From Cytophagales bacterium (lineage in GTDB: Bacteria > Bacteroidota > Bacteroidia > Cytophagales > Spirosomataceae), in assembly GCA_013298025.1 (NCBI GenBank), contig JAAFJE010000013.1, positions 1 to 64,000 on the forward strand: 64,000 bases of DNA, given 5' to 3'. A program made the position numbers and the translations under genes. The notes beneath the pieces are model-generated. The model saw nothing but the letters and a program-made list of their open reading frames with translations, was not told where the DNA came from and searched no databases. Positions 1 through 64,000 of the stretch are shown in pieces; the stretch's first letter is position 1; each line of letters opens with the position of its first letter.

Positions 1-158
1 ACTATCAAAGACCACACGCAGCCCTGAAAGGACTAACACCTTTTGCGTTTGAACAGTACATCAAAGAACTAAACAATGAAAACAAACCTAATTTACCGAT
101 TTGGACTTGTGATTATTCAAAAAACACCAACCCAAATCAAACTATTTTACAATTTTGA
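1..158 (+). CDS. IS3-type transposase, C-terminal fragment (runs off the left edge)
   Basis: Reading from base 3, the frame encodes YQRPHAALKGLTPFAFEQYI and stops at TGA 156-158. The RPHxALxGLTP pattern is the conserved end of the integrase-core (rve) domain of IS3/IS150-type transposases. Only about 51 residues lie in the window, so intactness and exact family cannot be judged. The right end of the element probably lies in 160-210, but no terminal repeat can be confirmed without the other end. It marks the left border of the pectin locus. Confidence 0.8.
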   Translation, partial: YQRPHAALKGLTPFAFEQYIKELNNENKPNLPIWTCDYSKNTNPNQTILQF

Positions 159-253
159 TTACTTTAACTTGTTTAAAAATCAGGGCAACCTATTTTAGGC
201 AAGGACATTCACTGACTCACAATTCACAACTCCCTAACTCACAATTGTGATTA

Positions 254-1588
254 TTACGTATGGCTACCGCCTTGTGCCACAATACCAAAGTAGCTTTCGC
301 TGCCTACTTGTCCACCTTTGACATTGACTTCTAAACCATTGATGGCATCATTCGACGAAATAGCCCTACAAAGTGGAGCACCAGCAAAAAGCGGATGAAG
401 CATTTCGATGGCTTCAATGCCCAAAGCTCTGGCGGCATAACTAGAGGTATCGCCTCCGGCAATGAGTAGGCGTTTGAGGCGAGTAGCCTCAATAGTGGCT
501 TTGGCTATCATGCCTAGTACGTAGCCTATCAAATGGGCAGGAATTGCTTCCCCTAGATTATGGTTAGTAGTAGGACTGCTGTGTATAATTACGCTTCTTC
601 CTTTTTCAATACAAGCAATGGCTTGTTGAGCATAAGGCTGCCAATAGGCAAGTTCGTTGGTAAGCTGCTCTGTATCAAGTGAAATGCTTTCAAAACCATT
701 GTCGCAAGCCCAAGCAATTTGTTGGCTTGTCACAGGAGAGCAACTGCCCGAAATTACCAGCAGGGTATCTACCGAGGTGCTTGTTTGCCAGGCTGTTGGC
801 GGATTGAAAAGTCCCTGTTTTTGCCAATGATTACTCAAGGCTACTTCCACGCCCGAAGAACCGACCGAAAAGAAAGGTTTATGAGGTTCAATTTGTTGTT
901 CCAAAAAGCCCCCAATATGCGTCAGATTATCTTCGTTTAAAGCATCTATAAAAACAATTTTATCTTGATTATCAAGGAGTTGTTTTAATTTATTTTGAAG
1001 AATATCTAAGGGTTGAGCAACCTGAAGAATATCCAATAAGCCAATAGACAAAGAAGTTTGTTTGCCTAAATGCAAACGTAAATCGGCTTCATTGGCGGGT
1101 GTAATGGGGTGCTTTTGCATAGACGGATGGCGGTCGAGGCGATACATTTCGCCTTGGCTGCCAATGCCCATGCGTGCAAAAAGATTACCAAATAAAACAT
1201 ACCTACCCAAGGCTGGTGCCGTGACCACAATTGGCACAAAGCGATGTTGAAAAACGGCTAATCCTATTTCGATGGCTACGCCAATATTGCCGATATGTGG
1301 AGCAGAATCGAAGGTCGAACAAACCTTGTAATGGATGTGCTTGACGGGCAATTGACAAAGTTGTGCAAAATCATTATTTAGTTGCTTTTGCATTTGTTCG
1401 GGCGACATCGCCCTGCTCATACCAGCTACTCCAAAGGCTTGTATATGAGGATATTTTTGTAAAATATCAAGTGTAGGTGGTTCAAAAAACAGTATGGTTT
1501 TGATGCCCGCTTCTTCCAAAAAAGCCAAAGCATCGGTCGAGCCAGTAAAGTCGTCTCCATAAAAAGCCAAGCAATAAGACGGGTTCAT
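254..1588 (-). CDS. Four-carbon acid sugar kinase family protein (DUF1537), probable 3-oxo-isoapionate kinase
   Basis: This 444-residue cytoplasmic protein has no signal peptide. The N-terminal motif FYGDDFTGSTDAL (about residues 9-21) and the C-terminal GGDTSSYAARALG nucleotide-binding region are hallmarks of the DUF1537 / OtnK family. These enzymes phosphorylate C4-C5 sugar acids such as threonate, erythronate and 3-oxo-isoapionate. It is the last gene of an operon, 56 bp after a GH140 apiosidase, and a RuBisCO-like protein is encoded at 26759. In the characterised D-apionate pathway the kinase OiaK supplies 3-oxo-isoapionate 4-phosphate to such an RLP (OiaX), so that role is inferred here. 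A threonate or erythronate kinase is the main alternative. Family assignment is firm; substrate is context-based. Confidence 0.85.
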   Translation of the reverse strand: MNPSYCLAFYGDDFTGSTDALAFLEEAGIKTILFFEPPTLDILQKYPHIQAFGVAGMSRAMSPEQMQKQLNNDFAQLCQLPVKHIHYKVCSTFDSAPHIGNIGVAIEIGLAVFQHRFVPIVVTAPALGRYVLFGNLFARMGIGSQGEMYRLDRHPSMQKHPITPANEADLRLHLGKQTSLSIGLLDILQVAQPLDILQNKLKQLLDNQDKIVFIDALNEDNLTHIGGFLEQQIEPHKPFFSVGSSGVEVALSNHWQKQGLFNPPTAWQTSTSVDTLLVISGSCSPVTSQQIAWACDNGFESISLDTEQLTNELAYWQPYAQQAIACIEKGRSVIIHSSPTTNHNLGEAIPAHLIGYVLGMIAKATIEATRLKRLLIAGGDTSSYAARALGIEAIEMLHPLFAGAPLCRAISSNDAINGLEVNVKGGQVGSESYFGIVAQGGSHT

Positions 1589-1644
1589 GTATGGATTAAA
1601 AGAAAGTTGATACGTTTGAATAAATGTTAAAACTTTTAGCTAAA

Positions 1645-3024
1645 CTATTGATTTTCTAAAACCAATACCCAATCATTGCCTGCTTTGGTTTCGGCTGGTG
1701 GGTCGAATGTTTGCACGCCTTTTGTAGGAAATGTTCCAATCAATGTATAAGTACCATTACGAGGATTATACCAAGATACTTTAGCTTGATTACCAGTGAG
1801 ATGACTCATTTTTATACTAAAAGTACGTCCTGTATAGGTATAAACAAAAGCATATTTTTTCCCTGCTGTTGCCAAGAGGTAATCATATTTTTTGCCTTGG
1901 TCTTGTATTAAAAATTGAGCAGGTTTGCGTTCAAAGAATGGTTTTGATAAAAGTAAATTTTTGAGGTATTGCATCTGAAAAGACCCTTGCGCTTTCATGC
2001 CTTCGTGCCAAAACTCTAATGGCCCAAACGAAGTTTCTTCTCCTTTTTGGCGGTGCATTTGCATAACGGCATTTTGTCCATAAGTATAACCAAACGCTCC
2101 TGCAAATACCGACCAATACCCGTAGCGGCGTACTTCGTCGGCTGTCCAACGGGGTTGTGTTTCGTCATGCAAACCATGAGGAATCCCTTCGTAAGACGGC
2201 TCGCCATCTATGACAGGCTTGGTAGGCGTTCGTTGGTAGTCGGCCTGAATATAACGCCAATTGTCTTCGCCATAATGCCATTGTTCATTTTTAGACGTAT
2301 CTTGTGCATAGGTACGATGCCCCGATTGCACCATGTTGAAGTCGAGCCACGTTTGTTGGTGAAACCATTCGGAAGAAGAGGTGCGTCCACGAGGATGATA
2401 GGTCATGAGGTGTTTGGTATCAATTTGTCGGATAGTTTTACCAAATATTTGCCAAACTGCCAACCCTTCACTGCCTTTTATATCTCCTCCATTCAACCAA
2501 ATGATATTGCTTTTGGTAAGAAATCTTTTGGCTAAAAATGTAGCATACACTTTGGCTCGTTCGGGCGTAACGGCTTTATTTTTGACATTCCCACCCCACA
2601 TTGGTACAAAAGCAATATAGATTCCCCGTGCTGCTGCTTGGTCAATTACGTAGTCAATGTGGTCCCAAAAATCGTATTCTTGGGCAACTTCTGGACGATT
2701 GCCCGTGGTGGTAAGTGGTCGAGCAATGTTGTGGTTGACCAATGCCGAATCGCCATACAAATTGACAGCATTTAGGGTATGCAAGCCCATGACTTGAATC
2801 ACATTGAAACCTTTTTGCCGACGGTCTTCTAGGTATTGTACGGCTTCTTCACGAGTGAGCTTGGTGAATAAAAGCCAGCCCGTATCGCCTAGCCAAAAGA
2901 AGGGTTTTCCATCGGTTGTACTAAGATAACGCTGATTAGGCGTTACTTTTAAGGAAGAAAGTTGGGCATAATTTGTCGAAAATATACCCAAGAAAAAGAT
3001 GACGAATCCTATTTTTTTCAACAT
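1645..3024 (-). CDS. GH140 apiosidase (DUF4038 plus C-terminal collagen-binding-like domain)
   Basis: Secreted protein of about 459 residues. The ATG at 3024 is preferred over one at 3066 because it starts directly with the signal peptide MLKKIGFVIFFLGIFSTNYA and lies 4 bp after the upstream stop codon. A DUF4038 TIM barrel follows (FFWLGDTGWLLFTKLTREEA near the start). The likely acid/base is the Asp of WLNGGD and the likely nucleophile the Glu of VIDGEPSYEG. The C-terminal beta domain resembles the 'putative collagen-binding domain of a collagenase'. GH140 was founded on B. thetaiotaomicron BT1012, which cleaves the bond between D-apiose and galacturonic acid in RG-II side chains. Co-transcription with a pectate lyase and a sugar-acid kinase supports this activity. 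Confidence 0.85.
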   Translation of the reverse strand: MLKKIGFVIFFLGIFSTNYAQLSSLKVTPNQRYLSTTDGKPFFWLGDTGWLLFTKLTREEAVQYLEDRRQKGFNVIQVMGLHTLNAVNLYGDSALVNHNIARPLTTTGNRPEVAQEYDFWDHIDYVIDQAAARGIYIAFVPMWGGNVKNKAVTPERAKVYATFLAKRFLTKSNIIWLNGGDIKGSEGLAVWQIFGKTIRQIDTKHLMTYHPRGRTSSSEWFHQQTWLDFNMVQSGHRTYAQDTSKNEQWHYGEDNWRYIQADYQRTPTKPVIDGEPSYEGIPHGLHDETQPRWTADEVRRYGYWSVFAGAFGYTYGQNAVMQMHRQKGEETSFGPLEFWHEGMKAQGSFQMQYLKNLLLSKPFFERKPAQFLIQDQGKKYDYLLATAGKKYAFVYTYTGRTFSIKMSHLTGNQAKVSWYNPRNGTYTLIGTFPTKGVQTFDPPAETKAGNDWVLVLENQ

Positions 3025-3028
3025 AATT

Positions 3029-6000
3029 TTATTGTTTTTGTAACCAAGCAATATTGGTTTCAGCACTTGGTACAGGAATGCTTATAGATTGACCTCCTTG
3101 GATTAAGGTATTGTTTATGAGTGCTTTACCATCTTTGGCATTTATCCAAGTAAGACTAAACGTGCCTTGCTCGTGACTTAAATCAAGTTGGATAGCCTTC
3201 TTTTGTTCTTGATAAACAAGATAAGCCTTGCCCGATGCGGCGAGTACATATTGCCCTGTTTCCGTATTGGCCAAAGGCATCATCTTCGCCACTTGTTGGT
3301 ACAAAGCAGTAGGGAGGTTTGGAGGAATATTTGCCAGCGAACCTCCAGCCATCAGTACAGCCCAACCATGACTATCGAAGCCATCGGCATTGTAAGTAAT
3401 GGCTTTGTCGGGATATTGCTTGCGGTATTCATATACAGCCCGATATACTTGTTCAAACGATGAGCGTTTGGGATTGAGCAAACGAGCGTGTTGTCTTGGA
3501 GCAAGGTTTTGTCCGCCTTTGGGTTCGTAGGTTTTACCATCGGCTTGATAATGCCAGTAGCGAATATCTACGAGGTCGATGATTTGCTTTCTGGTTTTAT
3601 CGGCTAAAATGGCATCTTGTACATCTTTGGTGGTACTAAGGGCAACCAAGACGTTTTTACCTTTTTCTTTTTCCCAACGACTGATTACATCTAACCAAAA
3701 CTGCACAAAATGCAACGGTCCCGTATATTCAGCACTGATTAATTGTATCACACTGCCATTATTGACAAAATTATCTAGGCATTGCCTGATGTATGCCTCA
3801 TGAATTTGCCTTCTAATGGGATGTTGAATGTCATAGAATTGTTCAGCCATGAAAATCCGTTTGTCGCCAGCATAAGGCACAGGTTCGGGAAAGCCTGTTT
3901 GATTGACGTTATTGGCAGGTCGCCAAGGGAAATCGGCATAATGTGCTCCTGCTTCGATGATGTTGTGTTGGAAATAGTTTTGATGAAACAATACCAAGGC
4001 TTTTTGGTCGGCTAGGTTGGCAAATTGTTTCAACCGCAACCAATACCAGCGATTATACTGGGTCAAATCGTATTTACTTAGTCCATCCCAAGCACTTTCT
4101 TTGCCACTTCGGGCAAAAGGTAATTCATAAAATGGCGGCCACACCTCGCCATCCATGCGTCTGATTCTCTCGTGGTCGTCACGTCTTCTATCGTACCAAA
4201 GGCCATAATTATGGTCTAAAATACGAACATGATTGGCTTGCATCCAATCGGTTAGACTGTCGAGGTCGTCTGTAAGTCCCCAGCCTGTTTGGCCAGGCAC
4301 AAAGCGTGTGATATGCGGTTTTGCCTGTGCCAAGGCATAAGGTCTGGCACTACCCGACCACCACGGAACTTCTTGGCGACGACCTGTTTGGATAGTTTTG
4401 TCACGGGTGAGCCATCCATTTACTACTTGCAAAGGTGCTTGTTTGGCAAGAGGCTTTTGGCTAGGCACTCCAATCTTATCAATACTTTTGACTGGTGCGG
4501 TGGTTGGCAAAGATGTTCTTTGAGAGGCTTCTAGGATATAACTTTGTAAGGTTGCAGCAGGGCTAACAGACGCTTGTGTGAGAGCCAACGCTACTTCTAC
4601 TTTAGGGCTGCTCGATGCCTCTGTTTCGGTGGGCATCAAATACACACGGTTGTTTGGAAGCGTACCTAGTCTGTCGGCCAATTGGGCATAATACAAACTC
4701 CGAGGTTTGATATGTTCATTTGACATATCCCAATAGCCATCACCCGCAAACTGTGCCCACGTACCCAAAGCCCAGTTTTGTGCCGTAGGAGGTCGAAAAC
4801 ATTCTACTCTTGCGGCGGCACATTGCCAAAAAACACTGTTGGCGGCTGTCCAGCCCGCGCCTTGTCCATCTTGTCCTATATTGGCAAATCGCAAAGCATT
4901 GCCGTCTATGTTTACAATATCAAACAATACGCCCGAAGCCCAACTGTCGATAGCACCACTGTAGCTATAAGCTTGTGAAGCTTCGCATTGTACAAAAGCA
5001 TTGGGTCCTGCGGCACAATACCCTACCGCAAAAGCATGATAGCTTTGTTCGGCATATAGGCGTTGGAAAAGTGTTTGTTGTCCTGTGGTAAAAAAGGTTA
5101 AACGGCGTTGTCCTCCTATTTCTGAAATAGGTTCGGTGGCAATACAATCTTCTACCGTAACTCTTTTGGCTGTCGCTTGCACAAATACTGCCGATGATGC
5201 AAAATGCTTAAACGATACTTGTCTTACCCAAGCATCTTGTACATTTTCGAGGCTAATGCCTATCCAACGGTGGTCTTCATCTTTGGGGTTTTGGGTATTA
5301 TAAAGGGCAATTAACGAAAGGTTTTCAATACCTACTTGTTGTATGCGTCCGTTCCATTGATACGAAGCGACGCTACCACCGCCAAAATGGGCATCTAGTG
5401 CCGTAGTAATAGGGGCATCAATGCTGATGGTATTGCCTTGAATAGCTGTGATGGTTCTGTCCCAAAAAAGTTCTCGTTGATTGGGTTTCCATCCCAGTGC
5501 AGTGACTCCCCCCCCAAAATGATTTGTGCCTAACGTATCAATCCATGCTTGGGTTGAAGGGCGACGAATAATGATTTTATCACCTATGTTTAGGTTATGC
5601 TTGTCGGCTACCTCAAAGGTTTGGGCATTGACAGGCACATAACTAGATGTAATAGCAAAAGGTGTAGAAACTATGCGGTCATATTTTCCTTTTACATAAA
5701 TGAATGTGTCACGGTTATCAAGCGACGCTACCAGCTTTGTCCCATTGTCTGCCATTCCTGCTCCTCTGAGAATTACACCTGAGTTACGCATAAAAAGACT
5801 TCCCTCTAGGTTGTAAGTTCCTTTTTCGAGTAATACTACGCCTCTGATACCTGTGGCATCGACTGGTAAGGTTGCTACGTAGTCTAGTGCTGCCTGAATG
5901 CGAGCGGTGGCGTCGCCTTTCTGGCATGGTACTATTACTTGTATCGTACCAATAGGCAAGGGCAATGCCCCTGCCATGTAGCCACAATAAGAAAAATCTG

Positions 6001-6151
6001 GCATACGATTGCCCTGCGTGTCGGGTGTATAAGCCAGTTTTCCTGTGGCATCAACATAGATGGGTGGCAAAGGTTTGCGTGGCTTTTGTTGAGCCATCGC
6101 AAACCCTGAAATGAATAAGAACGAAAGAAATGAAAGAAACTTTCTCGGCAT
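3029..6151 (-). CDS. DUF6298 family protein: beta-helix domain fused to a barrel-like domain
   Basis: Secreted 1040-residue protein with signal peptide MPRKFLSFLSFLFISGFAMA. The N-terminal ~480 residues read as a right-handed parallel beta-helix of the pectate-lyase type (KGTYNLEGSLFMRNSGVILR, GISLENVQDAWVRQVSF). The C-terminal half, from about residue 600, is rich in aromatic and acidic residues and looks like a TIM-barrel glycosidase domain (DHNYGLWYDRRRDDHERI, QLISAEYTGPLHFVQFWLDV). I match it to DUF6298, which I know only as an uncharacterised family of pectin loci. Its stop codon is 4 bp before the GH140 start, so the two are translationally close. A two-enzyme polypeptide acting on an RG-II fragment is plausible but unproven; catalytic residues are not assigned. 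Confidence 0.65.
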   Translation of the reverse strand: MPRKFLSFLSFLFISGFAMAQQKPRKPLPPIYVDATGKLAYTPDTQGNRMPDFSYCGYMAGALPLPIGTIQVIVPCQKGDATARIQAALDYVATLPVDATGIRGVVLLEKGTYNLEGSLFMRNSGVILRGAGMADNGTKLVASLDNRDTFIYVKGKYDRIVSTPFAITSSYVPVNAQTFEVADKHNLNIGDKIIIRRPSTQAWIDTLGTNHFGGGVTALGWKPNQRELFWDRTITAIQGNTISIDAPITTALDAHFGGGSVASYQWNGRIQQVGIENLSLIALYNTQNPKDEDHRWIGISLENVQDAWVRQVSFKHFASSAVFVQATAKRVTVEDCIATEPISEIGGQRRLTFFTTGQQTLFQRLYAEQSYHAFAVGYCAAGPNAFVQCEASQAYSYSGAIDSWASGVLFDIVNIDGNALRFANIGQDGQGAGWTAANSVFWQCAAARVECFRPPTAQNWALGTWAQFAGDGYWDMSNEHIKPRSLYYAQLADRLGTLPNNRVYLMPTETEASSSPKVEVALALTQASVSPAATLQSYILEASQRTSLPTTAPVKSIDKIGVPSQKPLAKQAPLQVVNGWLTRDKTIQTGRRQEVPWWSGSARPYALAQAKPHITRFVPGQTGWGLTDDLDSLTDWMQANHVRILDHNYGLWYDRRRDDHERIRRMDGEVWPPFYELPFARSGKESAWDGLSKYDLTQYNRWYWLRLKQFANLADQKALVLFHQNYFQHNIIEAGAHYADFPWRPANNVNQTGFPEPVPYAGDKRIFMAEQFYDIQHPIRRQIHEAYIRQCLDNFVNNGSVIQLISAEYTGPLHFVQFWLDVISRWEKEKGKNVLVALSTTKDVQDAILADKTRKQIIDLVDIRYWHYQADGKTYEPKGGQNLAPRQHARLLNPKRSSFEQVYRAVYEYRKQYPDKAITYNADGFDSHGWAVLMAGGSLANIPPNLPTALYQQVAKMMPLANTETGQYVLAASGKAYLVYQEQKKAIQLDLSHEQGTFSLTWINAKDGKALINNTLIQGGQSISIPVPSAETNIAWLQKQ

Positions 6152-6167
6152 GAGCTTTACACAAAAG

Positions 6168-7805
6168 TTATAATGGTTTTACCGTCTTAATATCAACTAC
6201 GCTATTCAAAAACTCTTCTATATTGGTATAGCCATCTTTGTCACGGTCTTTGCTGGCATCTGTGGCATCTTTCGGATTCAAGCCATGACTTGTTTCCCAA
6301 GCATCGGGCATTCCATCGTTGTCACTGTCTTTGTAAGGCGTACCTTGATATATCGGATAGCCGCCCACTTGGTTGATGTCGGTGATGATGCCATTTTTGT
6401 AGGAATCAATAGGTAAACGACGGTGCTTAAATTGCGATGTAGGGAGTTGTACATCTTCTTTATAAGTAATCTTTCCTGTTTTAACTTGTGCAATGACACG
6501 GGTATCAACGGCATCTCTTTTAGGCAAGTTTGCTCCTGCATTGGTCAACACATAGCTATATGCTTTTTCTGTAGGTAAAATACTGAGCTTAGGCATAGGC
6601 AATGGTTTTGTCCAACGAATAGAGTCGAGGTATTGCCCAGCGTTAGGAAGGTTCTCTACTTGTACACCGCCATCCCAGTTGTTTTTAGTGATACGGTCGT
6701 TTCCTTCCATAATATTACCACTCACATACGCTCTTCCGAAGGTAAGATATTTGAGTTTACTTCTGCCTGATTCGGGTTTCAAAATACGGTAGCCAATCGG
6801 CGAATCTTTAGGCGTAAGTGGTCCAGGTTTAAAATAGTTATTGATAATATTGTACATTGCACGGTAGTCGCCTCCGTCAATAGAGCGGTGTACCCAGTTG
6901 AATACAACGTTGTTGGTAAAATTGAAAATGCCATACCAACCAATCGAAGGGTTACGCCCTGCGTTGTCGGCCCAAAGGTTGCGCATGAATGTACAATTTT
7001 CGCCTCCGAGGGTGCTACCAAATGCGTGGTTCCACGTGTCTAAAGCTTCGGAAAAAATAGAGTTTTGAATCGTAATATTAACCGTTGGAAGCTTATCTTC
7101 AATCTTGCCTGTGCTGTCGTTGTACATGTGGCGATACATCGACATATTTTCATCTAAACCCCAGCTTGCCGATACGTGGTCTATCATGATATTTCCAATA
7201 GGATTGCCTCCGATAGAATCATCTCTACGCCCAACATTGGTTTCTCCTCTTCTAAAACGCATATAGCGAACAACTACGTCGTGGGTATTAATCCATACCG
7301 ATTCGCCAGCAATACATACACCGTCGCCGGGGGCGGTTTGCCCTGCAATGGTAATGTACGGTGCTCTGATGATAAGTGGTCGTTTCAAACGAATAATACC
7401 TGCTACATTAAATACAACAATTCTTGCTCCACCTTGCTCGCAGGCATCTCTGAATGAGCCTGGTCCGCTGTCTTCGAGGTTTGTTACAACAATTACTTTG
7501 CCACCACGACCGCCAAACGAAAATGCTCCACCGCCTTCTGCCCCTGGAAAAGCAGGGATTTCGGCTTGTGGTAAATCAATCGGGCGAGCCGCCCAAGGAA
7601 TATAAGGTTTGCCATGTTTGGCATCATATTGAATAATGGGCCATGCTTTTTGCCAAGCAATATCAGATAATCTCCACGTTTCTTTTAATAATGAATCACT
7701 GGCTTTTTGAATATTTTCTGGAATGGTGGGGTATTGTCCTTTGGCGTTGAATTGTCCTGCCAACAAGCCTACTAAGACATACAAGGATAAAAGTATTTTT
7801 TTCAT
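6168..7805 (-). CDS. PL1 family pectate lyase with C-terminal calcium-binding repeat
   Basis: Secreted 545-residue protein with signal peptide MKKILLSLYVLVGLLAGQFNA. The domain from about residue 85 (IPAFPGAEGGGAFSFGGRGG, VVTNLEDSGPGSFRDACEQG, ITIAGQTAPGDGV) is a classic Bacteroidota PL1 beta-helix, which cleaves polygalacturonate by Ca2+-dependent beta-elimination. Near the C-terminus DSDNDGMPDAWE and DRDKDGYTNIEEF form thrombospondin-type-3 or EF-hand-like calcium loops often appended to this subfamily. It is the first gene of the operon and sits 17 bp before the DUF6298 gene. Its promoter carries the AraC-type direct repeats at 7920-7949. It probably cuts homogalacturonan backbone around RG-II so that side-chain enzymes gain access. 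Confidence 0.9.
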   Translation of the reverse strand: MKKILLSLYVLVGLLAGQFNAKGQYPTIPENIQKASDSLLKETWRLSDIAWQKAWPIIQYDAKHGKPYIPWAARPIDLPQAEIPAFPGAEGGGAFSFGGRGGKVIVVTNLEDSGPGSFRDACEQGGARIVVFNVAGIIRLKRPLIIRAPYITIAGQTAPGDGVCIAGESVWINTHDVVVRYMRFRRGETNVGRRDDSIGGNPIGNIMIDHVSASWGLDENMSMYRHMYNDSTGKIEDKLPTVNITIQNSIFSEALDTWNHAFGSTLGGENCTFMRNLWADNAGRNPSIGWYGIFNFTNNVVFNWVHRSIDGGDYRAMYNIINNYFKPGPLTPKDSPIGYRILKPESGRSKLKYLTFGRAYVSGNIMEGNDRITKNNWDGGVQVENLPNAGQYLDSIRWTKPLPMPKLSILPTEKAYSYVLTNAGANLPKRDAVDTRVIAQVKTGKITYKEDVQLPTSQFKHRRLPIDSYKNGIITDINQVGGYPIYQGTPYKDSDNDGMPDAWETSHGLNPKDATDASKDRDKDGYTNIEEFLNSVVDIKTVKPL

Positions 7806-7887
7806 GTTATCAATAGAAGTACTTCAAAAATGTACCTTTTAAATGGATTTACTTGGGAATTGATTTTGATAAGTTCCTACAGTGAGT

Positions 7888-7949
7888 CAAAATTACGAGG
7901 ATTCATAAAAGCCATGATATACAATTTTCTCAATAAATTATAGGATTTT
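7888..7949 (-). promoter_or_regulatory. AraC-type operator and promoter A, before the PL1-GH140-kinase operon
   Basis: Read on the minus strand, half-sites AAAATCCTA (7949-7941) and AAAATTGTA (7928-7920) start 21 bp apart. The -7 element TAATTTTG (7895-7888) starts 33 bp after the second half-site start. The spacing is identical to promoters B, C and D. It leaves a leader of about 75 nt before the PL1 start. Confidence 0.7.
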
Positions 7950-8171
7950 GTCTTTGTACTATTTCAAGAATGATTTTGCTAAAACAAATCTAATCGAATC
8001 AAATGGGCTATTAGCCATGAAGATGTACAAGATAGGTCTTTATGCCTTTTTTGTAGTATATTAACAATGCTTGAAACCCTATAGAACCCCACAGTAAAAT
8101 GATTTTTACGGCTATTCGTACACGCTTGCACAATAGGGTTATGGCTTGTGAGGTACTTTACATGACAAGGC
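7950..8171. other. Centre of a 491-bp divergent intergenic region (7806-8296)
   Basis: The gap between the divergent PL1 and GH2 genes holds promoter A on the left and promoter B on the right. Between them I see no gene and no strong structure beyond a short CCCTAT/ATAGGG inverted repeat near 8080-8145. Confidence 0.5.
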
Positions 8172-8233
8172 AAAATGGTATAATCTTATGTGAAAATATT
8201 ACAAAAAATAGGCAAAATAAGCCTGTACTTTTG
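8172..8233 (+). promoter_or_regulatory. AraC-type operator and promoter B, before the GH2-GH106 operon
   Basis: Half-sites AAAATGGTA (8172-8180) and AAAATATTA (8193-8201) start 21 bp apart. The -7 element TACTTTTG (8226-8233) starts 33 bp after the second half-site start. It agrees with promoter C far beyond the half-sites, including GTAC.TTTGT around the -7. Confidence 0.75.
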
Positions 8234-8296
8234 TACCATAAGAATAGTGTTGGTGGTAAAGCTATTCTTTTTCTGTTTACTTCTTTTTGATAAACT

Positions 8297-10711
8297 ATGC
8301 TTAAAAAGTATTTGTTGGCCTTTGCTTTATTGGCTGGTAGCCTATCATTGCAGGCACAATCGGCTGCCCGAATCGTGCAAGCCTTGCACAAAGATTGGCT
8401 TTTTTTTTTAGGAGACAACATACAGGCTTCTGCTGTTATATTTGATGATGCCCAATGGCGTAAACTAAACCTGCCGCACGATTGGAGTATAGAAGGTGTT
8501 TTTGCCGAAAACCACCTCACTACTACCCAAGGAGGTGCTTTGCCTACAGGAATTGCTTGGTATCGTAAGCATCTTACCGTACCGAAAGATTATGCAACAA
8601 AGAAAATCTATATCGAATTTGATGGTATTTATCGGGATAGCGAAGTCTGGATTAATGGGCATTCGGTCGGAAAACGCCCTTTCGGATATAATTCTTTTCG
8701 CTACGAACTCAGTCAATGGATTCGCTTTGGCGAAGATAATGTGATTGCCGTAAGAGTTGACAATAGCCAGCAGCCCAATTCTCGTTGGTATTCGGGTTCG
8801 GGTATTTATCGTTATGTACGCTTGGTTTGTACCAATGCTATTGCCGTTGACCACTGGGGAACGTTTGTTACAACGCCCAAAGTAAATGCCCAACAAGCCT
8901 TGGTTTCTGTACAAACCCGTTTGCATAATGCAAGTCGACAAGTCCAGCCTGTTGTCTTACGTTCTATTTTATACGATGCTCAAAATCAGGAGGTAAAACG
9001 TAGCGAAAGCCGTCTTTTGCTACCCGATACGGGTATTGTTGTTATGCAAAACATGACGGTTGTCAAACCTTCGTTATGGACTTTAGCCAAGCCTTCGCTG
9101 TATCGCCTAAAAACCGAAGTATGGCAAGCCGAGCAATTACTAGATGTATATGATACAACTGTTGGTATCAGAAGCTTTCGTTTTGATGCCCAAAAAGGTT
9201 TTATCCTCAACGAACAACCCACCAAAATTTTAGGCGTATGCAATCACCACGATTTAGGGGCATTAGGGGCTGCTGTCAATGTGCGTGCTATGGAACGCCA
9301 ATTAACGCTTTTAAAACAAATGGGTTGCAATGCCATCAGGATGTCGCATAATCCGCCAGCTCCAGAACTATTGGATTTATGCGATAAAATGGGCTTTATT
9401 GTCATGGACGAAGCTTTTGATATGTGGAAAAAGAAAAAGTCTAAAAAAGATTATGGGCTTTTTTGGGAACAATGGCACCAACAAGACCTAGAGGCAATGG
9501 TCAAACGTGACCGTAATCACCCGTCGATTTTTGTATGGAGTATTGGCAATGAAATCAGGGAGCAATTTGATAGCACAGGAACAAGCATTGCAAAAGAGTT
9601 GGCTCAACTTGTAAGAAAATGGGACAATACACGGCCTATTATTTCGGCATTGACAGAGAATGAACCCAACAAAAACTTTATCTATCAATCCAAAGCCTTA
9701 GACTTATTGGGTTTTAATTACAAGCATGAAGATTACCCTTTGTTGCCCCAACGTTTTCCGCAACAAGTGCTCTTGGCAACAGAAACGGCATCGGCACTGG
9801 CTACTCGTGGACGTTACGATATGCCCAAAGATAGTATTCAATTATGGCCCAAAACAGCCAAAAGTCCTTTGGTAGAAGGAAATGCTGCCTTGGCCGTAAC
9901 GGCGTATGATAATGTAGCCGCTTATTGGGGCACAACACACGAAGAATCATGGAAGGCGGTAAAAAAATCACCTTTTATAGCTGGCTTGTTTGTTTGGAGT
10001 GGGTTCGATTATTTAGGCGAACCGCATCCGTATCCTTGGCCTGCTCGTAGCTCTTATTTTGGCATTATTGATTTGGCAGGCTTTCCTAAAGATGTGTATT
10101 ATATGTATCAAAGCGAATGGACAATACAGCCCGTACTTCATTTGTTACCGCATTGGAATTGGACTAAAGGACAAAGCGTAGATGTGTGGTGCTATTATAA
10201 CGAAGCTGATGAAGTAGAATTATTTTTGAACGAGCAGTCGTTGGGTATTCGTAAAAAAGAAAAAGATGCCATCCACGTAGCATGGAAAGTGCCTTTTCAG
10301 GCAGGTACATTACAAGCTGTTTCGAGAAAAGCAGGACAAGTTGTGTTGCGTAAAACCATACAAACGGCAGGAAAAGCCTACCAAATTGTTTTGGAAGCAG
10401 ACAGAAAAATCTTGAATGCCGATGGCGAAGATTTAGCCTTTGTTACCGTTAAAGTAACCGATGAACAAGGAAACCTTGTGCCAGAAGCCAATCATCTTAT
10501 CAATTTTCAAGTAACAGGTGCAGCTACGTTGGCAGGAGTTGATAATGGTTATCAAGCAAGTATGGAATCGTTCAAAATGCCTTATCGTCATGCTTATAAT
10601 GGTTTGTGTTTAGCCATTTTACGAACAACCGAACAAACGGGAACGATTCAGCTAACAGCAACTGCCGAAGGTTTATTACCCCAAACGCTTGTGTTGGAAA
10701 GTAAGAAGTAA
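8297..10711 (+). CDS. GH2 family glycoside hydrolase (beta-galactosidase-like)
   Basis: Secreted 804-residue protein with signal peptide MLKKYLLAFALLAGSLSLQA. Order of parts: N-terminal jelly-roll sugar-binding domain (WRKLNLPHDWSIEG, GIAWYRKHLTVP, VWINGHSVGKRPFGY), Ig-like domain, and TIM barrel from ILGVCNHHDLGALGAA. The acid/base Glu lies in VWSIGNE (about residue 418) and the probable nucleophile in LLATETAS (about residue 495). A C-terminal Ig-like domain (GEDLAFVTVKVTDEQGN) follows. This is the common Bacteroidota beta-galactosidase layout, but GH2 also includes beta-glucuronidases, beta-galacturonidases and arabinopyranosidases, several of which act on RG-II. It is followed 39 bp later by a GH106 gene and driven by promoter B. 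Confidence 0.88.
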   Translation: MLKKYLLAFALLAGSLSLQAQSAARIVQALHKDWLFFLGDNIQASAVIFDDAQWRKLNLPHDWSIEGVFAENHLTTTQGGALPTGIAWYRKHLTVPKDYATKKIYIEFDGIYRDSEVWINGHSVGKRPFGYNSFRYELSQWIRFGEDNVIAVRVDNSQQPNSRWYSGSGIYRYVRLVCTNAIAVDHWGTFVTTPKVNAQQALVSVQTRLHNASRQVQPVVLRSILYDAQNQEVKRSESRLLLPDTGIVVMQNMTVVKPSLWTLAKPSLYRLKTEVWQAEQLLDVYDTTVGIRSFRFDAQKGFILNEQPTKILGVCNHHDLGALGAAVNVRAMERQLTLLKQMGCNAIRMSHNPPAPELLDLCDKMGFIVMDEAFDMWKKKKSKKDYGLFWEQWHQQDLEAMVKRDRNHPSIFVWSIGNEIREQFDSTGTSIAKELAQLVRKWDNTRPIISALTENEPNKNFIYQSKALDLLGFNYKHEDYPLLPQRFPQQVLLATETASALATRGRYDMPKDSIQLWPKTAKSPLVEGNAALAVTAYDNVAAYWGTTHEESWKAVKKSPFIAGLFVWSGFDYLGEPHPYPWPARSSYFGIIDLAGFPKDVYYMYQSEWTIQPVLHLLPHWNWTKGQSVDVWCYYNEADEVELFLNEQSLGIRKKEKDAIHVAWKVPFQAGTLQAVSRKAGQVVLRKTIQTAGKAYQIVLEADRKILNADGEDLAFVTVKVTDEQGNLVPEANHLINFQVTGAATLAGVDNGYQASMESFKMPYRHAYNGLCLAILRTTEQTGTIQLTATAEGLLPQTLVLESKK

Positions 10712-10750
10712 AAGATTTAATCATCATTCCTCGCATTAAAGTTATTACCC

Positions 10751-13700
10751 ATGTCGAAAAAACTGTTCGTTCTTGTTTTAACACTCTATGTTCCTTTGTT
10801 TGCAACAGCCCAAAGCAAGCATTTAGAGCAAATTTTCCCCATCAATCAACAACAAAGACAACAAGCCAAACCGTGGGTATTTTGGTATTGGATGCAAGGG
10901 GCTGTGTCTAAAGCAGGTATTACCGCCGATTTAGAAGCCATGAAAGAAGCGGGCATAGGAGGGGCGTATGTAATGCCTATCAAAGGACCCACCAATCCGC
11001 CTGCATTTCAGCCAAGTGTTAATCAGCTAACGCCTGAATGGTGGGATATGGTAAAGTTTTCGATGCAAGAAGCCAAGCGATTACATCTGACAATGGGAAT
11101 GCACGTAAGTGATGGTTTTGCCTTGGCAGGTGGGCCTTGGATTACGCCTGCTTTATCTATGCAAAAAGTGGTGTTTAGCAAAACGAGTATCGAAGGAGGA
11201 AAAAATATTTCGGCAGTATTACCTCAGCCTACAAGTAAAGAAAATTATTACCAAGATATTGCCGTTTTGGCTTATCCAAGTCCTGTGCATTGGCAAGCCT
11301 CAACTCGTACTATTACACCTATGATAACCACTAGCAAAACCAACCTCGACGCACAAGCATTGGTGAAAGAAGGAAATAAAACCAGTTTTAAAACAGATGA
11401 TAGTACATGGATTCAATACAGTTTTGAAAAACCTTTTACTTGCAGAACCATCGAAATAAAAACAGGCGGCAATAATTATCAAGCACATCGCTTGTGGGTA
11501 CAAGCCAGTGACGATGGCATTCATTTTCGGAATATTACCCGTTTAATTCCTCCCCGACATGGCTGGCAAGACACCGATGCCGATGTAACCCATACGATTC
11601 CAGCTACAACAGCCCCTTATTTTAGGTTGGTATATGATAAAAAAGGCTCTGAACCTGGTGCCGAAGATTTAGACGCAGCCAAATGGAAACAAAGTTTGAA
11701 GTTGTTCAATGTACACCTTTCTTCCGAACCTCATATTCAGCATTATGAAAGCAAAACAGGGGAAATTTGGCGGATTAGTCCACAAAGCGATTCCTTGCAA
11801 TTGCCTGATAGCCTGTGTATTTCTTTAGAAAAAGTCATAGATATTTCTGCCTTTGTCGATAAAACAGGTCGTTTGCAATGGAAAGCCCCACAAGGCAACT
11901 GGACAATTGTACGCATAGGGCATACTTCTACAGGGCATACCAATGCTACAGGTGGCGGAGCAAAAGGGCTTGAATGCGATAAGTTTAATCCCGAAGCTGT
12001 GAAGTTACAATTTGAACATTGGTTTGGCGAAGCCCAACGCCAATTGGGAGAAACCTTGAGCAATGAAGTATTAAAGGTTTTCCATGTCGATAGTTGGGAA
12101 TGTGGAAGCCAGAACTGGACACCGCTTTTTGAAACATGGTTCAAAACCAAAAGAGGCTATGATTTACGACCGTATTTGTTGCTACTCACGGGTGTACCTG
12201 TAGAAAACCGCCATGCAACCGAGCAAGTATTGTACGATATGCGTCAAACCATCGCCGAATTGGTTGTAGAACAATTTTATGGTACACTTGCTGCCATTAC
12301 CAAAGCCAAAGGACTACAATTTTCGGCTGAAAGTATTGCTCCTACAATGGTGAGCGACGGACTGGCTCATTATCGTTTGGTCGATTTGCCTATGGGTGAG
12401 TTTTGGTTGAACAGTCCAACACACGATAAGCCCAACGATATGCTTGATGCCATTGCGGCGGCTCATATTTATGGTAAAAATGTGGTACAAGCAGAAAGTT
12501 TTACAACCGTTAGGATGATGTGGAACGAACATCCAGCCATGCTCAAACCGCTGCAAGACCGCAACTATGCCCTAGGCATCAACAAATTGGTTTACCATGT
12601 TTTTACCCATAATCCTTGGCTTGACCGACAACCCGGTATGACCCTCGATGGCGTTGGCTTGTATTTCCAGCGTGACCAAACTTGGTGGAAACCAGCCAAA
12701 GCATGGGTACAATATGCCGAACGTTGTCAATGGTTATTACAACAAGGGCATCCTGTAGCCGATATAGCTGTATTTACAGGTGACGATATTCCAAGAAGAG
12801 CCTTGTTGCCTGAAAAATTGCTAGGTACATTAGATGGTTTATTGGGAAAAGCCAAAGTAGCAGCAGAACAAAAACGATTGGCAAACGAAGGACTTCCGAT
12901 GCGACAAATGCCTGTGGGTGTAACCAACGCCGCCAATATAACCGACCCTGCTCAGTGGGTCAATGCCCTGCACGGTTATCAATATGATTCTTTTACAGCA
13001 GATGCCCTTTGGTCGCTTGCTAAAAATAAAGGCAAACAGGTGCAGTTTGCATCAACCAATGCTTATGGTTTGATGGTGGTGTCGGGAACGTCGGCGAGTA
13101 ATCCTAATGCCTCAGCGATTCATCCTGCTACGGTGCGTACTTTGTGGAAATTAGTCAATAATGGTGCTACAGTATTGTTGGCAGCAAAACCACAGCATTC
13201 ATTTACCCATATAACAGATAAAAAATTTAAGTATTATTTAGCACAATTATGGGATGGAAAATACGAAAAAAGGCAGACTGATTCGGCGGTTGTATTTGTC
13301 AAAAAATTAGGTAAAGGTCTGGTTGTCAAAGCTCCTTATTTGGCTTCTTCATTAAGTACTTTGGGTATTGAACCCGATTTTATGGCTAGGGATACAGCTA
13401 AACAAGAAGCTGCAAACATTGCTTGGACACACCGAAAAACCGCAACAAAAGACCTATACTTTATAGCAAACCAAGAAGCATATAGTAGAAAATTGCAAGT
13501 TTCTTTACGCATCAATGCACCCAATGTACAACTGTATGATGCCGTAACCGACGAACTCATGCCTGTAAATGCTATCGTGAAGAAAGGACGTACCGAACTA
13601 GAACTCAACTTGCCAGCGTTTGCATCGGTATTTGTGATAGCCTCGAAGACCTTATCAAAGAAAAGTGCAATGGGCGTATGGCAAACCGAACAAGAGCTAC

Positions 13701-14179
13701 AACAACCTTGGCAAGTAAGTTTCGATACTACTCGCAGAGGCCCTGTAAAGGTCCAAACATTTGCTATGGGACAAGATTGGCGTTTGCATAGCGATACGTT
13801 GATTAAATACTATGCTGGTACAGCCACTTATCAGATGACACTTTCTTTTGAGAAAACAGTACAAAAAAATAAACGTTATTTCCTCTACACTGGCGAAGTT
13901 GCCAATATGGCCCATGTAAAGCTTAATGGAAAAGATTGTGGTATAACATGGACAGCCCCGTATAGGGTTGATATTACAGAAGCCTTACAACAAGGCAAAA
14001 ATAACTTGGTAATAGAAGTAAGTAATACGTGGGCGAATCGTTTGATAGGCGACCACCGTTTGCCCGAAGCACAACGATTCAGTTTTACAACAGCCCCTTA
14101 TCGACTAGAAGGACGTAACTTAGAACCATCTGGACTACTTGGTAAAACACTCCTGATTCAAAGCTATACCAAGCCTTGA
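10751..14179 (+). CDS. GH106 alpha-L-rhamnosidase
   Basis: Secreted 1142-residue protein with signal peptide MSKKLFVLVLTLYVPLFATA. The start of the mature part, KPWVFWYWMQGAVSKAGITA followed by EAMKEAGIGGAYVMPI, is typical of GH106. Two candidate catalytic glutamates lie in DLPMGEFWLNSP (about residue 551) and NVVQAESFTT (about residue 581). Their spacing resembles the acid/base pair of the RG-II rhamnosidase BT0986. A C-terminal jelly-roll domain (VKLNGKDCGITWTAPYRVDI) is present as usual. GH106 enzymes remove terminal L-rhamnose, found in RG-I and in RG-II chains. It is second in the operon with the GH2 gene. Confidence 0.92.
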   Translation: MSKKLFVLVLTLYVPLFATAQSKHLEQIFPINQQQRQQAKPWVFWYWMQGAVSKAGITADLEAMKEAGIGGAYVMPIKGPTNPPAFQPSVNQLTPEWWDMVKFSMQEAKRLHLTMGMHVSDGFALAGGPWITPALSMQKVVFSKTSIEGGKNISAVLPQPTSKENYYQDIAVLAYPSPVHWQASTRTITPMITTSKTNLDAQALVKEGNKTSFKTDDSTWIQYSFEKPFTCRTIEIKTGGNNYQAHRLWVQASDDGIHFRNITRLIPPRHGWQDTDADVTHTIPATTAPYFRLVYDKKGSEPGAEDLDAAKWKQSLKLFNVHLSSEPHIQHYESKTGEIWRISPQSDSLQLPDSLCISLEKVIDISAFVDKTGRLQWKAPQGNWTIVRIGHTSTGHTNATGGGAKGLECDKFNPEAVKLQFEHWFGEAQRQLGETLSNEVLKVFHVDSWECGSQNWTPLFETWFKTKRGYDLRPYLLLLTGVPVENRHATEQVLYDMRQTIAELVVEQFYGTLAAITKAKGLQFSAESIAPTMVSDGLAHYRLVDLPMGEFWLNSPTHDKPNDMLDAIAAAHIYGKNVVQAESFTTVRMMWNEHPAMLKPLQDRNYALGINKLVYHVFTHNPWLDRQPGMTLDGVGLYFQRDQTWWKPAKAWVQYAERCQWLLQQGHPVADIAVFTGDDIPRRALLPEKLLGTLDGLLGKAKVAAEQKRLANEGLPMRQMPVGVTNAANITDPAQWVNALHGYQYDSFTADALWSLAKNKGKQVQFASTNAYGLMVVSGTSASNPNASAIHPATVRTLWKLVNNGATVLLAAKPQHSFTHITDKKFKYYLAQLWDGKYEKRQTDSAVVFVKKLGKGLVVKAPYLASSLSTLGIEPDFMARDTAKQEAANIAWTHRKTATKDLYFIANQEAYSRKLQVSLRINAPNVQLYDAVTDELMPVNAIVKKGRTELELNLPAFASVFVIASKTLSKKSAMGVWQTEQELQQPWQVSFDTTRRGPVKVQTFAMGQDWRLHSDTLIKYYAGTATYQMTLSFEKTVQKNKRYFLYTGEVANMAHVKLNGKDCGITWTAPYRVDITEALQQGKNNLVIEVSNTWANRLIGDHRLPEAQRFSFTTAPYRLEGRNLEPSGLLGKTLLIQSYTKP

Positions 14180-14362
14180 TGAGGAATAAAACTACCTGTT
14201 TAAAAAGTTAAACATGGCATCCAAAAATTTGACCTATATGTTCAACTGTTTGAACATGATACTTCCATTATATGTATATGCTATAAATCTTTTGCCTCTA
14301 ATATGCGTACTGAACTTTTGCTAAGACTGCTATAGGCTGTTAGTTTTTTAGTCAAAAATAAA

Positions 14363-14370
14363 TATATTTG
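14363..14370 (+). promoter_or_regulatory. Bacteroidota -7 element TATATTTG before the small hydrolase pair
   Basis: TATATTTG fits the TAnnTTTG consensus and would give a leader of about 45 nt before the ATG at 14420. Upstream, 14238-14257 holds an inverted repeat ATGTTCAA/TTGAACAT with a 4-nt loop. It lacks a T-run, so it may be an operator rather than a terminator of the GH106 transcript. Confidence 0.5.
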
Positions 14371-14419
14371 TTTATAAGATTTATTATACAGACTTAATAG
14401 ACTGTCAAAAGGCAAAACA

Positions 14420-14959
14420 ATGACTAAGATTATTATTATACCGGGCTTGGGTAATTCTGGAACGCAACATTGGCAAAGTTATTGGCATCAACATATTGTA
14501 GATAGTGTAAGAGTAGCACAACAAGAATGGGAAACGCCTATGTTGTCTGATTGGTTAATTACCTTAGATGAATGTATCAAGGCACATGCACCTGTGGTAT
14601 TGGTAGCCCATAGTTTGGCTGTTTCGTTGGTAGCACATTGGGCAGCTAAGTACGATACGGGTTTAGTAAAAGCAGCTTTATTGGTTGCTCCTGCTGATGT
14701 AGATTCGCCAGAACATACGCCCGATGTTGTAAGAAATTTTGCACCAATGCCTTTAGCACCTTTACCTTTTCCATCTATGGTTATAGCAAGTGAAAACGAC
14801 CCTTTTATCAGTCTTGAAAGAGCAATTTTTTTTGCTAATCACTGGAAAAGTACATGGGTTAATGTAGGAGCAAAAGGTCATATCAATGCACAGTCGGATT
14901 TAGGTTTATGGGAAGAAGGACTAACGTTGTTGCAGCAATTAATCGCTAATCTATCATAA
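14420..14959 (+). CDS. RBBP9/YdeN family serine hydrolase
   Basis: A 179-residue cytoplasmic protein. IIIIPGLGNSGTQHWQSYW at the N-terminus, the nucleophile elbow AHSLA (Ser about 73) and a late His in GAKGHINA (about 157) match the RBBP9/YdeN alpha/beta hydrolase family. Substrates in this family are mostly unknown. It is followed after 3 bp by a second alpha/beta hydrolase, so the two form an operon that separates two pectin operons. No signal peptide is present, so a direct role in extracellular pectin breakdown is unlikely. Intracellular ester hydrolysis is possible. Confidence 0.85.
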   Translation: MTKIIIIPGLGNSGTQHWQSYWHQHIVDSVRVAQQEWETPMLSDWLITLDECIKAHAPVVLVAHSLAVSLVAHWAAKYDTGLVKAALLVAPADVDSPEHTPDVVRNFAPMPLAPLPFPSMVIASENDPFISLERAIFFANHWKSTWVNVGAKGHINAQSDLGLWEEGLTLLQQLIANLS

Positions 14960-14962
14960 AGA

Positions 14963-15610
14963 ATGACTCCCAATGTATATGTTTTTAGTGGATTAGGTGC
15001 TGATGAAAGGGTTTTTCAAAAGATAAATTTTGGAGAGCATACACCGTGCTTTATACAATGGATAGAACCCTTACATAATGAGTCCATTGCCTCTTATGCT
15101 CAAAGGCTCTTAGTACAAATACAGGATGAAAAACCAATTTTAATAGGACTTTCGTTTGGAGGGGTAATGGCTGTAGAGGTCGCAAAGTTGCTAGATTATG
15201 AGAAAGTTATATTGATTTCGTCTGTTAAGACTTGTCGAGAATTGCCTTTGTATTATCGCTGGATTGGAGTATTAAATTTACATAAGCTTGTTCCTACATC
15301 GTTATTAAAAAAGCAGACTTGGTTTACCAACTACTTTTTTGGTGTAGAAAATAATACCGACGAGCAATTATTAGGACAAATCCTCAACGACACTTCTATT
15401 ACTTTTCTCAGGTGGGCTATTGATGCTTTAGTTTCTTGGCAACATTATGCTGTTTTACCTCGCTGTTATCACATTCATGGAACAACAGATTGGTTACTAC
15501 CTGTTCGTTTTGTCACAGCCAATTGTTCGTTAAAAAACGGAGGGCATTTGATGGTTTTAAACAAAGCCGAAGCTGTTAGTCGCTATATAATAAAAACAAT
15601 TCGTTTATGA
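14963..15610 (+). CDS. Alpha/beta hydrolase, small cytoplasmic
   Basis: A 215-residue protein with the alpha/beta hydrolase pattern: VFSGLGADERVFQK at the N-terminus (oxyanion-hole region), the nucleophile elbow GLSFGG (Ser about 70), a charge-relay Asp in HIHGTTDWLLP and the catalytic His in NGGHLM (about 193). It starts 3 bp after the preceding hydrolase and ends before a strong bidirectional terminator. Substrate unknown. Confidence 0.8.
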   Translation: MTPNVYVFSGLGADERVFQKINFGEHTPCFIQWIEPLHNESIASYAQRLLVQIQDEKPILIGLSFGGVMAVEVAKLLDYEKVILISSVKTCRELPLYYRWIGVLNLHKLVPTSLLKKQTWFTNYFFGVENNTDEQLLGQILNDTSITFLRWAIDALVSWQHYAVLPRCYHIHGTTDWLLPVRFVTANCSLKNGGHLMVLNKAEAVSRYIIKTIRL

Positions 15611-15618
15611 ATAGCAAA

Positions 15619-15652
15619 AAAACGGCACAACCTATTTGGGTTGTGCCGTTTT
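15619..15652. terminator. Bidirectional intrinsic terminator
   Basis: Arms AACGGCACAACC (15621-15632) and GGTTGTGCCGTT (15639-15650) form a perfect 12-bp stem with a 6-nt loop. A/T runs on both sides extend it. It lies between the convergent hydrolase pair and the TonB receptor gene. Confidence 0.9.
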
Positions 15653-15670
15653 GTGACCTACGGTTGATAC

Positions 15671-18532
15671 CTAGAAATTCAAATTGATTTTTGCATAGTA
15701 GAATGCACCATTAAATCCAAATTGTTGTCCACCTGTAGTACCCCAAGGTGTTGTACCTGTTTGGTTGTTTACGGCAGCCAATTGGTCAGGATACACATCA
15801 AAAATATTGTTTGAACCCAACGTTAAGTTTGTTGCCTTATTCAACATGATATTAAGAGAGAAATCTGTTGTTGTTTTAGGCGAAAACACTTGGTCTCTAC
15901 TTCCTGTAGCACTGTTGAGGTTACTTTGTGTGGTAAAGAAAGTATATTCACCAAAACGAGTCATTACTACTGTTGGCGTAAATCTACCGTAAGTATAGCC
16001 TGCTAAGAATACAAACTTATTTTGTGGTGTTCCCGACTCGTAACGACCACGTTGCTGACGGTCGAAGAAAATTCTTTCAGATAAATACTGACGTACTTCG
16101 TCGGAAGCACTGGTGGTTAAGCCAGAAGGTACGTGTACTGCCTGTACTTCTGTATGCGTAAAGTTGCCTGATAAAGACAAGTTTAATGTTCCTGTGCCTA
16201 CACGATTGCGGTAAGCCAATACGATGTCTAAACCTCTGGTGCGTGTGTCAATGGCGTTAGCAAAAAACTGTGCAGCATTTACGTCTGGATAATTAACCAA
16301 CAAACTTTTTACCAATTGTGCTGCTCCTTTTACGATTGGGTCACTGCTGTTGATGGAGTTAAAGTCGAAAGTACCTGTAAGAGCAATACGATTTTTAATA
16401 TCTATTTGGTAAGCATCGATGGTTGCTGTAAAATGTTTTGCTAAACGGCTGGTAATACCCAAACTGTAGTTAGTTGACGTTTCAGGTTTTAGGAGAGGAA
16501 TACCAAACGCTTTGGTTACGTTGTTGTCATTATTAGAAACTAAAGATAGAATCAAGCTACCATCGGCTTGAGGAATCGACGTAGTGGCAGAATAGTATTT
16601 TTGCGATAAAGAAGGAGCTCTAAAGCCTGTACTTACAGCCCCTCTGAGCGATAAGTTTTGTAAGAAACCAGTACCACTTTCAACCAATTTTGCCAAACCT
16701 GATGTTTTCCACGTTAATTGGTCGCCAAAGTCGCTGTATTTTTCATAACGCAAAGCACCTGTTAGAAGTAAACGATTAGAAACTTCTGCTTCTACATCAC
16801 CATATAAGCCAATGCTATGACGGAACTGGTTTTGTTCGTCTGAGGGTTGATAACCTGGAAATACTTGAGCACCAGCAGGACGAGCTGCTTTAGTTTTTCC
16901 TCCAACCGTAGTTACATAAGTTGTATCGCCATAGTTTTTATAAGATTTTTCTTCTCCAGCAATGATTTGATAGTTTTCTAAACGATATTCTGCTCCAAAA
17001 GCTACGTTATAAGCCTTAATGGCTGTGCTTTCAAAGCGACGGGTAAGTCCTAGGTTGGTTGTATTTTGTTTAAATACCAATGCACCACTGTAAAATTTAG
17101 TAGGACTCGACGTTCCCATTGAAGCATTGATAGTATTTTGAATGGTATAATCAATGCGGTTATTACCTGTAGTGTTGCTAAAGTCGATGTCCCAGCCATT
17201 GGTTTTACCTTTGATACCTACCGTAAACGACCCGTCAATTAAGCGTGCCACGTTTTCGCCCAAGAAGCCATTAGGGTAAATTGTGGGGAAGTAACGGCTC
17301 GAAATACTATTGATGGTAGTCGTACCATTAGGGAAACGATAAGAGTTGTTGGGGTTTACGCTGTATTTAGACGACATACCTCCGAAGGCATATAAATCAA
17401 GTGTTGGACTCAATGGAATAGAAGCGTTGACAAACAAACTAGCGTTGTCTTGTTGGCCATTACCACTTCGGCTCGATGCGGTGCGGTCAACCGATTGCTC
17501 TTTGGCATCTATAGTAGCCACATCTGTGCCAGTAGCATACGGAAACCAATACAAACGGGCTTTCGTAAGGCGGTTGTTGTATTCAAAAAAGCCTGAACGA
17601 TTGGTTGCTTCACGGTTATTGATTTGTCCTGAAATGTTTAAAAAGCCTTTTTCTCCAATTTTAAAACCATAGTTTACACCCGTCAATAACGTAAAGCCAT
17701 CTCTTCTTTTATAATTACGAGGATTAGTGTCGTCGGTTGTGGTATAGCTTGTGTTGTAACCACCAGCCGTCATTGAAATCTGTCCTTGATTTACACTTGA
17801 TTTTAACACAACGTTCACAACGCCTGCAATGGCATCAGAGCCATACTGTGCTGCCGCACCATCACGCAATACTTCTATTCTTTCAATAGCCGAAACAGGA
17901 ATGGCATCGAGGTCGGTAGAAGCTGCTCCCTGTGACGGTGTACCCAATACGTTTACCAAAGCACTGGCATGTCGGCGTTTGCCATTCACCAAAATGAGTG
18001 TTTGGTCGGGTGCAACACCACGCAAGGCTAATGGGTTGATGTGGGCTGTACCATCGCCACCTGTTTGTCTATTAGAGTTGACAGACGGAGCAATGAAACT
18101 TAAAATTTGGGACAAATCGGTACGACCTGTTGCCATAATCTCTTTACTGGTAATAACATCGACAGGTACAGGCGTTTCGATATTGGTACGAGCTTGGTTA
18201 GAGCGAGAACCAATAACCACCACTTCGCCTAAATCCTTCCCATCAAGTTGTAGGGGGATGTCGATGCTTGTTTGATTGCCAACTTTGATTTGTTGTGTAG
18301 CAAAGCCAATAAATGAAATCACTAGGATGTCGTTGGGTTGTGCTGTAATAGTAAAACGGCCATCAGCATTAGCAGTTGTACCCTTTTGTGTTCCTTTAAT
18401 GATAACAGAAGCTCCTACTAATGGCGTGTTATCTTTGGCATCCGTAATTTTACCTACAATACTGTGTTGTTGAGCCAAGCTAGTTGTAATAGAGAGGAAT
18501 AATACCGAGAATAGCAGTACGATTTGTTTCAT
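15671..18532 (-). CDS. TonB-dependent outer membrane receptor without a SusD partner
   Basis: About 953 residues; the ATG at 18532 is chosen because it begins the signal peptide MKQIVLLFSVLFLSITTSLA. The mature part starts with a carboxypeptidase-D-like domain (GKITDAKDNTPLVGASVIIK). A TonB-receptor plug follows (PVPVDVITSKEIMATGRTDL, LNGKRRHASALVNVLG-like loop, IERIEVLRDGAAAQYGSDAI), then a long beta-barrel ending in an aromatic residue (YYAKINLNF). The plug is of the siderophore/vitamin or oligosaccharide receptor type rather than SusC/RagA, and no SusD gene adjoins. It may import a small pectin-derived ligand or be unrelated to pectin. No AraC-type direct repeats were found upstream. Confidence 0.88.
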   Translation of the reverse strand: MKQIVLLFSVLFLSITTSLAQQHSIVGKITDAKDNTPLVGASVIIKGTQKGTTANADGRFTITAQPNDILVISFIGFATQQIKVGNQTSIDIPLQLDGKDLGEVVVIGSRSNQARTNIETPVPVDVITSKEIMATGRTDLSQILSFIAPSVNSNRQTGGDGTAHINPLALRGVAPDQTLILVNGKRRHASALVNVLGTPSQGAASTDLDAIPVSAIERIEVLRDGAAAQYGSDAIAGVVNVVLKSSVNQGQISMTAGGYNTSYTTTDDTNPRNYKRRDGFTLLTGVNYGFKIGEKGFLNISGQINNREATNRSGFFEYNNRLTKARLYWFPYATGTDVATIDAKEQSVDRTASSRSGNGQQDNASLFVNASIPLSPTLDLYAFGGMSSKYSVNPNNSYRFPNGTTTINSISSRYFPTIYPNGFLGENVARLIDGSFTVGIKGKTNGWDIDFSNTTGNNRIDYTIQNTINASMGTSSPTKFYSGALVFKQNTTNLGLTRRFESTAIKAYNVAFGAEYRLENYQIIAGEEKSYKNYGDTTYVTTVGGKTKAARPAGAQVFPGYQPSDEQNQFRHSIGLYGDVEAEVSNRLLLTGALRYEKYSDFGDQLTWKTSGLAKLVESGTGFLQNLSLRGAVSTGFRAPSLSQKYYSATTSIPQADGSLILSLVSNNDNNVTKAFGIPLLKPETSTNYSLGITSRLAKHFTATIDAYQIDIKNRIALTGTFDFNSINSSDPIVKGAAQLVKSLLVNYPDVNAAQFFANAIDTRTRGLDIVLAYRNRVGTGTLNLSLSGNFTHTEVQAVHVPSGLTTSASDEVRQYLSERIFFDRQQRGRYESGTPQNKFVFLAGYTYGRFTPTVVMTRFGEYTFFTTQSNLNSATGSRDQVFSPKTTTDFSLNIMLNKATNLTLGSNNIFDVYPDQLAAVNNQTGTTPWGTTGGQQFGFNGAFYYAKINLNF

Positions 18533-19061
18533 AATGTTGTTGATTAAGTTAAGTAAATAAAAGCGGTAAAAAGAAGAGTTTTCGTTGTTTAGCACAATTT
18601 GAAAATATAAAAAAAACTCAATAAATCATTGTTTTTCAGTAATTTATTTTCAAAATAAATTTTTTTAAAAATTGTTTTTGTACAATTATTTGAAATTTTT
18701 TGATAAATTTTAGAGATACTCTATTATCAACCAAAATAAAGGAAGTATTAAGCTGCCATAAACTGTATAAAAACAACCCTCGCAAAAGGCTATTCTGAGT
18801 TAGTCGTTGTGATAAGTTGCTGTATAAAACTTCCCATTTTGAGGTCGTTTCTAGGAAGATTTTTATGATAGTGTTATTAAGTAGTTGATAATTAATTAAG
18901 TATTGTTACTTTGAGTATTTTATACATTGTACAGAGACGTTATATTAAGTGTTTTAGGCTTTTTAGTGTATGTGGCATGCTGTATTGCTAATGTTATGAT
19001 GTACAGTGTTTGTAAAATGATGATAAAAACCCATCAACAGTAATAGTTTGAGTGGTTTGGT
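18533..19061. other. Left part of the TonB receptor / GH28 divergent intergenic region
   Basis: The gap 18533-19314 is nearly 800 bp. Its left part is very AT-rich (18600-18720) and should hold the receptor's promoter, although no clear -7 element was found. No gene is recognisable. The right part holds the palindrome and structured leader listed separately. Confidence 0.5.
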
Positions 19062-19079
19062 AACGTTGCCGGCAACGTT
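19062..19079. promoter_or_regulatory. LacI-type palindromic operator before GH28-CE8
   Basis: AACGTTGCC-GGCAACGTT is a perfect 18-bp palindrome with a central CG step, as typical for LacI/GalR-family operators. Its right end abuts TTTG (19078-19081), which stands 20 nt before a degenerate -7 element TACTTGTT (19102-19109). A repressor bound here would block the -33 region. No LacI-family gene is present in the window. Confidence 0.6.
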
Positions 19080-19140
19080 TGCATAAAAAAAAGAAAAACT
19101 TTACTTGTTCGCTTCGTATGATTGTGACAATTTCGGGACA

Positions 19141-19254
19141 TCAAACGCAAGTTTAGGTGCTTGCGGTTTGAGGCTCTCCCATAGCAATATATCATCTCCG
19201 TATCAAATAAAAGTGCTGGCAGTGTTCTGCCTCAAACTTTTATGGCCTTTTTTT
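19141..19254 (+). ncRNA. Structured leader RNA with terminator-like hairpin before GH28 (candidate attenuator)
   Basis: Hairpin 1 pairs TCAAACGCAAG (19141-19151) with CTTGCGGTTTGA (19160-19171), one bulged base. Hairpin 2 (19207-19243) has outer arms ATAAAAGT/ACTTTTAT and inner arms GGCAG/CTGCC with a TGTT loop, followed by GGCC and seven T (19248-19254), like an intrinsic terminator. GTTTGAGGC (19166-19174) can also pair with GCCTCAAAC (19229-19237), which would break both hairpins. This is the layout of an attenuator or riboswitch, or of a short independent RNA. It matches no RNA family I can name. Confidence 0.45.
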
Positions 19255-19314
19255 AAGCTACCTTATCATATTGAATAAATTATAGCTAAATCGTTAAATT
19301 AAATTGTATTATTC

Positions 19315-20958
19315 ATGAAATGCACACTTGTAGGGTGGGTAGCCACTGGCTTGGCTTTATCTACTTTTTCGCTCAAGGCACAAAAAGCCTCCGTTTATAC
19401 TTGGGACAACCTGCCCAAGGTGGTTCAGCCTTCCTTTAAGAAAGATACCATCAATATTCTTACTAAAGGAGCTAAACCCGATGGTATTACGCTCAATACT
19501 AAAATTATCAACGAGGCTATTGTAGCTTGTAGCAAAAAAGGCGGTGGCGTTGTGCTTGTTCCCAAGGGGCTTTGGCTGACGGGGCCTATTGTTTTACAAA
19601 GTAATGTAAACTTGCATTTGCAACAAGCCGCTACGTTGTTGTTTACAACCGACAAATCGCAGTATGCTTTGGTCGAAGGAAGCTACGAAGGAAAAAGTGC
19701 TGCACGCAACCAGTCGCCTATTTCGGCTAAAGGTGTTGAAAATGTAGCAATTACAGGAAAAGGGATTGTCGATGGCAATGGCGATGTTTGGCGTGCCGTT
19801 AATAAATCGCAGTTGACCGAAGGCCAATGGAAAGAAAAATTAGCTTCGGGAGGTGTATTGAAAGACGATGGCAAAACGTGGTATCCAAGCGAGCAGTTTA
19901 AAAAAGCCAGCGTAGAAGGCAAAAGTATGTTGCTTATCAATGGCAAAAAGCCCGAAGATTTTGCTGATATGAAAGACTTCCTTCGCCCTAATTTGGTCGT
20001 AATTAGTCAATGTAAAAATGTATTGCTCGAAGGGGTCACTTTCCAAAATTCGCCTGCTTGGTGCTTGCATCCACTCATGTCGGAAAATGTAACTTTTAGA
20101 AACCTAACAGTCAAAAACCCAGAATATGCCCACAATGGCGATGGCATGGATATTGAGTCGTGCAAAAACTTCTTGGTAGAAGGTTGTACGCTCGATGTGG
20201 GCGACGATGCCATTTGTATTAAGTCGGGTAAAGATGAGGAAGGACGCAAAAGAGGTATGCCAACAGAAAATGGCGTAATTCGCAATAATGTGGTGTATAA
20301 TGGTCACGGTGGTTTTGTGGTAGGAAGTGAAATGAGTGGGGGAGCTCGCAATATTTTTGTGTATGATTGTACTTTTATGGGAACCGATAAAGGTCTTCGT
20401 TTCAAATCGGTACGTGGGCGTGGGGGTGTTGTTGAAAATATTTATGCAAAAAATATTTATATGAAAGATATAGCACAAGAGGCGATTTTCTTTGATATGT
20501 ACTATTTTGTAAAATTTGCTACAGATACCCCAAGAGATGAGCGTCCGGTAGTGAATGAAGGTACGCCCGTTTTTAGAAATATGAAATTTGAAAATATCGT
20601 TTGTCAAGGTGCTGAAAAAGGGATTTTTATTCGTGGCTTGCCCGAAATGCCTATCCAAAACATTACGATTGAAAACGCTACTTTACAAGCCGAAGTGGGG
20701 GTTGAACTCACCGACGTTTCGGTAGTAAATTTGAAAAATGTGCATCTGCATGCTGCCAAAACCGATCCCGTGATTGACGTAAACAATAGCCAGTCGTTGG
20801 TATTTGATGGCATTACGTTGGGAAATCCTGCGAAAAAATTCTTCTCTTTTACGGGCGAGCGTAGCCAAAATATCCAAATTCTACATACTAAATTGAGCCA
20901 AGCCCAACAAAAGGCTGAATGGAAAAATGGAGCAAAAGAATTTGCTATTGCAGAATAA
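19315..20958 (+). CDS. GH28 polygalacturonase
   Basis: Secreted 547-residue protein with a signal peptide ending near STFSLKA. The beta-helix carries all GH28 signatures in order: NGDGMD (about residue 275), GDDAICIKSG (about 300), GHGGFVVGSE (about 335) and GLRFKS (about 363). These give the three catalytic Asp residues, the His and the RxK substrate clamp. GH28 hydrolyses alpha-1,4-galacturonan, and related members act on rhamnogalacturonan. The gene is followed by a CE8 pectin methylesterase 83 bp later, a natural pair in which demethylation exposes the GH28 substrate. Control probably acts through the palindrome and leader upstream. Confidence 0.93.
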   Translation: MKCTLVGWVATGLALSTFSLKAQKASVYTWDNLPKVVQPSFKKDTINILTKGAKPDGITLNTKIINEAIVACSKKGGGVVLVPKGLWLTGPIVLQSNVNLHLQQAATLLFTTDKSQYALVEGSYEGKSAARNQSPISAKGVENVAITGKGIVDGNGDVWRAVNKSQLTEGQWKEKLASGGVLKDDGKTWYPSEQFKKASVEGKSMLLINGKKPEDFADMKDFLRPNLVVISQCKNVLLEGVTFQNSPAWCLHPLMSENVTFRNLTVKNPEYAHNGDGMDIESCKNFLVEGCTLDVGDDAICIKSGKDEEGRKRGMPTENGVIRNNVVYNGHGGFVVGSEMSGGARNIFVYDCTFMGTDKGLRFKSVRGRGGVVENIYAKNIYMKDIAQEAIFFDMYYFVKFATDTPRDERPVVNEGTPVFRNMKFENIVCQGAEKGIFIRGLPEMPIQNITIENATLQAEVGVELTDVSVVNLKNVHLHAAKTDPVIDVNNSQSLVFDGITLGNPAKKFFSFTGERSQNIQILHTKLSQAQQKAEWKNGAKEFAIAE

Positions 20959-21041
20959 CATAGGTTGACTTTGACAAAGTATTGGCTTTGTCAAAGTCTT
21001 TCTTTCGGCACGTTTTTTACAAAACATCATCACTTTTTATC

Positions 21042-22040
21042 ATGAAAAAAATAGGGATTATCCTGCTTTTATTGGTGGGATTGGTGGATGCTTTTGCCCA
21101 AAATACGGCAAAATATCCTGTTAAATTTACTGTAGCTCAAGATGGTACAGGCGATTTTAAGACGATTCAAGAAGCGATTATGGCTTTTCGTGACCATTCG
21201 CAAGAGCGGGTTGTCTTGTTTATCAAAAATGGTACGTATCACGAAAAAATAGTGATTCCTGCCAATAAACCAAACTTGCATTTGGTCGGCGAAAGTCGTG
21301 CAGGTGTAGTCATTACCAATGCCGATTATTCAGGAAAATCGTACCTCAACAACCAAAAAGATGCCGTGGGTAAAACGCAGTTTAGTACCTACAATTCTTA
21401 TACATTTTTGGTTGATGCCCCGGACATTATCATCGAAAACCTTACCATTCAAAATGCTTCGGGGCGTGTCGGACAAGCGGTGGCGTTGCATGTAGAAGGT
21501 GATAGGTTTGTATGTAAAAACTGTTTGATTTTAGGTAATCAAGACACCTTGTATGCCGCAAAAGAAGGCAGTCGCCAGTATTATGTGCATTGTCAAATAG
21601 AAGGTACAGTCGATTTTTTATTTGGTAAAGCCATCGCTGTGTTTCAATCTTGTGTGCTCAAAAGTTTGTCTGATTCCTATGTTACTGCCGTTGCAACGCC
21701 AGCATATCAGCCGTATGGATTTGTATTTTTCGATTGCAAATTGGTAGCTGATTCTTCTGCCAAAAAAGTGTATTTAGGGCGACCTTGGCGACCATATTGC
21801 AAAACGGTATTTATTCGTACCGACATGGGTGGTCATATTTTACCTGTTGGTTGGCATAATTGGGGAAATCCTGAGAATGAAAAAACGGTTTTATATGCCG
21901 AATACCAATCCACTGGCACAGGAGCAAATCCTTCAAAAAGAGCTACTTGGAGCAAACAGTTGAAGAAAAAAGAGTTGTCGGCTTATACTTTAGCGAAAAT
22001 TTTTGGAACAAAAGAAAACCTGCCTACTTGGTGGGAATAA
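21042..22040 (+). CDS. CE8 pectin methylesterase
   Basis: About 332 residues; the ATG at 21042 begins a signal peptide (MKKIGIILLLLVGLVDAFA) and is preferred over 20982. CE8 motifs are present in order: GTGDFKTIQEAI at the N-terminus, GNQDTLYA (catalytic Asp), GTVDFLFGKA (second Asp) and LGRPWRPY (substrate-binding Arg and Trp). It removes methyl esters from homogalacturonan and supplies free galacturonate stretches to the GH28 and PL1 enzymes. It is co-transcribed with GH28 and ends at a strong hairpin shared with the convergent DUF5703 gene. Confidence 0.93.
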   Translation: MKKIGIILLLLVGLVDAFAQNTAKYPVKFTVAQDGTGDFKTIQEAIMAFRDHSQERVVLFIKNGTYHEKIVIPANKPNLHLVGESRAGVVITNADYSGKSYLNNQKDAVGKTQFSTYNSYTFLVDAPDIIIENLTIQNASGRVGQAVALHVEGDRFVCKNCLILGNQDTLYAAKEGSRQYYVHCQIEGTVDFLFGKAIAVFQSCVLKSLSDSYVTAVATPAYQPYGFVFFDCKLVADSSAKKVYLGRPWRPYCKTVFIRTDMGGHILPVGWHNWGNPENEKTVLYAEYQSTGTGANPSKRATWSKQLKKKELSAYTLAKIFGTKENLPTWWE

Positions 22041-22055
22041 ATGATGAATTTAGTG

Positions 22056-22091
22056 TAAGGTTGTAAATCATTATTTTAGTTTACAACCTTA
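22056..22091. terminator. Bidirectional hairpin terminator
   Basis: TAAGGTTGTAAA (22056-22067) pairs perfectly with TTTACAACCTTA (22080-22091) around a 12-nt AT-rich loop. It lies between the convergent CE8 and DUF5703 genes. Confidence 0.8.
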
Positions 22092-22097
22092 TAAATA

Positions 22098-24392
22098 TTA
22101 CCAAACAATATCCTTTTCTCTGGCTTTAGGTATGACAATCAACGATTGTACTTGCCCATTTTTCCAATCTAATTCTACCGTCGTTTGCATAGGGGCAAAG
22201 AGTTTAAAATGTACGTTTTTACTTTTATCCCAAGCAGGAAGTAAATAAATTTTTTCTCCTACTGTTTGCATCAACATTTCTTGCAAACCAATCATGCCAG
22301 AACCGCCCCAATTGTGGTCGGGTGTCCAGTCGTAGCCAGGTCCCCAAAAGGTCGGAAATCGCCGTGGCGCATCTTGTAATTTGAGGCTGGTAAGTCGAAA
22401 AGCTTCGGCTGTCAGTCCTAAGCGAGCCGCAAAAATATTGTCTTGTTTCCAGCCAATATGACTTCTAAACTTGAGTGCGTCTGTATCTAATTGGTACGTC
22501 TGAATGGCGGTATCGAGTCCTGCTTTGCCAATCCCATACATTCCCCACGGAAAAACAGGGTAAAGCTGAGGCGACTCTACGTTGTTGATGCGTTCCCACA
22601 GGTAGGCTGGAGCAATGGTTGTTTTTCCACCAAAACTTCTAAACCGAATCGGCGGAATGCGTTGGAGCATGGCTTCCCAACTGGCTTTTTTGTCGGGTTG
22701 TATATATTTCGAGCCAAGTAAGGTTTGCAAAACGGTTTGTAAAGAGGCTATGGTTGAGGTTGAATTATACGCCATTTTATAGGTTTCTGCTCCTGAGCTT
22801 GGAAACAAAATCAACTGCTTATTGGCATCTAAAGCCTTGCTTCCTCGTTTCTTGGCTAAATACTGATAATGTTCGTTAAAAAATTGTAAACAGCTTTCTA
22901 TCAATGGTATATAAGCACTGATGTCTTTTCCTTGGTAGCGTTCTGTTTCTAAAATCATTTGGCAAAATTCCAAAACGGTGTCCCATTCGTATTCGAGCCA
23001 AGCGTTGTATTCAAGTCCTTTGTCGAAGCCTACAGGTCGTTTCCAACCATATTCGGCAGGATTGGGCAAGCCAAAATTTTCGAGTTGTTCGGTAAAACAC
23101 GCTCCTTTGTGTTGCCAGTAAGTAGATGTCCTGAGTTCGGCATTTTGGAGTAAACGAAGGTAGAAATCAAATTGCGGCTTCATCATATCAATATCTCCAC
23201 TTTTGAGCATAGGCCAATACACCAACCTTTGGTTTTGTGCGGTGTGCGTACCGCCGCCCCAGTTTCTGAAATCGGGCGTAAATTTGAGTGTTGAGTCGGT
23301 CAAGGAAGCATCGACGGTAAACAAACCACCATTAAATTTAGTCGGATATGTTCCTGTGGCATTGCAAGCCAATTGATAACGGAATAGCTGATAATTGCGT
23401 GCCATAAACCAATGTGGCGTGCCTTGCGGAAAACTGATAAAGCTTTTTTCCCAAAAACGATGCCACCAATCTTGGGTAGCTTGGACATCTTTGGTCGGGT
23501 CTAATTGGGCGATGCTTTTGTACAATCCAGCAAGCCATTCGGTATAATTCGGAACAGTTTGTGTATGCAACACAAGGGTCAATTCATGTTGTTTTTGGAC
23601 TTTTTTGCTGTGTAAAATCCAAGCTTTGTAATCGGTATCAAGGTATTTGCCTGTTTGCGTACCTGTCATTTGCCAAGCATTACCCAAAATTACACCGCCA
23701 AAACTCAGGTTTTTAAGTGGATTATACAAAAGATGCTTAACGCTATCTAGTCCTTGTTGGTGTACGGTTACGTCAAAAACAGAAGGGCGATCTTGGTTTT
23801 CATGACAAAAAACCAAGCCTTTGTTTTGCCAACTGATAGTATCTGCCAAGGTTTTTACAATGCCTTGGGGTGCCCATTTGTAGGAATTGGCATTGTTTTC
23901 TTTTCCTTTGGTAATGCGGTCTTGGTAACGCCAACTTTCATAACGACTTTCCACCGCTACCGCCTGATTTGCCTCGACATTGACATGAATCACAGGTTTA
24001 AAAACGTCCACCCAAAGTGTTATTTTTGCTTGTAATGTCCCTTTTTTGCCATGAATGACAACACTTCCTTCTTTTAAATGCAAACTTTGTTGAAAAAAAT
24101 CACCTTTATCGAATGGATTGGGCGAAAGTTTTACCCGAACTCTACCCAGTTTTAATAAGGTATTGTTATGGTCGAAAGTGCCACTGCGGGCTATGTAAAA
24201 AAGCATATCGCCATTTTCTACCCATACATTCAAGCCAATATCGCCACCGCCACAAGGCATCGATCCGCCTGCATTTTTGCTTGGACTTTGCCATGTAAGG
24301 TCATAAACTGATACATCGTGACCAGCAGGATTTTGTCCCAACAAAAGGTGGTTGAGAGAAAGGCAAAGCCATAAAAGAAAAGATTTTTTCAT
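22098..24392 (-). CDS. DUF5703 / GH95-like family secreted protein
   Basis: Secreted 764-residue protein with signal peptide MKKSFLLWLCLSLNHLLLGQ. The N-terminal region (LTWQSPSKNAGGSMPCGGG, IGLNVWVENGDMLFYIARSG) matches DUF5703. The later part (NYQLFRYQLACNATGTYPTK, FNGGLFTVD, FRNWGGGTHTAQNQ) resembles the (alpha/alpha)6 barrel of GH95 alpha-L-fucosidases / galactosidases. A fucosidase-like or galactosidase-like role on RG-II (which contains L-galactose and methylfucose) is possible but not shown. It is monocistronic. A candidate -7 element TATTTTTG sits at 24454-24447 on the minus strand, without the AraC direct repeats. Confidence 0.7.
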   Translation of the reverse strand: MKKSFLLWLCLSLNHLLLGQNPAGHDVSVYDLTWQSPSKNAGGSMPCGGGDIGLNVWVENGDMLFYIARSGTFDHNNTLLKLGRVRVKLSPNPFDKGDFFQQSLHLKEGSVVIHGKKGTLQAKITLWVDVFKPVIHVNVEANQAVAVESRYESWRYQDRITKGKENNANSYKWAPQGIVKTLADTISWQNKGLVFCHENQDRPSVFDVTVHQQGLDSVKHLLYNPLKNLSFGGVILGNAWQMTGTQTGKYLDTDYKAWILHSKKVQKQHELTLVLHTQTVPNYTEWLAGLYKSIAQLDPTKDVQATQDWWHRFWEKSFISFPQGTPHWFMARNYQLFRYQLACNATGTYPTKFNGGLFTVDASLTDSTLKFTPDFRNWGGGTHTAQNQRLVYWPMLKSGDIDMMKPQFDFYLRLLQNAELRTSTYWQHKGACFTEQLENFGLPNPAEYGWKRPVGFDKGLEYNAWLEYEWDTVLEFCQMILETERYQGKDISAYIPLIESCLQFFNEHYQYLAKKRGSKALDANKQLILFPSSGAETYKMAYNSTSTIASLQTVLQTLLGSKYIQPDKKASWEAMLQRIPPIRFRSFGGKTTIAPAYLWERINNVESPQLYPVFPWGMYGIGKAGLDTAIQTYQLDTDALKFRSHIGWKQDNIFAARLGLTAEAFRLTSLKLQDAPRRFPTFWGPGYDWTPDHNWGGSGMIGLQEMLMQTVGEKIYLLPAWDKSKNVHFKLFAPMQTTVELDWKNGQVQSLIVIPKAREKDIVW

Positions 24393-24610
24393 AGAAAGAT
24401 TTAGCTCAAATACGGTTATTTGTTGCTGTTAAAACCCGTATCCTGCCAAAAATACTCAAAATAGCCCACAATGTTTTTAAAATCAGTACAATATTATCAT
24501 TTTACAAATCCCTATCATGCTCTATCGTTTTTGATAAAATATTCATTAATACCTGTATTGTAGAAAAGAAATTAGCCTAGTTCCAAGATTTTATTGGGAA
24601 TAGTAAAGGT
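24393..24610. other. Left part of the DUF5703 / GH127 divergent intergenic region
   Basis: The gap 24393-24713 is 321 bp. Its left part holds the DUF5703 promoter candidate. AATATTGTA (24495-24487) and AAAATGATA (24503-24495) on the minus strand resemble the AraC half-site but lack its spacing. The right part is promoter C. No gene is seen. Confidence 0.45.
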
Positions 24611-24672
24611 AAAATGGTATAATACTTTGAGAAAATGGTACAAAAAAAAACTTATGTAAGCTAGTACCTTTG
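24611..24672 (+). promoter_or_regulatory. AraC-type operator and promoter C, before the GH127-RLP operon
   Basis: Two identical half-sites AAAATGGTA (24611-24619 and 24632-24640) start 21 bp apart. The -7 element TACCTTTG (24665-24672) starts 33 bp after the second half-site start, with a leader of about 35 nt. It is the clearest of the four copies. Confidence 0.8.
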
Positions 24673-24713
24673 TTAAGCTAATGATAAGATTTTATACTAT
24701 TTAAACCATCATC

Positions 24714-26741
24714 ATGTTGAAAGTTGTCTTCCACTATCTTTGCTTAGGGCTTTGTATGCTCGCTGTCAAGCCTTTAGTTGCACAAGATAAAGCACTTACC
24801 AATACGCAAAAAAGCAAATTTTCTCTCCTCAAAAGTGTCGATATGGGAGCAGTAGCTTGGACCAAAGGCTTTTGGGCGAATCGTTTTGAGGTTTGTCAAA
24901 AAACAATGGTACCAACCCTTTGGGAGCGTTATACCGATACCGTTGCTTGTCATGCTTTTCACAATTTTGAAGTAGCCGCAGGGTTGAAAAAAGGCCGATT
25001 CCGAGGCCCTTCTTTTCATGATGGCGATTTCTACAAAACATTGGAAGCCCTTGCCAGTATGTACGCCAGCACCAAAGACCCACAATTGGACAAGCTCATG
25101 GACAAAGCCATTGCGGTGATTGCTCAGGCTCAAATGCCCGATGGCTATATTTATACAAAATCTATCATCGAGCAAAAAAACACAGGCAAGCCCAAAATGT
25201 TTGATGATAAATTGAGCTTTGAGGCGTATAATTTTGGCCATTTGATGACAGCCGCTTGTGTGCATTATCGTGCTACAGGCAAAACTTCGTTGCTTACCAT
25301 TGCCAAAAAAGCTACCGATTTTTTGATTGGTTTTTATAATACCGCAACGCCCGAACAAGCCCGCAACGCCATTTGTCCTTCGCATTACATGGGTATTGTA
25401 GAAATGTATCGTACCACAGGCGAAGCCAAATATTTAACCCTTGTGAATAAACTTATCACGATTCGGGGCGAAAGTGAAGGAACAGACGATAATTCTGACC
25501 GTGTGCCATTTCGTCAGATGCGAAAAGTGATTGGTCATGCTGTGAGGGCTAATTACTTGTTTGCAGGTGTAGCCGACGTATTTGCCGAAACGGGCGATAC
25601 TACCTTGCTCAAGCCACTTCACACACTTTGGGACGATGTAGTTAATCACAAAATGTATGTTACAGGTGCTTGTGGAGCGTTGTACGATGGCGTTTCGCCA
25701 GATGGTACGGCTTATAAGCCCGATACCGTACAAAAAATTCACCAAGCTTATGGTAAAGCCTACCAATTGCCTAATCATTCGGCACACAACGAAACGTGTG
25801 CCAATATTGGTAATTTGCTCTGGAATTGGCGTATGCTTCAACTCACGGGCGAGGCAAAATATGCCGATGTGATGGAATTGGCTTTGTACAACAGCATTTT
25901 GTCGGGTATCAATCTCGAAGGAAACAAGTTCTTTTATACCAATCCGTTGGCGGCTTCCGACGCATTTCCATACCAATTGCGTTGGTTTGGTGGTCGTCAG
26001 GCGTATATTAGCAAATCTAACTGTTGTCCGCCCAACGTTGTTCGTACCATTGCCGAGGTGAGCAATTATGTGTATAGTTTTGCCAATAATGGTATTTATG
26101 TGCATTTGTATGGGGGCAATACGCTGTCAACACAAACACCCGACGGACAAAAAATTTCACTCGAACAAATCACAGATTATCCTTGGAATGGACTTATTCG
26201 TTTGAAAATCAAAGAGATTACGAGTAAATCTTACAACTTTTATTTGCGTATTCCAGCTTGGGCAGATGGGGCTGAAGTGTGGATTAATGGGAAAAAACAA
26301 AACCTAGCGGTGCAAGCAGGTACATACCTAGCGTTACAAAAAAATTGGCAATCAGGCGATGAAATTCAATTGCGTTTACCGATGGAGGTGCAATTACTCG
26401 AATCGAATCCTTTGGTAGAAGAAACCCGGAACCAAGTTGCTGTCAAACGTGGGCCACTTGTGTATTGTTTAGAATCTACCGATTTATCCACAGCACAAAA
26501 AGTAGCTCAAATCAGTATTCCTGTGGCAAGCCAATGGACGACCAAAACGCAGAAAATTGTAAATGCCGATGTTGTGATGCTCGAAACGCAAGCCAAAACC
26601 TTTGCCCCTCAAACATGGATCACGCTGTATAAACCTGTACAAAAACAAGCACAAACAACCAAAATTACCTTAGTTCCTTATTTCGCTTGGGCCAATCGTG
26701 GGCATTCTGAAATGAGCGTTTGGTTGCCTTTAAGTCGATAA
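24714..26741 (+). CDS. GH127 family glycosidase (beta-L-arabinofuranosidase / aceric acid hydrolase type)
   Basis: Secreted 675-residue protein of the former DUF1680 family, with a signal peptide ending near KPLVA. The zinc/cysteine catalytic centre is intact: Glu and Cys in NETCANIGN and the Cys pair in SNCCPPN. The mature N-terminus (GFWANRFEVCQKTMVPTLWE) and the FHDGDFYKTLEALA segment of the (alpha/alpha)6 barrel fit too. In GH127, HypBA1 cleaves beta-L-arabinofuranosides and BT1003 releases aceric acid from RG-II. The RG-II context favours an activity like the latter, but sequence reading cannot separate them. It is the first gene of a seven-gene operon; the RuBisCO-like gene starts 17 bp after its stop. 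Confidence 0.88.
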   Translation: MLKVVFHYLCLGLCMLAVKPLVAQDKALTNTQKSKFSLLKSVDMGAVAWTKGFWANRFEVCQKTMVPTLWERYTDTVACHAFHNFEVAAGLKKGRFRGPSFHDGDFYKTLEALASMYASTKDPQLDKLMDKAIAVIAQAQMPDGYIYTKSIIEQKNTGKPKMFDDKLSFEAYNFGHLMTAACVHYRATGKTSLLTIAKKATDFLIGFYNTATPEQARNAICPSHYMGIVEMYRTTGEAKYLTLVNKLITIRGESEGTDDNSDRVPFRQMRKVIGHAVRANYLFAGVADVFAETGDTTLLKPLHTLWDDVVNHKMYVTGACGALYDGVSPDGTAYKPDTVQKIHQAYGKAYQLPNHSAHNETCANIGNLLWNWRMLQLTGEAKYADVMELALYNSILSGINLEGNKFFYTNPLAASDAFPYQLRWFGGRQAYISKSNCCPPNVVRTIAEVSNYVYSFANNGIYVHLYGGNTLSTQTPDGQKISLEQITDYPWNGLIRLKIKEITSKSYNFYLRIPAWADGAEVWINGKKQNLAVQAGTYLALQKNWQSGDEIQLRLPMEVQLLESNPLVEETRNQVAVKRGPLVYCLESTDLSTAQKVAQISIPVASQWTTKTQKIVNADVVMLETQAKTFAPQTWITLYKPVQKQAQTTKITLVPYFAWANRGHSEMSVWLPLSR

Positions 26742-26758
26742 TTTTTAAATACATTTTT

Positions 26759-27997
26759 ATGGAAAGAATTGTTGCCACATATTATATCGAAACCCCTTTT
26801 GCCCCCGAAAAAGCGGCGGCTGTCTTGGCAGGCGAACAATCGTCTGGAACTTTTGTGGCTGTGCCAGGCGAAACAGAGGAGCTAAAACAACGCTTTGCCG
26901 CCAAAGTAGAAGAAGTTACTTTCTTAGAAACGGTGAGCGAACCCGCTATTCCGGGTGCGAGTAGTGCCACAGGGCAGTACCACAGGGCTTTGGTGAAAGT
27001 TTCGTGGTCGATAGAAAATTTTGGGTATAATTTGCCTGTGATGATTTCTACTTTACAAGGAAATCTCTACGAAATTCGTCAATTTACAGGGTTGAAATTG
27101 CTTGATATACAATTGCCTGCTTCTTTTGCCGACCATTACAAAGGCCCTGCTTTTGGAATAGAAGGCTGTAGAAAATTGACACAGGTATATAATCGTCCGT
27201 TGATTGGTACAATTATTAAACCGAGCATCGGACTCACACCTGAGCAAACAGCCGAAACGGTAAAGATTTTGGCAGAAGCAGGGATTGATTTTGTCAAAGA
27301 CGATGAACTGATGAGTTCATCCGCCAATTCGCCTTTTGAAAAAAGAGTGGATGCCATCATGGATGTGATTAATCGCCATGCCGATAAAACAGGCAAAAAA
27401 GTGATGTATGCCTTTAACATTAGCGGTGAAATAGACGAAATGATGCGTCGCTACGAAAAAATTCTTGCTTCGGGTGGTACGTGTGCTATGCTTAGTATCA
27501 ATAGTGTAGGCATTGCTGGCGTAAAGAAAATCACCGACCAACGGGCTTTGGCGATTCACGGGCATCGTAACGGCTGGGGAATGCTCACCCGTCATCCCTT
27601 GCTTGGCATCGAATTTACGGCTTATCAGAAACTTTGGCGTTTGGCTGGTGTTGACCAATTGCACGTGAATGGTATTCAAAACAAGTTTTGGGAGTCGGAC
27701 GATTCTGTTACAACTTCTATCAAGGCTTGTCTCGAACCGATGTTTGGAGGCTATGAATTATTGCCTGTGGTGTCGTCGGGACAATGGGGCGGACAAGCTC
27801 CCGAAACTTACCGTAGAACCCAAACCGTCGATTTGCTGTATATGGCTGGTGGCGGTATCATGGCACATCCGAGTGGTGCAGCGGCTGGCGTAGTGGCTTT
27901 GCAACAAGCTTGGCAAGCGGCAGTACATGGCTTGTCAGTCGAGCAGGCGGCGGCAATTTACCCCGAATTTAAGCAGTCGGTAGAAAAATTTGGTTAG
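26759..27997 (+). CDS. RuBisCO-like protein (form IV), probable 3-oxo-isoapionate-4-phosphate transcarboxylase/hydrolase
   Basis: Cytoplasmic, about 412 residues; the start MERIVATYYIETPF at 26759 is the family-typical one. RuBisCO landmarks are kept: TIIKPSIGL (first active-site Lys region), DFVKDDE (about residue 178, the carbamylated Lys with the Mg-binding Asp and Glu), HGHRNGWGM, SSGQWGG and GGGIMAHPSG (phosphate loop). The loop-6 region reads NGIQNKFWES, unlike true RuBisCO, which marks it as an RLP. RLPs include MtnW-type enolases, methylthio-sugar isomerases and OiaX, which splits 3-oxo-isoapionate 4-phosphate into glycolate and 3-phosphoglycerate. Being inside a pectin operon, with GH140 and a DUF1537 kinase nearby, argues for OiaX. 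No methionine-salvage gene is present. Confidence 0.88.
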   Translation: MERIVATYYIETPFAPEKAAAVLAGEQSSGTFVAVPGETEELKQRFAAKVEEVTFLETVSEPAIPGASSATGQYHRALVKVSWSIENFGYNLPVMISTLQGNLYEIRQFTGLKLLDIQLPASFADHYKGPAFGIEGCRKLTQVYNRPLIGTIIKPSIGLTPEQTAETVKILAEAGIDFVKDDELMSSSANSPFEKRVDAIMDVINRHADKTGKKVMYAFNISGEIDEMMRRYEKILASGGTCAMLSINSVGIAGVKKITDQRALAIHGHRNGWGMLTRHPLLGIEFTAYQKLWRLAGVDQLHVNGIQNKFWESDDSVTTSIKACLEPMFGGYELLPVVSSGQWGGQAPETYRRTQTVDLLYMAGGGIMAHPSGAAAGVVALQQAWQAAVHGLSVEQAAAIYPEFKQSVEKFG

Positions 27998-28014
27998 GAA
28001 AACAGCATGAACTT

Positions 28015-29853
28015 ATGAAACAAAAATGCTTTTATACACTCCTTTGGCTTACGGCATTCGCTCGTTTTTCGTATGCACAAGACACGGTGAAATACGTGGG
28101 TAAAACCTTGGTGAATGTCGATTATCATCACGGGCAATTGCCTTCGGCGGTGGGGGTTCACAATATACAAACGTTTAGAGCCAATCGTACTCATGCAGAC
28201 TGGGCTGGTGGCAACAACTGGACGTACAACCATGCTCCAATGCTGGCTTACTGGAACAAAACCTATTTCCTCGAATTTTTGAGTAATCCCGTAGGCGAGC
28301 ATATTCCACCCGGACAAACTTTCTTACAAACTTCTAAAGATGGTTATCAATGGACAAACCCTGTGGTGGTTTTTCCTCCGTATAAAATTCCAGATGGTTG
28401 GGTAAAAGAAGGACACGAAGGCGTTGCCAAAGACCTATATGCTGTGATGCACCAACGCATGGGATTTTTTGTTTCTAAAAAAAATAAATTACTCGTATTG
28501 GGCTATTACGGCATTGCGATGGATGCCAAAGACGACCCCAACGATGGTAAAGGCATTGGGCGTGTGGTGCGAGAAGTAAATGTAGATGGCTCTTTTGGTC
28601 CGATTTATTTCATTCGTCCGAATAGTTCTTGGGATATGAGCAAAGCGATTTATCCGATTTATACTAAAAGTAAAGATAAAGGCTTGATAGAAGCTTGTGA
28701 GGAGTTGTTGGCAACGCCACTGATGATGCAACAATGGGTAGAAGAAGCCGACCGCAACGACCCGCTTATTCCCTTGAAAAAAGAAGTAAAAGCTTTTAGT
28801 TATTATCATTTACCTAATGGCAAAGTTATCGGTTTGTGGAAACACGCCCTTACGTCGGAAAGTGCCGACGAAGGTAAAACATGGTTGTATAATCCGCTGA
28901 GAGCTCCTGGTTTTGTGAATAGTAATGCTAAAATCTGGGGACAACGCCTTTCCGATGGCAAATATGCTACAGTCTATAACCCTTCTGAGTTTCGTTGGCC
29001 TTTGGGTATTTCCTTATCAGATGATGGGTTGCATTACCATAATTTGCTGTTGGTCAATGGTGAAATTGCTACGATGCGTTATGGTGGTAACTATAAATCG
29101 TATGGGCCGCAATATGTGCGTGGCATCGAAGAAGGCAATGGCACGCCAGCCGATGGAAACCTCTGGCTGACTTATAGCATGAACAAAGAAGATATTTGGG
29201 TAAGCAAAGTGCCTGTGCCTGTCTTGGCAAGTGTTTCGGGAAGTATTCATGAAGATTTTACAACATTACCAGCAGAAAAAGCCCTACAATATTGGAATAT
29301 TTATAGTCCGTTATGGGCAAAAGTGCAAGTAGAAACCATGCCCGATGGCACAAAAGCCTTGGCTTTGCACGACAAAGACCCTTTCGATTATGCCAAAGCC
29401 GAACGTGTAATTCCTGAAAGCACCAAGCCTGTGATTACTTTTACCCTTATTCCTGCCCAACACAACAAAGGACTGTTGCACATTGAGTTTCAGGATGAAA
29501 AAGGAATGCCTGCCTCTCGTTTGATTTTTGATGCCGATAGTGCCATTAAGGCGAAAGTTGGCTATCGCAATGCGGGTGTACAGAATTATGAAGCAGGAAA
29601 ACCCTACGAAATCAGAATTGAGCTAGACCGCCACAAGCGAATGTTTGATATGTATGTCAATGGACAGAAAAAAGGAACAAGGCTTTTGTTTGCTCCGGTG
29701 GCTTCGTTCAAAAAAGTGGTGTTTAGAACGGGCGAAGTGCGTCGTTTTCCGAATGCCGACACGCCAACCGACCAAGATTTTGACGTACCCAATGCTGGCG
29801 AACAAGCCCCCGAAGCGATTTTTTATATCAAAAATTTTCATGTTGAACCTTAA
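28015..29853 (+). CDS. Sialidase-fold (BNR/Asp-box) secreted protein with C-terminal jelly-roll domain
   Basis: Secreted 612-residue protein with a signal peptide ending near FARFSYA. The N-terminal ~400 residues read as a beta-propeller with Asp-box-like turns (TSKDGYQWTNP, SADEGKTWLY, SLSDDGLHYHN). The C-terminal ~200 residues (DFTTLPAEKALQYWNIYS, NKGLLHIEFQDEKG, YEIRIELDRHKRMFDMYVNG) look like a concanavalin-type lectin domain. Sialidase-fold GH33 enzymes act on 2-keto-3-deoxy acids, and RG-II carries Kdo and Dha, so removal of one of these is a reasonable inference. The canonical sialidase Arg triad is not clearly assignable by eye, so it may be a divergent family. It starts 17 bp after the RLP stop. 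Confidence 0.6.
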   Translation: MKQKCFYTLLWLTAFARFSYAQDTVKYVGKTLVNVDYHHGQLPSAVGVHNIQTFRANRTHADWAGGNNWTYNHAPMLAYWNKTYFLEFLSNPVGEHIPPGQTFLQTSKDGYQWTNPVVVFPPYKIPDGWVKEGHEGVAKDLYAVMHQRMGFFVSKKNKLLVLGYYGIAMDAKDDPNDGKGIGRVVREVNVDGSFGPIYFIRPNSSWDMSKAIYPIYTKSKDKGLIEACEELLATPLMMQQWVEEADRNDPLIPLKKEVKAFSYYHLPNGKVIGLWKHALTSESADEGKTWLYNPLRAPGFVNSNAKIWGQRLSDGKYATVYNPSEFRWPLGISLSDDGLHYHNLLLVNGEIATMRYGGNYKSYGPQYVRGIEEGNGTPADGNLWLTYSMNKEDIWVSKVPVPVLASVSGSIHEDFTTLPAEKALQYWNIYSPLWAKVQVETMPDGTKALALHDKDPFDYAKAERVIPESTKPVITFTLIPAQHNKGLLHIEFQDEKGMPASRLIFDADSAIKAKVGYRNAGVQNYEAGKPYEIRIELDRHKRMFDMYVNGQKKGTRLLFAPVASFKKVVFRTGEVRRFPNADTPTDQDFDVPNAGEQAPEAIFYIKNFHVEP

Positions 29854-29890
29854 AACTTTATCCATTTCCATGAGGTAAAGTTCTACTCGA

Positions 29891-30799
29891 ATGATAAAAA
29901 ATATCCTCTTTTTTTGCTTGGCTTTTTGCTTGTTCTGTTCTTGTCAAAAACAAGTGTATTTATTTACGTCTTTCCATGAGCCAGCCAATGAAGGCTTGCG
30001 GATGTTGTACAGTACGGATGCCAAACACTGGCAAGATTTGAATAAAATTTTACTAAAACCAAGCATCGGCCAACAACAAGTCATGCGTGACCCTTCTATC
30101 GCACAAGGCCCAGATGGCACGTTTCATTTGGTTTGGACGAGCAGTTGGAAGGGCGATTTGGGTTTTGGATATGCTTCCTCAAAAGATTTGATTCATTGGT
30201 CTGAGCAACGTTTTATCAAGGTGATGGCACACGAACCCAGTACCGTAAACGTATGGGCTCCTGAATTAATTTACGACAAAGCCAGCGAGCAATTTGTCAT
30301 TATTTGGGCTTCTTGCATCCCCAATCGTTTTGAAAAAGGCATTGAAGCCGAAGACAATAACCATCGGATGTACGTCACAACAACCAAGGATTTCGACTCG
30401 TTTACGCCTACTCGCTTGTTTCTCGACCCCAAGTTTAGCGTCATTGATGCCGTGATTGTACCACGAGCCAAACAAGATTATGTATTGGTTTTGAAAGACA
30501 ATACTCGTCCTAATCGTAATATTAAAGTCGCTTTTGGAACATCGGTTACAGGCAATTTTACCGATGTTTCCGCTCCTTTTACGCCTTCTTTTACCGAAGG
30601 CCCAAGCGTGATAAAAGTGAAAAATGAATGGTTGATTTATTTCGATTCTTATCAAACAAAAACGTATGGCTGTGTGAAAACTACTGATTTTAAAACTTTT
30701 ACCGATATTTCAAAAGAAGTAAAAGTACCCGAAGGACACAAGCACGGCACTATTTTTACGGTGAAAAAAAAGATACTCAAAGGCTTGTTACAGCCCTAA
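29891..30799 (+). CDS. GH43-like five-bladed propeller glycosidase, lipoprotein
   Basis: A 302-residue protein. The N-terminus MIKNILFFCLAFCLFCSCQK ends in a lipobox-like segment, so it is probably an SPII lipoprotein at the cell surface or periplasm. The propeller shows the three acidic residues expected of clan GH-F: Asp in QQVMRDPSIA, Asp in KFSVIDAVIV and Glu in SFTEGPSVIK. GH43-type enzymes usually release L-arabinofuranose or xylose, and arabinose occurs on pectin side chains. At about 300 residues it is a minimal single-domain form. The SGNH esterase gene follows after 15 bp. Confidence 0.75.
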   Translation: MIKNILFFCLAFCLFCSCQKQVYLFTSFHEPANEGLRMLYSTDAKHWQDLNKILLKPSIGQQQVMRDPSIAQGPDGTFHLVWTSSWKGDLGFGYASSKDLIHWSEQRFIKVMAHEPSTVNVWAPELIYDKASEQFVIIWASCIPNRFEKGIEAEDNNHRMYVTTTKDFDSFTPTRLFLDPKFSVIDAVIVPRAKQDYVLVLKDNTRPNRNIKVAFGTSVTGNFTDVSAPFTPSFTEGPSVIKVKNEWLIYFDSYQTKTYGCVKTTDFKTFTDISKEVKVPEGHKHGTIFTVKKKILKGLLQP

Positions 30800-30814
30800 A
30801 CCTAGTGAAAACAG

Positions 30815-32233
30815 ATGAAAAAGAATATACTCACATGGCTTTTTGTTGGATTAACGCTATGTGCTCAAGCTCAAATCATTTTGCCTCGCATTTGGGGGCA
30901 TAACATGGTTTTGCAACAAGGCAAACCCATTCATATTTGGGGTAAAGCTACTGTAGGTGAATCAATTACGGTGACTTTCGGCAAGCAACAAAAACAAACC
31001 AAAGCCGATGCTCAAGGCAATTGGGAAGTGTATTTAGGAGCGTTGAAAGCCTCCGACCAACCACAAAGTATGTGGATCAAAGGGAAAAATAGCATTGAGC
31101 TAAAAAACTTACTCATTGGCGAAGTTTGGCTTTGTTCTGGTCAATCGAACATGGAATATACCATGCGAAAAAATAGCAAGGTGAAACGTCCAAATGTACC
31201 CGACCCCAATCCAGTGGATGAGCTACAAACGGCTCATAATAAAAACATTAGAATATTTTTGGTTAATAGAAAAGAGCTTGTCAAGCCCGATTCCTTGCAT
31301 CGTGGTTGGAGCGTTGCCGAAGATTCGGCTTTGCGTTCGTTTTCGGCGGTAGCGTACTTTTTTGCCAAAGAGATTTATGCCAAAACGAAAGTTCCTGTTG
31401 GTATGATTTCGTCGGCCATTCCGGGTAGTAGAATCGAGCCTTGGATTGCCAAAGAAGCTTTTGAGGAATCGGTTTATTTCCAAGGACAAAAAATAGACGG
31501 CGAGCCAGCCAAATTTTATGAGCCAATGATTCGTCCTTTAGAACCCCTTGCCATGAAAGGCTTTTTGTGGTACCAAGGCGAAAGTAATTGCTTTTTAAAG
31601 GATTCGGTTCAATATACCCATAAAATGGAAACCCTGATTACGAGTTGGCGTAAGGCTTGGAAAGATGAAAAAATGCCTTTTTACTATGTGCAATTAGTAC
31701 CGTATCTGTATTCGATTAGCAAAGGGAAAGTAGTTTTAGACAAAACAACCTTGCCTACTTTTTGGGAGGCACAAGCCAATGTGAGCAAAAAAATAGCCCA
31801 TACCGATTTTATCACCACCACCGATTTGGCAGATACACTGACCAATATTCACCCTTGGTACAAATGGGAAATCGGACGAAGATTGGCTTTGTTGGCTCTC
31901 AAACATGACTATAAACAAAAAAACTTGGTCGCTACTGGACCAGTTTTACAGCAAGCGACACGCAAAGGACAGACCATTGTATTGCATTTCGATGCCGTTG
32001 GAAAAGGATTGATAAGCAAAGATAATCAACCACTTACCTATTTTACTGTAGCTGGAAACGATGGAAAATTTATAGAAGCACAAGCCACAATCGAAGGGAA
32101 TACCGTGAAAGTGTTTGCTGAACAAATTAAACAGCCAACCTTTGTGCGTTTTGCTTGGGACGAAGCCGCTCAACCCAATTTTTTCAACAAAGAAGGCTTG
32201 CCTGCTCGACCTTTTCGAGTATCAATTAAATAA
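30815..32233 (+). CDS. SGNH-type carbohydrate acetylesterase (sialate O-acetylesterase family)
   Basis: Secreted 472-residue protein with signal peptide MKKNILTWLFVGLTLCAQA. GEVWLCSGQSNME places the nucleophile Ser near residue 108; GFLWYQGESN is the family's second conserved block. DTLTNIHPWYKWEIGRRLA supplies the Asp/His pair near residue 345. An Ig-like domain precedes the SGNH fold (MVLQQGKPIHIWGKA), as usual in this family. Acetyl groups decorate methylfucose and aceric acid in RG-II and galacturonic acid in the backbone, and these are likely substrates given the operon. The precise ester cannot be read from sequence. Confidence 0.85.
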   Translation: MKKNILTWLFVGLTLCAQAQIILPRIWGHNMVLQQGKPIHIWGKATVGESITVTFGKQQKQTKADAQGNWEVYLGALKASDQPQSMWIKGKNSIELKNLLIGEVWLCSGQSNMEYTMRKNSKVKRPNVPDPNPVDELQTAHNKNIRIFLVNRKELVKPDSLHRGWSVAEDSALRSFSAVAYFFAKEIYAKTKVPVGMISSAIPGSRIEPWIAKEAFEESVYFQGQKIDGEPAKFYEPMIRPLEPLAMKGFLWYQGESNCFLKDSVQYTHKMETLITSWRKAWKDEKMPFYYVQLVPYLYSISKGKVVLDKTTLPTFWEAQANVSKKIAHTDFITTTDLADTLTNIHPWYKWEIGRRLALLALKHDYKQKNLVATGPVLQQATRKGQTIVLHFDAVGKGLISKDNQPLTYFTVAGNDGKFIEAQATIEGNTVKVFAEQIKQPTFVRFAWDEAAQPNFFNKEGLPARPFRVSIK

Positions 32234-32276
32234 GATTCAAATTATTATAGTCTAACGTATTTTACTGATTATTCAC

Positions 32277-35048
32277 ATGAAATACTTTTTCAGTTGCTTG
32301 TTTGCAATGGTACTTTTGGGGGCAAAGGCACAAAAAACACAAAAGATGTATCTTTCGGGTACAGGAAACGACCATACCGTCAATTGGGAGTTTTTCTGCA
32401 CCGAAGGCCGTAACGCTGGCAAATGGACAAGCATTCCTGTGCCTTCCAACTGGGAATTGCAAGGCTTTGGAAAGTACAATTATGGATTTAATAAAGATAG
32501 CCTTCGAGGCAAAGAAAAAGGCTTGTATCGCTATCATTTTCAAGTACCCAAACAGCAACAAGGAAAAGTAATCAATCTGGTGTTTGAAGGCGTGATGACC
32601 GATGCCGAAGTAAAAGTAAATGGTCAATCGGCTGGCGAAATACACCAAGGAGCGTATTATGCTTTTAAATATGACATCAGTACTTTATTGAAATACGGAG
32701 AAGACAATGTTTTAGAAGTAACTGTTAGTAAACATTCCGATAATCAATCGGTTAATGAGGCAGAACGCAAAGGGGATTTTTGGATTTTTGGCGGTATTTT
32801 TCGTCCTGTTTTCTTAGAAATTTTACCTCAACAACATATCCAAAGGGTATCTGTTGATGCCAATGCCCAAGGGCAAATTCGGGCCAATGCACAGCTAAAG
32901 CAACTCAAAAAAGTAGCGACAGTTTCGGTAGTATTACAAAATTTAGCAGGAAAAATCCTTGGAACACCTTGGGAAACGAAGGTACAAGCAGGACAAACGA
33001 GTTTTTCTTTTACTAAAAATTATACCAATATTCAAGCGTGGACACCCGAAAATCCACAGCTTTACCAATTGGTTTTTACCTTAAAACAAGAAGGGAAAAT
33101 CATACATCAATTAAGCCAAAGAATTGGTTTCAGAACGGTAGAAGTAAAGCAAAGAGATGGCGTGTATGTCAATGGTGTAAAGGTAAAATTCAAAGGCGTT
33201 AACCGCCATTCCTTTTGGCCAACGGCTGGCAGAACGACCAGTAAAAGCATCAGTTTGCTCGACGTAAAGTTGATGAAAGACATGAACATGAACGCCGTGC
33301 GGATGTCGCATTATCCGCCCGACGACCATTTTTTAGACGTTTGCGATTCCTTGGGTTTGTTTGTCATGGACGAACTGGCAGGCTGGCATGGCAATTATGA
33401 TACGCCCACAGGCAAAAAACGTTTAGAAGAGTTGATGATTCATGACGAAAATCACCCTTCGGTTATTTTTTGGATAAACGGCAACGAAGGCGGTCATAAC
33501 TATGAATTAGACCCGATTTTTCCACAACTAGATTTACAAAAAAGACCCGTCATTCATGCTTGGGAAGATTTTGCAGGCTTCGATACCCAACATTACCGAG
33601 ATTATAATTACGGTATTGGCAACTACGACAACGGACACCACATTGTGATGCCCACCGAGTTTTTGCATGGCATGTACGATGGCGGTCATGGAGCAGGTTT
33701 AGAAGATTATTGGGAAAAAATGTGGGCAACGCCGCTTTCTGCTGGTGGATTTTTATGGGATTTTGTTGACCAAGGTATCGTAAGAACCGATAAAAACGGC
33801 ATACTCGACACCGATGGCAACAGAGCAGCCGATGGCATTGTTGGGCCATATCGAGAAAAAGAAGGCAGTTATTTTACCATCAAAGAAGTGTGGAGTCCCG
33901 TAAAATTTGAAGCCAAGGAAATTACCCCTGCTTTTGACGGTAAACTAAAGCTCGAAAATCGCTACCATTTTACCAATTTGAATCGCTGTACTTTTACATG
34001 GAAACTCAAAAGTTTGGGCTTAACTAAAGCCCCAGAAATCAAAGGAACGGCCATTGCTCCTGATGTAAAACCGCTTGAAAAAGGAACGTTACACCTTGAT
34101 TTACCCAACCATTGGCAACAATACGACGTGCTATATGTAACGGCGTATGATGCGTTTAAAAATGAAATTTTTACGTGGAGTTTTAAAATACATTTGCCAA
34201 AAGACTTTAGTAATCAATTGGTTAATAAAAAAGGGAATGCCAAGCCACAAATTATCTTGCAAGATTCTCTTTGGTTGGTGCAAGCATCAGATGTGCGTTT
34301 GTGGTTCAATCAAAAAACAGGATTATTGCAAAAAGTGAGCAATGCCAAAGGCGATATTCCTTTGAGTAATGGCCCAATTGTACAAGAAGGAGCAAACAAT
34401 TTTGCCTATTTTACGACGAGCTACCAAGGCGATACGCTGATTATTGCTTCTACTTTTGAGCGTAAAAAAGCGTACAACACCCTTCAATGGAAAATCTTTC
34501 CTTCGGGTTGGGTCGAAATGCAAGTGAAATATTTCCCTGCGGCGTATCTTACTTCATTTTTTGGCGTAAATTTTTCTTTCCCCGAAAAGCACATCAAAGC
34601 CGTAGAATACCTCGGCAGTGGTCCGTATCGGGTTTGGAAAAACCGAATGAAAGGCAACCAATTTGGGGTATGGCACAAAGATTACAACAATACCGAAACG
34701 GGCGAAGTGCCTTTTGTATATCCCGAATTTAAGGGCTATCATGCCAATATGTATTGGTGTAAATTTATCACCGATGCACAACCTTTCACGGTGGTAACAC
34801 CTACCGAGGATGTTTTCTTTCGCTTGTTTACACCTGCATTCAAGACAGACCCTTACCAAAATTATGTCATCAATTTTCCGAGTGGCGACATTTCCTTTAT
34901 GCAGGGCATTGCCAGCATCGGTTCTAAGACCAATAAAGCCGATAACACTGGGCCAATGAGCATGAAGCATATTTTTTATGACTACGAAAAAGAACCCAAA
35001 AGAGCCATTGAATTAGTCTTATTTTTTGATTTTAGCAGTAAAAAATAA
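32277..35048 (+). CDS. GH2 family glycoside hydrolase (possible beta-galacturonidase or related)
   Basis: Secreted 923-residue protein with signal peptide MKYFFSCLFAMVLLGAKA. N-terminal sugar-binding domain (IPVPSNWELQGFGKYNYGF, VKVNGQSAGEIHQGAYYAF), Ig-like domain, and TIM barrel (KGVNRHSFWPTAGRTTSK, NAVRMSHYPPD). The acid/base Glu is in FWINGNEGG (about residue 403) and the nucleophile Glu in HIVMPTEFLHGMYDGGH (about 461). The active-site loops differ strongly from the GH2 at 8297, so substrates probably differ. RG-II loci contain GH2 enzymes that remove beta-galacturonic acid or arabinopyranose; either is possible. It is sixth in the operon and 18 bp before the symporter gene. Confidence 0.85.
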   Translation: MKYFFSCLFAMVLLGAKAQKTQKMYLSGTGNDHTVNWEFFCTEGRNAGKWTSIPVPSNWELQGFGKYNYGFNKDSLRGKEKGLYRYHFQVPKQQQGKVINLVFEGVMTDAEVKVNGQSAGEIHQGAYYAFKYDISTLLKYGEDNVLEVTVSKHSDNQSVNEAERKGDFWIFGGIFRPVFLEILPQQHIQRVSVDANAQGQIRANAQLKQLKKVATVSVVLQNLAGKILGTPWETKVQAGQTSFSFTKNYTNIQAWTPENPQLYQLVFTLKQEGKIIHQLSQRIGFRTVEVKQRDGVYVNGVKVKFKGVNRHSFWPTAGRTTSKSISLLDVKLMKDMNMNAVRMSHYPPDDHFLDVCDSLGLFVMDELAGWHGNYDTPTGKKRLEELMIHDENHPSVIFWINGNEGGHNYELDPIFPQLDLQKRPVIHAWEDFAGFDTQHYRDYNYGIGNYDNGHHIVMPTEFLHGMYDGGHGAGLEDYWEKMWATPLSAGGFLWDFVDQGIVRTDKNGILDTDGNRAADGIVGPYREKEGSYFTIKEVWSPVKFEAKEITPAFDGKLKLENRYHFTNLNRCTFTWKLKSLGLTKAPEIKGTAIAPDVKPLEKGTLHLDLPNHWQQYDVLYVTAYDAFKNEIFTWSFKIHLPKDFSNQLVNKKGNAKPQIILQDSLWLVQASDVRLWFNQKTGLLQKVSNAKGDIPLSNGPIVQEGANNFAYFTTSYQGDTLIIASTFERKKAYNTLQWKIFPSGWVEMQVKYFPAAYLTSFFGVNFSFPEKHIKAVEYLGSGPYRVWKNRMKGNQFGVWHKDYNNTETGEVPFVYPEFKGYHANMYWCKFITDAQPFTVVTPTEDVFFRLFTPAFKTDPYQNYVINFPSGDISFMQGIASIGSKTNKADNTGPMSMKHIFYDYEKEPKRAIELVLFFDFSSKK

Positions 35049-35066
35049 CCCGAAGCCAACCTAACG

Positions 35067-36653
35067 ATGCAAAATCATATTCTTGAAAAACTGACTTTAT
35101 TAGATTACGGCATTGTAGCCTCTTACCTTATTGCCTTGTTGTGGATTGGCTACCAAGCCAGTTTCGGACAAAAAAGGCAAACCGACGAAACCCTTTTTCT
35201 AGCCCAAAAATCGCTTGGATGGTCGAGTATTGGGTTCAATATGTGGGGAACAAACGTTGGTCCTTCTATGCTGTTGGCATTTGCGAGCATTGGCTACAGT
35301 ACGGGCATTGTGGCGGTAAATTTTGAATGGTACGCTTTTGTGTTTTTGTTTTTATTAGCTACGGTTTTTGCTCCTAAATACTTAGCAGCCAAGGTTTCGA
35401 CTATGCCCGAATTTATGGGTAAACGTTATGGTGACTCTACGCAAAATATCTTGGCGTGGTATGCTTTGGTCAAAATCTTGATTTCTTGGCTTTCGTTAGG
35501 ACTTTTTTCTGGGGGCTTCTTGGTACGACAAATCTTAGGTATTCCGCTTTGGCAATCGGTGATTGTATTGGTACTATTTGCTGGCTTGTTTGCTTTTATG
35601 GGCGGTCTTAAAGCAATTGCCAAAGTGAATGTTTTCCAAATGATTTTGCTTATTGGCGTATCGCTAACGCTCACGGTTTTGGGACTAATCAAAGTGGGTG
35701 GCATTGGTCAGCTTTACAACAGTGTACCAGCCGATTATTGGAATTTGATACATCCAAGCAGCGATACCAAATATCCTTGGCACGCTTTGTTGTTGGGTTA
35801 TCCCGTATCGGCAGTTGCCTTTTTTTGCACCGACCAAGCGATGGTACAATCGGTTTTGGGAGCAAAAAATTTAGAACAAGGACAAATGGGGGTCAATTTT
35901 ATCGGTTGGTTAAAAATCTTGTCATTGCCATTGTTTATCCTTACAGGCGTAATTGCCTTCGTGCTTTTCCCCAACCTCGCCGACCCGTCAGAAGCCTATA
36001 TGACTATGGTGACAACCCTTTTTCCTTCGGGGATGAACGGGCTTGTGATTGTGGTGTTGATTGCCGTATTGGTCGGAACGATTGGTTCGTCGCTCAATTC
36101 TTTGAGTACCGTGTTTACGATGGATGTTTATGCCAAGAAAATCAACCCAAATGCCGATAACGCTACTTTGATTAAAGTCGGACGTATCAGCATTGTAGCA
36201 GGTTGCGTATTTGCTATTTTAATGGCCATCGCCATCGACAATATCAAGGGTTTAAACCTGTTTGATGTCTTTCAATCGGTTTTGGGCTTCATTGCACCGC
36301 CTTTGTCTGTCGTATTTTTATTAAGCGTATTTTGGCGAAAAACCAGTCAAAAAGCCGTAAATGCCATTTTATCGTTTGGTTCAATATTTAGTTTGGGCGT
36401 TGGCGTTGTGTATTTATGGATTTTAACGCCCGACAAATACACCTTTTGGCCACATTACTTGTTGCTATCATTTTTCATTTTTGCGTTTTTGTTGGTGGTA
36501 GCTGTGCTTATTTCATTGTTCGACCCCAATCCAGTAAAATTTGACGTAAGCACCGAAGACAACAGCGAAATGTACCAAACTAGCCGTAAAGTATGGGTAT
36601 TGTGGGTTTCGTTGGCTGTGGTGATGATTGGTTTGTATCTTTTTTTCGGATAA
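35067..36653 (+). CDS. Sodium:solute symporter (SSS family) A
   Basis: A 528-residue inner-membrane protein with about 13 hydrophobic segments and the SSS pattern (LAQKSLGWSSIGFNMWGTNV, MPEFMGKRYG, GTIGSSLNSLSTVFTMDVY). SSS transporters couple Na+ entry to uptake of sugars or sugar acids. It is the last gene of the GH127-RLP operon, so it probably imports a monosaccharide released by these enzymes, such as apiose, galacturonate or rhamnose. It is clearly distinct from the second SSS protein at 59808, consistent with different cargo. Confidence 0.88.
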   Translation: MQNHILEKLTLLDYGIVASYLIALLWIGYQASFGQKRQTDETLFLAQKSLGWSSIGFNMWGTNVGPSMLLAFASIGYSTGIVAVNFEWYAFVFLFLLATVFAPKYLAAKVSTMPEFMGKRYGDSTQNILAWYALVKILISWLSLGLFSGGFLVRQILGIPLWQSVIVLVLFAGLFAFMGGLKAIAKVNVFQMILLIGVSLTLTVLGLIKVGGIGQLYNSVPADYWNLIHPSSDTKYPWHALLLGYPVSAVAFFCTDQAMVQSVLGAKNLEQGQMGVNFIGWLKILSLPLFILTGVIAFVLFPNLADPSEAYMTMVTTLFPSGMNGLVIVVLIAVLVGTIGSSLNSLSTVFTMDVYAKKINPNADNATLIKVGRISIVAGCVFAILMAIAIDNIKGLNLFDVFQSVLGFIAPPLSVVFLLSVFWRKTSQKAVNAILSFGSIFSLGVGVVYLWILTPDKYTFWPHYLLLSFFIFAFLLVVAVLISLFDPNPVKFDVSTEDNSEMYQTSRKVWVLWVSLAVVMIGLYLFFG

Positions 36654-36792
36654 AAAACTTTTTAAGTATTCATACAAAATTGTGAATTGTTAATGAGTAT
36701 TTTGATTTTCAAAAACTTATAATTGGTTTTAATCAAGGCTAAATTTAGTTATGCGTTAACTGAGCTTATAAATATTTGAAAATGAAAAGATT

Positions 36793-36832
36793 AACTCACT
36801 AACTCACTCAATCACTAATTCACTAAATGACT
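36793..36832 (+). repeat. Five degenerate 8-bp tandem repeats
   Basis: Units AACTCACT, AACTCACT, CAATCACT, AATTCACT and AAATGACT follow one another without gap. The block is flanked by two copies of TAAATATTTGA (near 36770 and 36834). It sits between the symporter and the first GH78 gene. A related run in the same 8-bp phase lies at about 213-244. Confidence 0.6.
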
Positions 36833-36877
36833 TAAATATTTGATTTTCAATAACATCATACTCAAATTCCTCTATCA

Positions 36878-39064
36878 ATGTTGACTACGATTCCAAAAAT
36901 GATTCAAAAAGTAGCCAGTTTATGGCTCATGATTTTATGCAGCACTGCCAGTTTTGCCCAGCAAGCCACTTGGATTTGGTATCCAGGCGATTTTGAAATT
37001 TGGCTAGGCAATGCCATGCAAAACCGCAGAACAGAACGAAGTTCTTTTTTACCTCCTTTTTGGAAATTAGACAGTCATTACAATTTGATAGATTTTCATA
37101 AAGATTTTAATTTATCCGCTCCCGAAACAGTAAAGATTTTTGTAGAAGGACAATACAACGTAAAAATTGATGGAAAGGCTTTTGAGGGTTATCCAACAAG
37201 CATTACAGTGCCTGCGGGTAAACATAAAGTAAGCCTCAAAGTCTTTTGTCAAGACCGAGTGCCTGCCATTTTTGTACAAGGAAAAACCATCGTTTCGGAT
37301 GCTTCTTGGTTGGTGACGTATGAAGACAAAGAATGGATTGACGAAACAGGCAAAGCCTCCGACCAATCTGGCACGACGTGGCTCAACGCTGGCACGGGTA
37401 ATTTCAACGACCCTAAAATGCCTCCTTCCAAGTTTAAATTGGCAACCAAAGAACAATTTGCCACCAAAGTCAGCAAACAAAAGCAAGGCTTATTGCTTGA
37501 TTTTGGCAAAGAGACTTTTGGTTTTGTGCAGCTCAAAGGCGTAAAAGGCAAAGGCATCATTAGTATCTTTTATGGAGAATCTTCAGAAGAAGCCCTCGAC
37601 ACCGCTCGTTGTGAAACACTTGATAGACTTGAGGTAAACCAATCTGTCAAAAAAACACGCAGCCCGACGCTTACCAAAGCTTTTCGCTATGTGTATGTTG
37701 TTCCTAGCAAGGGCGTTTCGCTCGATTCGGTTTCGATGCTTTACGAATACGCTCCTGTAAAAGAAAGAGGCACGTTTCGTTGCTCAGATGCACAAATCAA
37801 CCAGATTTACGACATTGCCAAATACACCTTGCACCTGAATACACGGGAGTTTTTTATTGATGGCATCAAACGTGACCGTTGGATTTGGTCGGGCGATGCG
37901 TACCAAAGTTATTTGATGAATTATTACCTGTTCTTCGATTCGCCAACCGTCAATCGTACTTTGTGGGCTTTGCGTGGAAAAGACCCCGTAACAAGCCATA
38001 TCAATACCATTATGGATTATACATTTTATTGGTTTTTAGGGATTTATGATTATTATCAATACACAGGCGATAAAGCATTTATCCAACAATTATACCCAAG
38101 AATGCAATCGTTGATGGACTATTGTTTAGCCAGAAGAAATAAAAATGGCCTGATGGAAGGCTTGGCTGGCGATTGGATTTTTATTGATTGGGCAGAAGGT
38201 CTGAGTAAAAAAGGCGAGGTGAGTTTTGAACAATTGCTGTTGGCTCGTGGACTAGAAACTATGACTTTATGTGCCAATTTGGTAGGCGACCAAGGCAATG
38301 CCAATCGTTACCAAAAACTGGCGGCAGAAGTAAAAACCAAGTTGTTTGATTACTATTGGAATGCCGAAAAACACGCTTTTGTGCATAGCCGAGTAGCCGA
38401 AAAACCGACCGACAACGTGACACGCTACACCAATATGTTTGCTATTTTCTTTCAATATCTTGATAAAAGTCAACAAGAAGGCATCAAACAGCACGTATTG
38501 TTGAATCCTGCGATTCAAAAAATTACGACTCCTTATATGCGTTTTTACGAACTAGAAGCCTTGTGTGCTTTGGGCGAGCAAAGCTATGTATTGAAAGAAA
38601 TGAAAGATTATTGGGGTGGAATGTTGGCACTTGGAGCAACTTCTTTCTGGGAAGAATACAATCCTAGCAAAAAAGGAACAGAACATTTAGCCATGTATGG
38701 TCGTCCTTATGGCAAAAGCTTGTGCCATGCTTGGGGGGCAAGTCCGATTTATCTTTTAGGCAAATATTATTTAGGCGTAAAACCGCAAACGGCTGGCTAT
38801 GCAACCTACAGTATCACGCCCGCATTAGGCGGTTTGAATTGGATGGAAGGCACTGTGCCAACGCCCACAAGCGAGGTGAAAATGTATTGCAGTACCACCA
38901 AAATACAAGTAACTGGTACACAAGATGGTGTTGGTACACTTTCGTTTAAAAGTACCATTGCACCAAGCTGTGCCGAAGGTACAATCAAAGATTTAGGGGG
39001 GCAAAATTATAGCCTGACAGTAGAAAAAGGTAAGGCTTATACCATCAGCTATAAACATGATTAA
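36878..39064 (+). CDS. GH78-like alpha-L-rhamnosidase, short form
   Basis: Secreted 728-residue protein; an ATG at 36899 is an equally good start, and both give a signal peptide ending near TASFA. The (alpha/alpha)6 barrel is recognisable from FRCSDAQINQIYDIAKYTL, FFIDGIKRDRWIWSGDAYQS and LAGDWIFIDWAEG, with an acidic catalytic region in SFWEEYNPSKKG and the HAWGASPIYLLGKYYLGV block. It is shorter than typical GH78 enzymes because part of the N-terminal beta domains is missing. It is followed by a second GH78 gene 55 bp later. No AraC-type promoter was found, so read-through from the upstream operon or its own promoter in 36654-36877 may drive it. Confidence 0.82.
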   Translation: MLTTIPKMIQKVASLWLMILCSTASFAQQATWIWYPGDFEIWLGNAMQNRRTERSSFLPPFWKLDSHYNLIDFHKDFNLSAPETVKIFVEGQYNVKIDGKAFEGYPTSITVPAGKHKVSLKVFCQDRVPAIFVQGKTIVSDASWLVTYEDKEWIDETGKASDQSGTTWLNAGTGNFNDPKMPPSKFKLATKEQFATKVSKQKQGLLLDFGKETFGFVQLKGVKGKGIISIFYGESSEEALDTARCETLDRLEVNQSVKKTRSPTLTKAFRYVYVVPSKGVSLDSVSMLYEYAPVKERGTFRCSDAQINQIYDIAKYTLHLNTREFFIDGIKRDRWIWSGDAYQSYLMNYYLFFDSPTVNRTLWALRGKDPVTSHINTIMDYTFYWFLGIYDYYQYTGDKAFIQQLYPRMQSLMDYCLARRNKNGLMEGLAGDWIFIDWAEGLSKKGEVSFEQLLLARGLETMTLCANLVGDQGNANRYQKLAAEVKTKLFDYYWNAEKHAFVHSRVAEKPTDNVTRYTNMFAIFFQYLDKSQQEGIKQHVLLNPAIQKITTPYMRFYELEALCALGEQSYVLKEMKDYWGGMLALGATSFWEEYNPSKKGTEHLAMYGRPYGKSLCHAWGASPIYLLGKYYLGVKPQTAGYATYSITPALGGLNWMEGTVPTPTSEVKMYCSTTKIQVTGTQDGVGTLSFKSTIAPSCAEGTIKDLGGQNYSLTVEKGKAYTISYKHD

Positions 39065-39119
39065 GGGTATTATTTACCCAAAAAATACAAACTGTTTATT
39101 ACTAACGTTTTCTTATTCA

Positions 39120-41858
39120 ATGAAATACCTGTTTTTCTTTGTCGCTTTTTGTCATACAACTTTGTTCTTGGCTCAGGGTTTGCAAGTGCAGCATTTGCGT
39201 TGTGAGTATAAAGTAAATCCGATTGGGATTGAAGAAAAACAGCCGCATTTGAGTTGGCATATTGTGAGTAATCAACGGAATACATTACAACAATCGTATC
39301 AAATTCTGGTTGCCGAAGATTCGATTGCTTTACAAAAAAACAAAGGCACAACTTGGGATTCGGGTATGGTGAAATCGGATGCGTCTATCCAAGTGGCTTA
39401 CCAAGGGAAAGCGTTATTGTCCACAAAAAAGTACTTTTGGAAAGTGAGAATTTGGGACAATCACCAACGGGTTTCTACTTGGAGTAGCATTGCTTCTTGG
39501 CAAATGGGTTTGCCTCAAATCCAAGATTGGCTTGGGGCAAAATGGATTACCGACGAAGCTTTAGCCGACTCATTGATAAATCCGCTTCCTACCGATGGAA
39601 AAAAGGATAAAGTGCTGTTTAACAAAGTATTACCTTTGTTTAGAAAAACTTTTCAGCAACCGAAATCAATTGCTAGAGCAACTATTTTTATTGCTGGGCT
39701 AGGGCATTTTGAAGCCTATTTGAATGGTAAAAAAATAGGAAATAATTTCTTGGAAGCAGGTTGGACAAAATACGACAAAGAAGCTCTATACGTTAGCTAC
39801 GACGTAACAAAACTATTGCAAAAAGGAGAAAATGCTTTAGGCGTAATGCTTGGCAATGGCTTTTATCATATTCCAGCAGTCAAGGAACGTTACCGCAAAT
39901 TGAAGGTGATGTATGGTTTTCCAAAAATGATTTGTCGCCTGCAAATGATTTATACCGATGGTTCTGAACAAAATATTGTCAGTGACGAAACATGGAAAAC
40001 AAGCCCAAGTCCGATTACGTTTTCGAGTATTTATGGCGGAGAAGATTACAATGCCCAGCTCGAACAAAACCAATGGCATAGCGTAGCGTTTGACGATGCT
40101 TATTGGAAAGCCGTTAAATTAGTGGCAGGTGTTCCACAACTTCACATACAAATGGCAGAACCTTTACAGGTAAAAGAAAGGTTTAATCCGATTAGTCAAA
40201 AGCAATTGCCCAATAAAGAATGGGTATATGATTTTGGACAAAATGCTTCGGGAATTATTGCGATTCGGGTACAAGGACATAAAGGCGATACCATTCGGCT
40301 TCGTCCTGCCGAGTTGCTCAATGCCGACGGCTCGGTCAATCAAAAAGCCAGTGGCAGTCCGTATTATTTTACCTATATTCTCAAAGGCGAAGGGGTCGAA
40401 TCTTGGCAAGCACGCTTTTCGTATTATGGTTTTCGGTATGTACAGGTGAAAGGGGCAAGTCCTTCAAATGAACCACAGAAGGCTATTTTACAGGAAATTA
40501 CCATGCTTCATACACGCAATGCGGCGGATACGGTTGGGCAGTTTAGTAGTTCGAGTGACTTATTTAACCGAACACATACGCTTATCGACTGGGCTATCAA
40601 AAGCAATATGGCTTCGGTTTTTACCGATTGTCCGCATCGTGAAAAATTGGGTTGGCTTGAAGAATTGCATTTAATGGGAGCTTCGGTTCGCTACCGTTAT
40701 GATGCCCCCAATTTGTTCAAAAAAGCCATTAGTGATATGCAAACGTCGCAATTAGCTAACGGACTTGTCCCCGAAATTTCGCCAGAATATGTAAAATTTG
40801 AATGGGGTGGCGATATGTTCCGTGATTCACCCGAATGGGGCAGTAGTGCCATTTTGGTGCCGTGGTATGTCTATCAATGGTATGGCGACGACCGCCCTTT
40901 GCAAAGAGCGTACCCAAGCATGAAGGCCTATTTGGCTTATTTAGCAACAAAAGCCCAAAAACATATTTTATCACAAGGCTTAGGCGATTGGTACGATTTA
41001 GGCCCAAATAAACCTGGCGTTTCGCAGTTGACTCCAATGGGCGTAACGGGTACGGCGATTTATTACCATGATTTGATAATCATGACCGAAATAGCTAAAA
41101 AGCTCAAGCTCACAGCAGAGGCTGAATCGTATAGCCAATTAGCACAACAAGTAAAAAAAGCTTTCAACGAGACCTTTTTTCATCCTGAAAATCAACAATA
41201 TGCCTCTGGAAGCCAAACCGCCAACGCTATGGCTTTGTACATGGAATTGGTAGAACCCCAACACCGAAAAGCCGTTTTAGCAAACCTTATTCAAGACATA
41301 AAAACACGTCAAAACAGTTTGACAGCAGGTGATATTGGCTACAGATATGTTTTGAGAGTATTAGAAAAAGAAGGCCGTTCAGATGTGATTTTCGAGATGA
41401 ATAGTCGTGCCGATGTAGCAGGCTATGGCTACCAGTTGGCACAAGGGGCAACGGCACTTACCGAATCGTGGCAGGCTTTGCCTTCGGTATCAAACAACCA
41501 TTTTATGTTGGGGCATTTAATGGAATGGTTTTATAGCGGTTTGGTTGGCATCAAACAAGATGAGCAAGCGACAGCTTTCAAAAAAATCATCATTGCTCCG
41601 CAAATAGTTGGCCATATCAAACACGCCCAAGCCAGTCACATTTCGCCTTATGGTTTGATAAAAACCGCTTGGAAACTTGACAAACATTTTACAATTGATA
41701 TTGAAATTCCAGCCAATACACAAGCGACACTTATCTTACCCAAAACAGGAAAACAAGAAGTGTATGAGTCGAAACGAAAATTTACGACTTTTCAAAAAAG
41801 CAACAAAGGCATCGAATGTACGATAGGTTCGGGAAAATATCATTTTGAGGTTTTCTAA
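39120..41858 (+). CDS. GH78 alpha-L-rhamnosidase, full length
   Basis: About 912 residues; the ATG at 39120 opens a signal peptide (MKYLFFFVAFCHTTLFLAQ), whereas an ATG at 39057 overlaps the preceding gene and adds an unlikely extension. Domains in order: N-terminal beta domain (LRCEYKVNPIGIEEKQPHLS), Bac_rhamnosid_N (ATIFIAGLGHFEAYLNGKKI), and the catalytic barrel (SVFTDCPHREKLGWLEELHL, GLGDWYDLGP with acidic residues, GATALTESWQALPSVSNNHF). It ends with a C-terminal beta domain. It hydrolyses terminal alpha-L-rhamnose. Together with the short GH78 and GH106, the locus encodes three rhamnosidases, which points to several different rhamnosyl linkages as in RG-II. Confidence 0.92.
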   Translation: MKYLFFFVAFCHTTLFLAQGLQVQHLRCEYKVNPIGIEEKQPHLSWHIVSNQRNTLQQSYQILVAEDSIALQKNKGTTWDSGMVKSDASIQVAYQGKALLSTKKYFWKVRIWDNHQRVSTWSSIASWQMGLPQIQDWLGAKWITDEALADSLINPLPTDGKKDKVLFNKVLPLFRKTFQQPKSIARATIFIAGLGHFEAYLNGKKIGNNFLEAGWTKYDKEALYVSYDVTKLLQKGENALGVMLGNGFYHIPAVKERYRKLKVMYGFPKMICRLQMIYTDGSEQNIVSDETWKTSPSPITFSSIYGGEDYNAQLEQNQWHSVAFDDAYWKAVKLVAGVPQLHIQMAEPLQVKERFNPISQKQLPNKEWVYDFGQNASGIIAIRVQGHKGDTIRLRPAELLNADGSVNQKASGSPYYFTYILKGEGVESWQARFSYYGFRYVQVKGASPSNEPQKAILQEITMLHTRNAADTVGQFSSSSDLFNRTHTLIDWAIKSNMASVFTDCPHREKLGWLEELHLMGASVRYRYDAPNLFKKAISDMQTSQLANGLVPEISPEYVKFEWGGDMFRDSPEWGSSAILVPWYVYQWYGDDRPLQRAYPSMKAYLAYLATKAQKHILSQGLGDWYDLGPNKPGVSQLTPMGVTGTAIYYHDLIIMTEIAKKLKLTAEAESYSQLAQQVKKAFNETFFHPENQQYASGSQTANAMALYMELVEPQHRKAVLANLIQDIKTRQNSLTAGDIGYRYVLRVLEKEGRSDVIFEMNSRADVAGYGYQLAQGATALTESWQALPSVSNNHFMLGHLMEWFYSGLVGIKQDEQATAFKKIIIAPQIVGHIKHAQASHISPYGLIKTAWKLDKHFTIDIEIPANTQATLILPKTGKQEVYESKRKFTTFQKSNKGIECTIGSGKYHFEVF

Positions 41859-41897
41859 AAATAAACTCAGTTCAACTGTTGAACTGAGTTTATTTTT
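41857..41897. terminator. Strong terminator at the end of the GH78 operon
   Basis: AAACTCAGTTCAA (41863-41875) pairs with TTGAACTGAGTTT (41879-41891) around a 3-nt loop; A/T flanks extend the stem to 19 bp and give a T-run. It closes the long plus-strand pectin operon block. Confidence 0.9.
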
Positions 41898-41903
41898 ATA
41901 TAT

Positions 41904-41936
41904 TTACTTCCGATAATATTTATTTATCGGAAGTAA
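41904..41936. repeat. Lox-like inverted repeat (13-7-13) at the recombinase start codon
   Basis: TTACTTCCGATAA (41904-41916) and TTATCGGAAGTAA (41924-41936) are perfect 13-bp inverted arms around the 7-nt spacer TATTTAT. The right arm ends on the A of the recombinase ATG. The dimensions are those of tyrosine-recombinase core sites (two arms around a 6-8 bp crossover). It could alternatively be an autoregulatory operator. No second copy was seen in the window. Confidence 0.6.
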
Positions 41937-42883
41937 TGAAAAATGAAATTCTAGTAAGCAATCAAGCAAGTGTACTTGTCAGTTTAGAAGAAAAAACGCA
42001 AGCCTATCTTCGCAAAGGCTTGACAGGTGCGGTCAATACCGAACGAGCCTATCAAACCGACGTGCGACTTTTTCAAGATTGGTGTGCCACACAACAATTG
42101 CAAGCTTTGCCTTGTGGAAAGGAAACCCTTGTGTTGTATTTGTCGGCTTTGGCTGATACTTGTAAATGGGCAACCTTGCAACGCAAAATTGCAGCCATTC
42201 GCAAATGGCATTTACTTTCGAGTTATGAATTGCCCAACCAAGCCTTTGAAGTAAAAGCGATTTTGGAAGGAATCAAAAGAAGTATTGGCATCAAGCAAAA
42301 GCAAGCACCTGCCTATAGTTTGGCACAATTCAAACAAATCATCAAATCGCTCGATAACAACGACCTTGTAGCACTTCGGAACAAAAGTTTATTACTCATC
42401 GGTTTCACGGGAGCGTTTCGTCGGTCGGAATTGGTTAATTTAGACGTAGCAGACCTTAGTTTTAACGAGAGTGGTTTGGTCATTAACAATAAAATTTCAA
42501 AGACAAACCAATACGGTAATCATGAAGAAAAAGCCATTTTTTACAGCCCCGACCCCGATTTATGTCCCGTCAGGACTTTGAAGAAATGGATAGAAAGCAG
42601 TTTTGTTGACGAAGCCGTATGGGTACGCATTCGTAAAAATGCTCAAATGACAACGCAACGCCTGAGTGACAAATCGGTCAATACTATTTTTCAACATTAT
42701 TTTGGGAAAGATTATTCTGCCCATTCGATGCGTGCGTCCTTCATTACCATTGCCAAAATCAACGGTGCCGACGATTCGGAAATCATGCGACAAACCAAAC
42801 ATAAAACCAATAGCATGATTCAGCGTTACACACGCATAAATGACATCAAGTTGCATAATGCCGCTCTTAAATTAGGGCTATAA
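41936..42883 (+). CDS. Tyrosine-type site-specific recombinase
   Basis: A 315-residue protein with an N-terminal SAM-like core-binding domain (NTERAYQTDVRLFQDWC) and a C-terminal catalytic domain. The full catalytic set is visible: Arg in GAFRRSEL (about 161), His and Arg in AHSMRASF (263 and 266), His in TKHKT (about 289) and Tyr in QRYTR (about 298). The layout resembles XerC/D and plasmid-type recombinases more than large phage integrases. It stands alone directly after the pectin operon, with a perfect inverted repeat reaching its start codon, and precedes the variable region to its right. It may mediate insertion or inversion at that repeat. No direct-repeat attachment pair was found. 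Confidence 0.92.
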   Translation: MKNEILVSNQASVLVSLEEKTQAYLRKGLTGAVNTERAYQTDVRLFQDWCATQQLQALPCGKETLVLYLSALADTCKWATLQRKIAAIRKWHLLSSYELPNQAFEVKAILEGIKRSIGIKQKQAPAYSLAQFKQIIKSLDNNDLVALRNKSLLLIGFTGAFRRSELVNLDVADLSFNESGLVINNKISKTNQYGNHEEKAIFYSPDPDLCPVRTLKKWIESSFVDEAVWVRIRKNAQMTTQRLSDKSVNTIFQHYFGKDYSAHSMRASFITIAKINGADDSEIMRQTKHKTNSMIQRYTRINDIKLHNAALKLGL

Positions 42884-42986
42884 AAGGAGTGTCGCTATCG
42901 TTGGGCTTTGGCTTTAGTGTATTTTACGCTTTGCTGTTCTTTATTAATTTTAGACATATTTTCAACTAAACAACCTTTAAAATCAA

Positions 42987-43937
42987 ATGTATTTCTTTTT
43001 CCATTCGAAGCCTGCGGAGTTTAAAGGAGTAGCTGTTATTAATTACCATCGTATTGCCCACTTGAAATGTGACCCATGGGATATTGGCGTAGAACCAGCC
43101 AATTTTGCATCACAGTTAGCTGTTTTTGCGAAGTATAACGTCGTGTCGTTGCATGATTTGAAGTTGGCATTTGATAAGAAGATAAAGCTCAAACCAAACA
43201 CTTTAGCACTTACATTTGACGATGCCTATCAGGATAATTTCAATTTAGCTGCACCAATGCTACAAAAAGCAAAGTTGCCTGCCACTTTTTTCTGTACAAA
43301 TGTAACTGGGCAAAAAAAAGAGTTTTGGTGGGATGTATTAACCCGAATTATATTTGAAACACCAGTATTACCCCATGAGTTGTGTTTACATATTCCTCAG
43401 CCATACACTTGGTACATTAAACCCAACAGCAATCACCCAGACGCTTTATCGTTACAGGATTTCTTTTATCAGCTTTATAATGTTATTATCAAGTACTATC
43501 ATGAAAAAGAAAGATTACTCGACGATTTAAGAACTTGGTCGGGAAATGACAGCACCGATGAAAGCAATTTGACCATGTCAACCACCCAACTGAAACAAAT
43601 ATGCTCAGACGAGCTTTTTACTGTAGGCATTCATACCGTATCGCATCCTTATTTGCCTTACCTTACTTATGAGCAGCAGTTGCATGAATTTCAGCAAAAT
43701 TCACATTTTATCAGGGAAGTTACAGGTGTGCAACCTTGCTCTGTTGCCTATCCACATGGAGGGTACAATCAGGAAACTTTAAAGGCCGTTGAAAAAATGA
43801 AGCTGGATATGGGCTTTACAACCCAGCATGAGGCTTTAGCTGGAAAAGTAAATAAATGGGAAGTGCCACGAATCAATGCTTGGAACTGTAATGGCGTTGC
43901 ATTTGAACAGAAGTTGAATGAGCTATTGAGTAGGTAA
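42987..43937 (+). CDS. Polysaccharide deacetylase (NodB-domain) family protein
   Basis: A 316-residue protein without a clear signal peptide. NodB motif 1 is LTFDDAYQDN (metal-binding and catalytic Asp) and motif 2 is IHTVSHPYL (the two metal-binding His). VAYPHGGYNQETLKAVE is the conserved arginine/proline-region equivalent and RINAWN a late motif. Members remove N- or O-acetyl groups from glycans, often in capsule or exopolysaccharide synthesis. The N-terminal VINYHRIA pattern fits the exopolysaccharide-type subgroup. It has no obvious partner in the window and begins the accessory region after the recombinase. Confidence 0.85.
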   Translation: MYFFFHSKPAEFKGVAVINYHRIAHLKCDPWDIGVEPANFASQLAVFAKYNVVSLHDLKLAFDKKIKLKPNTLALTFDDAYQDNFNLAAPMLQKAKLPATFFCTNVTGQKKEFWWDVLTRIIFETPVLPHELCLHIPQPYTWYIKPNSNHPDALSLQDFFYQLYNVIIKYYHEKERLLDDLRTWSGNDSTDESNLTMSTTQLKQICSDELFTVGIHTVSHPYLPYLTYEQQLHEFQQNSHFIREVTGVQPCSVAYPHGGYNQETLKAVEKMKLDMGFTTQHEALAGKVNKWEVPRINAWNCNGVAFEQKLNELLSR

Positions 43938-44037
43938 GTATGCAGTATATTTTTACAGAACAAATATGTTTCAAATGTACAAGATTTGTTTTACACTCTC
44001 AGCTAATTTTTGATTTGAATAGACATTTTATGTTGTG

Positions 44038-44045
44038 TATATTTG
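44038..44045 (+). promoter_or_regulatory. Bacteroidota -7 element TATATTTG before the XRE remnant and TA pair
   Basis: TATATTTG fits TAnnTTTG. It lies about 35 bp before the surviving XRE reading frame and probably was the promoter of the original regulator-antitoxin-toxin operon. Confidence 0.5.
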
Positions 44046-44071
44046 TGTAATATATTAGATACAAGTTCTAA

Positions 44072-44272
44072 TCAGAGTATTATGTTGCAACTAAATTAGC
44101 CGATGCTTTGCAAGTATCGCTTGATTATTTGGTGGGTAATTCTGATTTCGTGTTAGATAAGTCCACACTCGACCGTGTGCAGGAAGTTTCTAAAATGCCT
44201 GATACTGACCGTAAACAGATTTTTATGGTCATTGATGCCCTTATTCGTGATTTTAAAGCTAAACATAAGTAA
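44072..44272 (+). pseudogene. XRE-family regulator, 3' remnant
   Basis: After a stop at 44069-44071, an open frame without ATG encodes VATKLADALQVSLDYLVGNS and continues to FKAKHK before TAA 44270-44272. ATKLADALxVSLDYLVG is the C-terminal half of a lambda-repressor/Xre-type HTH. The N-terminal half of the domain and the start codon are missing, so it is a truncated gene. Its stop overlaps the antitoxin start (TAATG), showing the three genes were once one operon. Confidence 0.7.
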
Positions 44273-44517
44273 TGGAAACAACACTAAATTTTAGTACCAA
44301 CATTCAGTTGACACTTAGCCAGTTGGTAGAATTGGCAAGGCAGTTGTCCCCCGAAGACAGGATTAAATTAGCTTCGATGATTATTGACGCAGATGAACCC
44401 ATTATGAGTAAAGCAGCATTAAAAGCCAGAATAAAAGAGGGTTTGCAAGATGCCAAGCTACATCGTGAAGGTAAAATAAAGTTAAGAACCTTGACCGAAT
44501 TTTTGGCGGATGTATAA
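44272..44517 (+). CDS. Small antitoxin-like protein of a type II toxin-antitoxin pair
   Basis: An 81-residue, mostly helical, charged protein (LVELARQLSPEDRIKLASMI, then KARIKEGLQDAKLHREGKIK). This is the usual size and composition of the antitoxin preceding RelE/ParE-type toxins in Bacteroidota. Its start overlaps the stop of the XRE remnant and its end overlaps the toxin start by 8 bp, indicating translational coupling. It has no clear DNA-binding motif of its own, so the lost XRE protein may have been the operon's regulator. Confidence 0.75.
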   Translation: METTLNFSTNIQLTLSQLVELARQLSPEDRIKLASMIIDADEPIMSKAALKARIKEGLQDAKLHREGKIKLRTLTEFLADV

Positions 44518-44833
44518 CGTAAGACTTGCCCGAAGTTTTGAGCGTGATGCCAAGCCATTACTTAAAAAATATGCCTCGCTCAGGCAAGAACTGGCTACAT
44601 TGGGCGAAGAACTTCAAGAAAATCCAACGCTTGGCATGCCATTAGGGCAAGATTGCTACAAAATAAGGCTTGCCATCAAAAGCAAAGGGAAAGGCAAAAG
44701 CGGTGGAGCTAGAATTATTACCTACACTATTACCGATAATGAGGAAGTTATCTTGCTTACCATTTACGATAAGCAAGTGAAAGATAATATTTCTGAGAAG
44801 GAATTGAAAGAACTGCTGGATGAGTTAGAGTAA
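44510..44833 (+). CDS. RelE/ParE-type toxin
   Basis: A 107-residue protein starting MYNVRLARSFERDAKPLLKK, the typical RelE/ParE N-terminus (beta strand then helical hairpin). It continues with YKIRLAIKSKGKGKSGGARI and YTITDNEEVILLTIYDK, the central sheet with basic residues. RelE members cleave mRNA on the ribosome and ParE members poison gyrase; the sequence does not decide between them. It overlaps the antitoxin gene by 8 bp and ends before a hairpin terminator. Confidence 0.82.
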   Translation: MYNVRLARSFERDAKPLLKKYASLRQELATLGEELQENPTLGMPLGQDCYKIRLAIKSKGKGKSGGARIITYTITDNEEVILLTIYDKQVKDNISEKELKELLDELE

Positions 44834-44838
44834 TGCAA

Positions 44839-44859
44839 AAAGCCCAAGGAGCGGGCTTT
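44839..44859. terminator. Hairpin terminator between the toxin gene and the minus-strand cassette region
   Basis: AAAGCCC (44839-44845) pairs with GGGCTTT (44853-44859) around a 7-nt loop, next to A and T-rich flanks. It serves the convergent genes on both sides. Confidence 0.65.
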
Positions 44860-44863
44860 ATCA

Positions 44864-45328
44864 TTAAAATATCACTTCTGTTTTACACCATCTCAATGGT
44901 TCTTTTTGAGGGGTTAACTCTATATAATAATGCTTGCCTGTCCGTTGATTCAATACTGCGATTTCAACAAAAATAGTCTTTGTGGGGCTTAAATCTGCTT
45001 GATTCACAAAGATGACGCTCTTCTTAGTACGCCTCCTTGACTTTAAAAAAGCAAACACATTACTCTCCAAACGCAAATTCTGTGGCTGAGGATTTACTGC
45101 TAAAATCTCGGCTTTTTCTACTTTTTTATAATCTTCAAAACAAACTCTATACCAAAAGCTCGACTTTCTTGATTGTATCGAATTATTTAAAAGATACTTT
45201 TCGCTCTTAGAATATTCTTTATGGTGTATATTTTGAGTATAGTAGTCTAATGCCACTTGTTCAAAACTTTTGTCTTGACCATAAATTGAAAAAATAGTTA
45301 TGAGTTGTACTAAAATGGCTAATTTCAT
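44864..45328 (-). CDS. Secreted hypothetical protein
   Basis: A 154-residue protein with a signal peptide (MKLAILVQLITIFSIYGQ) followed by a mixed alpha/beta region with basic clusters (KSRRRTKKSVIFVNQADL). I recognise no family. It is the last of a series of minus-strand small secreted genes in an Rhs graveyard, where such proteins are often immunity proteins left behind after loss of their toxin tip. No toxin partner adjoins it. Confidence 0.6.
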   Translation of the reverse strand: MKLAILVQLITIFSIYGQDKSFEQVALDYYTQNIHHKEYSKSEKYLLNNSIQSRKSSFWYRVCFEDYKKVEKAEILAVNPQPQNLRLESNVFAFLKSRRRTKKSVIFVNQADLSPTKTIFVEIAVLNQRTGKHYYIELTPQKEPLRWCKTEVIF

Positions 45329-45382
45329 TTAGTTTGTTTGTTTTTGTCATAGAAATCAACGGTAAAAAACGTCGTTGATTTA

Positions 45383-45808
45383 TTAACGACTACTTATTAC
45401 CGTGTTTTTAAACAAAGATTTTAAGTACTGGTATGCTTCATAAAATGAATCAACACATTCATCATCAGAATTTAGTCCATCACAGTTAATGATTTTTTTA
45501 CTTCCATCTGAAAATTCTATTTTGATTTTTTGTATTGAAAAAAACAAAAAATACTTATCGATAAAAATTATTTTTACGATTTCGTTAAAGTAATAATTCT
45601 CAGTTTTTGAAGAAATTAGAGTTATTTTATTGCTATCAATAACAAAGTCTCTATGAGATATAAAATAATAAATACTGCCTGCAATTGCATATATGAAGCC
45701 AATAAAAGCAATATATTTTAAATTAAAAATAAAGCAAACTATCCAAATTGGAAATAATATCCCCAATCTGTTTAATATGTAGAAATAATATCTGTTGATT
45801 AGTTTCAT
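45383..45808 (-). CDS. Small membrane protein, PH-domain-like
   Basis: A 141-residue protein with two adjacent transmembrane helices (LGILFPIWIVCFIFNLKYIA and FIGFIYAIAGSIYYFI) followed by a short soluble beta-rich domain (KITLISSKTENYYFNEIVKI, IKIEFSDGSKKIINCDG). This layout recalls bacterial PH-domain membrane proteins and Rhs/CDI immunity proteins. It is bounded on its 5' side by repeat R1. Very AT-rich compared with the pectin genes. No function assigned. Confidence 0.6.
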   Translation of the reverse strand: MKLINRYYFYILNRLGILFPIWIVCFIFNLKYIAFIGFIYAIAGSIYYFISHRDFVIDSNKITLISSKTENYYFNEIVKIIFIDKYFLFFSIQKIKIEFSDGSKKIINCDGLNSDDECVDSFYEAYQYLKSLFKNTVISSR

Positions 45809-45833
45809 GTTTATTTTTTGTAATTATTTAGGT

Positions 45834-45909
45834 CCCCCCTCGCTGTTCCAAGTTGTTAAACTTGAAACAGCTAGAATCTAAGTGAAAAAACACTTAGACC
45901 AGCGAGGGG
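45834..45909. repeat. Mosaic stem-loop repeat R1
   Basis: Begins CCCCCCTCGCTG and ends AGCGAGGGG. It contains TTCCAAGTT/AACTTGAAA and then CTAAGTG-AAAAAA-CACTTAG, two hairpins found again in R2-R6. It separates the genes at 45383 and 45982. Confidence 0.85.
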
Positions 45910-45981
45910 AAATTTCGATAACTTTTCCCTGTTTTGTCATAGAAATCAACGGATAATTGGTGCGTTTCTGCCGCAAAGCAC

Positions 45982-46521
45982 TCAATTTGAGGGCTTTATT
46001 TTACCTGTAACGTCTATTAGGTAATTATATCTATATTTTTTTGTCGAAACTATCTGACCTGTTTTTAAATTGATTTGGTGTTTTTGAGTTTCTACAAGAA
46101 TAAGATTTTCTTTTATTATTTTAACTTTATTTTCTTCATCTTCTGCATTTCTAAATATTTGTCTTTTGTCTATTAACTTTCCTGTTTCTGAAAATACACA
46201 CAAGAATGTACGAGTAGCTTCCATATTATTGGTGCTGTCCCCATCCAAAAAAATTTTAGTGAGCAGTACAACTCTTAAATTTTTTAAAGTTATCCCTATA
46301 CTCGCTCGATAATCTACATCTTTCTTTTCTACTTTTTCATTTGGTAGAATACTAAAAACTATTTTTGGATTAATATTTTTCTCTTTTTCTAATGAAAATT
46401 GATAATCAAATGGAAAAATAGTTTGTTTTGGAAATAAACTATAAAAAGAATTAAAACTTTGTTGTCCATAAGAAGATGATATTCCACAAAAAAAACTTAG
46501 GATAATTATTTTTTTGATCAT
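45982..46521 (-). CDS. Secreted hypothetical protein
   Basis: A 179-residue protein with signal peptide MIKKIIILSFFCGISSSYG followed by a beta-rich domain (RASIGITLKNLRVVLLTKIF, TRTFLCVFSETGKLIDKRQ). No family recognised. It lies between repeats R1 and R2 as a single-gene cassette. Its AT-rich composition differs from the pectin genes. Orphan immunity protein is the most economical guess from context; there is no direct evidence. Confidence 0.6.
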   Translation of the reverse strand: MIKKIIILSFFCGISSSYGQQSFNSFYSLFPKQTIFPFDYQFSLEKEKNINPKIVFSILPNEKVEKKDVDYRASIGITLKNLRVVLLTKIFLDGDSTNNMEATRTFLCVFSETGKLIDKRQIFRNAEDEENKVKIIKENLILVETQKHQINLKTGQIVSTKKYRYNYLIDVTGKIKPSN

Positions 46522-46587
46522 GATATTAGAATTTATTCGATTTTAGTTATTTTTTCTAACCGTTGCTATGGTATATGTTTTTGTTCC

Positions 46588-46779
46588 ACCCCCCGCTGTT
46601 TCAAGTTTAACAACTAGGAACGCCCAATAATAAAGCATTTTCCGACTGCGACCATGCTCAAAATGAGCGTAATAGAAACAATAGACTCTTCCATTTTTGC
46701 TGTTTCTTGTTCTTGTTGGGCAGTCAGAGACTGCATTTGATTTGTTGTTCCAAGTTGTTAAACTTGAAACAGCGAGGGA
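46588..46779. repeat. Mosaic stem-loop repeat R2
   Basis: Starts CCCCGCTGTTTCAAGTTTAA and ends AACAGCGAGGG. Internal hairpins include GCTCA-AAA-TGAGC and GCAGTC-AGA-GACTGC, with a conserved linker shared with R4 and R6. Short frames within it are repeat-encoded and not called as genes. Confidence 0.85.
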
Positions 46780-46853
46780 GTGTATCCTCCTGCTCATTGT
46801 CTGTTACTATCTGGATATTTCCAATTGCATAGCAACCCAATACTGCATTTGAC

Positions 46854-47050
46854 TCTCCCTCGAAGTGAGCAACTGCGAGGGTTTGTACCTGTTTGTTGGT
46901 ACAAGTAACACTCCGCTTAACCAACGACCCGACGCAAGCCCTAGCTGTACCGCTTGTTTATACGACGAAGTAAAGCTTTGTATTTGAGTGCAACCAAAGA
47001 CTGCATTTATTTGTAGGTCTAAGTGAAAAAACACTTAGACCAGCGAGGGG
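46854..47050. repeat. Mosaic stem-loop repeat R3
   Basis: Combines CTCCCTCG, a hairpin TTGTACC/GGTACAA, a segment CCCGACGCAAGCCCTAGCTG also found in R5 and R7, and the hairpin GGTCTAAGTG/CACTTAGACC with an A-run loop (T-run on the minus strand). It ends CAGCGAGGGG. Confidence 0.8.
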
Positions 47051-47084
47051 TACTTTATACTTGTTATGTTGCTGACGCAATAAT

Positions 47085-47639
47085 TTAACGTTTAATAAAG
47101 TAAATTCTATTTGAATAATCATTTAAAACTTTTTTATACCTATTGATAAAAAAATAATAAGATATTGTTTCTATTTCACATGCTGAAAGATTTTCTTTTT
47201 TGAGAAGTAATCTGTTTTTTTTCTTATCATAAAAACAATATTTATCAATTAAACCCTCAATATTATCTATTCTATATATTTTGAAAATATTTTGCACTAT
47301 TCTACATTTTGATGATTTGCTATTGAAATCTACTATCTTCAATTTAATTTTATGATTTACAATGTTGTATATAAAAAAACTAAAAGATTTATATTTTACG
47401 GAATATTCTAAATCATATAAAGATTTTAAATAATTATAATCGGTTATATGTAAATACCCATCTTCATCAACAACATAAATAGGAGTAAATGATTCTGTTG
47501 AACTTGGAGGTATTCTACTTAATGATTTCTCTATTATTGAAGCTTCTTCTGGTGATATTATTTCTTGTATTGGCTTTTGCTTTTTACCACAATTTGACAA
47601 CAAAATAAAAAAGATTAAAATAAAATATACTCTTCTCAT
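47085..47639 (-). CDS. Lipoprotein, probable immunity partner of the HExxH tip
   Basis: A 184-residue protein with an SPII lipobox (IFFILLSNC, mature Cys about 17). It is rich in Lys, Tyr and Ile, and its gene is extremely AT-rich. Its ATG overlaps the stop of the upstream toxin-tip fragment (TAATG), the tight coupling expected of an Rhs toxin-immunity pair. No family recognised; the immunity role is inferred from position, size and export to the envelope. Confidence 0.6.
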   Translation of the reverse strand: MRRVYFILIFFILLSNCGKKQKPIQEIISPEEASIIEKSLSRIPPSSTESFTPIYVVDEDGYLHITDYNYLKSLYDLEYSVKYKSFSFFIYNIVNHKIKLKIVDFNSKSSKCRIVQNIFKIYRIDNIEGLIDKYCFYDKKKNRLLLKKENLSACEIETISYYFFINRYKKVLNDYSNRIYFIKR

Positions 47640-47980
47640 TATTCAGGCATTTTATTGTTAGGAGGATTTTGTAATTTTTTTGGATCTATTTTACCACCAT
47701 ATTTTGTTCTGTGCTTTAATCCTTCAATATCTCGTGCTTTATTTTCTAAGTGAACTGCCCTAATTTCAGCAGGATCATTTTGGTTATTATCTTCAGAATT
47801 ATCGCCCATATTATCAATGTCATGGTCATATTGATGTCTTGTTTCGTGAACAACTGTAGTCATATCAGTTTCTCCAATTCCTTTAAAATCATCACCTCCT
47901 TTATCATCTAAATCAAATTGAGTTCTAGTGTATAAAGTTTTACCATCAACAATTTCTTTTGTTTTTGGATCACGTTTCAT
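47639..47980 (-). pseudogene. Orphan Rhs C-terminal tip with HExxH metallopeptidase-like motif
   Basis: About 113 residues from ATG 47980, which lies one base from repeat R4; a longer frame continues into the repeat and is probably not native. TTVVHETRHQYDHD holds a zinc-metalloprotease HExxH motif (HETRH), preceded by TLYTRTQFDLDDKGGDDFKG. The composition is that of polymorphic toxin tips, cut off from any Rhs core. The downstream lipoprotein overlaps its stop codon. It could still be expressed as a free domain, but without a delivery core it is best seen as a displaced cassette. Confidence 0.6.
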
Positions 47981-47981
47981 G

Positions 47982-48195
47982 CCCCTCGCTGTTCCAAGTT
48001 TAACAACTTGGAACGCCCAATAAAAAGCAGTCTCCGACTGCGACATTGCTCAAACTGAGCATAATAGAAACAATAGACTCTTCCATTTTTGCTGTTTCTT
48101 GTTCTTGTTGGGCAGTCAGAGACTGCATTTGATTTGTTGTTTCAAGTTGTTAAACTTGAAACAGCGAGGGAAAAAACACTTAGACCAGCGAGGGG
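47982..48195. repeat. Mosaic stem-loop repeat R4
   Basis: Contains TTCCAAGTT-TAAC-AACTTGGAA, GCAGTC-TCC-GACTGC, GCTCA-AAC-TGAGC and GCAGTC-AGA-GACTGC. It ends in half a hairpin: only the CACTTAGACC arm remains, joined to AACAGCGAGGG, then AGCGAGGGG. The missing arm looks like a recombination scar. Confidence 0.85.
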
Positions 48196-48828
48196 TTATT
48201 GCTTATTATCAATTTTTTTAGTCACTAGAGCGAACGAGCCTTGTAAAAATGAATATACAAAATCTGTTTTTTGGGTACTTGCTTCTAAACGATAGGGGAT
48301 AAATAAGGTATCTATTTGTAATAATGCCTTGGAGCTTTTTCGTGATGATTGCTCAGTAATTTTAATTGACTCGTCTGAAACTGTATTGCCCCTATAAATT
48401 AACTTTCCTTTTTGCAAATTCTTTTTTAAAACCTCAAAACCTCCTTTTCCAAACAATTGATTTGAAGCGTACATTCCACTTACTGTAAACGATGTTTTGC
48501 TGTATTCATTAAAAGTTATTAGACTGTCTAAAAACATAAACCGAATGGTGTCATTATCCGAAGAAATCAATATCATGTTCTTGTTAAATTTCTTATTTAC
48601 ATCAGGCTTAAATAACATTGCTATTTTTTTATTCGTCTTGTTGGTAAATTTCAAGCGGATAGGAAACATAAGTATTTCGGGAGGAAACATAATACTGTCC
48701 ACTTCTAGTTCTAACATATTCGCTTTGTCATAGTAAGGTGCTATTGCTACACTTCTATTTTTATTACAATTCCAAAGCAGCAGCAACAAAGAAAAAGTTG
48801 ATATTAAAATACCTTTAATTTTTTTCAT
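48196..48828 (-). CDS. Lipoprotein, probable immunity protein of the Rhs remnant
   Basis: A 210-residue protein with a hydrophobic leader and Cys (SLLLLLWNC), so probably an SPII lipoprotein. The rest is beta-rich ([40 protein letters not shown]) without a family I recognise. Its start overlaps the end of the Rhs frame by 14 bp, the usual coupling for an Rhs immunity gene. Bounded downstream by repeat R4. Confidence 0.65.
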
Positions 48829-49885
48829 ACTCTCTGAGTTTTTCTTTAAACCATTGTTGGTGAGCAGGAGATGTTTGTTGCCAAGTTTGATGATTCATCT
48901 GAAATCTAATCACCTTTGCGTGTTCATTATTAGGCATACCCCAACCATTTTTTAGGTGGCCTCCAGCTTCATGGACATAAGTGTTTTGTAAATTTGCAAC
49001 TGTAGGGTTATGTTTCTGTCCAACTATTTCTTTTCCACTACCCCAAGACTGTAAATTATATGTGATGGTATTTCCGCTGGGCATTCTATTAGCAAAGGCA
49101 TAATCAGTCTTACCATCATTAGCTTCGCCATAAACCCTTTCAGTTTGTTGAAAATTATCATAAACTGAGGATACAGAGCCATTGTGGACTATTTCAAGCC
49201 CATAACCATCTATACCCTTTGTTTTTGAAACAACATGGTTAATGACACTATTAATTTCCTTAACTTCTGGGGTTACATTAGCAAAACCATTAGACCCGAC
49301 TTTTGAGTTCGCTAATTGATCTATTTTTTTACCAAGTGTTGTGCCAATCTTTAATGCATCAGAATGTGACATTTTACCATCACTAATTTGGTCTTTTTGT
49401 GTTATAGAAAGATTAGCATACTGTTGGCTACTCAACAATATTGGTTCACCTTTAAAACCTTGATTATCCGTACCCATATACTTTCCAGCAACGTATATTG
49501 GACTCATTGCTGCCATCCCATCAGGGTCAATAAACCTCAAAGGATTATCAAAGGCGTAGTTATATGGCGACCATCTTCTCATTTTCTCCGCCAACGGATC
49601 CACCGCCATCCATCTCCCCAACTCAGGGTAATACATTCTAGCCCCGTAATCTAGCCAGTTGGTGCCGTCTTGTAGCTCTTTGCCGTTATAAAGATACTTG
49701 TTTTTGCTTACATCGCTACTAATGGCTACGCCAAAAGCGGTGTAGTCGTTGGTTTGTACTTGGGTGGCGTTGGCATCGTCGGCTAAGTTGTAGTAATAGC
49801 GGTATTTACCCGTGCTGGTGCCTGTTACATAGCCTGTATTTGACCTCACCAACGCCCCGACGCAAGCCCTATCTGTACCGCTTGT
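48815..49885 (-). pseudogene. Rhs protein, 5'-truncated: end of core plus toxin tip
   Basis: The frame is open from a TAA at 49886-49888, has no ATG and offers only a TTG at 49852. It keeps the last ~110 residues of the Rhs core: [39 protein letters not shown]. After DPDGM comes a ~235-residue variable tip with [15 protein letters not shown], a His/Glu-rich motif of HExxxH form, so a divergent metallopeptidase-like toxin is possible. A full Rhs protein has well over 1000 residues; everything upstream is replaced by repeat R7. It is therefore a truncated or donor cassette, not a functional effector. Confidence 0.75.
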
Positions 49886-49955
49886 TTATGGCGTACTTCA
49901 TACTTGGTGTGTTGCTGACGCATGAGTTGTTGGTGTTTTTTCACCAACAACGGCG
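49853..49955. repeat. Mosaic repeat R7 at the Rhs truncation point
   Basis: Starts with CCCCGACGCAAGCCCTATCT, shared with R3 and R5, at the point where the Rhs core is cut. It ends with the hairpin GTTGTTGGTG/CACCAACAAC (49926-49951), which has the same TTTTTT loop as the GGTCTAAGTG/CACTTAGACC hairpin but different arms. Confidence 0.75.
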
Positions 49956-50024
49956 AAAATTATTCTTTCCCTGTGAACTTGAAATTATCAGCCTTCCAAG
50001 TCTACTTTAAGTAAAGAACCAGCC

Positions 50025-50465
50025 TTACTTACACATATTAAAAGATTCTGGCGGTTGAATCCAGTCAATAAATATTTTTTTGCCTTTTTCTATTAGCATA
50101 TTATCCTTAGAGTAAAAAAAACAGCTATCTGCTCTTTCTTCATAAATCTCTCCCATGTTTAAGGTATTTATGCCTGTTGATTTAACTATTGCTCTTTTGT
50201 TATCAATTATACACAAGTAATCATCAAGACTATCTGATGGATTAAATCTTTCAATATCAGAACTAATCAAATCTAAACAAATATATCCAGTGTTATGATC
50301 AATCTCTTTTTTTGCAATTATTCTACCTCGAAAATTAAATTTGTAAGTACTCAAATAGTAATCATTATTTTTTTTCTCAGGAGCAATAATCAGTAGATAT
50401 ACACAAACATAAAAAAAGCATATGATAGCTATTATCCAACTATATTTTTTAAAAAAAATTATCAT
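50025..50465 (-). CDS. Membrane-anchored hypothetical protein
   Basis: A 146-residue protein with one N-terminal membrane helix (WIIAIICFFYVCVYLLIIAP) and a soluble extracytoplasmic part (FNFRGRIIAKKEIDHNTGYI). No family recognised. It is a single-gene cassette between R7 and R5 with very AT-rich composition. Orphan immunity protein is a contextual guess. Confidence 0.55.
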   Translation of the reverse strand: MIIFFKKYSWIIAIICFFYVCVYLLIIAPEKKNNDYYLSTYKFNFRGRIIAKKEIDHNTGYICLDLISSDIERFNPSDSLDDYLCIIDNKRAIVKSTGINTLNMGEIYEERADSCFFYSKDNMLIEKGKKIFIDWIQPPESFNMCK

Positions 50466-50520
50466 GATTTTATTTTTTATTAGACTTTATCACAGTTTAT
50501 TATTTATTCGTCTGAAAGTA

Positions 50521-50680
50521 ACCCTCGCTGTTCCAAGTTTAACAACTTGGAACGCCCAATAAAAAGCAGTCTCCGACTGCGACCAGACGCAAGCCCTAGT
50601 TATAGCTTTGTATTTGAGTGCAGCCAAAGCCTGCATTTATTTGTGGGTCTAAGTGAAAAAACACTTAGACCAGTGAGGGG
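50521..50680. repeat. Mosaic stem-loop repeat R5
   Basis: Joins ACCCTCGCTGTTCCAAGTTT and GCAGTC-TCC-GACTGC from the R4/R6 type to GACGCAAGCCCTAG from the R3/R7 type. It ends with the complete GGTCTAAGTG/CACTTAGACC hairpin and CAGTGAGGGG (one base change). Confidence 0.85.
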
Positions 50681-50690
50681 GCTTTATCGT

Positions 50691-51008
50691 TTATTTCTTG
50701 AACGAACATCTTTCATTGGTGTTTAGTCTTTCTCCATCAAACCCATCTATTTTTTTTATAAGAATATCTTTTGAGATTTGACAATCTCCTTGCTTCTTAA
50801 AAATACCCTTTTCCCAGATTTCTCCATTTTCGTAAAAAATGGTTGCTTCTATGGCGTTTTCTGAAATTTTGCTAAACAATATCCAACATCCGCCATCGAC
50901 TCCTCCTTTCCAAATTGCACCTTTGGGAATATTAGATGGTTTCTCTCTTTTATCAGAATTACAAGAAAATAAAGTAACCAGCATAAAAATACTTAATAGT
51001 CGCTTCAT
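50691..51008 (-). CDS. Small lipoprotein
   Basis: A 105-residue protein with a clear lipobox (MLVTLFSC, mature Cys about 16). The mature domain (GAIWKGGVDGGCWILFSKIS, EATIFYENGEIWEKGIFK) is small and beta-rich, like many Bacteroidota Rhs or contact-dependent immunity lipoproteins, but I recognise no family. It lies exactly between repeats R5 and R6. Confidence 0.6.
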   Translation of the reverse strand: MKRLLSIFMLVTLFSCNSDKREKPSNIPKGAIWKGGVDGGCWILFSKISENAIEATIFYENGEIWEKGIFKKQGDCQISKDILIKKIDGFDGERLNTNERCSFKK

Positions 51009-51062
51009 AATTTTATTGATTTAAATATTTTTTCATGTTATCTAATACTTCTTGGTAACGTG

Positions 51063-51197
51063 ACCCCTCGCTGTTCCAAGTTTAACAACTTGGAACGCCC
51101 AATAAAAAGCAGTCTCCGACTGCGAACATACTCAAAATGAGCATAATAGAAACAATAGACTCTTCCACCTTTGCTATTTTTTGTTCTTGTTGTGCCT
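51063..51197. repeat. Mosaic stem-loop repeat R6
   Basis: Starts CCCCTCGCTGTTCCAAGTTT and shares with R4 the TTCCAAGTT hairpin, GCAGTC-TCC-GACTGC and the linker. It is degenerate after about 51165. It occupies most of the gap between the last cassette and the SusD terminator; nothing else is seen there. Confidence 0.85.
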
Positions 51198-51270
51198 TTT
51201 TATTTTTCTAGGTAATGCGACCTCTAAAGCTAGGTAAAATAAGCTTATTATCATACCGAAAGATACAAAA

Positions 51271-51300
51271 AAAGGCCACTTTCAAGAGAAAGTAGCCTTT
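51271..51300 (-). terminator. Terminator of the SusCD operon
   Basis: On the minus strand AAAGGCTACTTTC and GAAAGTGGCCTTT form a 13-bp stem with one mismatch and a 4-nt loop, followed by a T-run. It lies just after the SusD stop codon. Confidence 0.85.
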
Positions 51301-51316
51301 AAAAAAATTCAGACGA

Positions 51317-53149
51317 TTATTGTAGAGGGTCAAATGTTCCGTTTGTCCATCCTGTATTTTGCTTCAACAACGGGTTATTGTCGATAGCCGCCGTAGGAAT
51401 AGCAAAGAAATAATATGCTGGTTTGTAAGTAATAGCTGGTCGTGTCATCAAGGCATCTGCTGTAACTGTTACCGTAAAATAATTGGTATAAATATCATCC
51501 AATTTTAGCCCATCACGAGTTGTCGCAAAATCACTTGGCACACCTGTTGTTTTTAAGGCAATAACAGCCTTAGAACCTTTTTTACCATTCAATACAGTTT
51601 CTAACAATTTCCAGCGACGTAAATCCCAGAAACGTTTACCTTCAAAAGCAAATTCAATTTGTCTTTCGTCCAGCACAGCCGTAAACATTTCGGCACGGGT
51701 CATAGAAGCTTTTAAGCCATACAGGTTATCCGTTCCAGCTTCGATACCAGCTCTGGCACGTACCGCTTTGATTTGTGTATAAGCTTCGTCAAGTCTGCTA
51801 ACACCTGCTGCCGATTCTGCTAAGTTTAACAATACTTCGGCAAAACGAATTTCCATCCAGTCTGTTCCTGAATAAATTGTACTTGATGGGTCTAAAGTAG
51901 AACTAGCTACATCTGATGTTTGAAGGGCTTTACGACAGTAAAAGCCTGTGTTACTACCGTTACTACCACCATTTTCAACGGTTTTAGCTGAAACTTGGTA
52001 TGTCCACAATCTATTATTGGGTACATTACTCATAGGCCAAGTACAACCATTATAGGCAATTGTTTTCTCGAAACGAGGGTCTCTGTCTTTGTAAAATAAT
52101 TGGTCAGAGTAAGTATATTTTGTCGATTGCCCCGGTTTTTTACCATCTTTCATTGGGTAAGCCTTCACCATATCCCAAGAAGGAATATTCGAGCCACCGC
52201 CTGATACCGTAGAATATTTAGGTCTGTTTGCTGCTTCCCAACCACTGTTTCTTTTTTGTTGGTCGCCCGAAGAAGTATTATAGCCAGTAATAAATACAGC
52301 TTCGGTATTTCCTGATTCTGTAAACCACATTTTACCGTAGTCAGCAAATAACTTCGCTCCGTTAGCTACTAAAATATCATAAGCCTGCTTGTTGGCATCA
52401 TACGCCTTTTGCCATTTTTCAACCGCATCAGTTGGATTAAATTGTGGGCTCGCTGCATACAATAACACGCGTCCCTTCAATGCCGCCGCTGCTCCCTTGG
52501 TAATTCTACCCCAGTTTGTAGTGGGTGTCGGCCATACCCCAGGTAAATATTTGATGGCTGAATCTAAATCTGCTGCTATTTGGTTAAAGCACTCTGTGGT
52601 TGTATTTCTTGGAATAAATGTAGCCTCACGGTTTTCAACACCCACAGCATTTTGAAGCGTTAAAACCAAGGGTACACCACCATACAATTTTACCAATTCA
52701 AAATAACGCCATGCACGGAAAAAATACGCTTGAGAAATCAAACGATTTTTAGCCCCCCTATCCATCTTCGTATCAGCATTCAAGTCGAAGATAAATGAGT
52801 TGATGGTTCTAATTTTTCCGTAATTATTAGTTGCACTCAAAGCTGTACCAAAATCTGTTACAGCGGTTTCGGTAGCAGTACCTTCTAAATAAATGTTTGC
52901 AGAACTCCCTTGGTTATAAGACTCTTCTGTATAAGTACTTGAGCCTAAACCTGAAATAGTCGTATAACCACCCCAATCAGGCAAGTTTTGGTTGTATATC
53001 CAGTTTAAGGCTAAATTGGCAATAGTTGAGTCACCAGCAACTAGATCAGGAGAAGCCGCTTGTAAATCAGTTTTGTCCAATACACTTTCGCAACTAGCTA
53101 AAGCAAGCATTGAGCAAAGTGCTGATAATATAATATGTTTCTTTTTCAT
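51317..53149 (-). CDS. SusD/RagB family outer membrane lipoprotein
   Basis: A 610-residue lipoprotein with lipobox (MLALASC, mature Cys about 20). The TPR-type helical framework is clear (LISQAYFFRAWRYFELVKLY near residue 140) and the C-terminal block (FAFEGKRFWDLRRWKLLETV) is diagnostic for RagB/SusD. It binds oligosaccharide at the cell surface and forms the lid of the SusC transporter encoded immediately upstream. As the only SusCD pair in the window, it probably imports pectin or RG-II fragments, although it is over 9 kb from the nearest plus-strand pectin operon and separated from it by the Rhs region. Confidence 0.95.
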   Translation of the reverse strand: MKKKHIILSALCSMLALASCESVLDKTDLQAASPDLVAGDSTIANLALNWIYNQNLPDWGGYTTISGLGSSTYTEESYNQGSSANIYLEGTATETAVTDFGTALSATNNYGKIRTINSFIFDLNADTKMDRGAKNRLISQAYFFRAWRYFELVKLYGGVPLVLTLQNAVGVENREATFIPRNTTTECFNQIAADLDSAIKYLPGVWPTPTTNWGRITKGAAAALKGRVLLYAASPQFNPTDAVEKWQKAYDANKQAYDILVANGAKLFADYGKMWFTESGNTEAVFITGYNTSSGDQQKRNSGWEAANRPKYSTVSGGGSNIPSWDMVKAYPMKDGKKPGQSTKYTYSDQLFYKDRDPRFEKTIAYNGCTWPMSNVPNNRLWTYQVSAKTVENGGSNGSNTGFYCRKALQTSDVASSTLDPSSTIYSGTDWMEIRFAEVLLNLAESAAGVSRLDEAYTQIKAVRARAGIEAGTDNLYGLKASMTRAEMFTAVLDERQIEFAFEGKRFWDLRRWKLLETVLNGKKGSKAVIALKTTGVPSDFATTRDGLKLDDIYTNYFTVTVTADALMTRPAITYKPAYYFFAIPTAAIDNNPLLKQNTGWTNGTFDPLQ

Positions 53150-53236
53150 CTGAATGTCAAAATAATATGATTAACACTAATTGTCATACTAAAGCTTTAT
53201 TCATAAGTTCATTCATAAAGCTTTAGTACCTTGTAT

Positions 53237-56200
53237 TTAGAAGCTCAAATTTAGACCCACCGAGTAAGAGCGAAGTGTTGGATACACATCAAACGACCCT
53301 GAGTTGTATTTGTAACTATACGGATTATACAAATTAAGTGGATTGGTTGCCACTAAGTATAATCTTGCTCCTTGTACATTCAATTTTTTAGCAATTGATT
53401 CTGGTAATTCATAAGATACGTTCAGAGTTCTCATAGCCAATTGGAATGAACTTACAAACCAAAAATCAGAGTCTAAGCTGTTTTGACCACGATAAAATGG
53501 GCTAGGGTATTTCGCATTGGTATTTTCTGGAGTCCAGTGGTCAACTAAATGAACAGGCAAATTGGTGATAGCTGCTACTTGAGCCGATGTACCCCAGTTT
53601 CTTGCCCCAGATTCTATTAAGCTTTGTCCTCCAAATGAACCTGCAATATTGAATGATACCGACAATTTGCGATATGTTGTAGCAAAGTTGAAACCAAAGC
53701 CATAGTGATTATCAGATTTATTAGTTAAATATACTCTATCGTTATCGTTGATAATTCCATCTGGTTCAGCGTAAGAATAAGTTCCATCTCCATTAGCTAC
53801 TTTTGCTCCACGCACATCCTCATAATAAAGCATACCTACCGCAGGTTTTGTGCCATAAATCGTGTAGTTAGGATATTTAGCTAACAAGGCATCTACATCT
53901 TCTTGCGTTCTTAACATACCTGCACATTTAAGACCAAGAACACCCCTATCTGTTGACTGACCTGTTGGGTCAAGATATGTACCTTTAAGTCCTTTGTCAT
54001 AATCAACTTGTACCTGCTTGTTATCGCTCCATGCGAAGAAGCCTCTTACTTTATAAGACCAGTCTTTGGTAAATTTACTAGACCAACCTACAGAGATTTC
54101 AGTACCAAAGCCATCCACCGTTGCGAAGTTTTCAGATGGTAACGTTGCACCAACGTTGAGAGGAACAGATGATGTCAATGATGTTAGCATATTATAACGG
54201 TGGTCGTAGAAACCATCTAATGTTACAGAAAGTCTGTTATTGAAGAAAGCAGCATCTATACCAGCATTAATTTTAGTATCATCATCCCAGTGAATATCTG
54301 TGTTAGGCATGGCATTTTTCAAGCGTATAATACCTGCTCTATCAAGATTACCACCAAATACAGGCCCATTACCTGTTTGGATTAGATCATAGCTCTTTAG
54401 CCAGTTATAAGCTTTGGTATTGTCCATACCTGTCAAACCAACAGAGGCACGAATTTTCAACATATCCACAAAACGTACATTATTCTTAAAGAACGGTTCT
54501 TCCGATAAAACCCAACCTAGCGAAAGAGCCGGGAATACCCCCCAACGGTTTTGTGGAGCAAAGTTGGTCGAACCATCACGGCGTACTACCAATTCGGCCA
54601 AATACTTATTGGCATAGGCATAATTCAAACGAGCGGCATACGATAAACGACCAGATTCTGATTCTGATTCAGAAATCGTACCAACACCTGCACCTGAAGC
54701 TGTGCCACCTAAAGCATAACCAGCATGGTCTTGGGCATTATCAACAAGGTTATCTAAGTAAGATACAATACCGTCAGTATAAGTTTCAGCTTGTTCAAAG
54801 AATGAAATAAATGAAATATTATGCTTACCAAAGGTCTTGTCATACATCAAGTAACCGTTCAATTGGTATGTGTCAGCATAAGTTGGATTGTAATAAATAC
54901 GGTTACTGTTGTTTACTGATACAGAAGTTTTTACACCACCGCCATAGATGTGCTTGTTTGTACCAAGCATATTAAAATCATATAAAGTATATTTTGTACC
55001 AAATTCTTTTCCAAAGCTATTGTCATAGTTACGATTATACGTCAATCTTGCTTTCAAACCTGAGATAAATGGAACATCATACTCTATGTTGGCATTTAAG
55101 TTCCAACCATTATTTTTAGCTAATAGATAATTATTTAATTTTTGTGCTTCAAAGAAATGGAAATTTTCCGTAGTTGTAGTACCTCCTGTATTAAGACGTA
55201 CTGGTAAGCCATCTACATAAGCGGGTTTAAATGGTGCAGCATATAATAAGGCTTTGTAATCTTTTTCATTATCAGAACCTCCTTGTTTTAACAAATAGCG
55301 GTCTTTTTGAGAAATATCAGAAGATAACCCTAAACTTACTTTTAAGTTTTTAGCTACTTTAATATCGGCACTTGCCCTGAATGTCCAACGGTCAAAGTTG
55401 ATTTTTTCAAAATTACCATTTTGTTGGTTATAAGTAACACTGGCAAAATAAGTGGCTTTTTCCGTACCACCACTTACATTTAAGGTATGACGAGCCACAT
55501 AAGAAGATTTCCACGCTTGGCTCAACCAATCTTGGCTATTAGCCTTAAAATAGTCAAGTTCATCTTGGGTGTATATCACAGAGTTGGCATCAGTTGCTTT
55601 TTTACCTCCCATGAAATTATAATCGTTGGTATAAGTAGCTAATTGATACCCATTCATCATATTAGGCAATTGAGCATTCGATGTTCCATAAGAAGTACTA
55701 TAAGAAACTTTAGGTGCTCCAGTTTTACCTCTTTTGGTTGTCACTACTACAACGCCATACGCCCCACGCATCCCGTAAATGGCTGCCGCCGCATCTTTCA
55801 ATATCGAAATGCTTTCTACTTCCGATTGGTCTAGTGTGTTGAAGTCATCTTCTGTACGTACAATGTTATCAATCACATACAATGGACGCAAAGAACCCCC
55901 ATCTTTCGATAACAATATTGGGTTACGAATCGTGATTTGAGCATTATCACCTGGTCGGCTAAAGCCACTTGAAACCCCTACGCCTGGCTGTTGTGCGGCT
56001 AAAGCTGCCGACAAACTACCCACAGGAATATCTTCGATGGCTTTCATATCAATTGTCGCTACAGCACCTGTCAAGTGAATTTTTTTCTGCTGACCATATC
56101 CGACAAATACAACCTCTTCTAATGCTGTGTTGTCTGAAGCCAATTGTACATTAATGATGCTACGACCACTTACACTTACTTCTTGTGATTTGAAACCGAT

Positions 56201-56515
56201 GAAAGAGAAGATAAGTGTTTCATTTCCAGTTGGTAATTCAATTTTATATGAACCGTCTGATTTTGTAGAAGTACCCCCACGGCTATTTTTAACCCGAATG
56301 GCAACGCCAGCCAATGGCGCACCTTCTGCATCTTTTACAAAACCCGAAACATTGTGGGCTGCTTTACTTGAATTTCTCATCTTGCCAGCATCAGCCATAG
56401 CCTGCCACGGCAACAACAATGCACTTCCCATCATCAGATGAGTTGCCAGCAATAAAGTATAGGCTATTTTAGAGCCTTTACTGTAAGCGTGTTTTGATGG
56501 TAAAATAAATTTCAT
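53237..56515 (-). CDS. SusC/RagA family TonB-dependent transporter
   Basis: A 1092-residue outer-membrane protein. After the signal region comes a carboxypeptidase-D-like domain (VSGFVKDAEGAPLAGVAIRV), the TonB box area (EEVVFVGYGQQKKIHLTGAV), the plug (PLYVIDNIVRTEDDFNTLDQ, SILKDAAAAIYGMRGAYGVV) and a beta-barrel ending in an aromatic residue (SYSVGLNLSF). These are standard for RagA/SusC proteins that form a complex with SusD and import oligosaccharides at the expense of TonB energy. The SusD gene follows after 87 bp. A -7 element is found upstream, but not the AraC-type direct repeats, so regulation differs from the enzyme operons. Confidence 0.95.
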   Translation of the reverse strand: MKFILPSKHAYSKGSKIAYTLLLATHLMMGSALLLPWQAMADAGKMRNSSKAAHNVSGFVKDAEGAPLAGVAIRVKNSRGGTSTKSDGSYKIELPTGNETLIFSFIGFKSQEVSVSGRSIINVQLASDNTALEEVVFVGYGQQKKIHLTGAVATIDMKAIEDIPVGSLSAALAAQQPGVGVSSGFSRPGDNAQITIRNPILLSKDGGSLRPLYVIDNIVRTEDDFNTLDQSEVESISILKDAAAAIYGMRGAYGVVVVTTKRGKTGAPKVSYSTSYGTSNAQLPNMMNGYQLATYTNDYNFMGGKKATDANSVIYTQDELDYFKANSQDWLSQAWKSSYVARHTLNVSGGTEKATYFASVTYNQQNGNFEKINFDRWTFRASADIKVAKNLKVSLGLSSDISQKDRYLLKQGGSDNEKDYKALLYAAPFKPAYVDGLPVRLNTGGTTTTENFHFFEAQKLNNYLLAKNNGWNLNANIEYDVPFISGLKARLTYNRNYDNSFGKEFGTKYTLYDFNMLGTNKHIYGGGVKTSVSVNNSNRIYYNPTYADTYQLNGYLMYDKTFGKHNISFISFFEQAETYTDGIVSYLDNLVDNAQDHAGYALGGTASGAGVGTISESESESGRLSYAARLNYAYANKYLAELVVRRDGSTNFAPQNRWGVFPALSLGWVLSEEPFFKNNVRFVDMLKIRASVGLTGMDNTKAYNWLKSYDLIQTGNGPVFGGNLDRAGIIRLKNAMPNTDIHWDDDTKINAGIDAAFFNNRLSVTLDGFYDHRYNMLTSLTSSVPLNVGATLPSENFATVDGFGTEISVGWSSKFTKDWSYKVRGFFAWSDNKQVQVDYDKGLKGTYLDPTGQSTDRGVLGLKCAGMLRTQEDVDALLAKYPNYTIYGTKPAVGMLYYEDVRGAKVANGDGTYSYAEPDGIINDNDRVYLTNKSDNHYGFGFNFATTYRKLSVSFNIAGSFGGQSLIESGARNWGTSAQVAAITNLPVHLVDHWTPENTNAKYPSPFYRGQNSLDSDFWFVSSFQLAMRTLNVSYELPESIAKKLNVQGARLYLVATNPLNLYNPYSYKYNSGSFDVYPTLRSYSVGLNLSF

Positions 56516-56614
56516 ATTCTTTTCATTAAATTTTAAACTGTTTGATAATCGCTTAGTTATTCGTCTGTGTTTTTTGATTTATTTTATTGGTTTAGTTATA
56601 TTTATTTTGCTGTA

Positions 56615-56655
56615 CAAAAATACGCTCCTATACATACGTAAAAAACGTACATATA
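56615..56655 (-). promoter_or_regulatory. SusCD promoter region
   Basis: On the minus strand, TATTTTTG (56622-56615) fits the Bacteroidota -7 consensus and gives a leader of about 95 nt. Upstream lies TACGTTTTTTACGTA (about 56649-56635), an inverted repeat and possible operator. It lacks the AAAATnnTA pair. Confidence 0.5.
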
Positions 56656-56676
56656 CTTCCGTTTGCCTATAAATGA

Positions 56677-57369
56677 TTACTCTTTACTTTTCTTGGTTGC
56701 TTCAGCAGCAGCTTTGATGCGTTCTTCCCAAGCTTTGCTGGCTTGCTTCATGTCTATGCCTTCCGCAGAAAGGTAATTGTTGATGCGTCCTTTGTATTTG
56801 CCAAACCACGTATGCTTCTTATCTGACGACTCGGCATCCATGGCGTATTCTCGGGCTTCGGTCAAATAAGCTAGGATTTGCTTTTTTTGCTTGTTGGTCA
56901 AATCAGGCAACATCTCTAAATAGCCTTTGTATGTAATCGGTAATACACCGTAAGTCATGCCATCTTTTACTTGTGCTAGATCTGCTTTGTTGAGGTATTT
57001 CTTCAAACTTTTCAAATAGCTTTTATGCAACATGGCTACTTCTGCTTGCAATGCTTCTGACGAAACTTTAATCAACGAATCGACACTTGCTTTTGTCAAT
57101 TGATTGTCAGATTTATAGCTTTGTACTTTTGCCTTTTGAGCATCGTAAAGTGTATTAAGTTGACGATACTGATTGGCAATTAAATCACGTACTTGGGTAA
57201 GGTCTTCGGGCTTAGTGATAGACAGTTTTTGTACTATTTTATCGGCTCTTGCGGTGATAACTTTCGTGTATGCTGCTTCTTTTTCTTCCGCAGTTTGTGC
57301 TATACTACGCAAAGTTAGGCCTATACATAAGCAAATAAAAAAGGTAATCTTTTGGGCTTTCTGTGACAT
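56677..57369 (-). CDS. DUF3826 family secreted protein
   Basis: About 230 residues from the ATG at 57369, which begins a signal peptide (MSQKAQKITFFICLCIGLTL); a start at 57393 would add eight charged residues before it. The mature protein is almost entirely helical and charged (FGKYKGRINNYLSAEGIDMK, SKAWEERIKAAAEATKKSKE). I match it to DUF3826, an uncharacterised family that I know from Bacteroidota pectin loci. Its position between SusCD and the AraC regulator supports a link to pectin use. Function unknown; a periplasmic binding or scaffold role is speculation. Confidence 0.65.
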   Translation of the reverse strand: MSQKAQKITFFICLCIGLTLRSIAQTAEEKEAAYTKVITARADKIVQKLSITKPEDLTQVRDLIANQYRQLNTLYDAQKAKVQSYKSDNQLTKASVDSLIKVSSEALQAEVAMLHKSYLKSLKKYLNKADLAQVKDGMTYGVLPITYKGYLEMLPDLTNKQKKQILAYLTEAREYAMDAESSDKKHTWFGKYKGRINNYLSAEGIDMKQASKAWEERIKAAAEATKKSKE

Positions 57370-57907
57370 TCTCTTTTCTCTACAAGTTATCATCTATGAA
57401 ATTTTATGCTAAAATGCTACGCCTTTCAGACAATAGCGTACTTATTTATGATTTTTTGCCTAAATCCGCTCAATAGCCTACAGCTAATATGATAGTTTTT
57501 TGCATTTTTGCATTCATTAGGCAAATATCATTTTTTATAAATAGGTTTAGATATTAAACAGTAAATCAAAATATTATTTAATATCCTTATTTTCAATTAA
57601 TTAAATAAAAACACTTTACTCATTTATTACTTTTTATAGCTTTTTTCATGGTAAATTAATAATAATGAATAGTACTATTCTTTTACTTTTAAAAAGGCTG
57701 AGTAAATATTTGATACAAATTTCACTATTCAAATGCCAATTTTTATACATTTTTTTACCAACTTAGTGTAGGATATTGTCATAAAATAAATAGGAATCGT
57801 TATATTTGAAATCAGAACCACAAAGCCTTGCTTTTTTACCTAGTTTGGTATGTTTTTGAGAGATAATAGAATTAAAGAAATAATACAATTTTGTACCCAC
57901 TTCAACT
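57370..57907. other. DUF3826 / AraC divergent intergenic region
   Basis: AT-rich gap of about 540 bp without a gene. It holds a perfect 14-bp palindrome GAATAGTACTATTC at 57667-57680 and a candidate AraC-gene -7 element TATATTTG at 57801-57808. Single AAAATnnTA words occur at 57411 (AAAATGCTA) and 57568 (AAAATATTA) without the paired spacing. No DUF3826 promoter could be fixed. Confidence 0.5.
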
Positions 57908-58777
57908 ATGAAGCCCCTTTTTCAGAAAGTTCCTGTCAAGCTGGAGAGTTCCTTCAGTATTCGCCATGATGTTCGTCCTAATTTTGGCGGTATCTGGCAT
58001 TATCACCCCGAGCTCGAATTACACTACATTATTCGAGGCGAAGGGGTGCGTTTTATCGGTGATAATATCAGCAACTTTTCGCATGGTGAAATCGTGCTTG
58101 TGGGCGAAAATTTGCCCCATACCTGGCGTTGTAAAGAAGAGTATTTTCAGCAGGGAAATAACCTAAGTGTTGAAGCGGTGGTGATTCAGTTCTTACCCGA
58201 TTGCTTTGGTAAATATTTGCTCGGACTGCCCGAAGCGTATTTGCTACCCAAACTATATGAAAAAGCCAAAAGTGGCATGGTGATTTTGGGCAAAACCCAC
58301 GAGAAACTTACCGTGCTGATGAAGCAAATCGCTCAAGCCAAAAACCTCGACCGTATTGCTATTCTGCTTGCTATTTTACATACCTTAGCCGAAAGCGACG
58401 AATACGAATCTATTGCAAGAGGACAAGCCTTTTACCAGTCGAACGAATCGGATACTTTACGCCTCAACAAGGTATGTAACTATACTTTATCTAATTATAA
58501 AAAGGATATTACCTTAGAAGAAATTGCCGCCATTAGCCATTTGAGTGTCACGTCGTTTTGTCGGTATTTTAAGCTAATGACCAAGAAAACGTATTATGAT
58601 TTTCTGATAGAAATTCGCATTAGTCATGCGTGTAGGGCATTGGTTGAAGATAAGCTACCGACAGAGGTTATTTGCTTTGACTGCGGCTTTAATAATGTGT
58701 CTAATTTTTACAGACATTTCAAAAAAGTCACAGGAATTACGCCATTAGAATACAAGCGTAAATACCATAAAAAATAA
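57908..58777 (+). CDS. AraC-family transcriptional regulator, candidate regulator of the pectin regulon
   Basis: A 289-residue protein with an N-terminal cupin sensor domain (IWHYHPELELHYIIRGEGVR, GEIVLVGENLPHTWRC) and a C-terminal double HTH (ITLEEIAAISHLSVTSFCRY, CFDCGFNNVSNFYRHFKKVT, GITPLEYKRKYHKK). This is the sugar-responsive AraC layout. It is the only sugar-type regulator in the window and stands next to SusCD and the symporter-aldolase operon. Four promoters carry paired direct repeats with AraC-like 21-bp spacing, so it is the best candidate to bind them. The ligand would be a cytoplasmic pectin-derived sugar; its identity is unknown. Confidence 0.92.
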   Translation: MKPLFQKVPVKLESSFSIRHDVRPNFGGIWHYHPELELHYIIRGEGVRFIGDNISNFSHGEIVLVGENLPHTWRCKEEYFQQGNNLSVEAVVIQFLPDCFGKYLLGLPEAYLLPKLYEKAKSGMVILGKTHEKLTVLMKQIAQAKNLDRIAILLAILHTLAESDEYESIARGQAFYQSNESDTLRLNKVCNYTLSNYKKDITLEEIAAISHLSVTSFCRYFKLMTKKTYYDFLIEIRISHACRALVEDKLPTEVICFDCGFNNVSNFYRHFKKVTGITPLEYKRKYHKK

Positions 58778-58826
58778 AAATCACCCCTCACCTAGGCATA
58801 AAATACTTGCTGGTAAGGGGGATTTT
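58776..58826. terminator. Imperfect hairpin terminator between AraC and aldolase genes
   Basis: AAAATC-CCCCT-ACC-type left arm (from about 58777) pairs with GGTAAGGGGGATTTT (58812-58826), one bulge and one mismatch. It lies between convergent genes. Confidence 0.65.
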
Positions 58827-58837
58827 GCCCCAATTAA

Positions 58838-59773
58838 TTAACAAACTATAGTCTTTAGTGCTATTTCTTCGTGCAATTGTGTGTATGTTTCAAATAGTTT
58901 ATCCATATCTTTGGCATGGCTGACGGTAAAATTGCCCACGACTCTGCGTGTAAATGCCGAAATCGGTAGCCCTCTTTTTTGGAGAAAATACTTCGATACC
59001 GTTGGGTAAGTATGGTGCATGACGTCCATATTTTCAACAAAAAATTGCTGCACTAACGCTACTTCTTCTTTTACAGATTCGTTATTGTAATTATCACATA
59101 ACCAAACGATTAGTTCGGGAAAATAATTGCCTTGGATGCACGACAAGCCCGCTGAACCTGCTTCTAGGGAGGCTACCGCATGAACCATATAGGCATCGTA
59201 TAAACCAAAATTGGTTTGCTGTACGGCAGCAATTTTTTCTTTTACTTGGTTCAAATCTAAGCAGGTATCTTTGTGATAAATCACTCGCCCCGTTTCTGTA
59301 AATAATGCCAATTGTGCTGGACTAATCAACCGCTTGTAAGGAACGGGACATTCGTAAAAACCCACAGGAATCTGTTCGGTAAGGTCGAGCAAGCGAAAGA
59401 CACGCTCATTAAAGACACTTTCCGATTCGGCTTCATCGGCTAGTTGATTCGCCAATAAAATTACGGCTTCTGTGCCAAGGTCATGTACTTTTTTGATAAA
59501 ATCAGCTTGTTGGTCGAGGCTTTTTCCAAACGACCCCGTCGCCACTACTGGTACAGCACCCTTGCTTACCTCAACAATATGGCGAATTGTCTGTAAACGT
59601 TCTTGTTCACTTAGCTCAAACATTTCGCTCGACAAACAATTGGCAAACAGTCCACTGGCACCTGCTTCGATATACAGCTCGGTGAGTTGTGTGAGTCCAT
59701 CAAAATCAATGCTGCCACTTTCATCAAAGGGCGTAAGCATTACTGGGATAAATCCTTTTTTGGGTTGGTTCAT
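58838..59773 (-). CDS. Dihydrodipicolinate synthase / N-acetylneuraminate lyase family aldolase
   Basis: A 311-residue cytoplasmic protein with the DapA/NanA TIM-barrel signature: FIPVMLTPFDESGSIDFDGL at the N-terminus, GLFANCLSSEMFELS (the family's GTTGE-type loop, here changed to NCLSSE), the catalytic Tyr in VGFYECP and the Schiff-base Lys in VIYHKDTC. The altered substrate loop argues against lysine biosynthesis. Members act on 2-keto-3-deoxy acids, including Kdg and sialic acid. In this locus a 2-keto-3-deoxy acid from RG-II (Kdo, Dha) or from rhamnose or galacturonate breakdown is a reasonable substrate. It is co-transcribed with a symporter (34-bp gap) under promoter D. Confidence 0.85.
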   Translation of the reverse strand: MNQPKKGFIPVMLTPFDESGSIDFDGLTQLTELYIEAGASGLFANCLSSEMFELSEQERLQTIRHIVEVSKGAVPVVATGSFGKSLDQQADFIKKVHDLGTEAVILLANQLADEAESESVFNERVFRLLDLTEQIPVGFYECPVPYKRLISPAQLALFTETGRVIYHKDTCLDLNQVKEKIAAVQQTNFGLYDAYMVHAVASLEAGSAGLSCIQGNYFPELIVWLCDNYNNESVKEEVALVQQFFVENMDVMHHTYPTVSKYFLQKRGLPISAFTRRVVGNFTVSHAKDMDKLFETYTQLHEEIALKTIVC

Positions 59774-59807
59774 TATTGATTAGGTTAAAGGCCTGCTTTG
59801 TCTTTTA

Positions 59808-61379
59808 TTATTCTTGTATCGCTTCGATAGGGGCTTTTTGCCGTACTTTTGTAAGGAATATCCCTACCAAAAATATGCTCAATGTACCTACTACAATAAT
59901 CATATTTTTATGAAAAGGACTGCGTAAATACGCTATTTCATCAGGAATTACAGCCGAAAAAGTCATCCAAATAATGACTAAAATACCAATCGTTGTTGCA
60001 ATCCAAGCTTCATGGTTATGCGTCTGGCGACTTACTAGCCCCAACAAAAATAGCCCTAACATACCAGCAGCAAAGATGCCCGACAATTGCCACCAAATAT
60101 CTAAGATGCTTTTTACGCCAATCATTGCCACGCCCGACAACAGACCCAACAGCCCAAATACTACTGTCATCAAGTGTAATAATTTCAAATGCTGTTTTTC
60201 AGTTTGTTCTTTTACCCAAAATCTTTGGTAAATGTCCACCACAAAAACAGTTGCCGAGGCATTCATTCCCGAACTAATCGTACTCATCGCTGCCGAAAGC
60301 AAGGCCGATACCAATAGCCCCATCAGTCCTACGGGTATTTTATGCACCATAAAATGTGGCATCACTTTGTCGCCATAATCGCTTGGCTGTAAGGTACTAG
60401 CCAAAGCTCGAATTGCTTGTGCGTTTCCTAGTGGCAATTTTTCGGAAGCCACTTGGTATTGAATTGCTTCAGTCCAGTCGGGGTGCAATTGATAATAGGC
60501 AAATAAACTTGTACCTATAACAAAAAACAGCCACGAAGCAGGAATGTACATCCATACGCACAGCCAAAGCGATTTACGGGCTTGTTGTATAGAAGTGGTT
60601 GTGTGATACCTTTGTACATAATTTTGGTCCATACCAAAATTATTCAGATTCATAAAAAAGCCATAACATAGCACTACCCAAAAAGTAGAATCTGTAAAAT
60701 TAAGTGTAAAACTTCCTAGGCTAAATTTATCGTAAACTTTTCCTATGGTTATTACTTGGGTAAAGCCCTCTGGCACTTCGCTTATGACCAAGTACAGAAT
60801 CAATAATGCCCCTAATGTTTTGATAAACGCCTGCACTACTTCTGTCCAAATTACGGCCTCAATTCCGCCAAGCACAGTATAAATAATGATACAAACACCC
60901 ATCACAAGCATAATCATTTGCATAGAAAATCCCGTAAGTGCTTGTAAACTAAGGGCTATTCCAAAAAAAATCGAACCCATACGAGCCAATTGGGTAAGTA
61001 AAAAACACACCACGGCGTATGTTCTTGCCCAAGTACCAAAGCGTTTTTCTAAATTGGTATAAGCCGAAATCTCGCCTGTTTGTCGGTAAAATGGGATAAA
61101 ATATTTAGAGGCTACCCAAGCCGCCAAGGGCATCGACAAGCTGAATACAAAGGCGTTCCAGTTACCTCCAAACGCCTTGCCTGGCACTCCTAAAAAGGTA
61201 TTACTACTCAAAAAAGTAGCATAGATGGATGCCCCAATAGCCCAACCAGGAATTTTGCCTGATGCTTTGGTAAATTGGTCGGCATTGCGGTTGGCACGAG
61301 AAAAATACATTCCAACGGCAATCATTCCCATAAGATACAACCCAATAATGGCCAAATCAACGAAGGGTAAGTTTGTCAT
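59808..61379 (-). CDS. Sodium:solute symporter (SSS family) B
   Basis: A 523-residue inner-membrane protein with about 13 membrane segments and SSS motifs (ASGKIPGWAIGASIYATFLS, EISAYTNLEKRFGTWARTYA, SAAMSTISSGMNASATVFVV). It resembles the sialic-acid and sugar-acid branch of the family more than symporter A. It is first in an operon with the DHDPS-family aldolase, the same pairing as in sialate and keto-deoxy-acid loci, which suggests that it imports the aldolase's substrate or a precursor. Transcription starts from promoter D, between it and the upstream GH2 gene. Confidence 0.9.
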   Translation of the reverse strand: MTNLPFVDLAIIGLYLMGMIAVGMYFSRANRNADQFTKASGKIPGWAIGASIYATFLSSNTFLGVPGKAFGGNWNAFVFSLSMPLAAWVASKYFIPFYRQTGEISAYTNLEKRFGTWARTYAVVCFLLTQLARMGSIFFGIALSLQALTGFSMQMIMLVMGVCIIIYTVLGGIEAVIWTEVVQAFIKTLGALLILYLVISEVPEGFTQVITIGKVYDKFSLGSFTLNFTDSTFWVVLCYGFFMNLNNFGMDQNYVQRYHTTTSIQQARKSLWLCVWMYIPASWLFFVIGTSLFAYYQLHPDWTEAIQYQVASEKLPLGNAQAIRALASTLQPSDYGDKVMPHFMVHKIPVGLMGLLVSALLSAAMSTISSGMNASATVFVVDIYQRFWVKEQTEKQHLKLLHLMTVVFGLLGLLSGVAMIGVKSILDIWWQLSGIFAAGMLGLFLLGLVSRQTHNHEAWIATTIGILVIIWMTFSAVIPDEIAYLRSPFHKNMIIVVGTLSIFLVGIFLTKVRQKAPIEAIQE

Positions 61380-61452
61380 GAATTCAAGTTTTTACTTAAC
61401 TAAACGTCGTTTCGCTTAGTTTTCATTTCATAGTTTAGGTTTTATTTCAATA

Positions 61453-61514
61453 CAAAAGTAGGTTAATTTAGAAGTCTTATTATATAGTATTTTTTTATGA
61501 TATTATACAATATT
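61453..61514 (-). promoter_or_regulatory. AraC-type operator and promoter D, before the symporter-aldolase operon
   Basis: On the minus strand, half-sites AATATTGTA (61514-61506, one mismatch) and AAAATACTA (61493-61485) start 21 bp apart. The -7 element TACTTTTG (61460-61453) starts 33 bp after the second half-site start. The leader is about 70 nt. Confidence 0.65.
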
Positions 61515-61521
61515 ATCCAGT

Positions 61522-64000
61522 TTACTGAATTTCTAAGTTATCAAAATAGAGGTCTTTTTCCGAAGTAATTTGTAAGTGTACGCTGTATGTTCCTGCATTA
61601 ATCATCGTGCCTGATGTGGTACTAAAATAGCTCCATTTACCTGATTTTGAAGGGTTCAGTGTGATTTTTTCTTGCTTAATCAACGTTCCGTCTTGTAAAG
61701 ATAAGGTCAATAAAAGCGTTTGGTCATGCGTACTGGCATTATGATATTTCAAGGTAAGTGCGTAAATATCTGCAACACCTGTTTTGATTTTCCATGTTAT
61801 GCCTTGCTTGCCTTGGGCTGTAATACCCAAACGGTCTTTTCCCATCAGTGGTACAATGCCTATTCCTTCCCCTTCAAAAGAAGCTTCTGTAGCCTTATAC
61901 ACCTGACTAGCCTTTAGGTCAAAAGGAGGTGTAAGACCGCTTGCCCAAGCTACCATAACATAATAATTACCTGTGGGTAAAGGTAGTTTTTCGCCCTTGG
62001 TCAAGGTCTTTTTATAAACCTTATAGCGTTGCTTGGTTGTTTCTAGCCAAGCATTTATATCGTCTATATTTTTGCCTAAATTATTGATATTCAACAATGA
62101 ATCTGTACAAAAATAAACATCTATAGCTGCTTCTGCTCGTAGGGTGTCTATCAACGTTGGCTTTCTTGGTAAAAAATAAGTGCCAAATAATGAAGGCGGA
62201 AGTTGGCAGATAGTTTCGTTTGTTCCTATGAGTTTTTTACCTATATCTATCCATGATTGAATCGGATAAACTTGGTGTGTTGTAAATGGATAACTTGACT
62301 TTACGGCAGGAGCATCAGCTTGGGCATTGCCTTTTGGGGCAATGGCAATGGCTGAAATAAGGGCTTGTCCAGAAGCAATTCGTGGAAATTGAATGCACAT
62401 TTTCCCGTCCGTAACCGACACCGTTACCACTTTTTTCAATAAAACATCGTGTCCTACTTCTTTCCAAATATCTATATTTTTGAACACTGTTTTGGCATTA
62501 ATAGCCACATCAAACAAACGCCAACCTGTACAATCTAAGCCGCCTCCGGTGCCATACCAGGGTTCGATAAAATACAATTCTACTTGATAGCTTCCATTGG
62601 GTAGCTCAAATTCGTATTGCAATTGGTCACGACCAAAGCGAAAGGTTTGAAAAAGAGCATCGTCGGTTGTGCCTTTGATAGGGTCGAAAGTACGCCGTTG
62701 ACTTACAAAAAAGGGATTGACTCCCGTAAAATGTTGCGACCACGAACGGCTTCCCCACGTATTCGTTGCCGTTTTGGCTTGGTCTGCCAGCCAAATATTG
62801 CCCTCGTGGTCGGTATATTGTTCGCCCCCACAATTGACCCTATACAAATATTTTAGTCCTTTTGTGGCTTTGGGTTCATGCTTTTGCTTTGTATTTGTTG
62901 GGTATTCTATTGCTTGTTCATGCGGAGCGTTAGGTAAAAGCGGAAGAGAAACATAGTCTTCTGCCACCTTTTTACCCTGCCAATACCCCACCGCATACAG
63001 TACATTATACCTAATGGCTACATTATCCCAAGTAAAATGTGTGCCAATTCCTGCCCTTTTTTTCCTTCCTAAAGAAAGATGATTGATGTCGTTGAAAAGC
63101 TCTACTTCATCACAATTGGCATACACCGTCACCGATGCGTTGGCACTGGCTTTGGTCAAACGATTGGGCCAGGTATGCGAAGCGATATACACCATAGGTG
63201 AGATAAGAGGCGAGGCATAATTAGCCCTAAACATATAAAATACATCAAGCGGCTCGTCCCAAGGCGTAAATAAACCTTTGTAGTTGACAGGCCCAAGGCG
63301 TTCGAGTTCACGAGAAGCTTCACCATTTTGTACTCTTCCCGGATTATCATGCGAATTGAGCAGCCAAAAGAAATGACCTGTTGTATTTTTTTTATGTGCC
63401 TCGGCTAATTTTACTTTCAATTCCATGAGGTTGGTCATTGATTCTTCTGTAAAAACATTAGAAGGTACGGCTTTTTGTGGCATTTGATGGGCATCTAACG
63501 AACGCCAAGCACCATATTCGCCCACCAATACTTGCCGTTCTAAATCATCGCCATACTGCTGTGGGTCGCCACCATACGTGCCTGTCCAGTTTTGCGGAAC
63601 ATCCCAATCTGTACCTTTGCCACCATTGCAAGTCGTAATTTTTCGTTGGCTCGAAGCCGTTGGGTCGAGTTGTCGAATCAAATCGCTGCATTCTTTGGCA
63701 AAATCTTCGGGTAAGGTACTTTCGTTTTCTAAACCCCAAAGGACAATCGAAGGGCTATTGTGGCGTTCGATGACCCAATCTTTCAACAATTGTTTAAAAT
63801 GAGTCCTAAAAGCTGGCGTATCGTACCAAATATGAGCGGCCATTTGTGGCCACCATAAAATTCCTTCTTTGTCCCAATACGTTTGATAACGCAAGTTATG
63901 TGGCTGATGAGCATCTCGGAAAGCATTAAAACCTGCCGCTTTTACCATTGCTACACGGGTTTTGATTTGAGCCTCATCAAACGCATGACTTGTGCCTAGT
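61522..64000 (-). CDS. GH2 family glycoside hydrolase with malectin domain (5' end beyond the window)
   Basis: The frame is open to the right edge (HAFDEAQIKTRVAMVKAAGF), so the N-terminal sugar-binding and Ig-like domains lie outside. At least 825 residues are present. TIM barrel: FRDAHQPHNLRYQTYWDKEG, acid/base Glu in VLWGLENES and nucleophile Glu in VLVGEYGAWRSLD. After the barrel comes a malectin-type carbohydrate-binding domain (GWRLFDVAINAKTVFKNIDI, SGQALISAIAIAP) and a C-terminal jelly-roll module (SEKDLYFDNLEIQ). It differs from the other two GH2 proteins in these accessory domains. Probably part of the same pectin locus; its promoter is not in the window. Confidence 0.85.
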   Translation of the reverse strand, partial: LGTSHAFDEAQIKTRVAMVKAAGFNAFRDAHQPHNLRYQTYWDKEGILWWPQMAAHIWYDTPAFRTHFKQLLKDWVIERHNSPSIVLWGLENESTLPEDFAKECSDLIRQLDPTASSQRKITTCNGGKGTDWDVPQNWTGTYGGDPQQYGDDLERQVLVGEYGAWRSLDAHQMPQKAVPSNVFTEESMTNLMELKVKLAEAHKKNTTGHFFWLLNSHDNPGRVQNGEASRELERLGPVNYKGLFTPWDEPLDVFYMFRANYASPLISPMVYIASHTWPNRLTKASANASVTVYANCDEVELFNDINHLSLGRKKRAGIGTHFTWDNVAIRYNVLYAVGYWQGKKVAEDYVSLPLLPNAPHEQAIEYPTNTKQKHEPKATKGLKYLYRVNCGGEQYTDHEGNIWLADQAKTATNTWGSRSWSQHFTGVNPFFVSQRRTFDPIKGTTDDALFQTFRFGRDQLQYEFELPNGSYQVELYFIEPWYGTGGGLDCTGWRLFDVAINAKTVFKNIDIWKEVGHDVLLKKVVTVSVTDGKMCIQFPRIASGQALISAIAIAPKGNAQADAPAVKSSYPFTTHQVYPIQSWIDIGKKLIGTNETICQLPPSLFGTYFLPRKPTLIDTLRAEAAIDVYFCTDSLLNINNLGKNIDDINAWLETTKQRYKVYKKTLTKGEKLPLPTGNYYVMVAWASGLTPPFDLKASQVYKATEASFEGEGIGIVPLMGKDRLGITAQGKQGITWKIKTGVADIYALTLKYHNASTHDQTLLLTLSLQDGTLIKQEKITLNPSKSGKWSYFSTTSGTMINAGTYSVHLQITSEKDLYFDNLEIQ

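Follow-up and report, generated by a model that had tools for sequence, protein, structure and literature searches.

The RuBisCO-like protein (RLP) and the DUF1537-family kinase encoded in the window (the whole stretch of 64,000 nucleotides that was analysed, from a Cytophagales bacterium) belong to a conserved four-gene cassette, together with a one-cysteine Asp/Glu-racemase-fold protein and an SBF/PanS-like symporter. Judging from gene neighbourhoods and protein families, it is moderately probable that this cassette encodes a pathway for aceric acid, not for apiose. Aceric acid (3-C-carboxy-5-deoxy-L-xylose), a sugar acid with a branched carbon chain, occurs in RG-II, a plant polysaccharide of great complexity for which the enzymes of disassembly are known. 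No description of the intracellular fate of aceric acid was found in open-licence literature, and searches of that literature for RLPs together with rhamnogalacturonan or with the DUF1537 kinase family gave no description of an aceric acid pathway. If true, our reading fills this gap and extends kinase and RLP chemistry, already known for apiose and hamamelose, to a third branched sugar.

Gene organization of the window

Features of the window are listed in Table 1. The GH140 and kinase genes are paired in one leftward operon, with a gap of 56 nt between them. The RLP, whose KDDE centre is intact (residues 180-183), lies in an RG-II-like operon along with genes for the GH127 aceric acid hydrolase, BT_1020-like propeller, GH43, SASA esterase, GH2, SSF symporter and two GH78-type proteins. 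The kinase and the RLP are both tied to RG-II genes, as the original prediction had it. That prediction was silent on the aceric acid hydrolase identity of the gene immediately 5' of the RLP, whose ATG is located 17 nt downstream of the hydrolase stop codon. The nearest solved chain is 5mqo for this GH127 and 3kzs for the GH140 apiosidase, which also matched entry 5msy. Pfam profile search with the product of the first gene of the leftward operon gave zero matches.

A promoter-like motif occurs in two copies in the window, compared with none in 100 shuffles. The kinase and RLP operons had been predicted to carry the same AraC-type promoter. Two operons do share the motif; its orientation does not suit the kinase operon, since both copies are on the plus strand and copy 1 faces the rightward GH2/GH106 operon, away from the GH140 and kinase genes.

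Table 1. Coordinates of genes and promoter-like motifs in the window
Feature	Position	Strand	Evidence
DUF1537-family sugar-acid kinase, OiaK-like, 444 aa	254..1588	-	PF07005 + PF17042; best NCBIfam model OiaK
GH140 apiosidase, upstream of kinase	1645..3024	-	PF13204 377.6 bits; start codon ATG
DUF6298 protein, member of leftward kinase/GH140 operon	3029..6151	-	PF19815 834.5 bits
PelZ-like pectate lyase-related protein, first gene of leftward operon	6168..7805	-	NF041900 138.8 bits, under cut-off 840
Promoter-like motif copy 1, facing GH2/GH106 operon that begins at 8297	8172..8207	+	exact pattern match
Promoter-like motif copy 2, facing aceric acid hydrolase/RLP operon	24611..24646	+	exact pattern match
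GH127 aceric acid hydrolase, BT1003 type	24714..26741	+	NF049879 1145.3 bits, cut-off 950
RuBisCO-like protein (RLP), 412 aa, racemase/SBF-associated clade	26759..27997	+	PF00016 221.7 bits
BT_1020-like beta-propeller + sialidase-like CBM	28015..29853	+	PF24067, PF22585
GH43-like arabinosidase	29891..30799	+	PF04616, PF22847
SASA-type carbohydrate acetylesterase	30815..32233	+	PF03629
GH2 exo-beta-galactosidase-like	32277..35048	+	GH2 Pfam domains; NF049891 994.3 bits, under cut-off 1700
SSF-family sodium/solute symporter	35067..36653	+	PF00474; TIGR00813 220.1 bits, cut-off 184 passed
GH78-like alpha-L-rhamnosidase	36878..39064	+	PF21209, PF17389
GH78 alpha-L-rhamnosidase	39057..41858	+	PF17389, PF08531, PF05592

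The four-gene cassette and its members

Neighbourhoods of up to 10 kb per side were analysed at 80 named loci, 74 in the RLP clade described below and 6 outside it. All four cassette genes are present within 10 kb in 67 of the 80; taken singly, the kinase is found in 75, the racemase-fold gene in 72 (including one at locus L146 outside the clade, 48% alike and on the opposite strand), the SBF gene in 68 and a PF16896-type oxidoisomerase in 4. The racemase-fold gene and the oxidoisomerase never occur together (0/80). Loci with the cassette belong to Bacteroidota, Balneolota, Verrucomicrobiota and Planctomycetota.

The cassette is not contiguous in the window genome: the RLP accompanies GH127, the kinase accompanies GH140, and the racemase-fold gene (182227-182886) and symporter gene (180915-182183) reside beyond the window, at the opposite end of this contig. 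This contig starts and ends in apparent parts of one insertion sequence type, so the kinase and racemase-fold genes might adjoin across the contig ends; comparison of these ends revealed no exact overlap. In a sister genome (G001) the two genes are about 85 kb apart. Another genus mate (G003) is devoid of the RLP, kinase, racemase-fold gene and cut-off-passing aceric hydrolase all together.

The window RLP is a member of the RuBisCO superfamily by its PF00016 domain and KDDE-type carbamate/metal site. Its best NCBIfam model is OiaX (NF042437, 518.2 bits), below the cut-off of 700; a control Rhizobium OiaX scores 777.8 bits. In a 99-row RLP tree, from which L034, L035, L043, L037, L033, L070 and L148 were left out (incomplete sequences, duplicates, or RLPs divided between two frames), it falls in a separate clade of 78 rows (SH-aLRT 99). 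L148 was placed outside this clade by its PF16896 neighbour gene, not by the tree. K180, D182 and E183 are kept in all 78 clade rows. The same is true for E26, N87, H302 and S339, and N220 is kept in 77; the annotated OiaX rows (n=3 compared) have D26, A/S87, G220, Q302 and G/C339 in window numbering, so that the clade differs at all five columns.

The kinase likewise scores best with OiaK (NF042436, 406.6 bits), ahead of the 3-oxo-tetronate kinase model OtnK (191.2) and the threonate kinase model DtnK (102.1). It stays under the OiaK cut-off of 700, as does a kinase adjoining an annotated OiaX (471.7). In the kinase tree, for which one clade row in three was taken (48 of 97 rows), the genome's second DUF1537 protein and OtnK are placed outside all other rows. 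The kinase gene is mostly found directly 3' of the RLP outside the window genus; within it, four genomes (G000, the window's own, G001, G002 and G004, represented by the window and loci L038-L040) have it behind the GH140 gene. With OiaK and OiaX as best models, and with the kinase present in 12 of the 13 RLP-bearing relatives, the two proteins do form the predicted pair of OiaK/OiaX-type superfamilies.

The racemase-fold protein has the superfamily fold and lacks the two catalytic cysteines, one per face, of Asp/Glu racemases. Cys75 is present in 79/79 rows, and the second site, which we place by racemase alignment and the known motif, reads Gln183-Ala184-Ser185 in 79/79. For the symporter the nearest model is PanS (organic acids), whose cut-off it does not reach.

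Association with aceric acid hydrolase and alternative substrates

Aceric-type GH127 lies near the cassette in 32 of the 74 clade loci and is the commonest neighbour among the glycosidase/esterase references compared, which were taken from the window and its relatives, families beyond that set being uncounted. It is followed by GH142N (15), GH78a (13), GH106 and GH2b (11 each), GH141 (10) and GH140 (3). Directly upstream of the RLP, aceric-type GH127 is found in 22 loci, as in the window, and GH2b, the next, in 5. At the level of whole genomes, an aceric acid hydrolase of at least 800 bits is encoded in 70/74 clade genomes versus 1/6 other genomes of the set (L145 with 558 bits excluded, L148 with 907 bits included); these genomes are not independent, and the Fisher tests on them ignore phylogeny. 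The clade genomes devoid of it at this threshold are L076, L078, L091 and L144, with a piece at the contig edge in L076 and L091. A Croceibacterium plasmid locus (L151) was dropped from the supporting loci, its GH127 not being aceric-type (87 bits).

A general RG-II lifestyle may underlie this association. Among 149 relatives, 30 have an aceric hydrolase over the cut-off, and 20 of these 30 have no RLP match, so that the hydrolase can occur without the cassette. Moreover, 42/74 clade loci, among which some contigs are cut, show no nearby aceric hydrolase with half its length or more. RG-II loci being crowded, all this would also suit a cassette for a different acid of RG-II (Dha, Kdo or a uronic acid) that neighbours the hydrolase only as a fellow RG-II gene. 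We consider this improbable. A separate gene set on the contig fits Dha or Kdo better, and aceric acid is to our knowledge the only branched acid of RG-II. The sugars that kinases and RLPs of this type are known to act on, apiose (excerpts of PMC6302742) and hamamelose (excerpts of PMC8914248), are both branched.

Apiose, also an RG-II component, could be used by a novel route in which the racemase-fold protein replaces the oxidoisomerase and some dehydrogenase acts first. The shared kinase and RLP superfamilies, the RG-II context and the pairing of kinase and GH140 in the window genus agree with it. On the other hand, the cassette contains no redox enzyme, its usual neighbour is the aceric hydrolase and not the apiosidase, and its conserved transporter is nearest to an organic-acid model, whereas apiose is neutral. 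Such a route is thus unlikely as well.

The original prediction had coupled apiose release by GH140 to RLP-based apionate catabolism, that is, conversion of apiose to apionate and by oxidoisomerase to 3-oxo-isoapionate, phosphorylation by OiaK and splitting by an OiaX- or transcarboxylase-type RLP. Best matches of kinase and RLP to the OiaK and OiaX models and the gene order GH140-kinase in four genomes of the genus speak for it. It had also staked this route on an oxidoisomerase in the genome, an enzyme that we take to be the PF16896 family. Search of the own genome retrieved zero PF16896 members, and 0/46 named clade genomes searched contain any; four positive controls all matched and, having been chosen for a PF16896 gene beside the RLP, demonstrate that the search works, nothing more. 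No RLP with an adjoining PF16896 gene falls inside the clade in the tree, and GH140 is rare near the cassette. Apionolactonase (NF049900) has no match in the own genome; matches were detected in 5/14 genomes searched, none over the cut-off, and three of these genomes (G032, G075, G085) also have a clade RLP. Lack of an oxidoisomerase had been named beforehand as a refuting outcome, and cassette partners and neighbours point to aceric acid; the proposed coupling is not upheld, and we regard this route as very unlikely. Apparently missing TIM/RpiB isomerases were weakened as an argument: homologues of both adjoin oiaX in Rhizobium, and none occur within 6 kb of the Paracoccus and Sinorhizobium oiaX loci, whose gene tables are incomplete, so their apparent absence at the cassette says little.

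Finally, a role as methionine-salvage enolase (MtnW) or true RuBisCO, proteins with which the RLP has the fold and KDDE motif in common, can be dismissed on model scores far behind that of OiaX (PRK09549 186.0 bits, cut-off 409; TIGR03332 146.1, cut-off 513.6; RuBisCO III 248.2, cut-off 497.45), in line with the original expectation that the RLP would not group with methionine-salvage enolases.

Proposed aceric acid pathway and known systems

From the gene families of the cassette, their linkage and the RLP clade, we infer the following steps for aceric acid. The sugar would be freed by the GH127 aceric acid hydrolase and imported by the SBF/PanS-like symporter. The racemase-fold protein would convert the aldose to the 2-ketose, which the DUF1537 kinase would phosphorylate at O1. 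The predicted RLP substrate, 3-C-carboxy-5-deoxy-pentulose 1-phosphate, would be a beta-keto acid whose sole difference from 3-oxo-isoapionate 4-phosphate is CH(OH)CH3 in place of CH2OH. Transcarboxylation/hydrolysis would yield 3-phosphoglycerate and L-lactate; we slightly prefer this outcome, which is favoured by the active-site columns unlike those of annotated OiaX (n=3). Alternatively, decarboxylation could give 5-deoxy-pentulose 1-phosphate, from which a rhamnulose-phosphate-type aldolase could form DHAP and acetaldehyde. Counting against the transcarboxylase option, the OiaX model gives the window RLP a better score (518) than a presumed transcarboxylase-type RLP (411), and the OiaX rows are the weakly supported sister (81) of the window RLP's clade. 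No characterised transcarboxylase/hydrolase RLP (Xanthobacter) was among the plasmid-collection records listed (40, 60 and 50 of about 366).

In its complete form our proposal is tentative and rather doubtful: a first aceric acid catabolic pathway, common to the four phyla, that a new one-cysteine aldose-ketose isomerase with the Asp/Glu-racemase fold would feed. The RLP would shift the carboxyl group within a plant-derived branched sugar phosphate and cleave this compound to 3-phosphoglycerate and L-lactate. No other aldose-ketose isomerase with this fold is known to us.

In D-apionate RLP pathways, which Carter et al. are said to have described in 2018, OiaK reportedly acts with either the decarboxylase OiaX or a transcarboxylase/hydrolase RLP. 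Formation of 3-phosphoglycerate and glycolate had been assigned to OiaX in the original prediction; NCBIfam names OiaX a decarboxylase, and excerpts of PMC6302742 ascribe decarboxylation and transcarboxylation/hydrolysis to two different RLPs, so that the assigned reaction is that of another RLP. Like these pathways, the cassette combines side by side a DUF1537 kinase and an RLP with intact KDDE centre, the likely RLP substrate being a branched beta-keto sugar-acid phosphate. In contrast to them, the window genome has a racemase-fold protein and SBF symporter instead of PF16896 and apionolactonase, and its RLP, from a separate clade, misses the OiaX cut-off and active-site residues and adjoins an aceric acid hydrolase.

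The RG-II system of Bacteroides thetaiotaomicron comprises the same enzyme kinds (NF049879 GH127, GH140, BT_1020-like) and, as far as we know, no RLP. Its aceric acid hydrolase is BT1003 (excerpts of PMC10850190); no description of aceric acid use by this species was found in the literature searched. The Ochrobactrum anthropi RLP of the D-hamamelose pathway (Kim et al. 2018, through excerpts of PMC8914248), for which 3-phosphoglycerate and glycolate are named, similarly acts last in the breakdown of a branched sugar, though a different one.

The cassette is small and present in named cultured strains, so the proposed pathway is testable. The Rufibacter copy of the RLP is annotated merely as 'ribulose-bisphosphate carboxylase large subunit family protein', a label that this pathway, if true, corrects.

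Window genes and the apionate route

Genes for the DUF1537 kinase, GH140 and the RuBisCO-like protein (RLP) are intact at the positions originally predicted (see table), and the kinase contains two DUF1537 domains. The best model for the kinase is OiaK, the kinase of the D-apionate route (407 bits, versus 191 for 3-oxo-tetronate kinase and 102 for threonate kinase), and the best model for the RLP is OiaX, the decarboxylase RLP of this route (518 bits, versus 248 for type III RuBisCO and 186 and 146 for methionine-salvage enolase MtnW). Both proteins miss the curated cut-off of 700. Rhizobium OiaX, used as control, passes it (778 bits); since the kinase adjoining that OiaX also fails (472 bits), the OiaK cut-off says little.

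These genes had been assigned to apiose catabolism through apionate. We take PF16896 to be the apionate oxidoisomerase family, which is supported by the proximity of its genes to the annotated oiaX and the kinase of Rhizobium and Paracoccus. Neither a PF16896 protein nor a match to the apionolactonase model NF049900 was found in the genome harbouring the window; relatives G032, G075 and G085 each have an NF049900 match. Using OiaX and OiaK models, 149 related genomes (own included) were surveyed. Each model matches 13 genomes and both match 12, the exceptions being G013, whose fragmented genome yields just the RLP, and G136, in which the sole match is a weak one to the kinase (118 bits). Two of the 13 RLP genomes (G027 and G141) show RLP, kinase, PF16896 and NF049900 genes in a row, which is the apionate arrangement. 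Among the 14 genomes searched, no PF16896 protein was found in the other 11 RLP genomes, including that of the window. The apiose reading of the locus is thus not supported and the apionate route was rejected, although the observation itself is real and well placed.

A putative AraC-type promoter common to both operons had also been proposed. The shared intergenic pattern has exactly two exact copies in the window, both on the forward strand. They precede the aceric acid hydrolase/RLP operon and the GH2/GH106 operon divergent from GH140/kinase; since the latter copy faces away from GH140/kinase, the proposal is true of the RLP operon only.

Features of contig JAAFJE010000013.1 (window, positions 1-64,000)
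Feature	Position	Strand	Remark
DUF1537 kinase	254-1588	-	
GH140	1645-3024	-	
RLP	26759-27997	+	
Phage-type integrase	41936-42883		start of region 41936-49852 with small ORFs further on
Small ORF	44864-45328		no Pfam match
Small ORF	45982-46521		no Pfam match
Small ORF	48815-49852		weak metallopeptidase-toxin-2 match, under cut-off
Locus L065	165916-182886		outside window
SBF symporter	180915-182183		far end of contig, outside window
Racemase-fold gene	182227-182886		far end of contig, outside window

A four-gene RLP cassette

Eight RLPs of the 11 genomes devoid of PF16896 were aligned with that of the window, to which they are 72-87% identical. In seven genomes (the window genome, G001, G054, G060, G069, G075 and G085), a gene of about 220 codons from the Asp/Glu-racemase family adjoins an SBF symporter gene, the closest model of which is PanS, with scores below its cut-off. 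With a profile of the racemase-fold protein, 10 of these 11 genomes gave a match; elsewhere in the 149 there was a single weak one (74 bits). Genus mate G003 has no RLP, kinase or racemase-fold gene and no aceric acid hydrolase above cut-off; cassette genes of another genus mate, G001, are identical to those at RLP locus L069.

Named-species genomes were then scanned, the best 80 of at least 574 relatives being retained and up to 10 kb on either side of the RLP considered. In these 80 loci, the kinase is found near the RLP in 75, the racemase-fold gene in 72, the symporter in 68 and all together in 67. PF16896-type genes occur in four loci, none of which contains the racemase-fold gene. Hosts include Flectobacillus, Arcicella, Dyadobacter, Runella, Hymenobacter, Pedobacter, Mucilaginibacter, Flavobacterium and Chitinophagaceae, as well as Fodinibius, Pelagicoccus, Verrucomicrobia and Planctomycetes. 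On a plasmid of Rufibacter tibetensis, these four genes follow one another, annotated under generic names.

In a 99-row RLP tree (quick method, SH-aLRT support only), the window RLP falls inside a 78-row clade with support of 99. The clade consists of 75 racemase-linked rows plus the window RLP, with its split cassette, and two rows from cut contigs (L088 and L124); it contains no PF16896-linked row. Its sister group, with weak support (81), is formed by annotated OiaX rows. PF16896 was found in none of the 46 clade genomes searched (out of 74), the four positive controls having been chosen for a PF16896 gene beside their own RLP. In a 48-row kinase tree, kinases from non-clade loci group together (support 99/96) and those from clade loci fall into no single supported group; OtnK (3-oxo-tetronate kinase) and the second DUF1537 protein of the window genome are distant.

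Both ends of the contig (bases 1-260 of the window and the final 320 bases) read as insertion sequence parts with an inverted stretch in common, and are flanked by the kinase and the racemase-fold gene. An insertion sequence may have split the cassette here, or ended the contig.

Aceric acid as putative substrate

A GH127 aceric acid hydrolase gene (1145 bits, model NF049879, cut-off 950) ends 17 nt upstream of the window RLP. PMC10850190 gives the name aceric acid hydrolase to BT1003. Within the flanks considered, 32 of the 74 clade loci (from the best 80 of at least 574 relatives) contain an aceric-type GH127 that is at least half complete, and in 22 one, whole or cut, immediately precedes the RLP on its strand. 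Other reference proteins are found near the RLP less often (GH142N 15, GH78a 13, GH106 11, GH2b 11, GH141 10, GH140 3). Aceric acid hydrolase of at least 800 bits is encoded in 70 of the 74 clade genomes versus one of the six others, compared by tests that treat related genomes as independent; 57 of the 80 have it above the curated cut-off. Of the 149 relatives, 30 have the hydrolase above cut-off; it is present in all 11 clade-type RLP genomes (in G013 a piece of 836 bits). Against this stands the fact that 20 of the 30 relatives with hydrolase above cut-off give no RLP match; the hydrolase thus often occurs where the cassette does not, and these bacteria leave aceric acid unused or use something else. 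Since the genomes are related and specialists on rhamnogalacturonan II (RG-II) have many RG-II genes in common, co-occurrence is less specific than adjacency and the organic-acid-type transporter. On balance, the genes represent a distinct, widespread RLP cassette whose most likely substrate is aceric acid, not apiose. Gene families, linkage, the clade and the lack of the apionate enzymes looked for are direct results, whereas the substrate, the order of the steps and the products are inferred.

Aceric acid bears both carboxyl and hydroxyl on C3. Its 2-ketose 1-phosphate, P-O-CH2-CO-C(OH)(COOH)-CH(OH)-CH3, has CH(OH)CH3 in place of the CH2OH of 3-oxo-isoapionate 4-phosphate, and shares the 2-carboxy-3-keto unit with the six-carbon RuBisCO intermediate. 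Because of this resemblance, we infer that kinase and RLP of these families would be enough after one aldose-ketose isomerisation of aceric acid, for which the remaining cassette enzyme, that with the racemase fold, is the candidate. An AlphaFold2 model of this protein from Flectobacillus longus (54-row alignment, pLDDT 94.7) was compared with the PDB using Foldseek, and matches Glu, Asp, allantoin and hydantoin racemases (best E 5.6e-09, TM 0.76). Cys75 is conserved in 79 of 79 rows, and the second catalytic cysteine site is Gln-Ala-Ser in all of them. Racemases require two bases, one per face, and aldose-ketose isomerases just one, so the one-cysteine site would suit an isomerase; the main alternative is a decarboxylase.

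By analogy with apionate and hamamelose RLPs, the products would be either 3-phosphoglycerate and L-lactate or CO2 and 5-deoxy-pentulose 1-phosphate. For RLPs from two bacteria, PMC6302742 describes decarboxylation and transcarboxylation/hydrolysis of 3-oxo-isoapionate 4-phosphate; a loosely phrased statement in PMC8914248 ends the hamamelose pathway with an RLP, with 3-phosphoglycerate and glycolate. E26, N87, H302 and S339 (window RLP numbering) are kept in all 78 clade RLPs and N220 in 77, mostly as in non-OiaX RLPs, whereas the corresponding residues in three annotated OiaX rows are D, A/S, Q, G/C and G, respectively. As clade residues are unlike OiaX, the transcarboxylase/hydrolase outcome is slightly favoured over decarboxylation. 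Rhizobium oiaX adjoins genes for triose-phosphate isomerase and an RpiB homologue, both missing from the Rufibacter cassette; this argument is weak because neither was seen at Paracoccus and Sinorhizobium oiaX loci. The OiaX model scores the window RLP above the presumed transcarboxylase type, which points the other way. The joint reading, an aceric acid pathway in which the one-cysteine isomerase feeds an RLP shifting the carboxyl to yield 3-phosphoglycerate and L-lactate, is offered as a tentative and rather unlikely whole. No published account of the pathway was found in open-licence literature on aceric acid catabolism or on RLPs with rhamnogalacturonan or with this kinase.

Neighbouring and related loci

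Beside the symporter and racemase-fold gene, locus L065 contains genes for an SSF symporter, the second DUF1537 kinase, PdxA, a DHDPS-family aldolase, Fe-alcohol dehydrogenase, BNR protein, GH78, Gfo/Idh, GH141 and a GH130/GH142N-like protein. This set looks like catabolism of RG-II Dha or Kdo. Homologues of the dehydrogenase, aldolase, PdxA and kinase shortly follow the RLP cassette in a verrucomicrobial locus (L122).

Outside both the OiaX group and the 78-row clade, RLPs of Azospirillum, Bradyrhizobium, Cupriavidus and Haloarcula loci occur with kinase and TRAP transporters (L154, L156), in L152 and L159 also with a PF16896-like gene in the stretch; short-chain dehydrogenases are found at some of these four. 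In L148 (Verrucomicrobia), a frame or stop break divides the RLP into two pieces; it adjoins a kinase frame of full length as well as a PF16896-like gene. An alphaproteobacterial locus on a Croceibacterium plasmid (L151) combines RLP and DUF1537 kinase with alpha-fucosidase, beta-galactosidase and non-aceric GH127, and its stretch contains no gene of PF16896 type; here the same RLP/kinase module perhaps serves another substrate.
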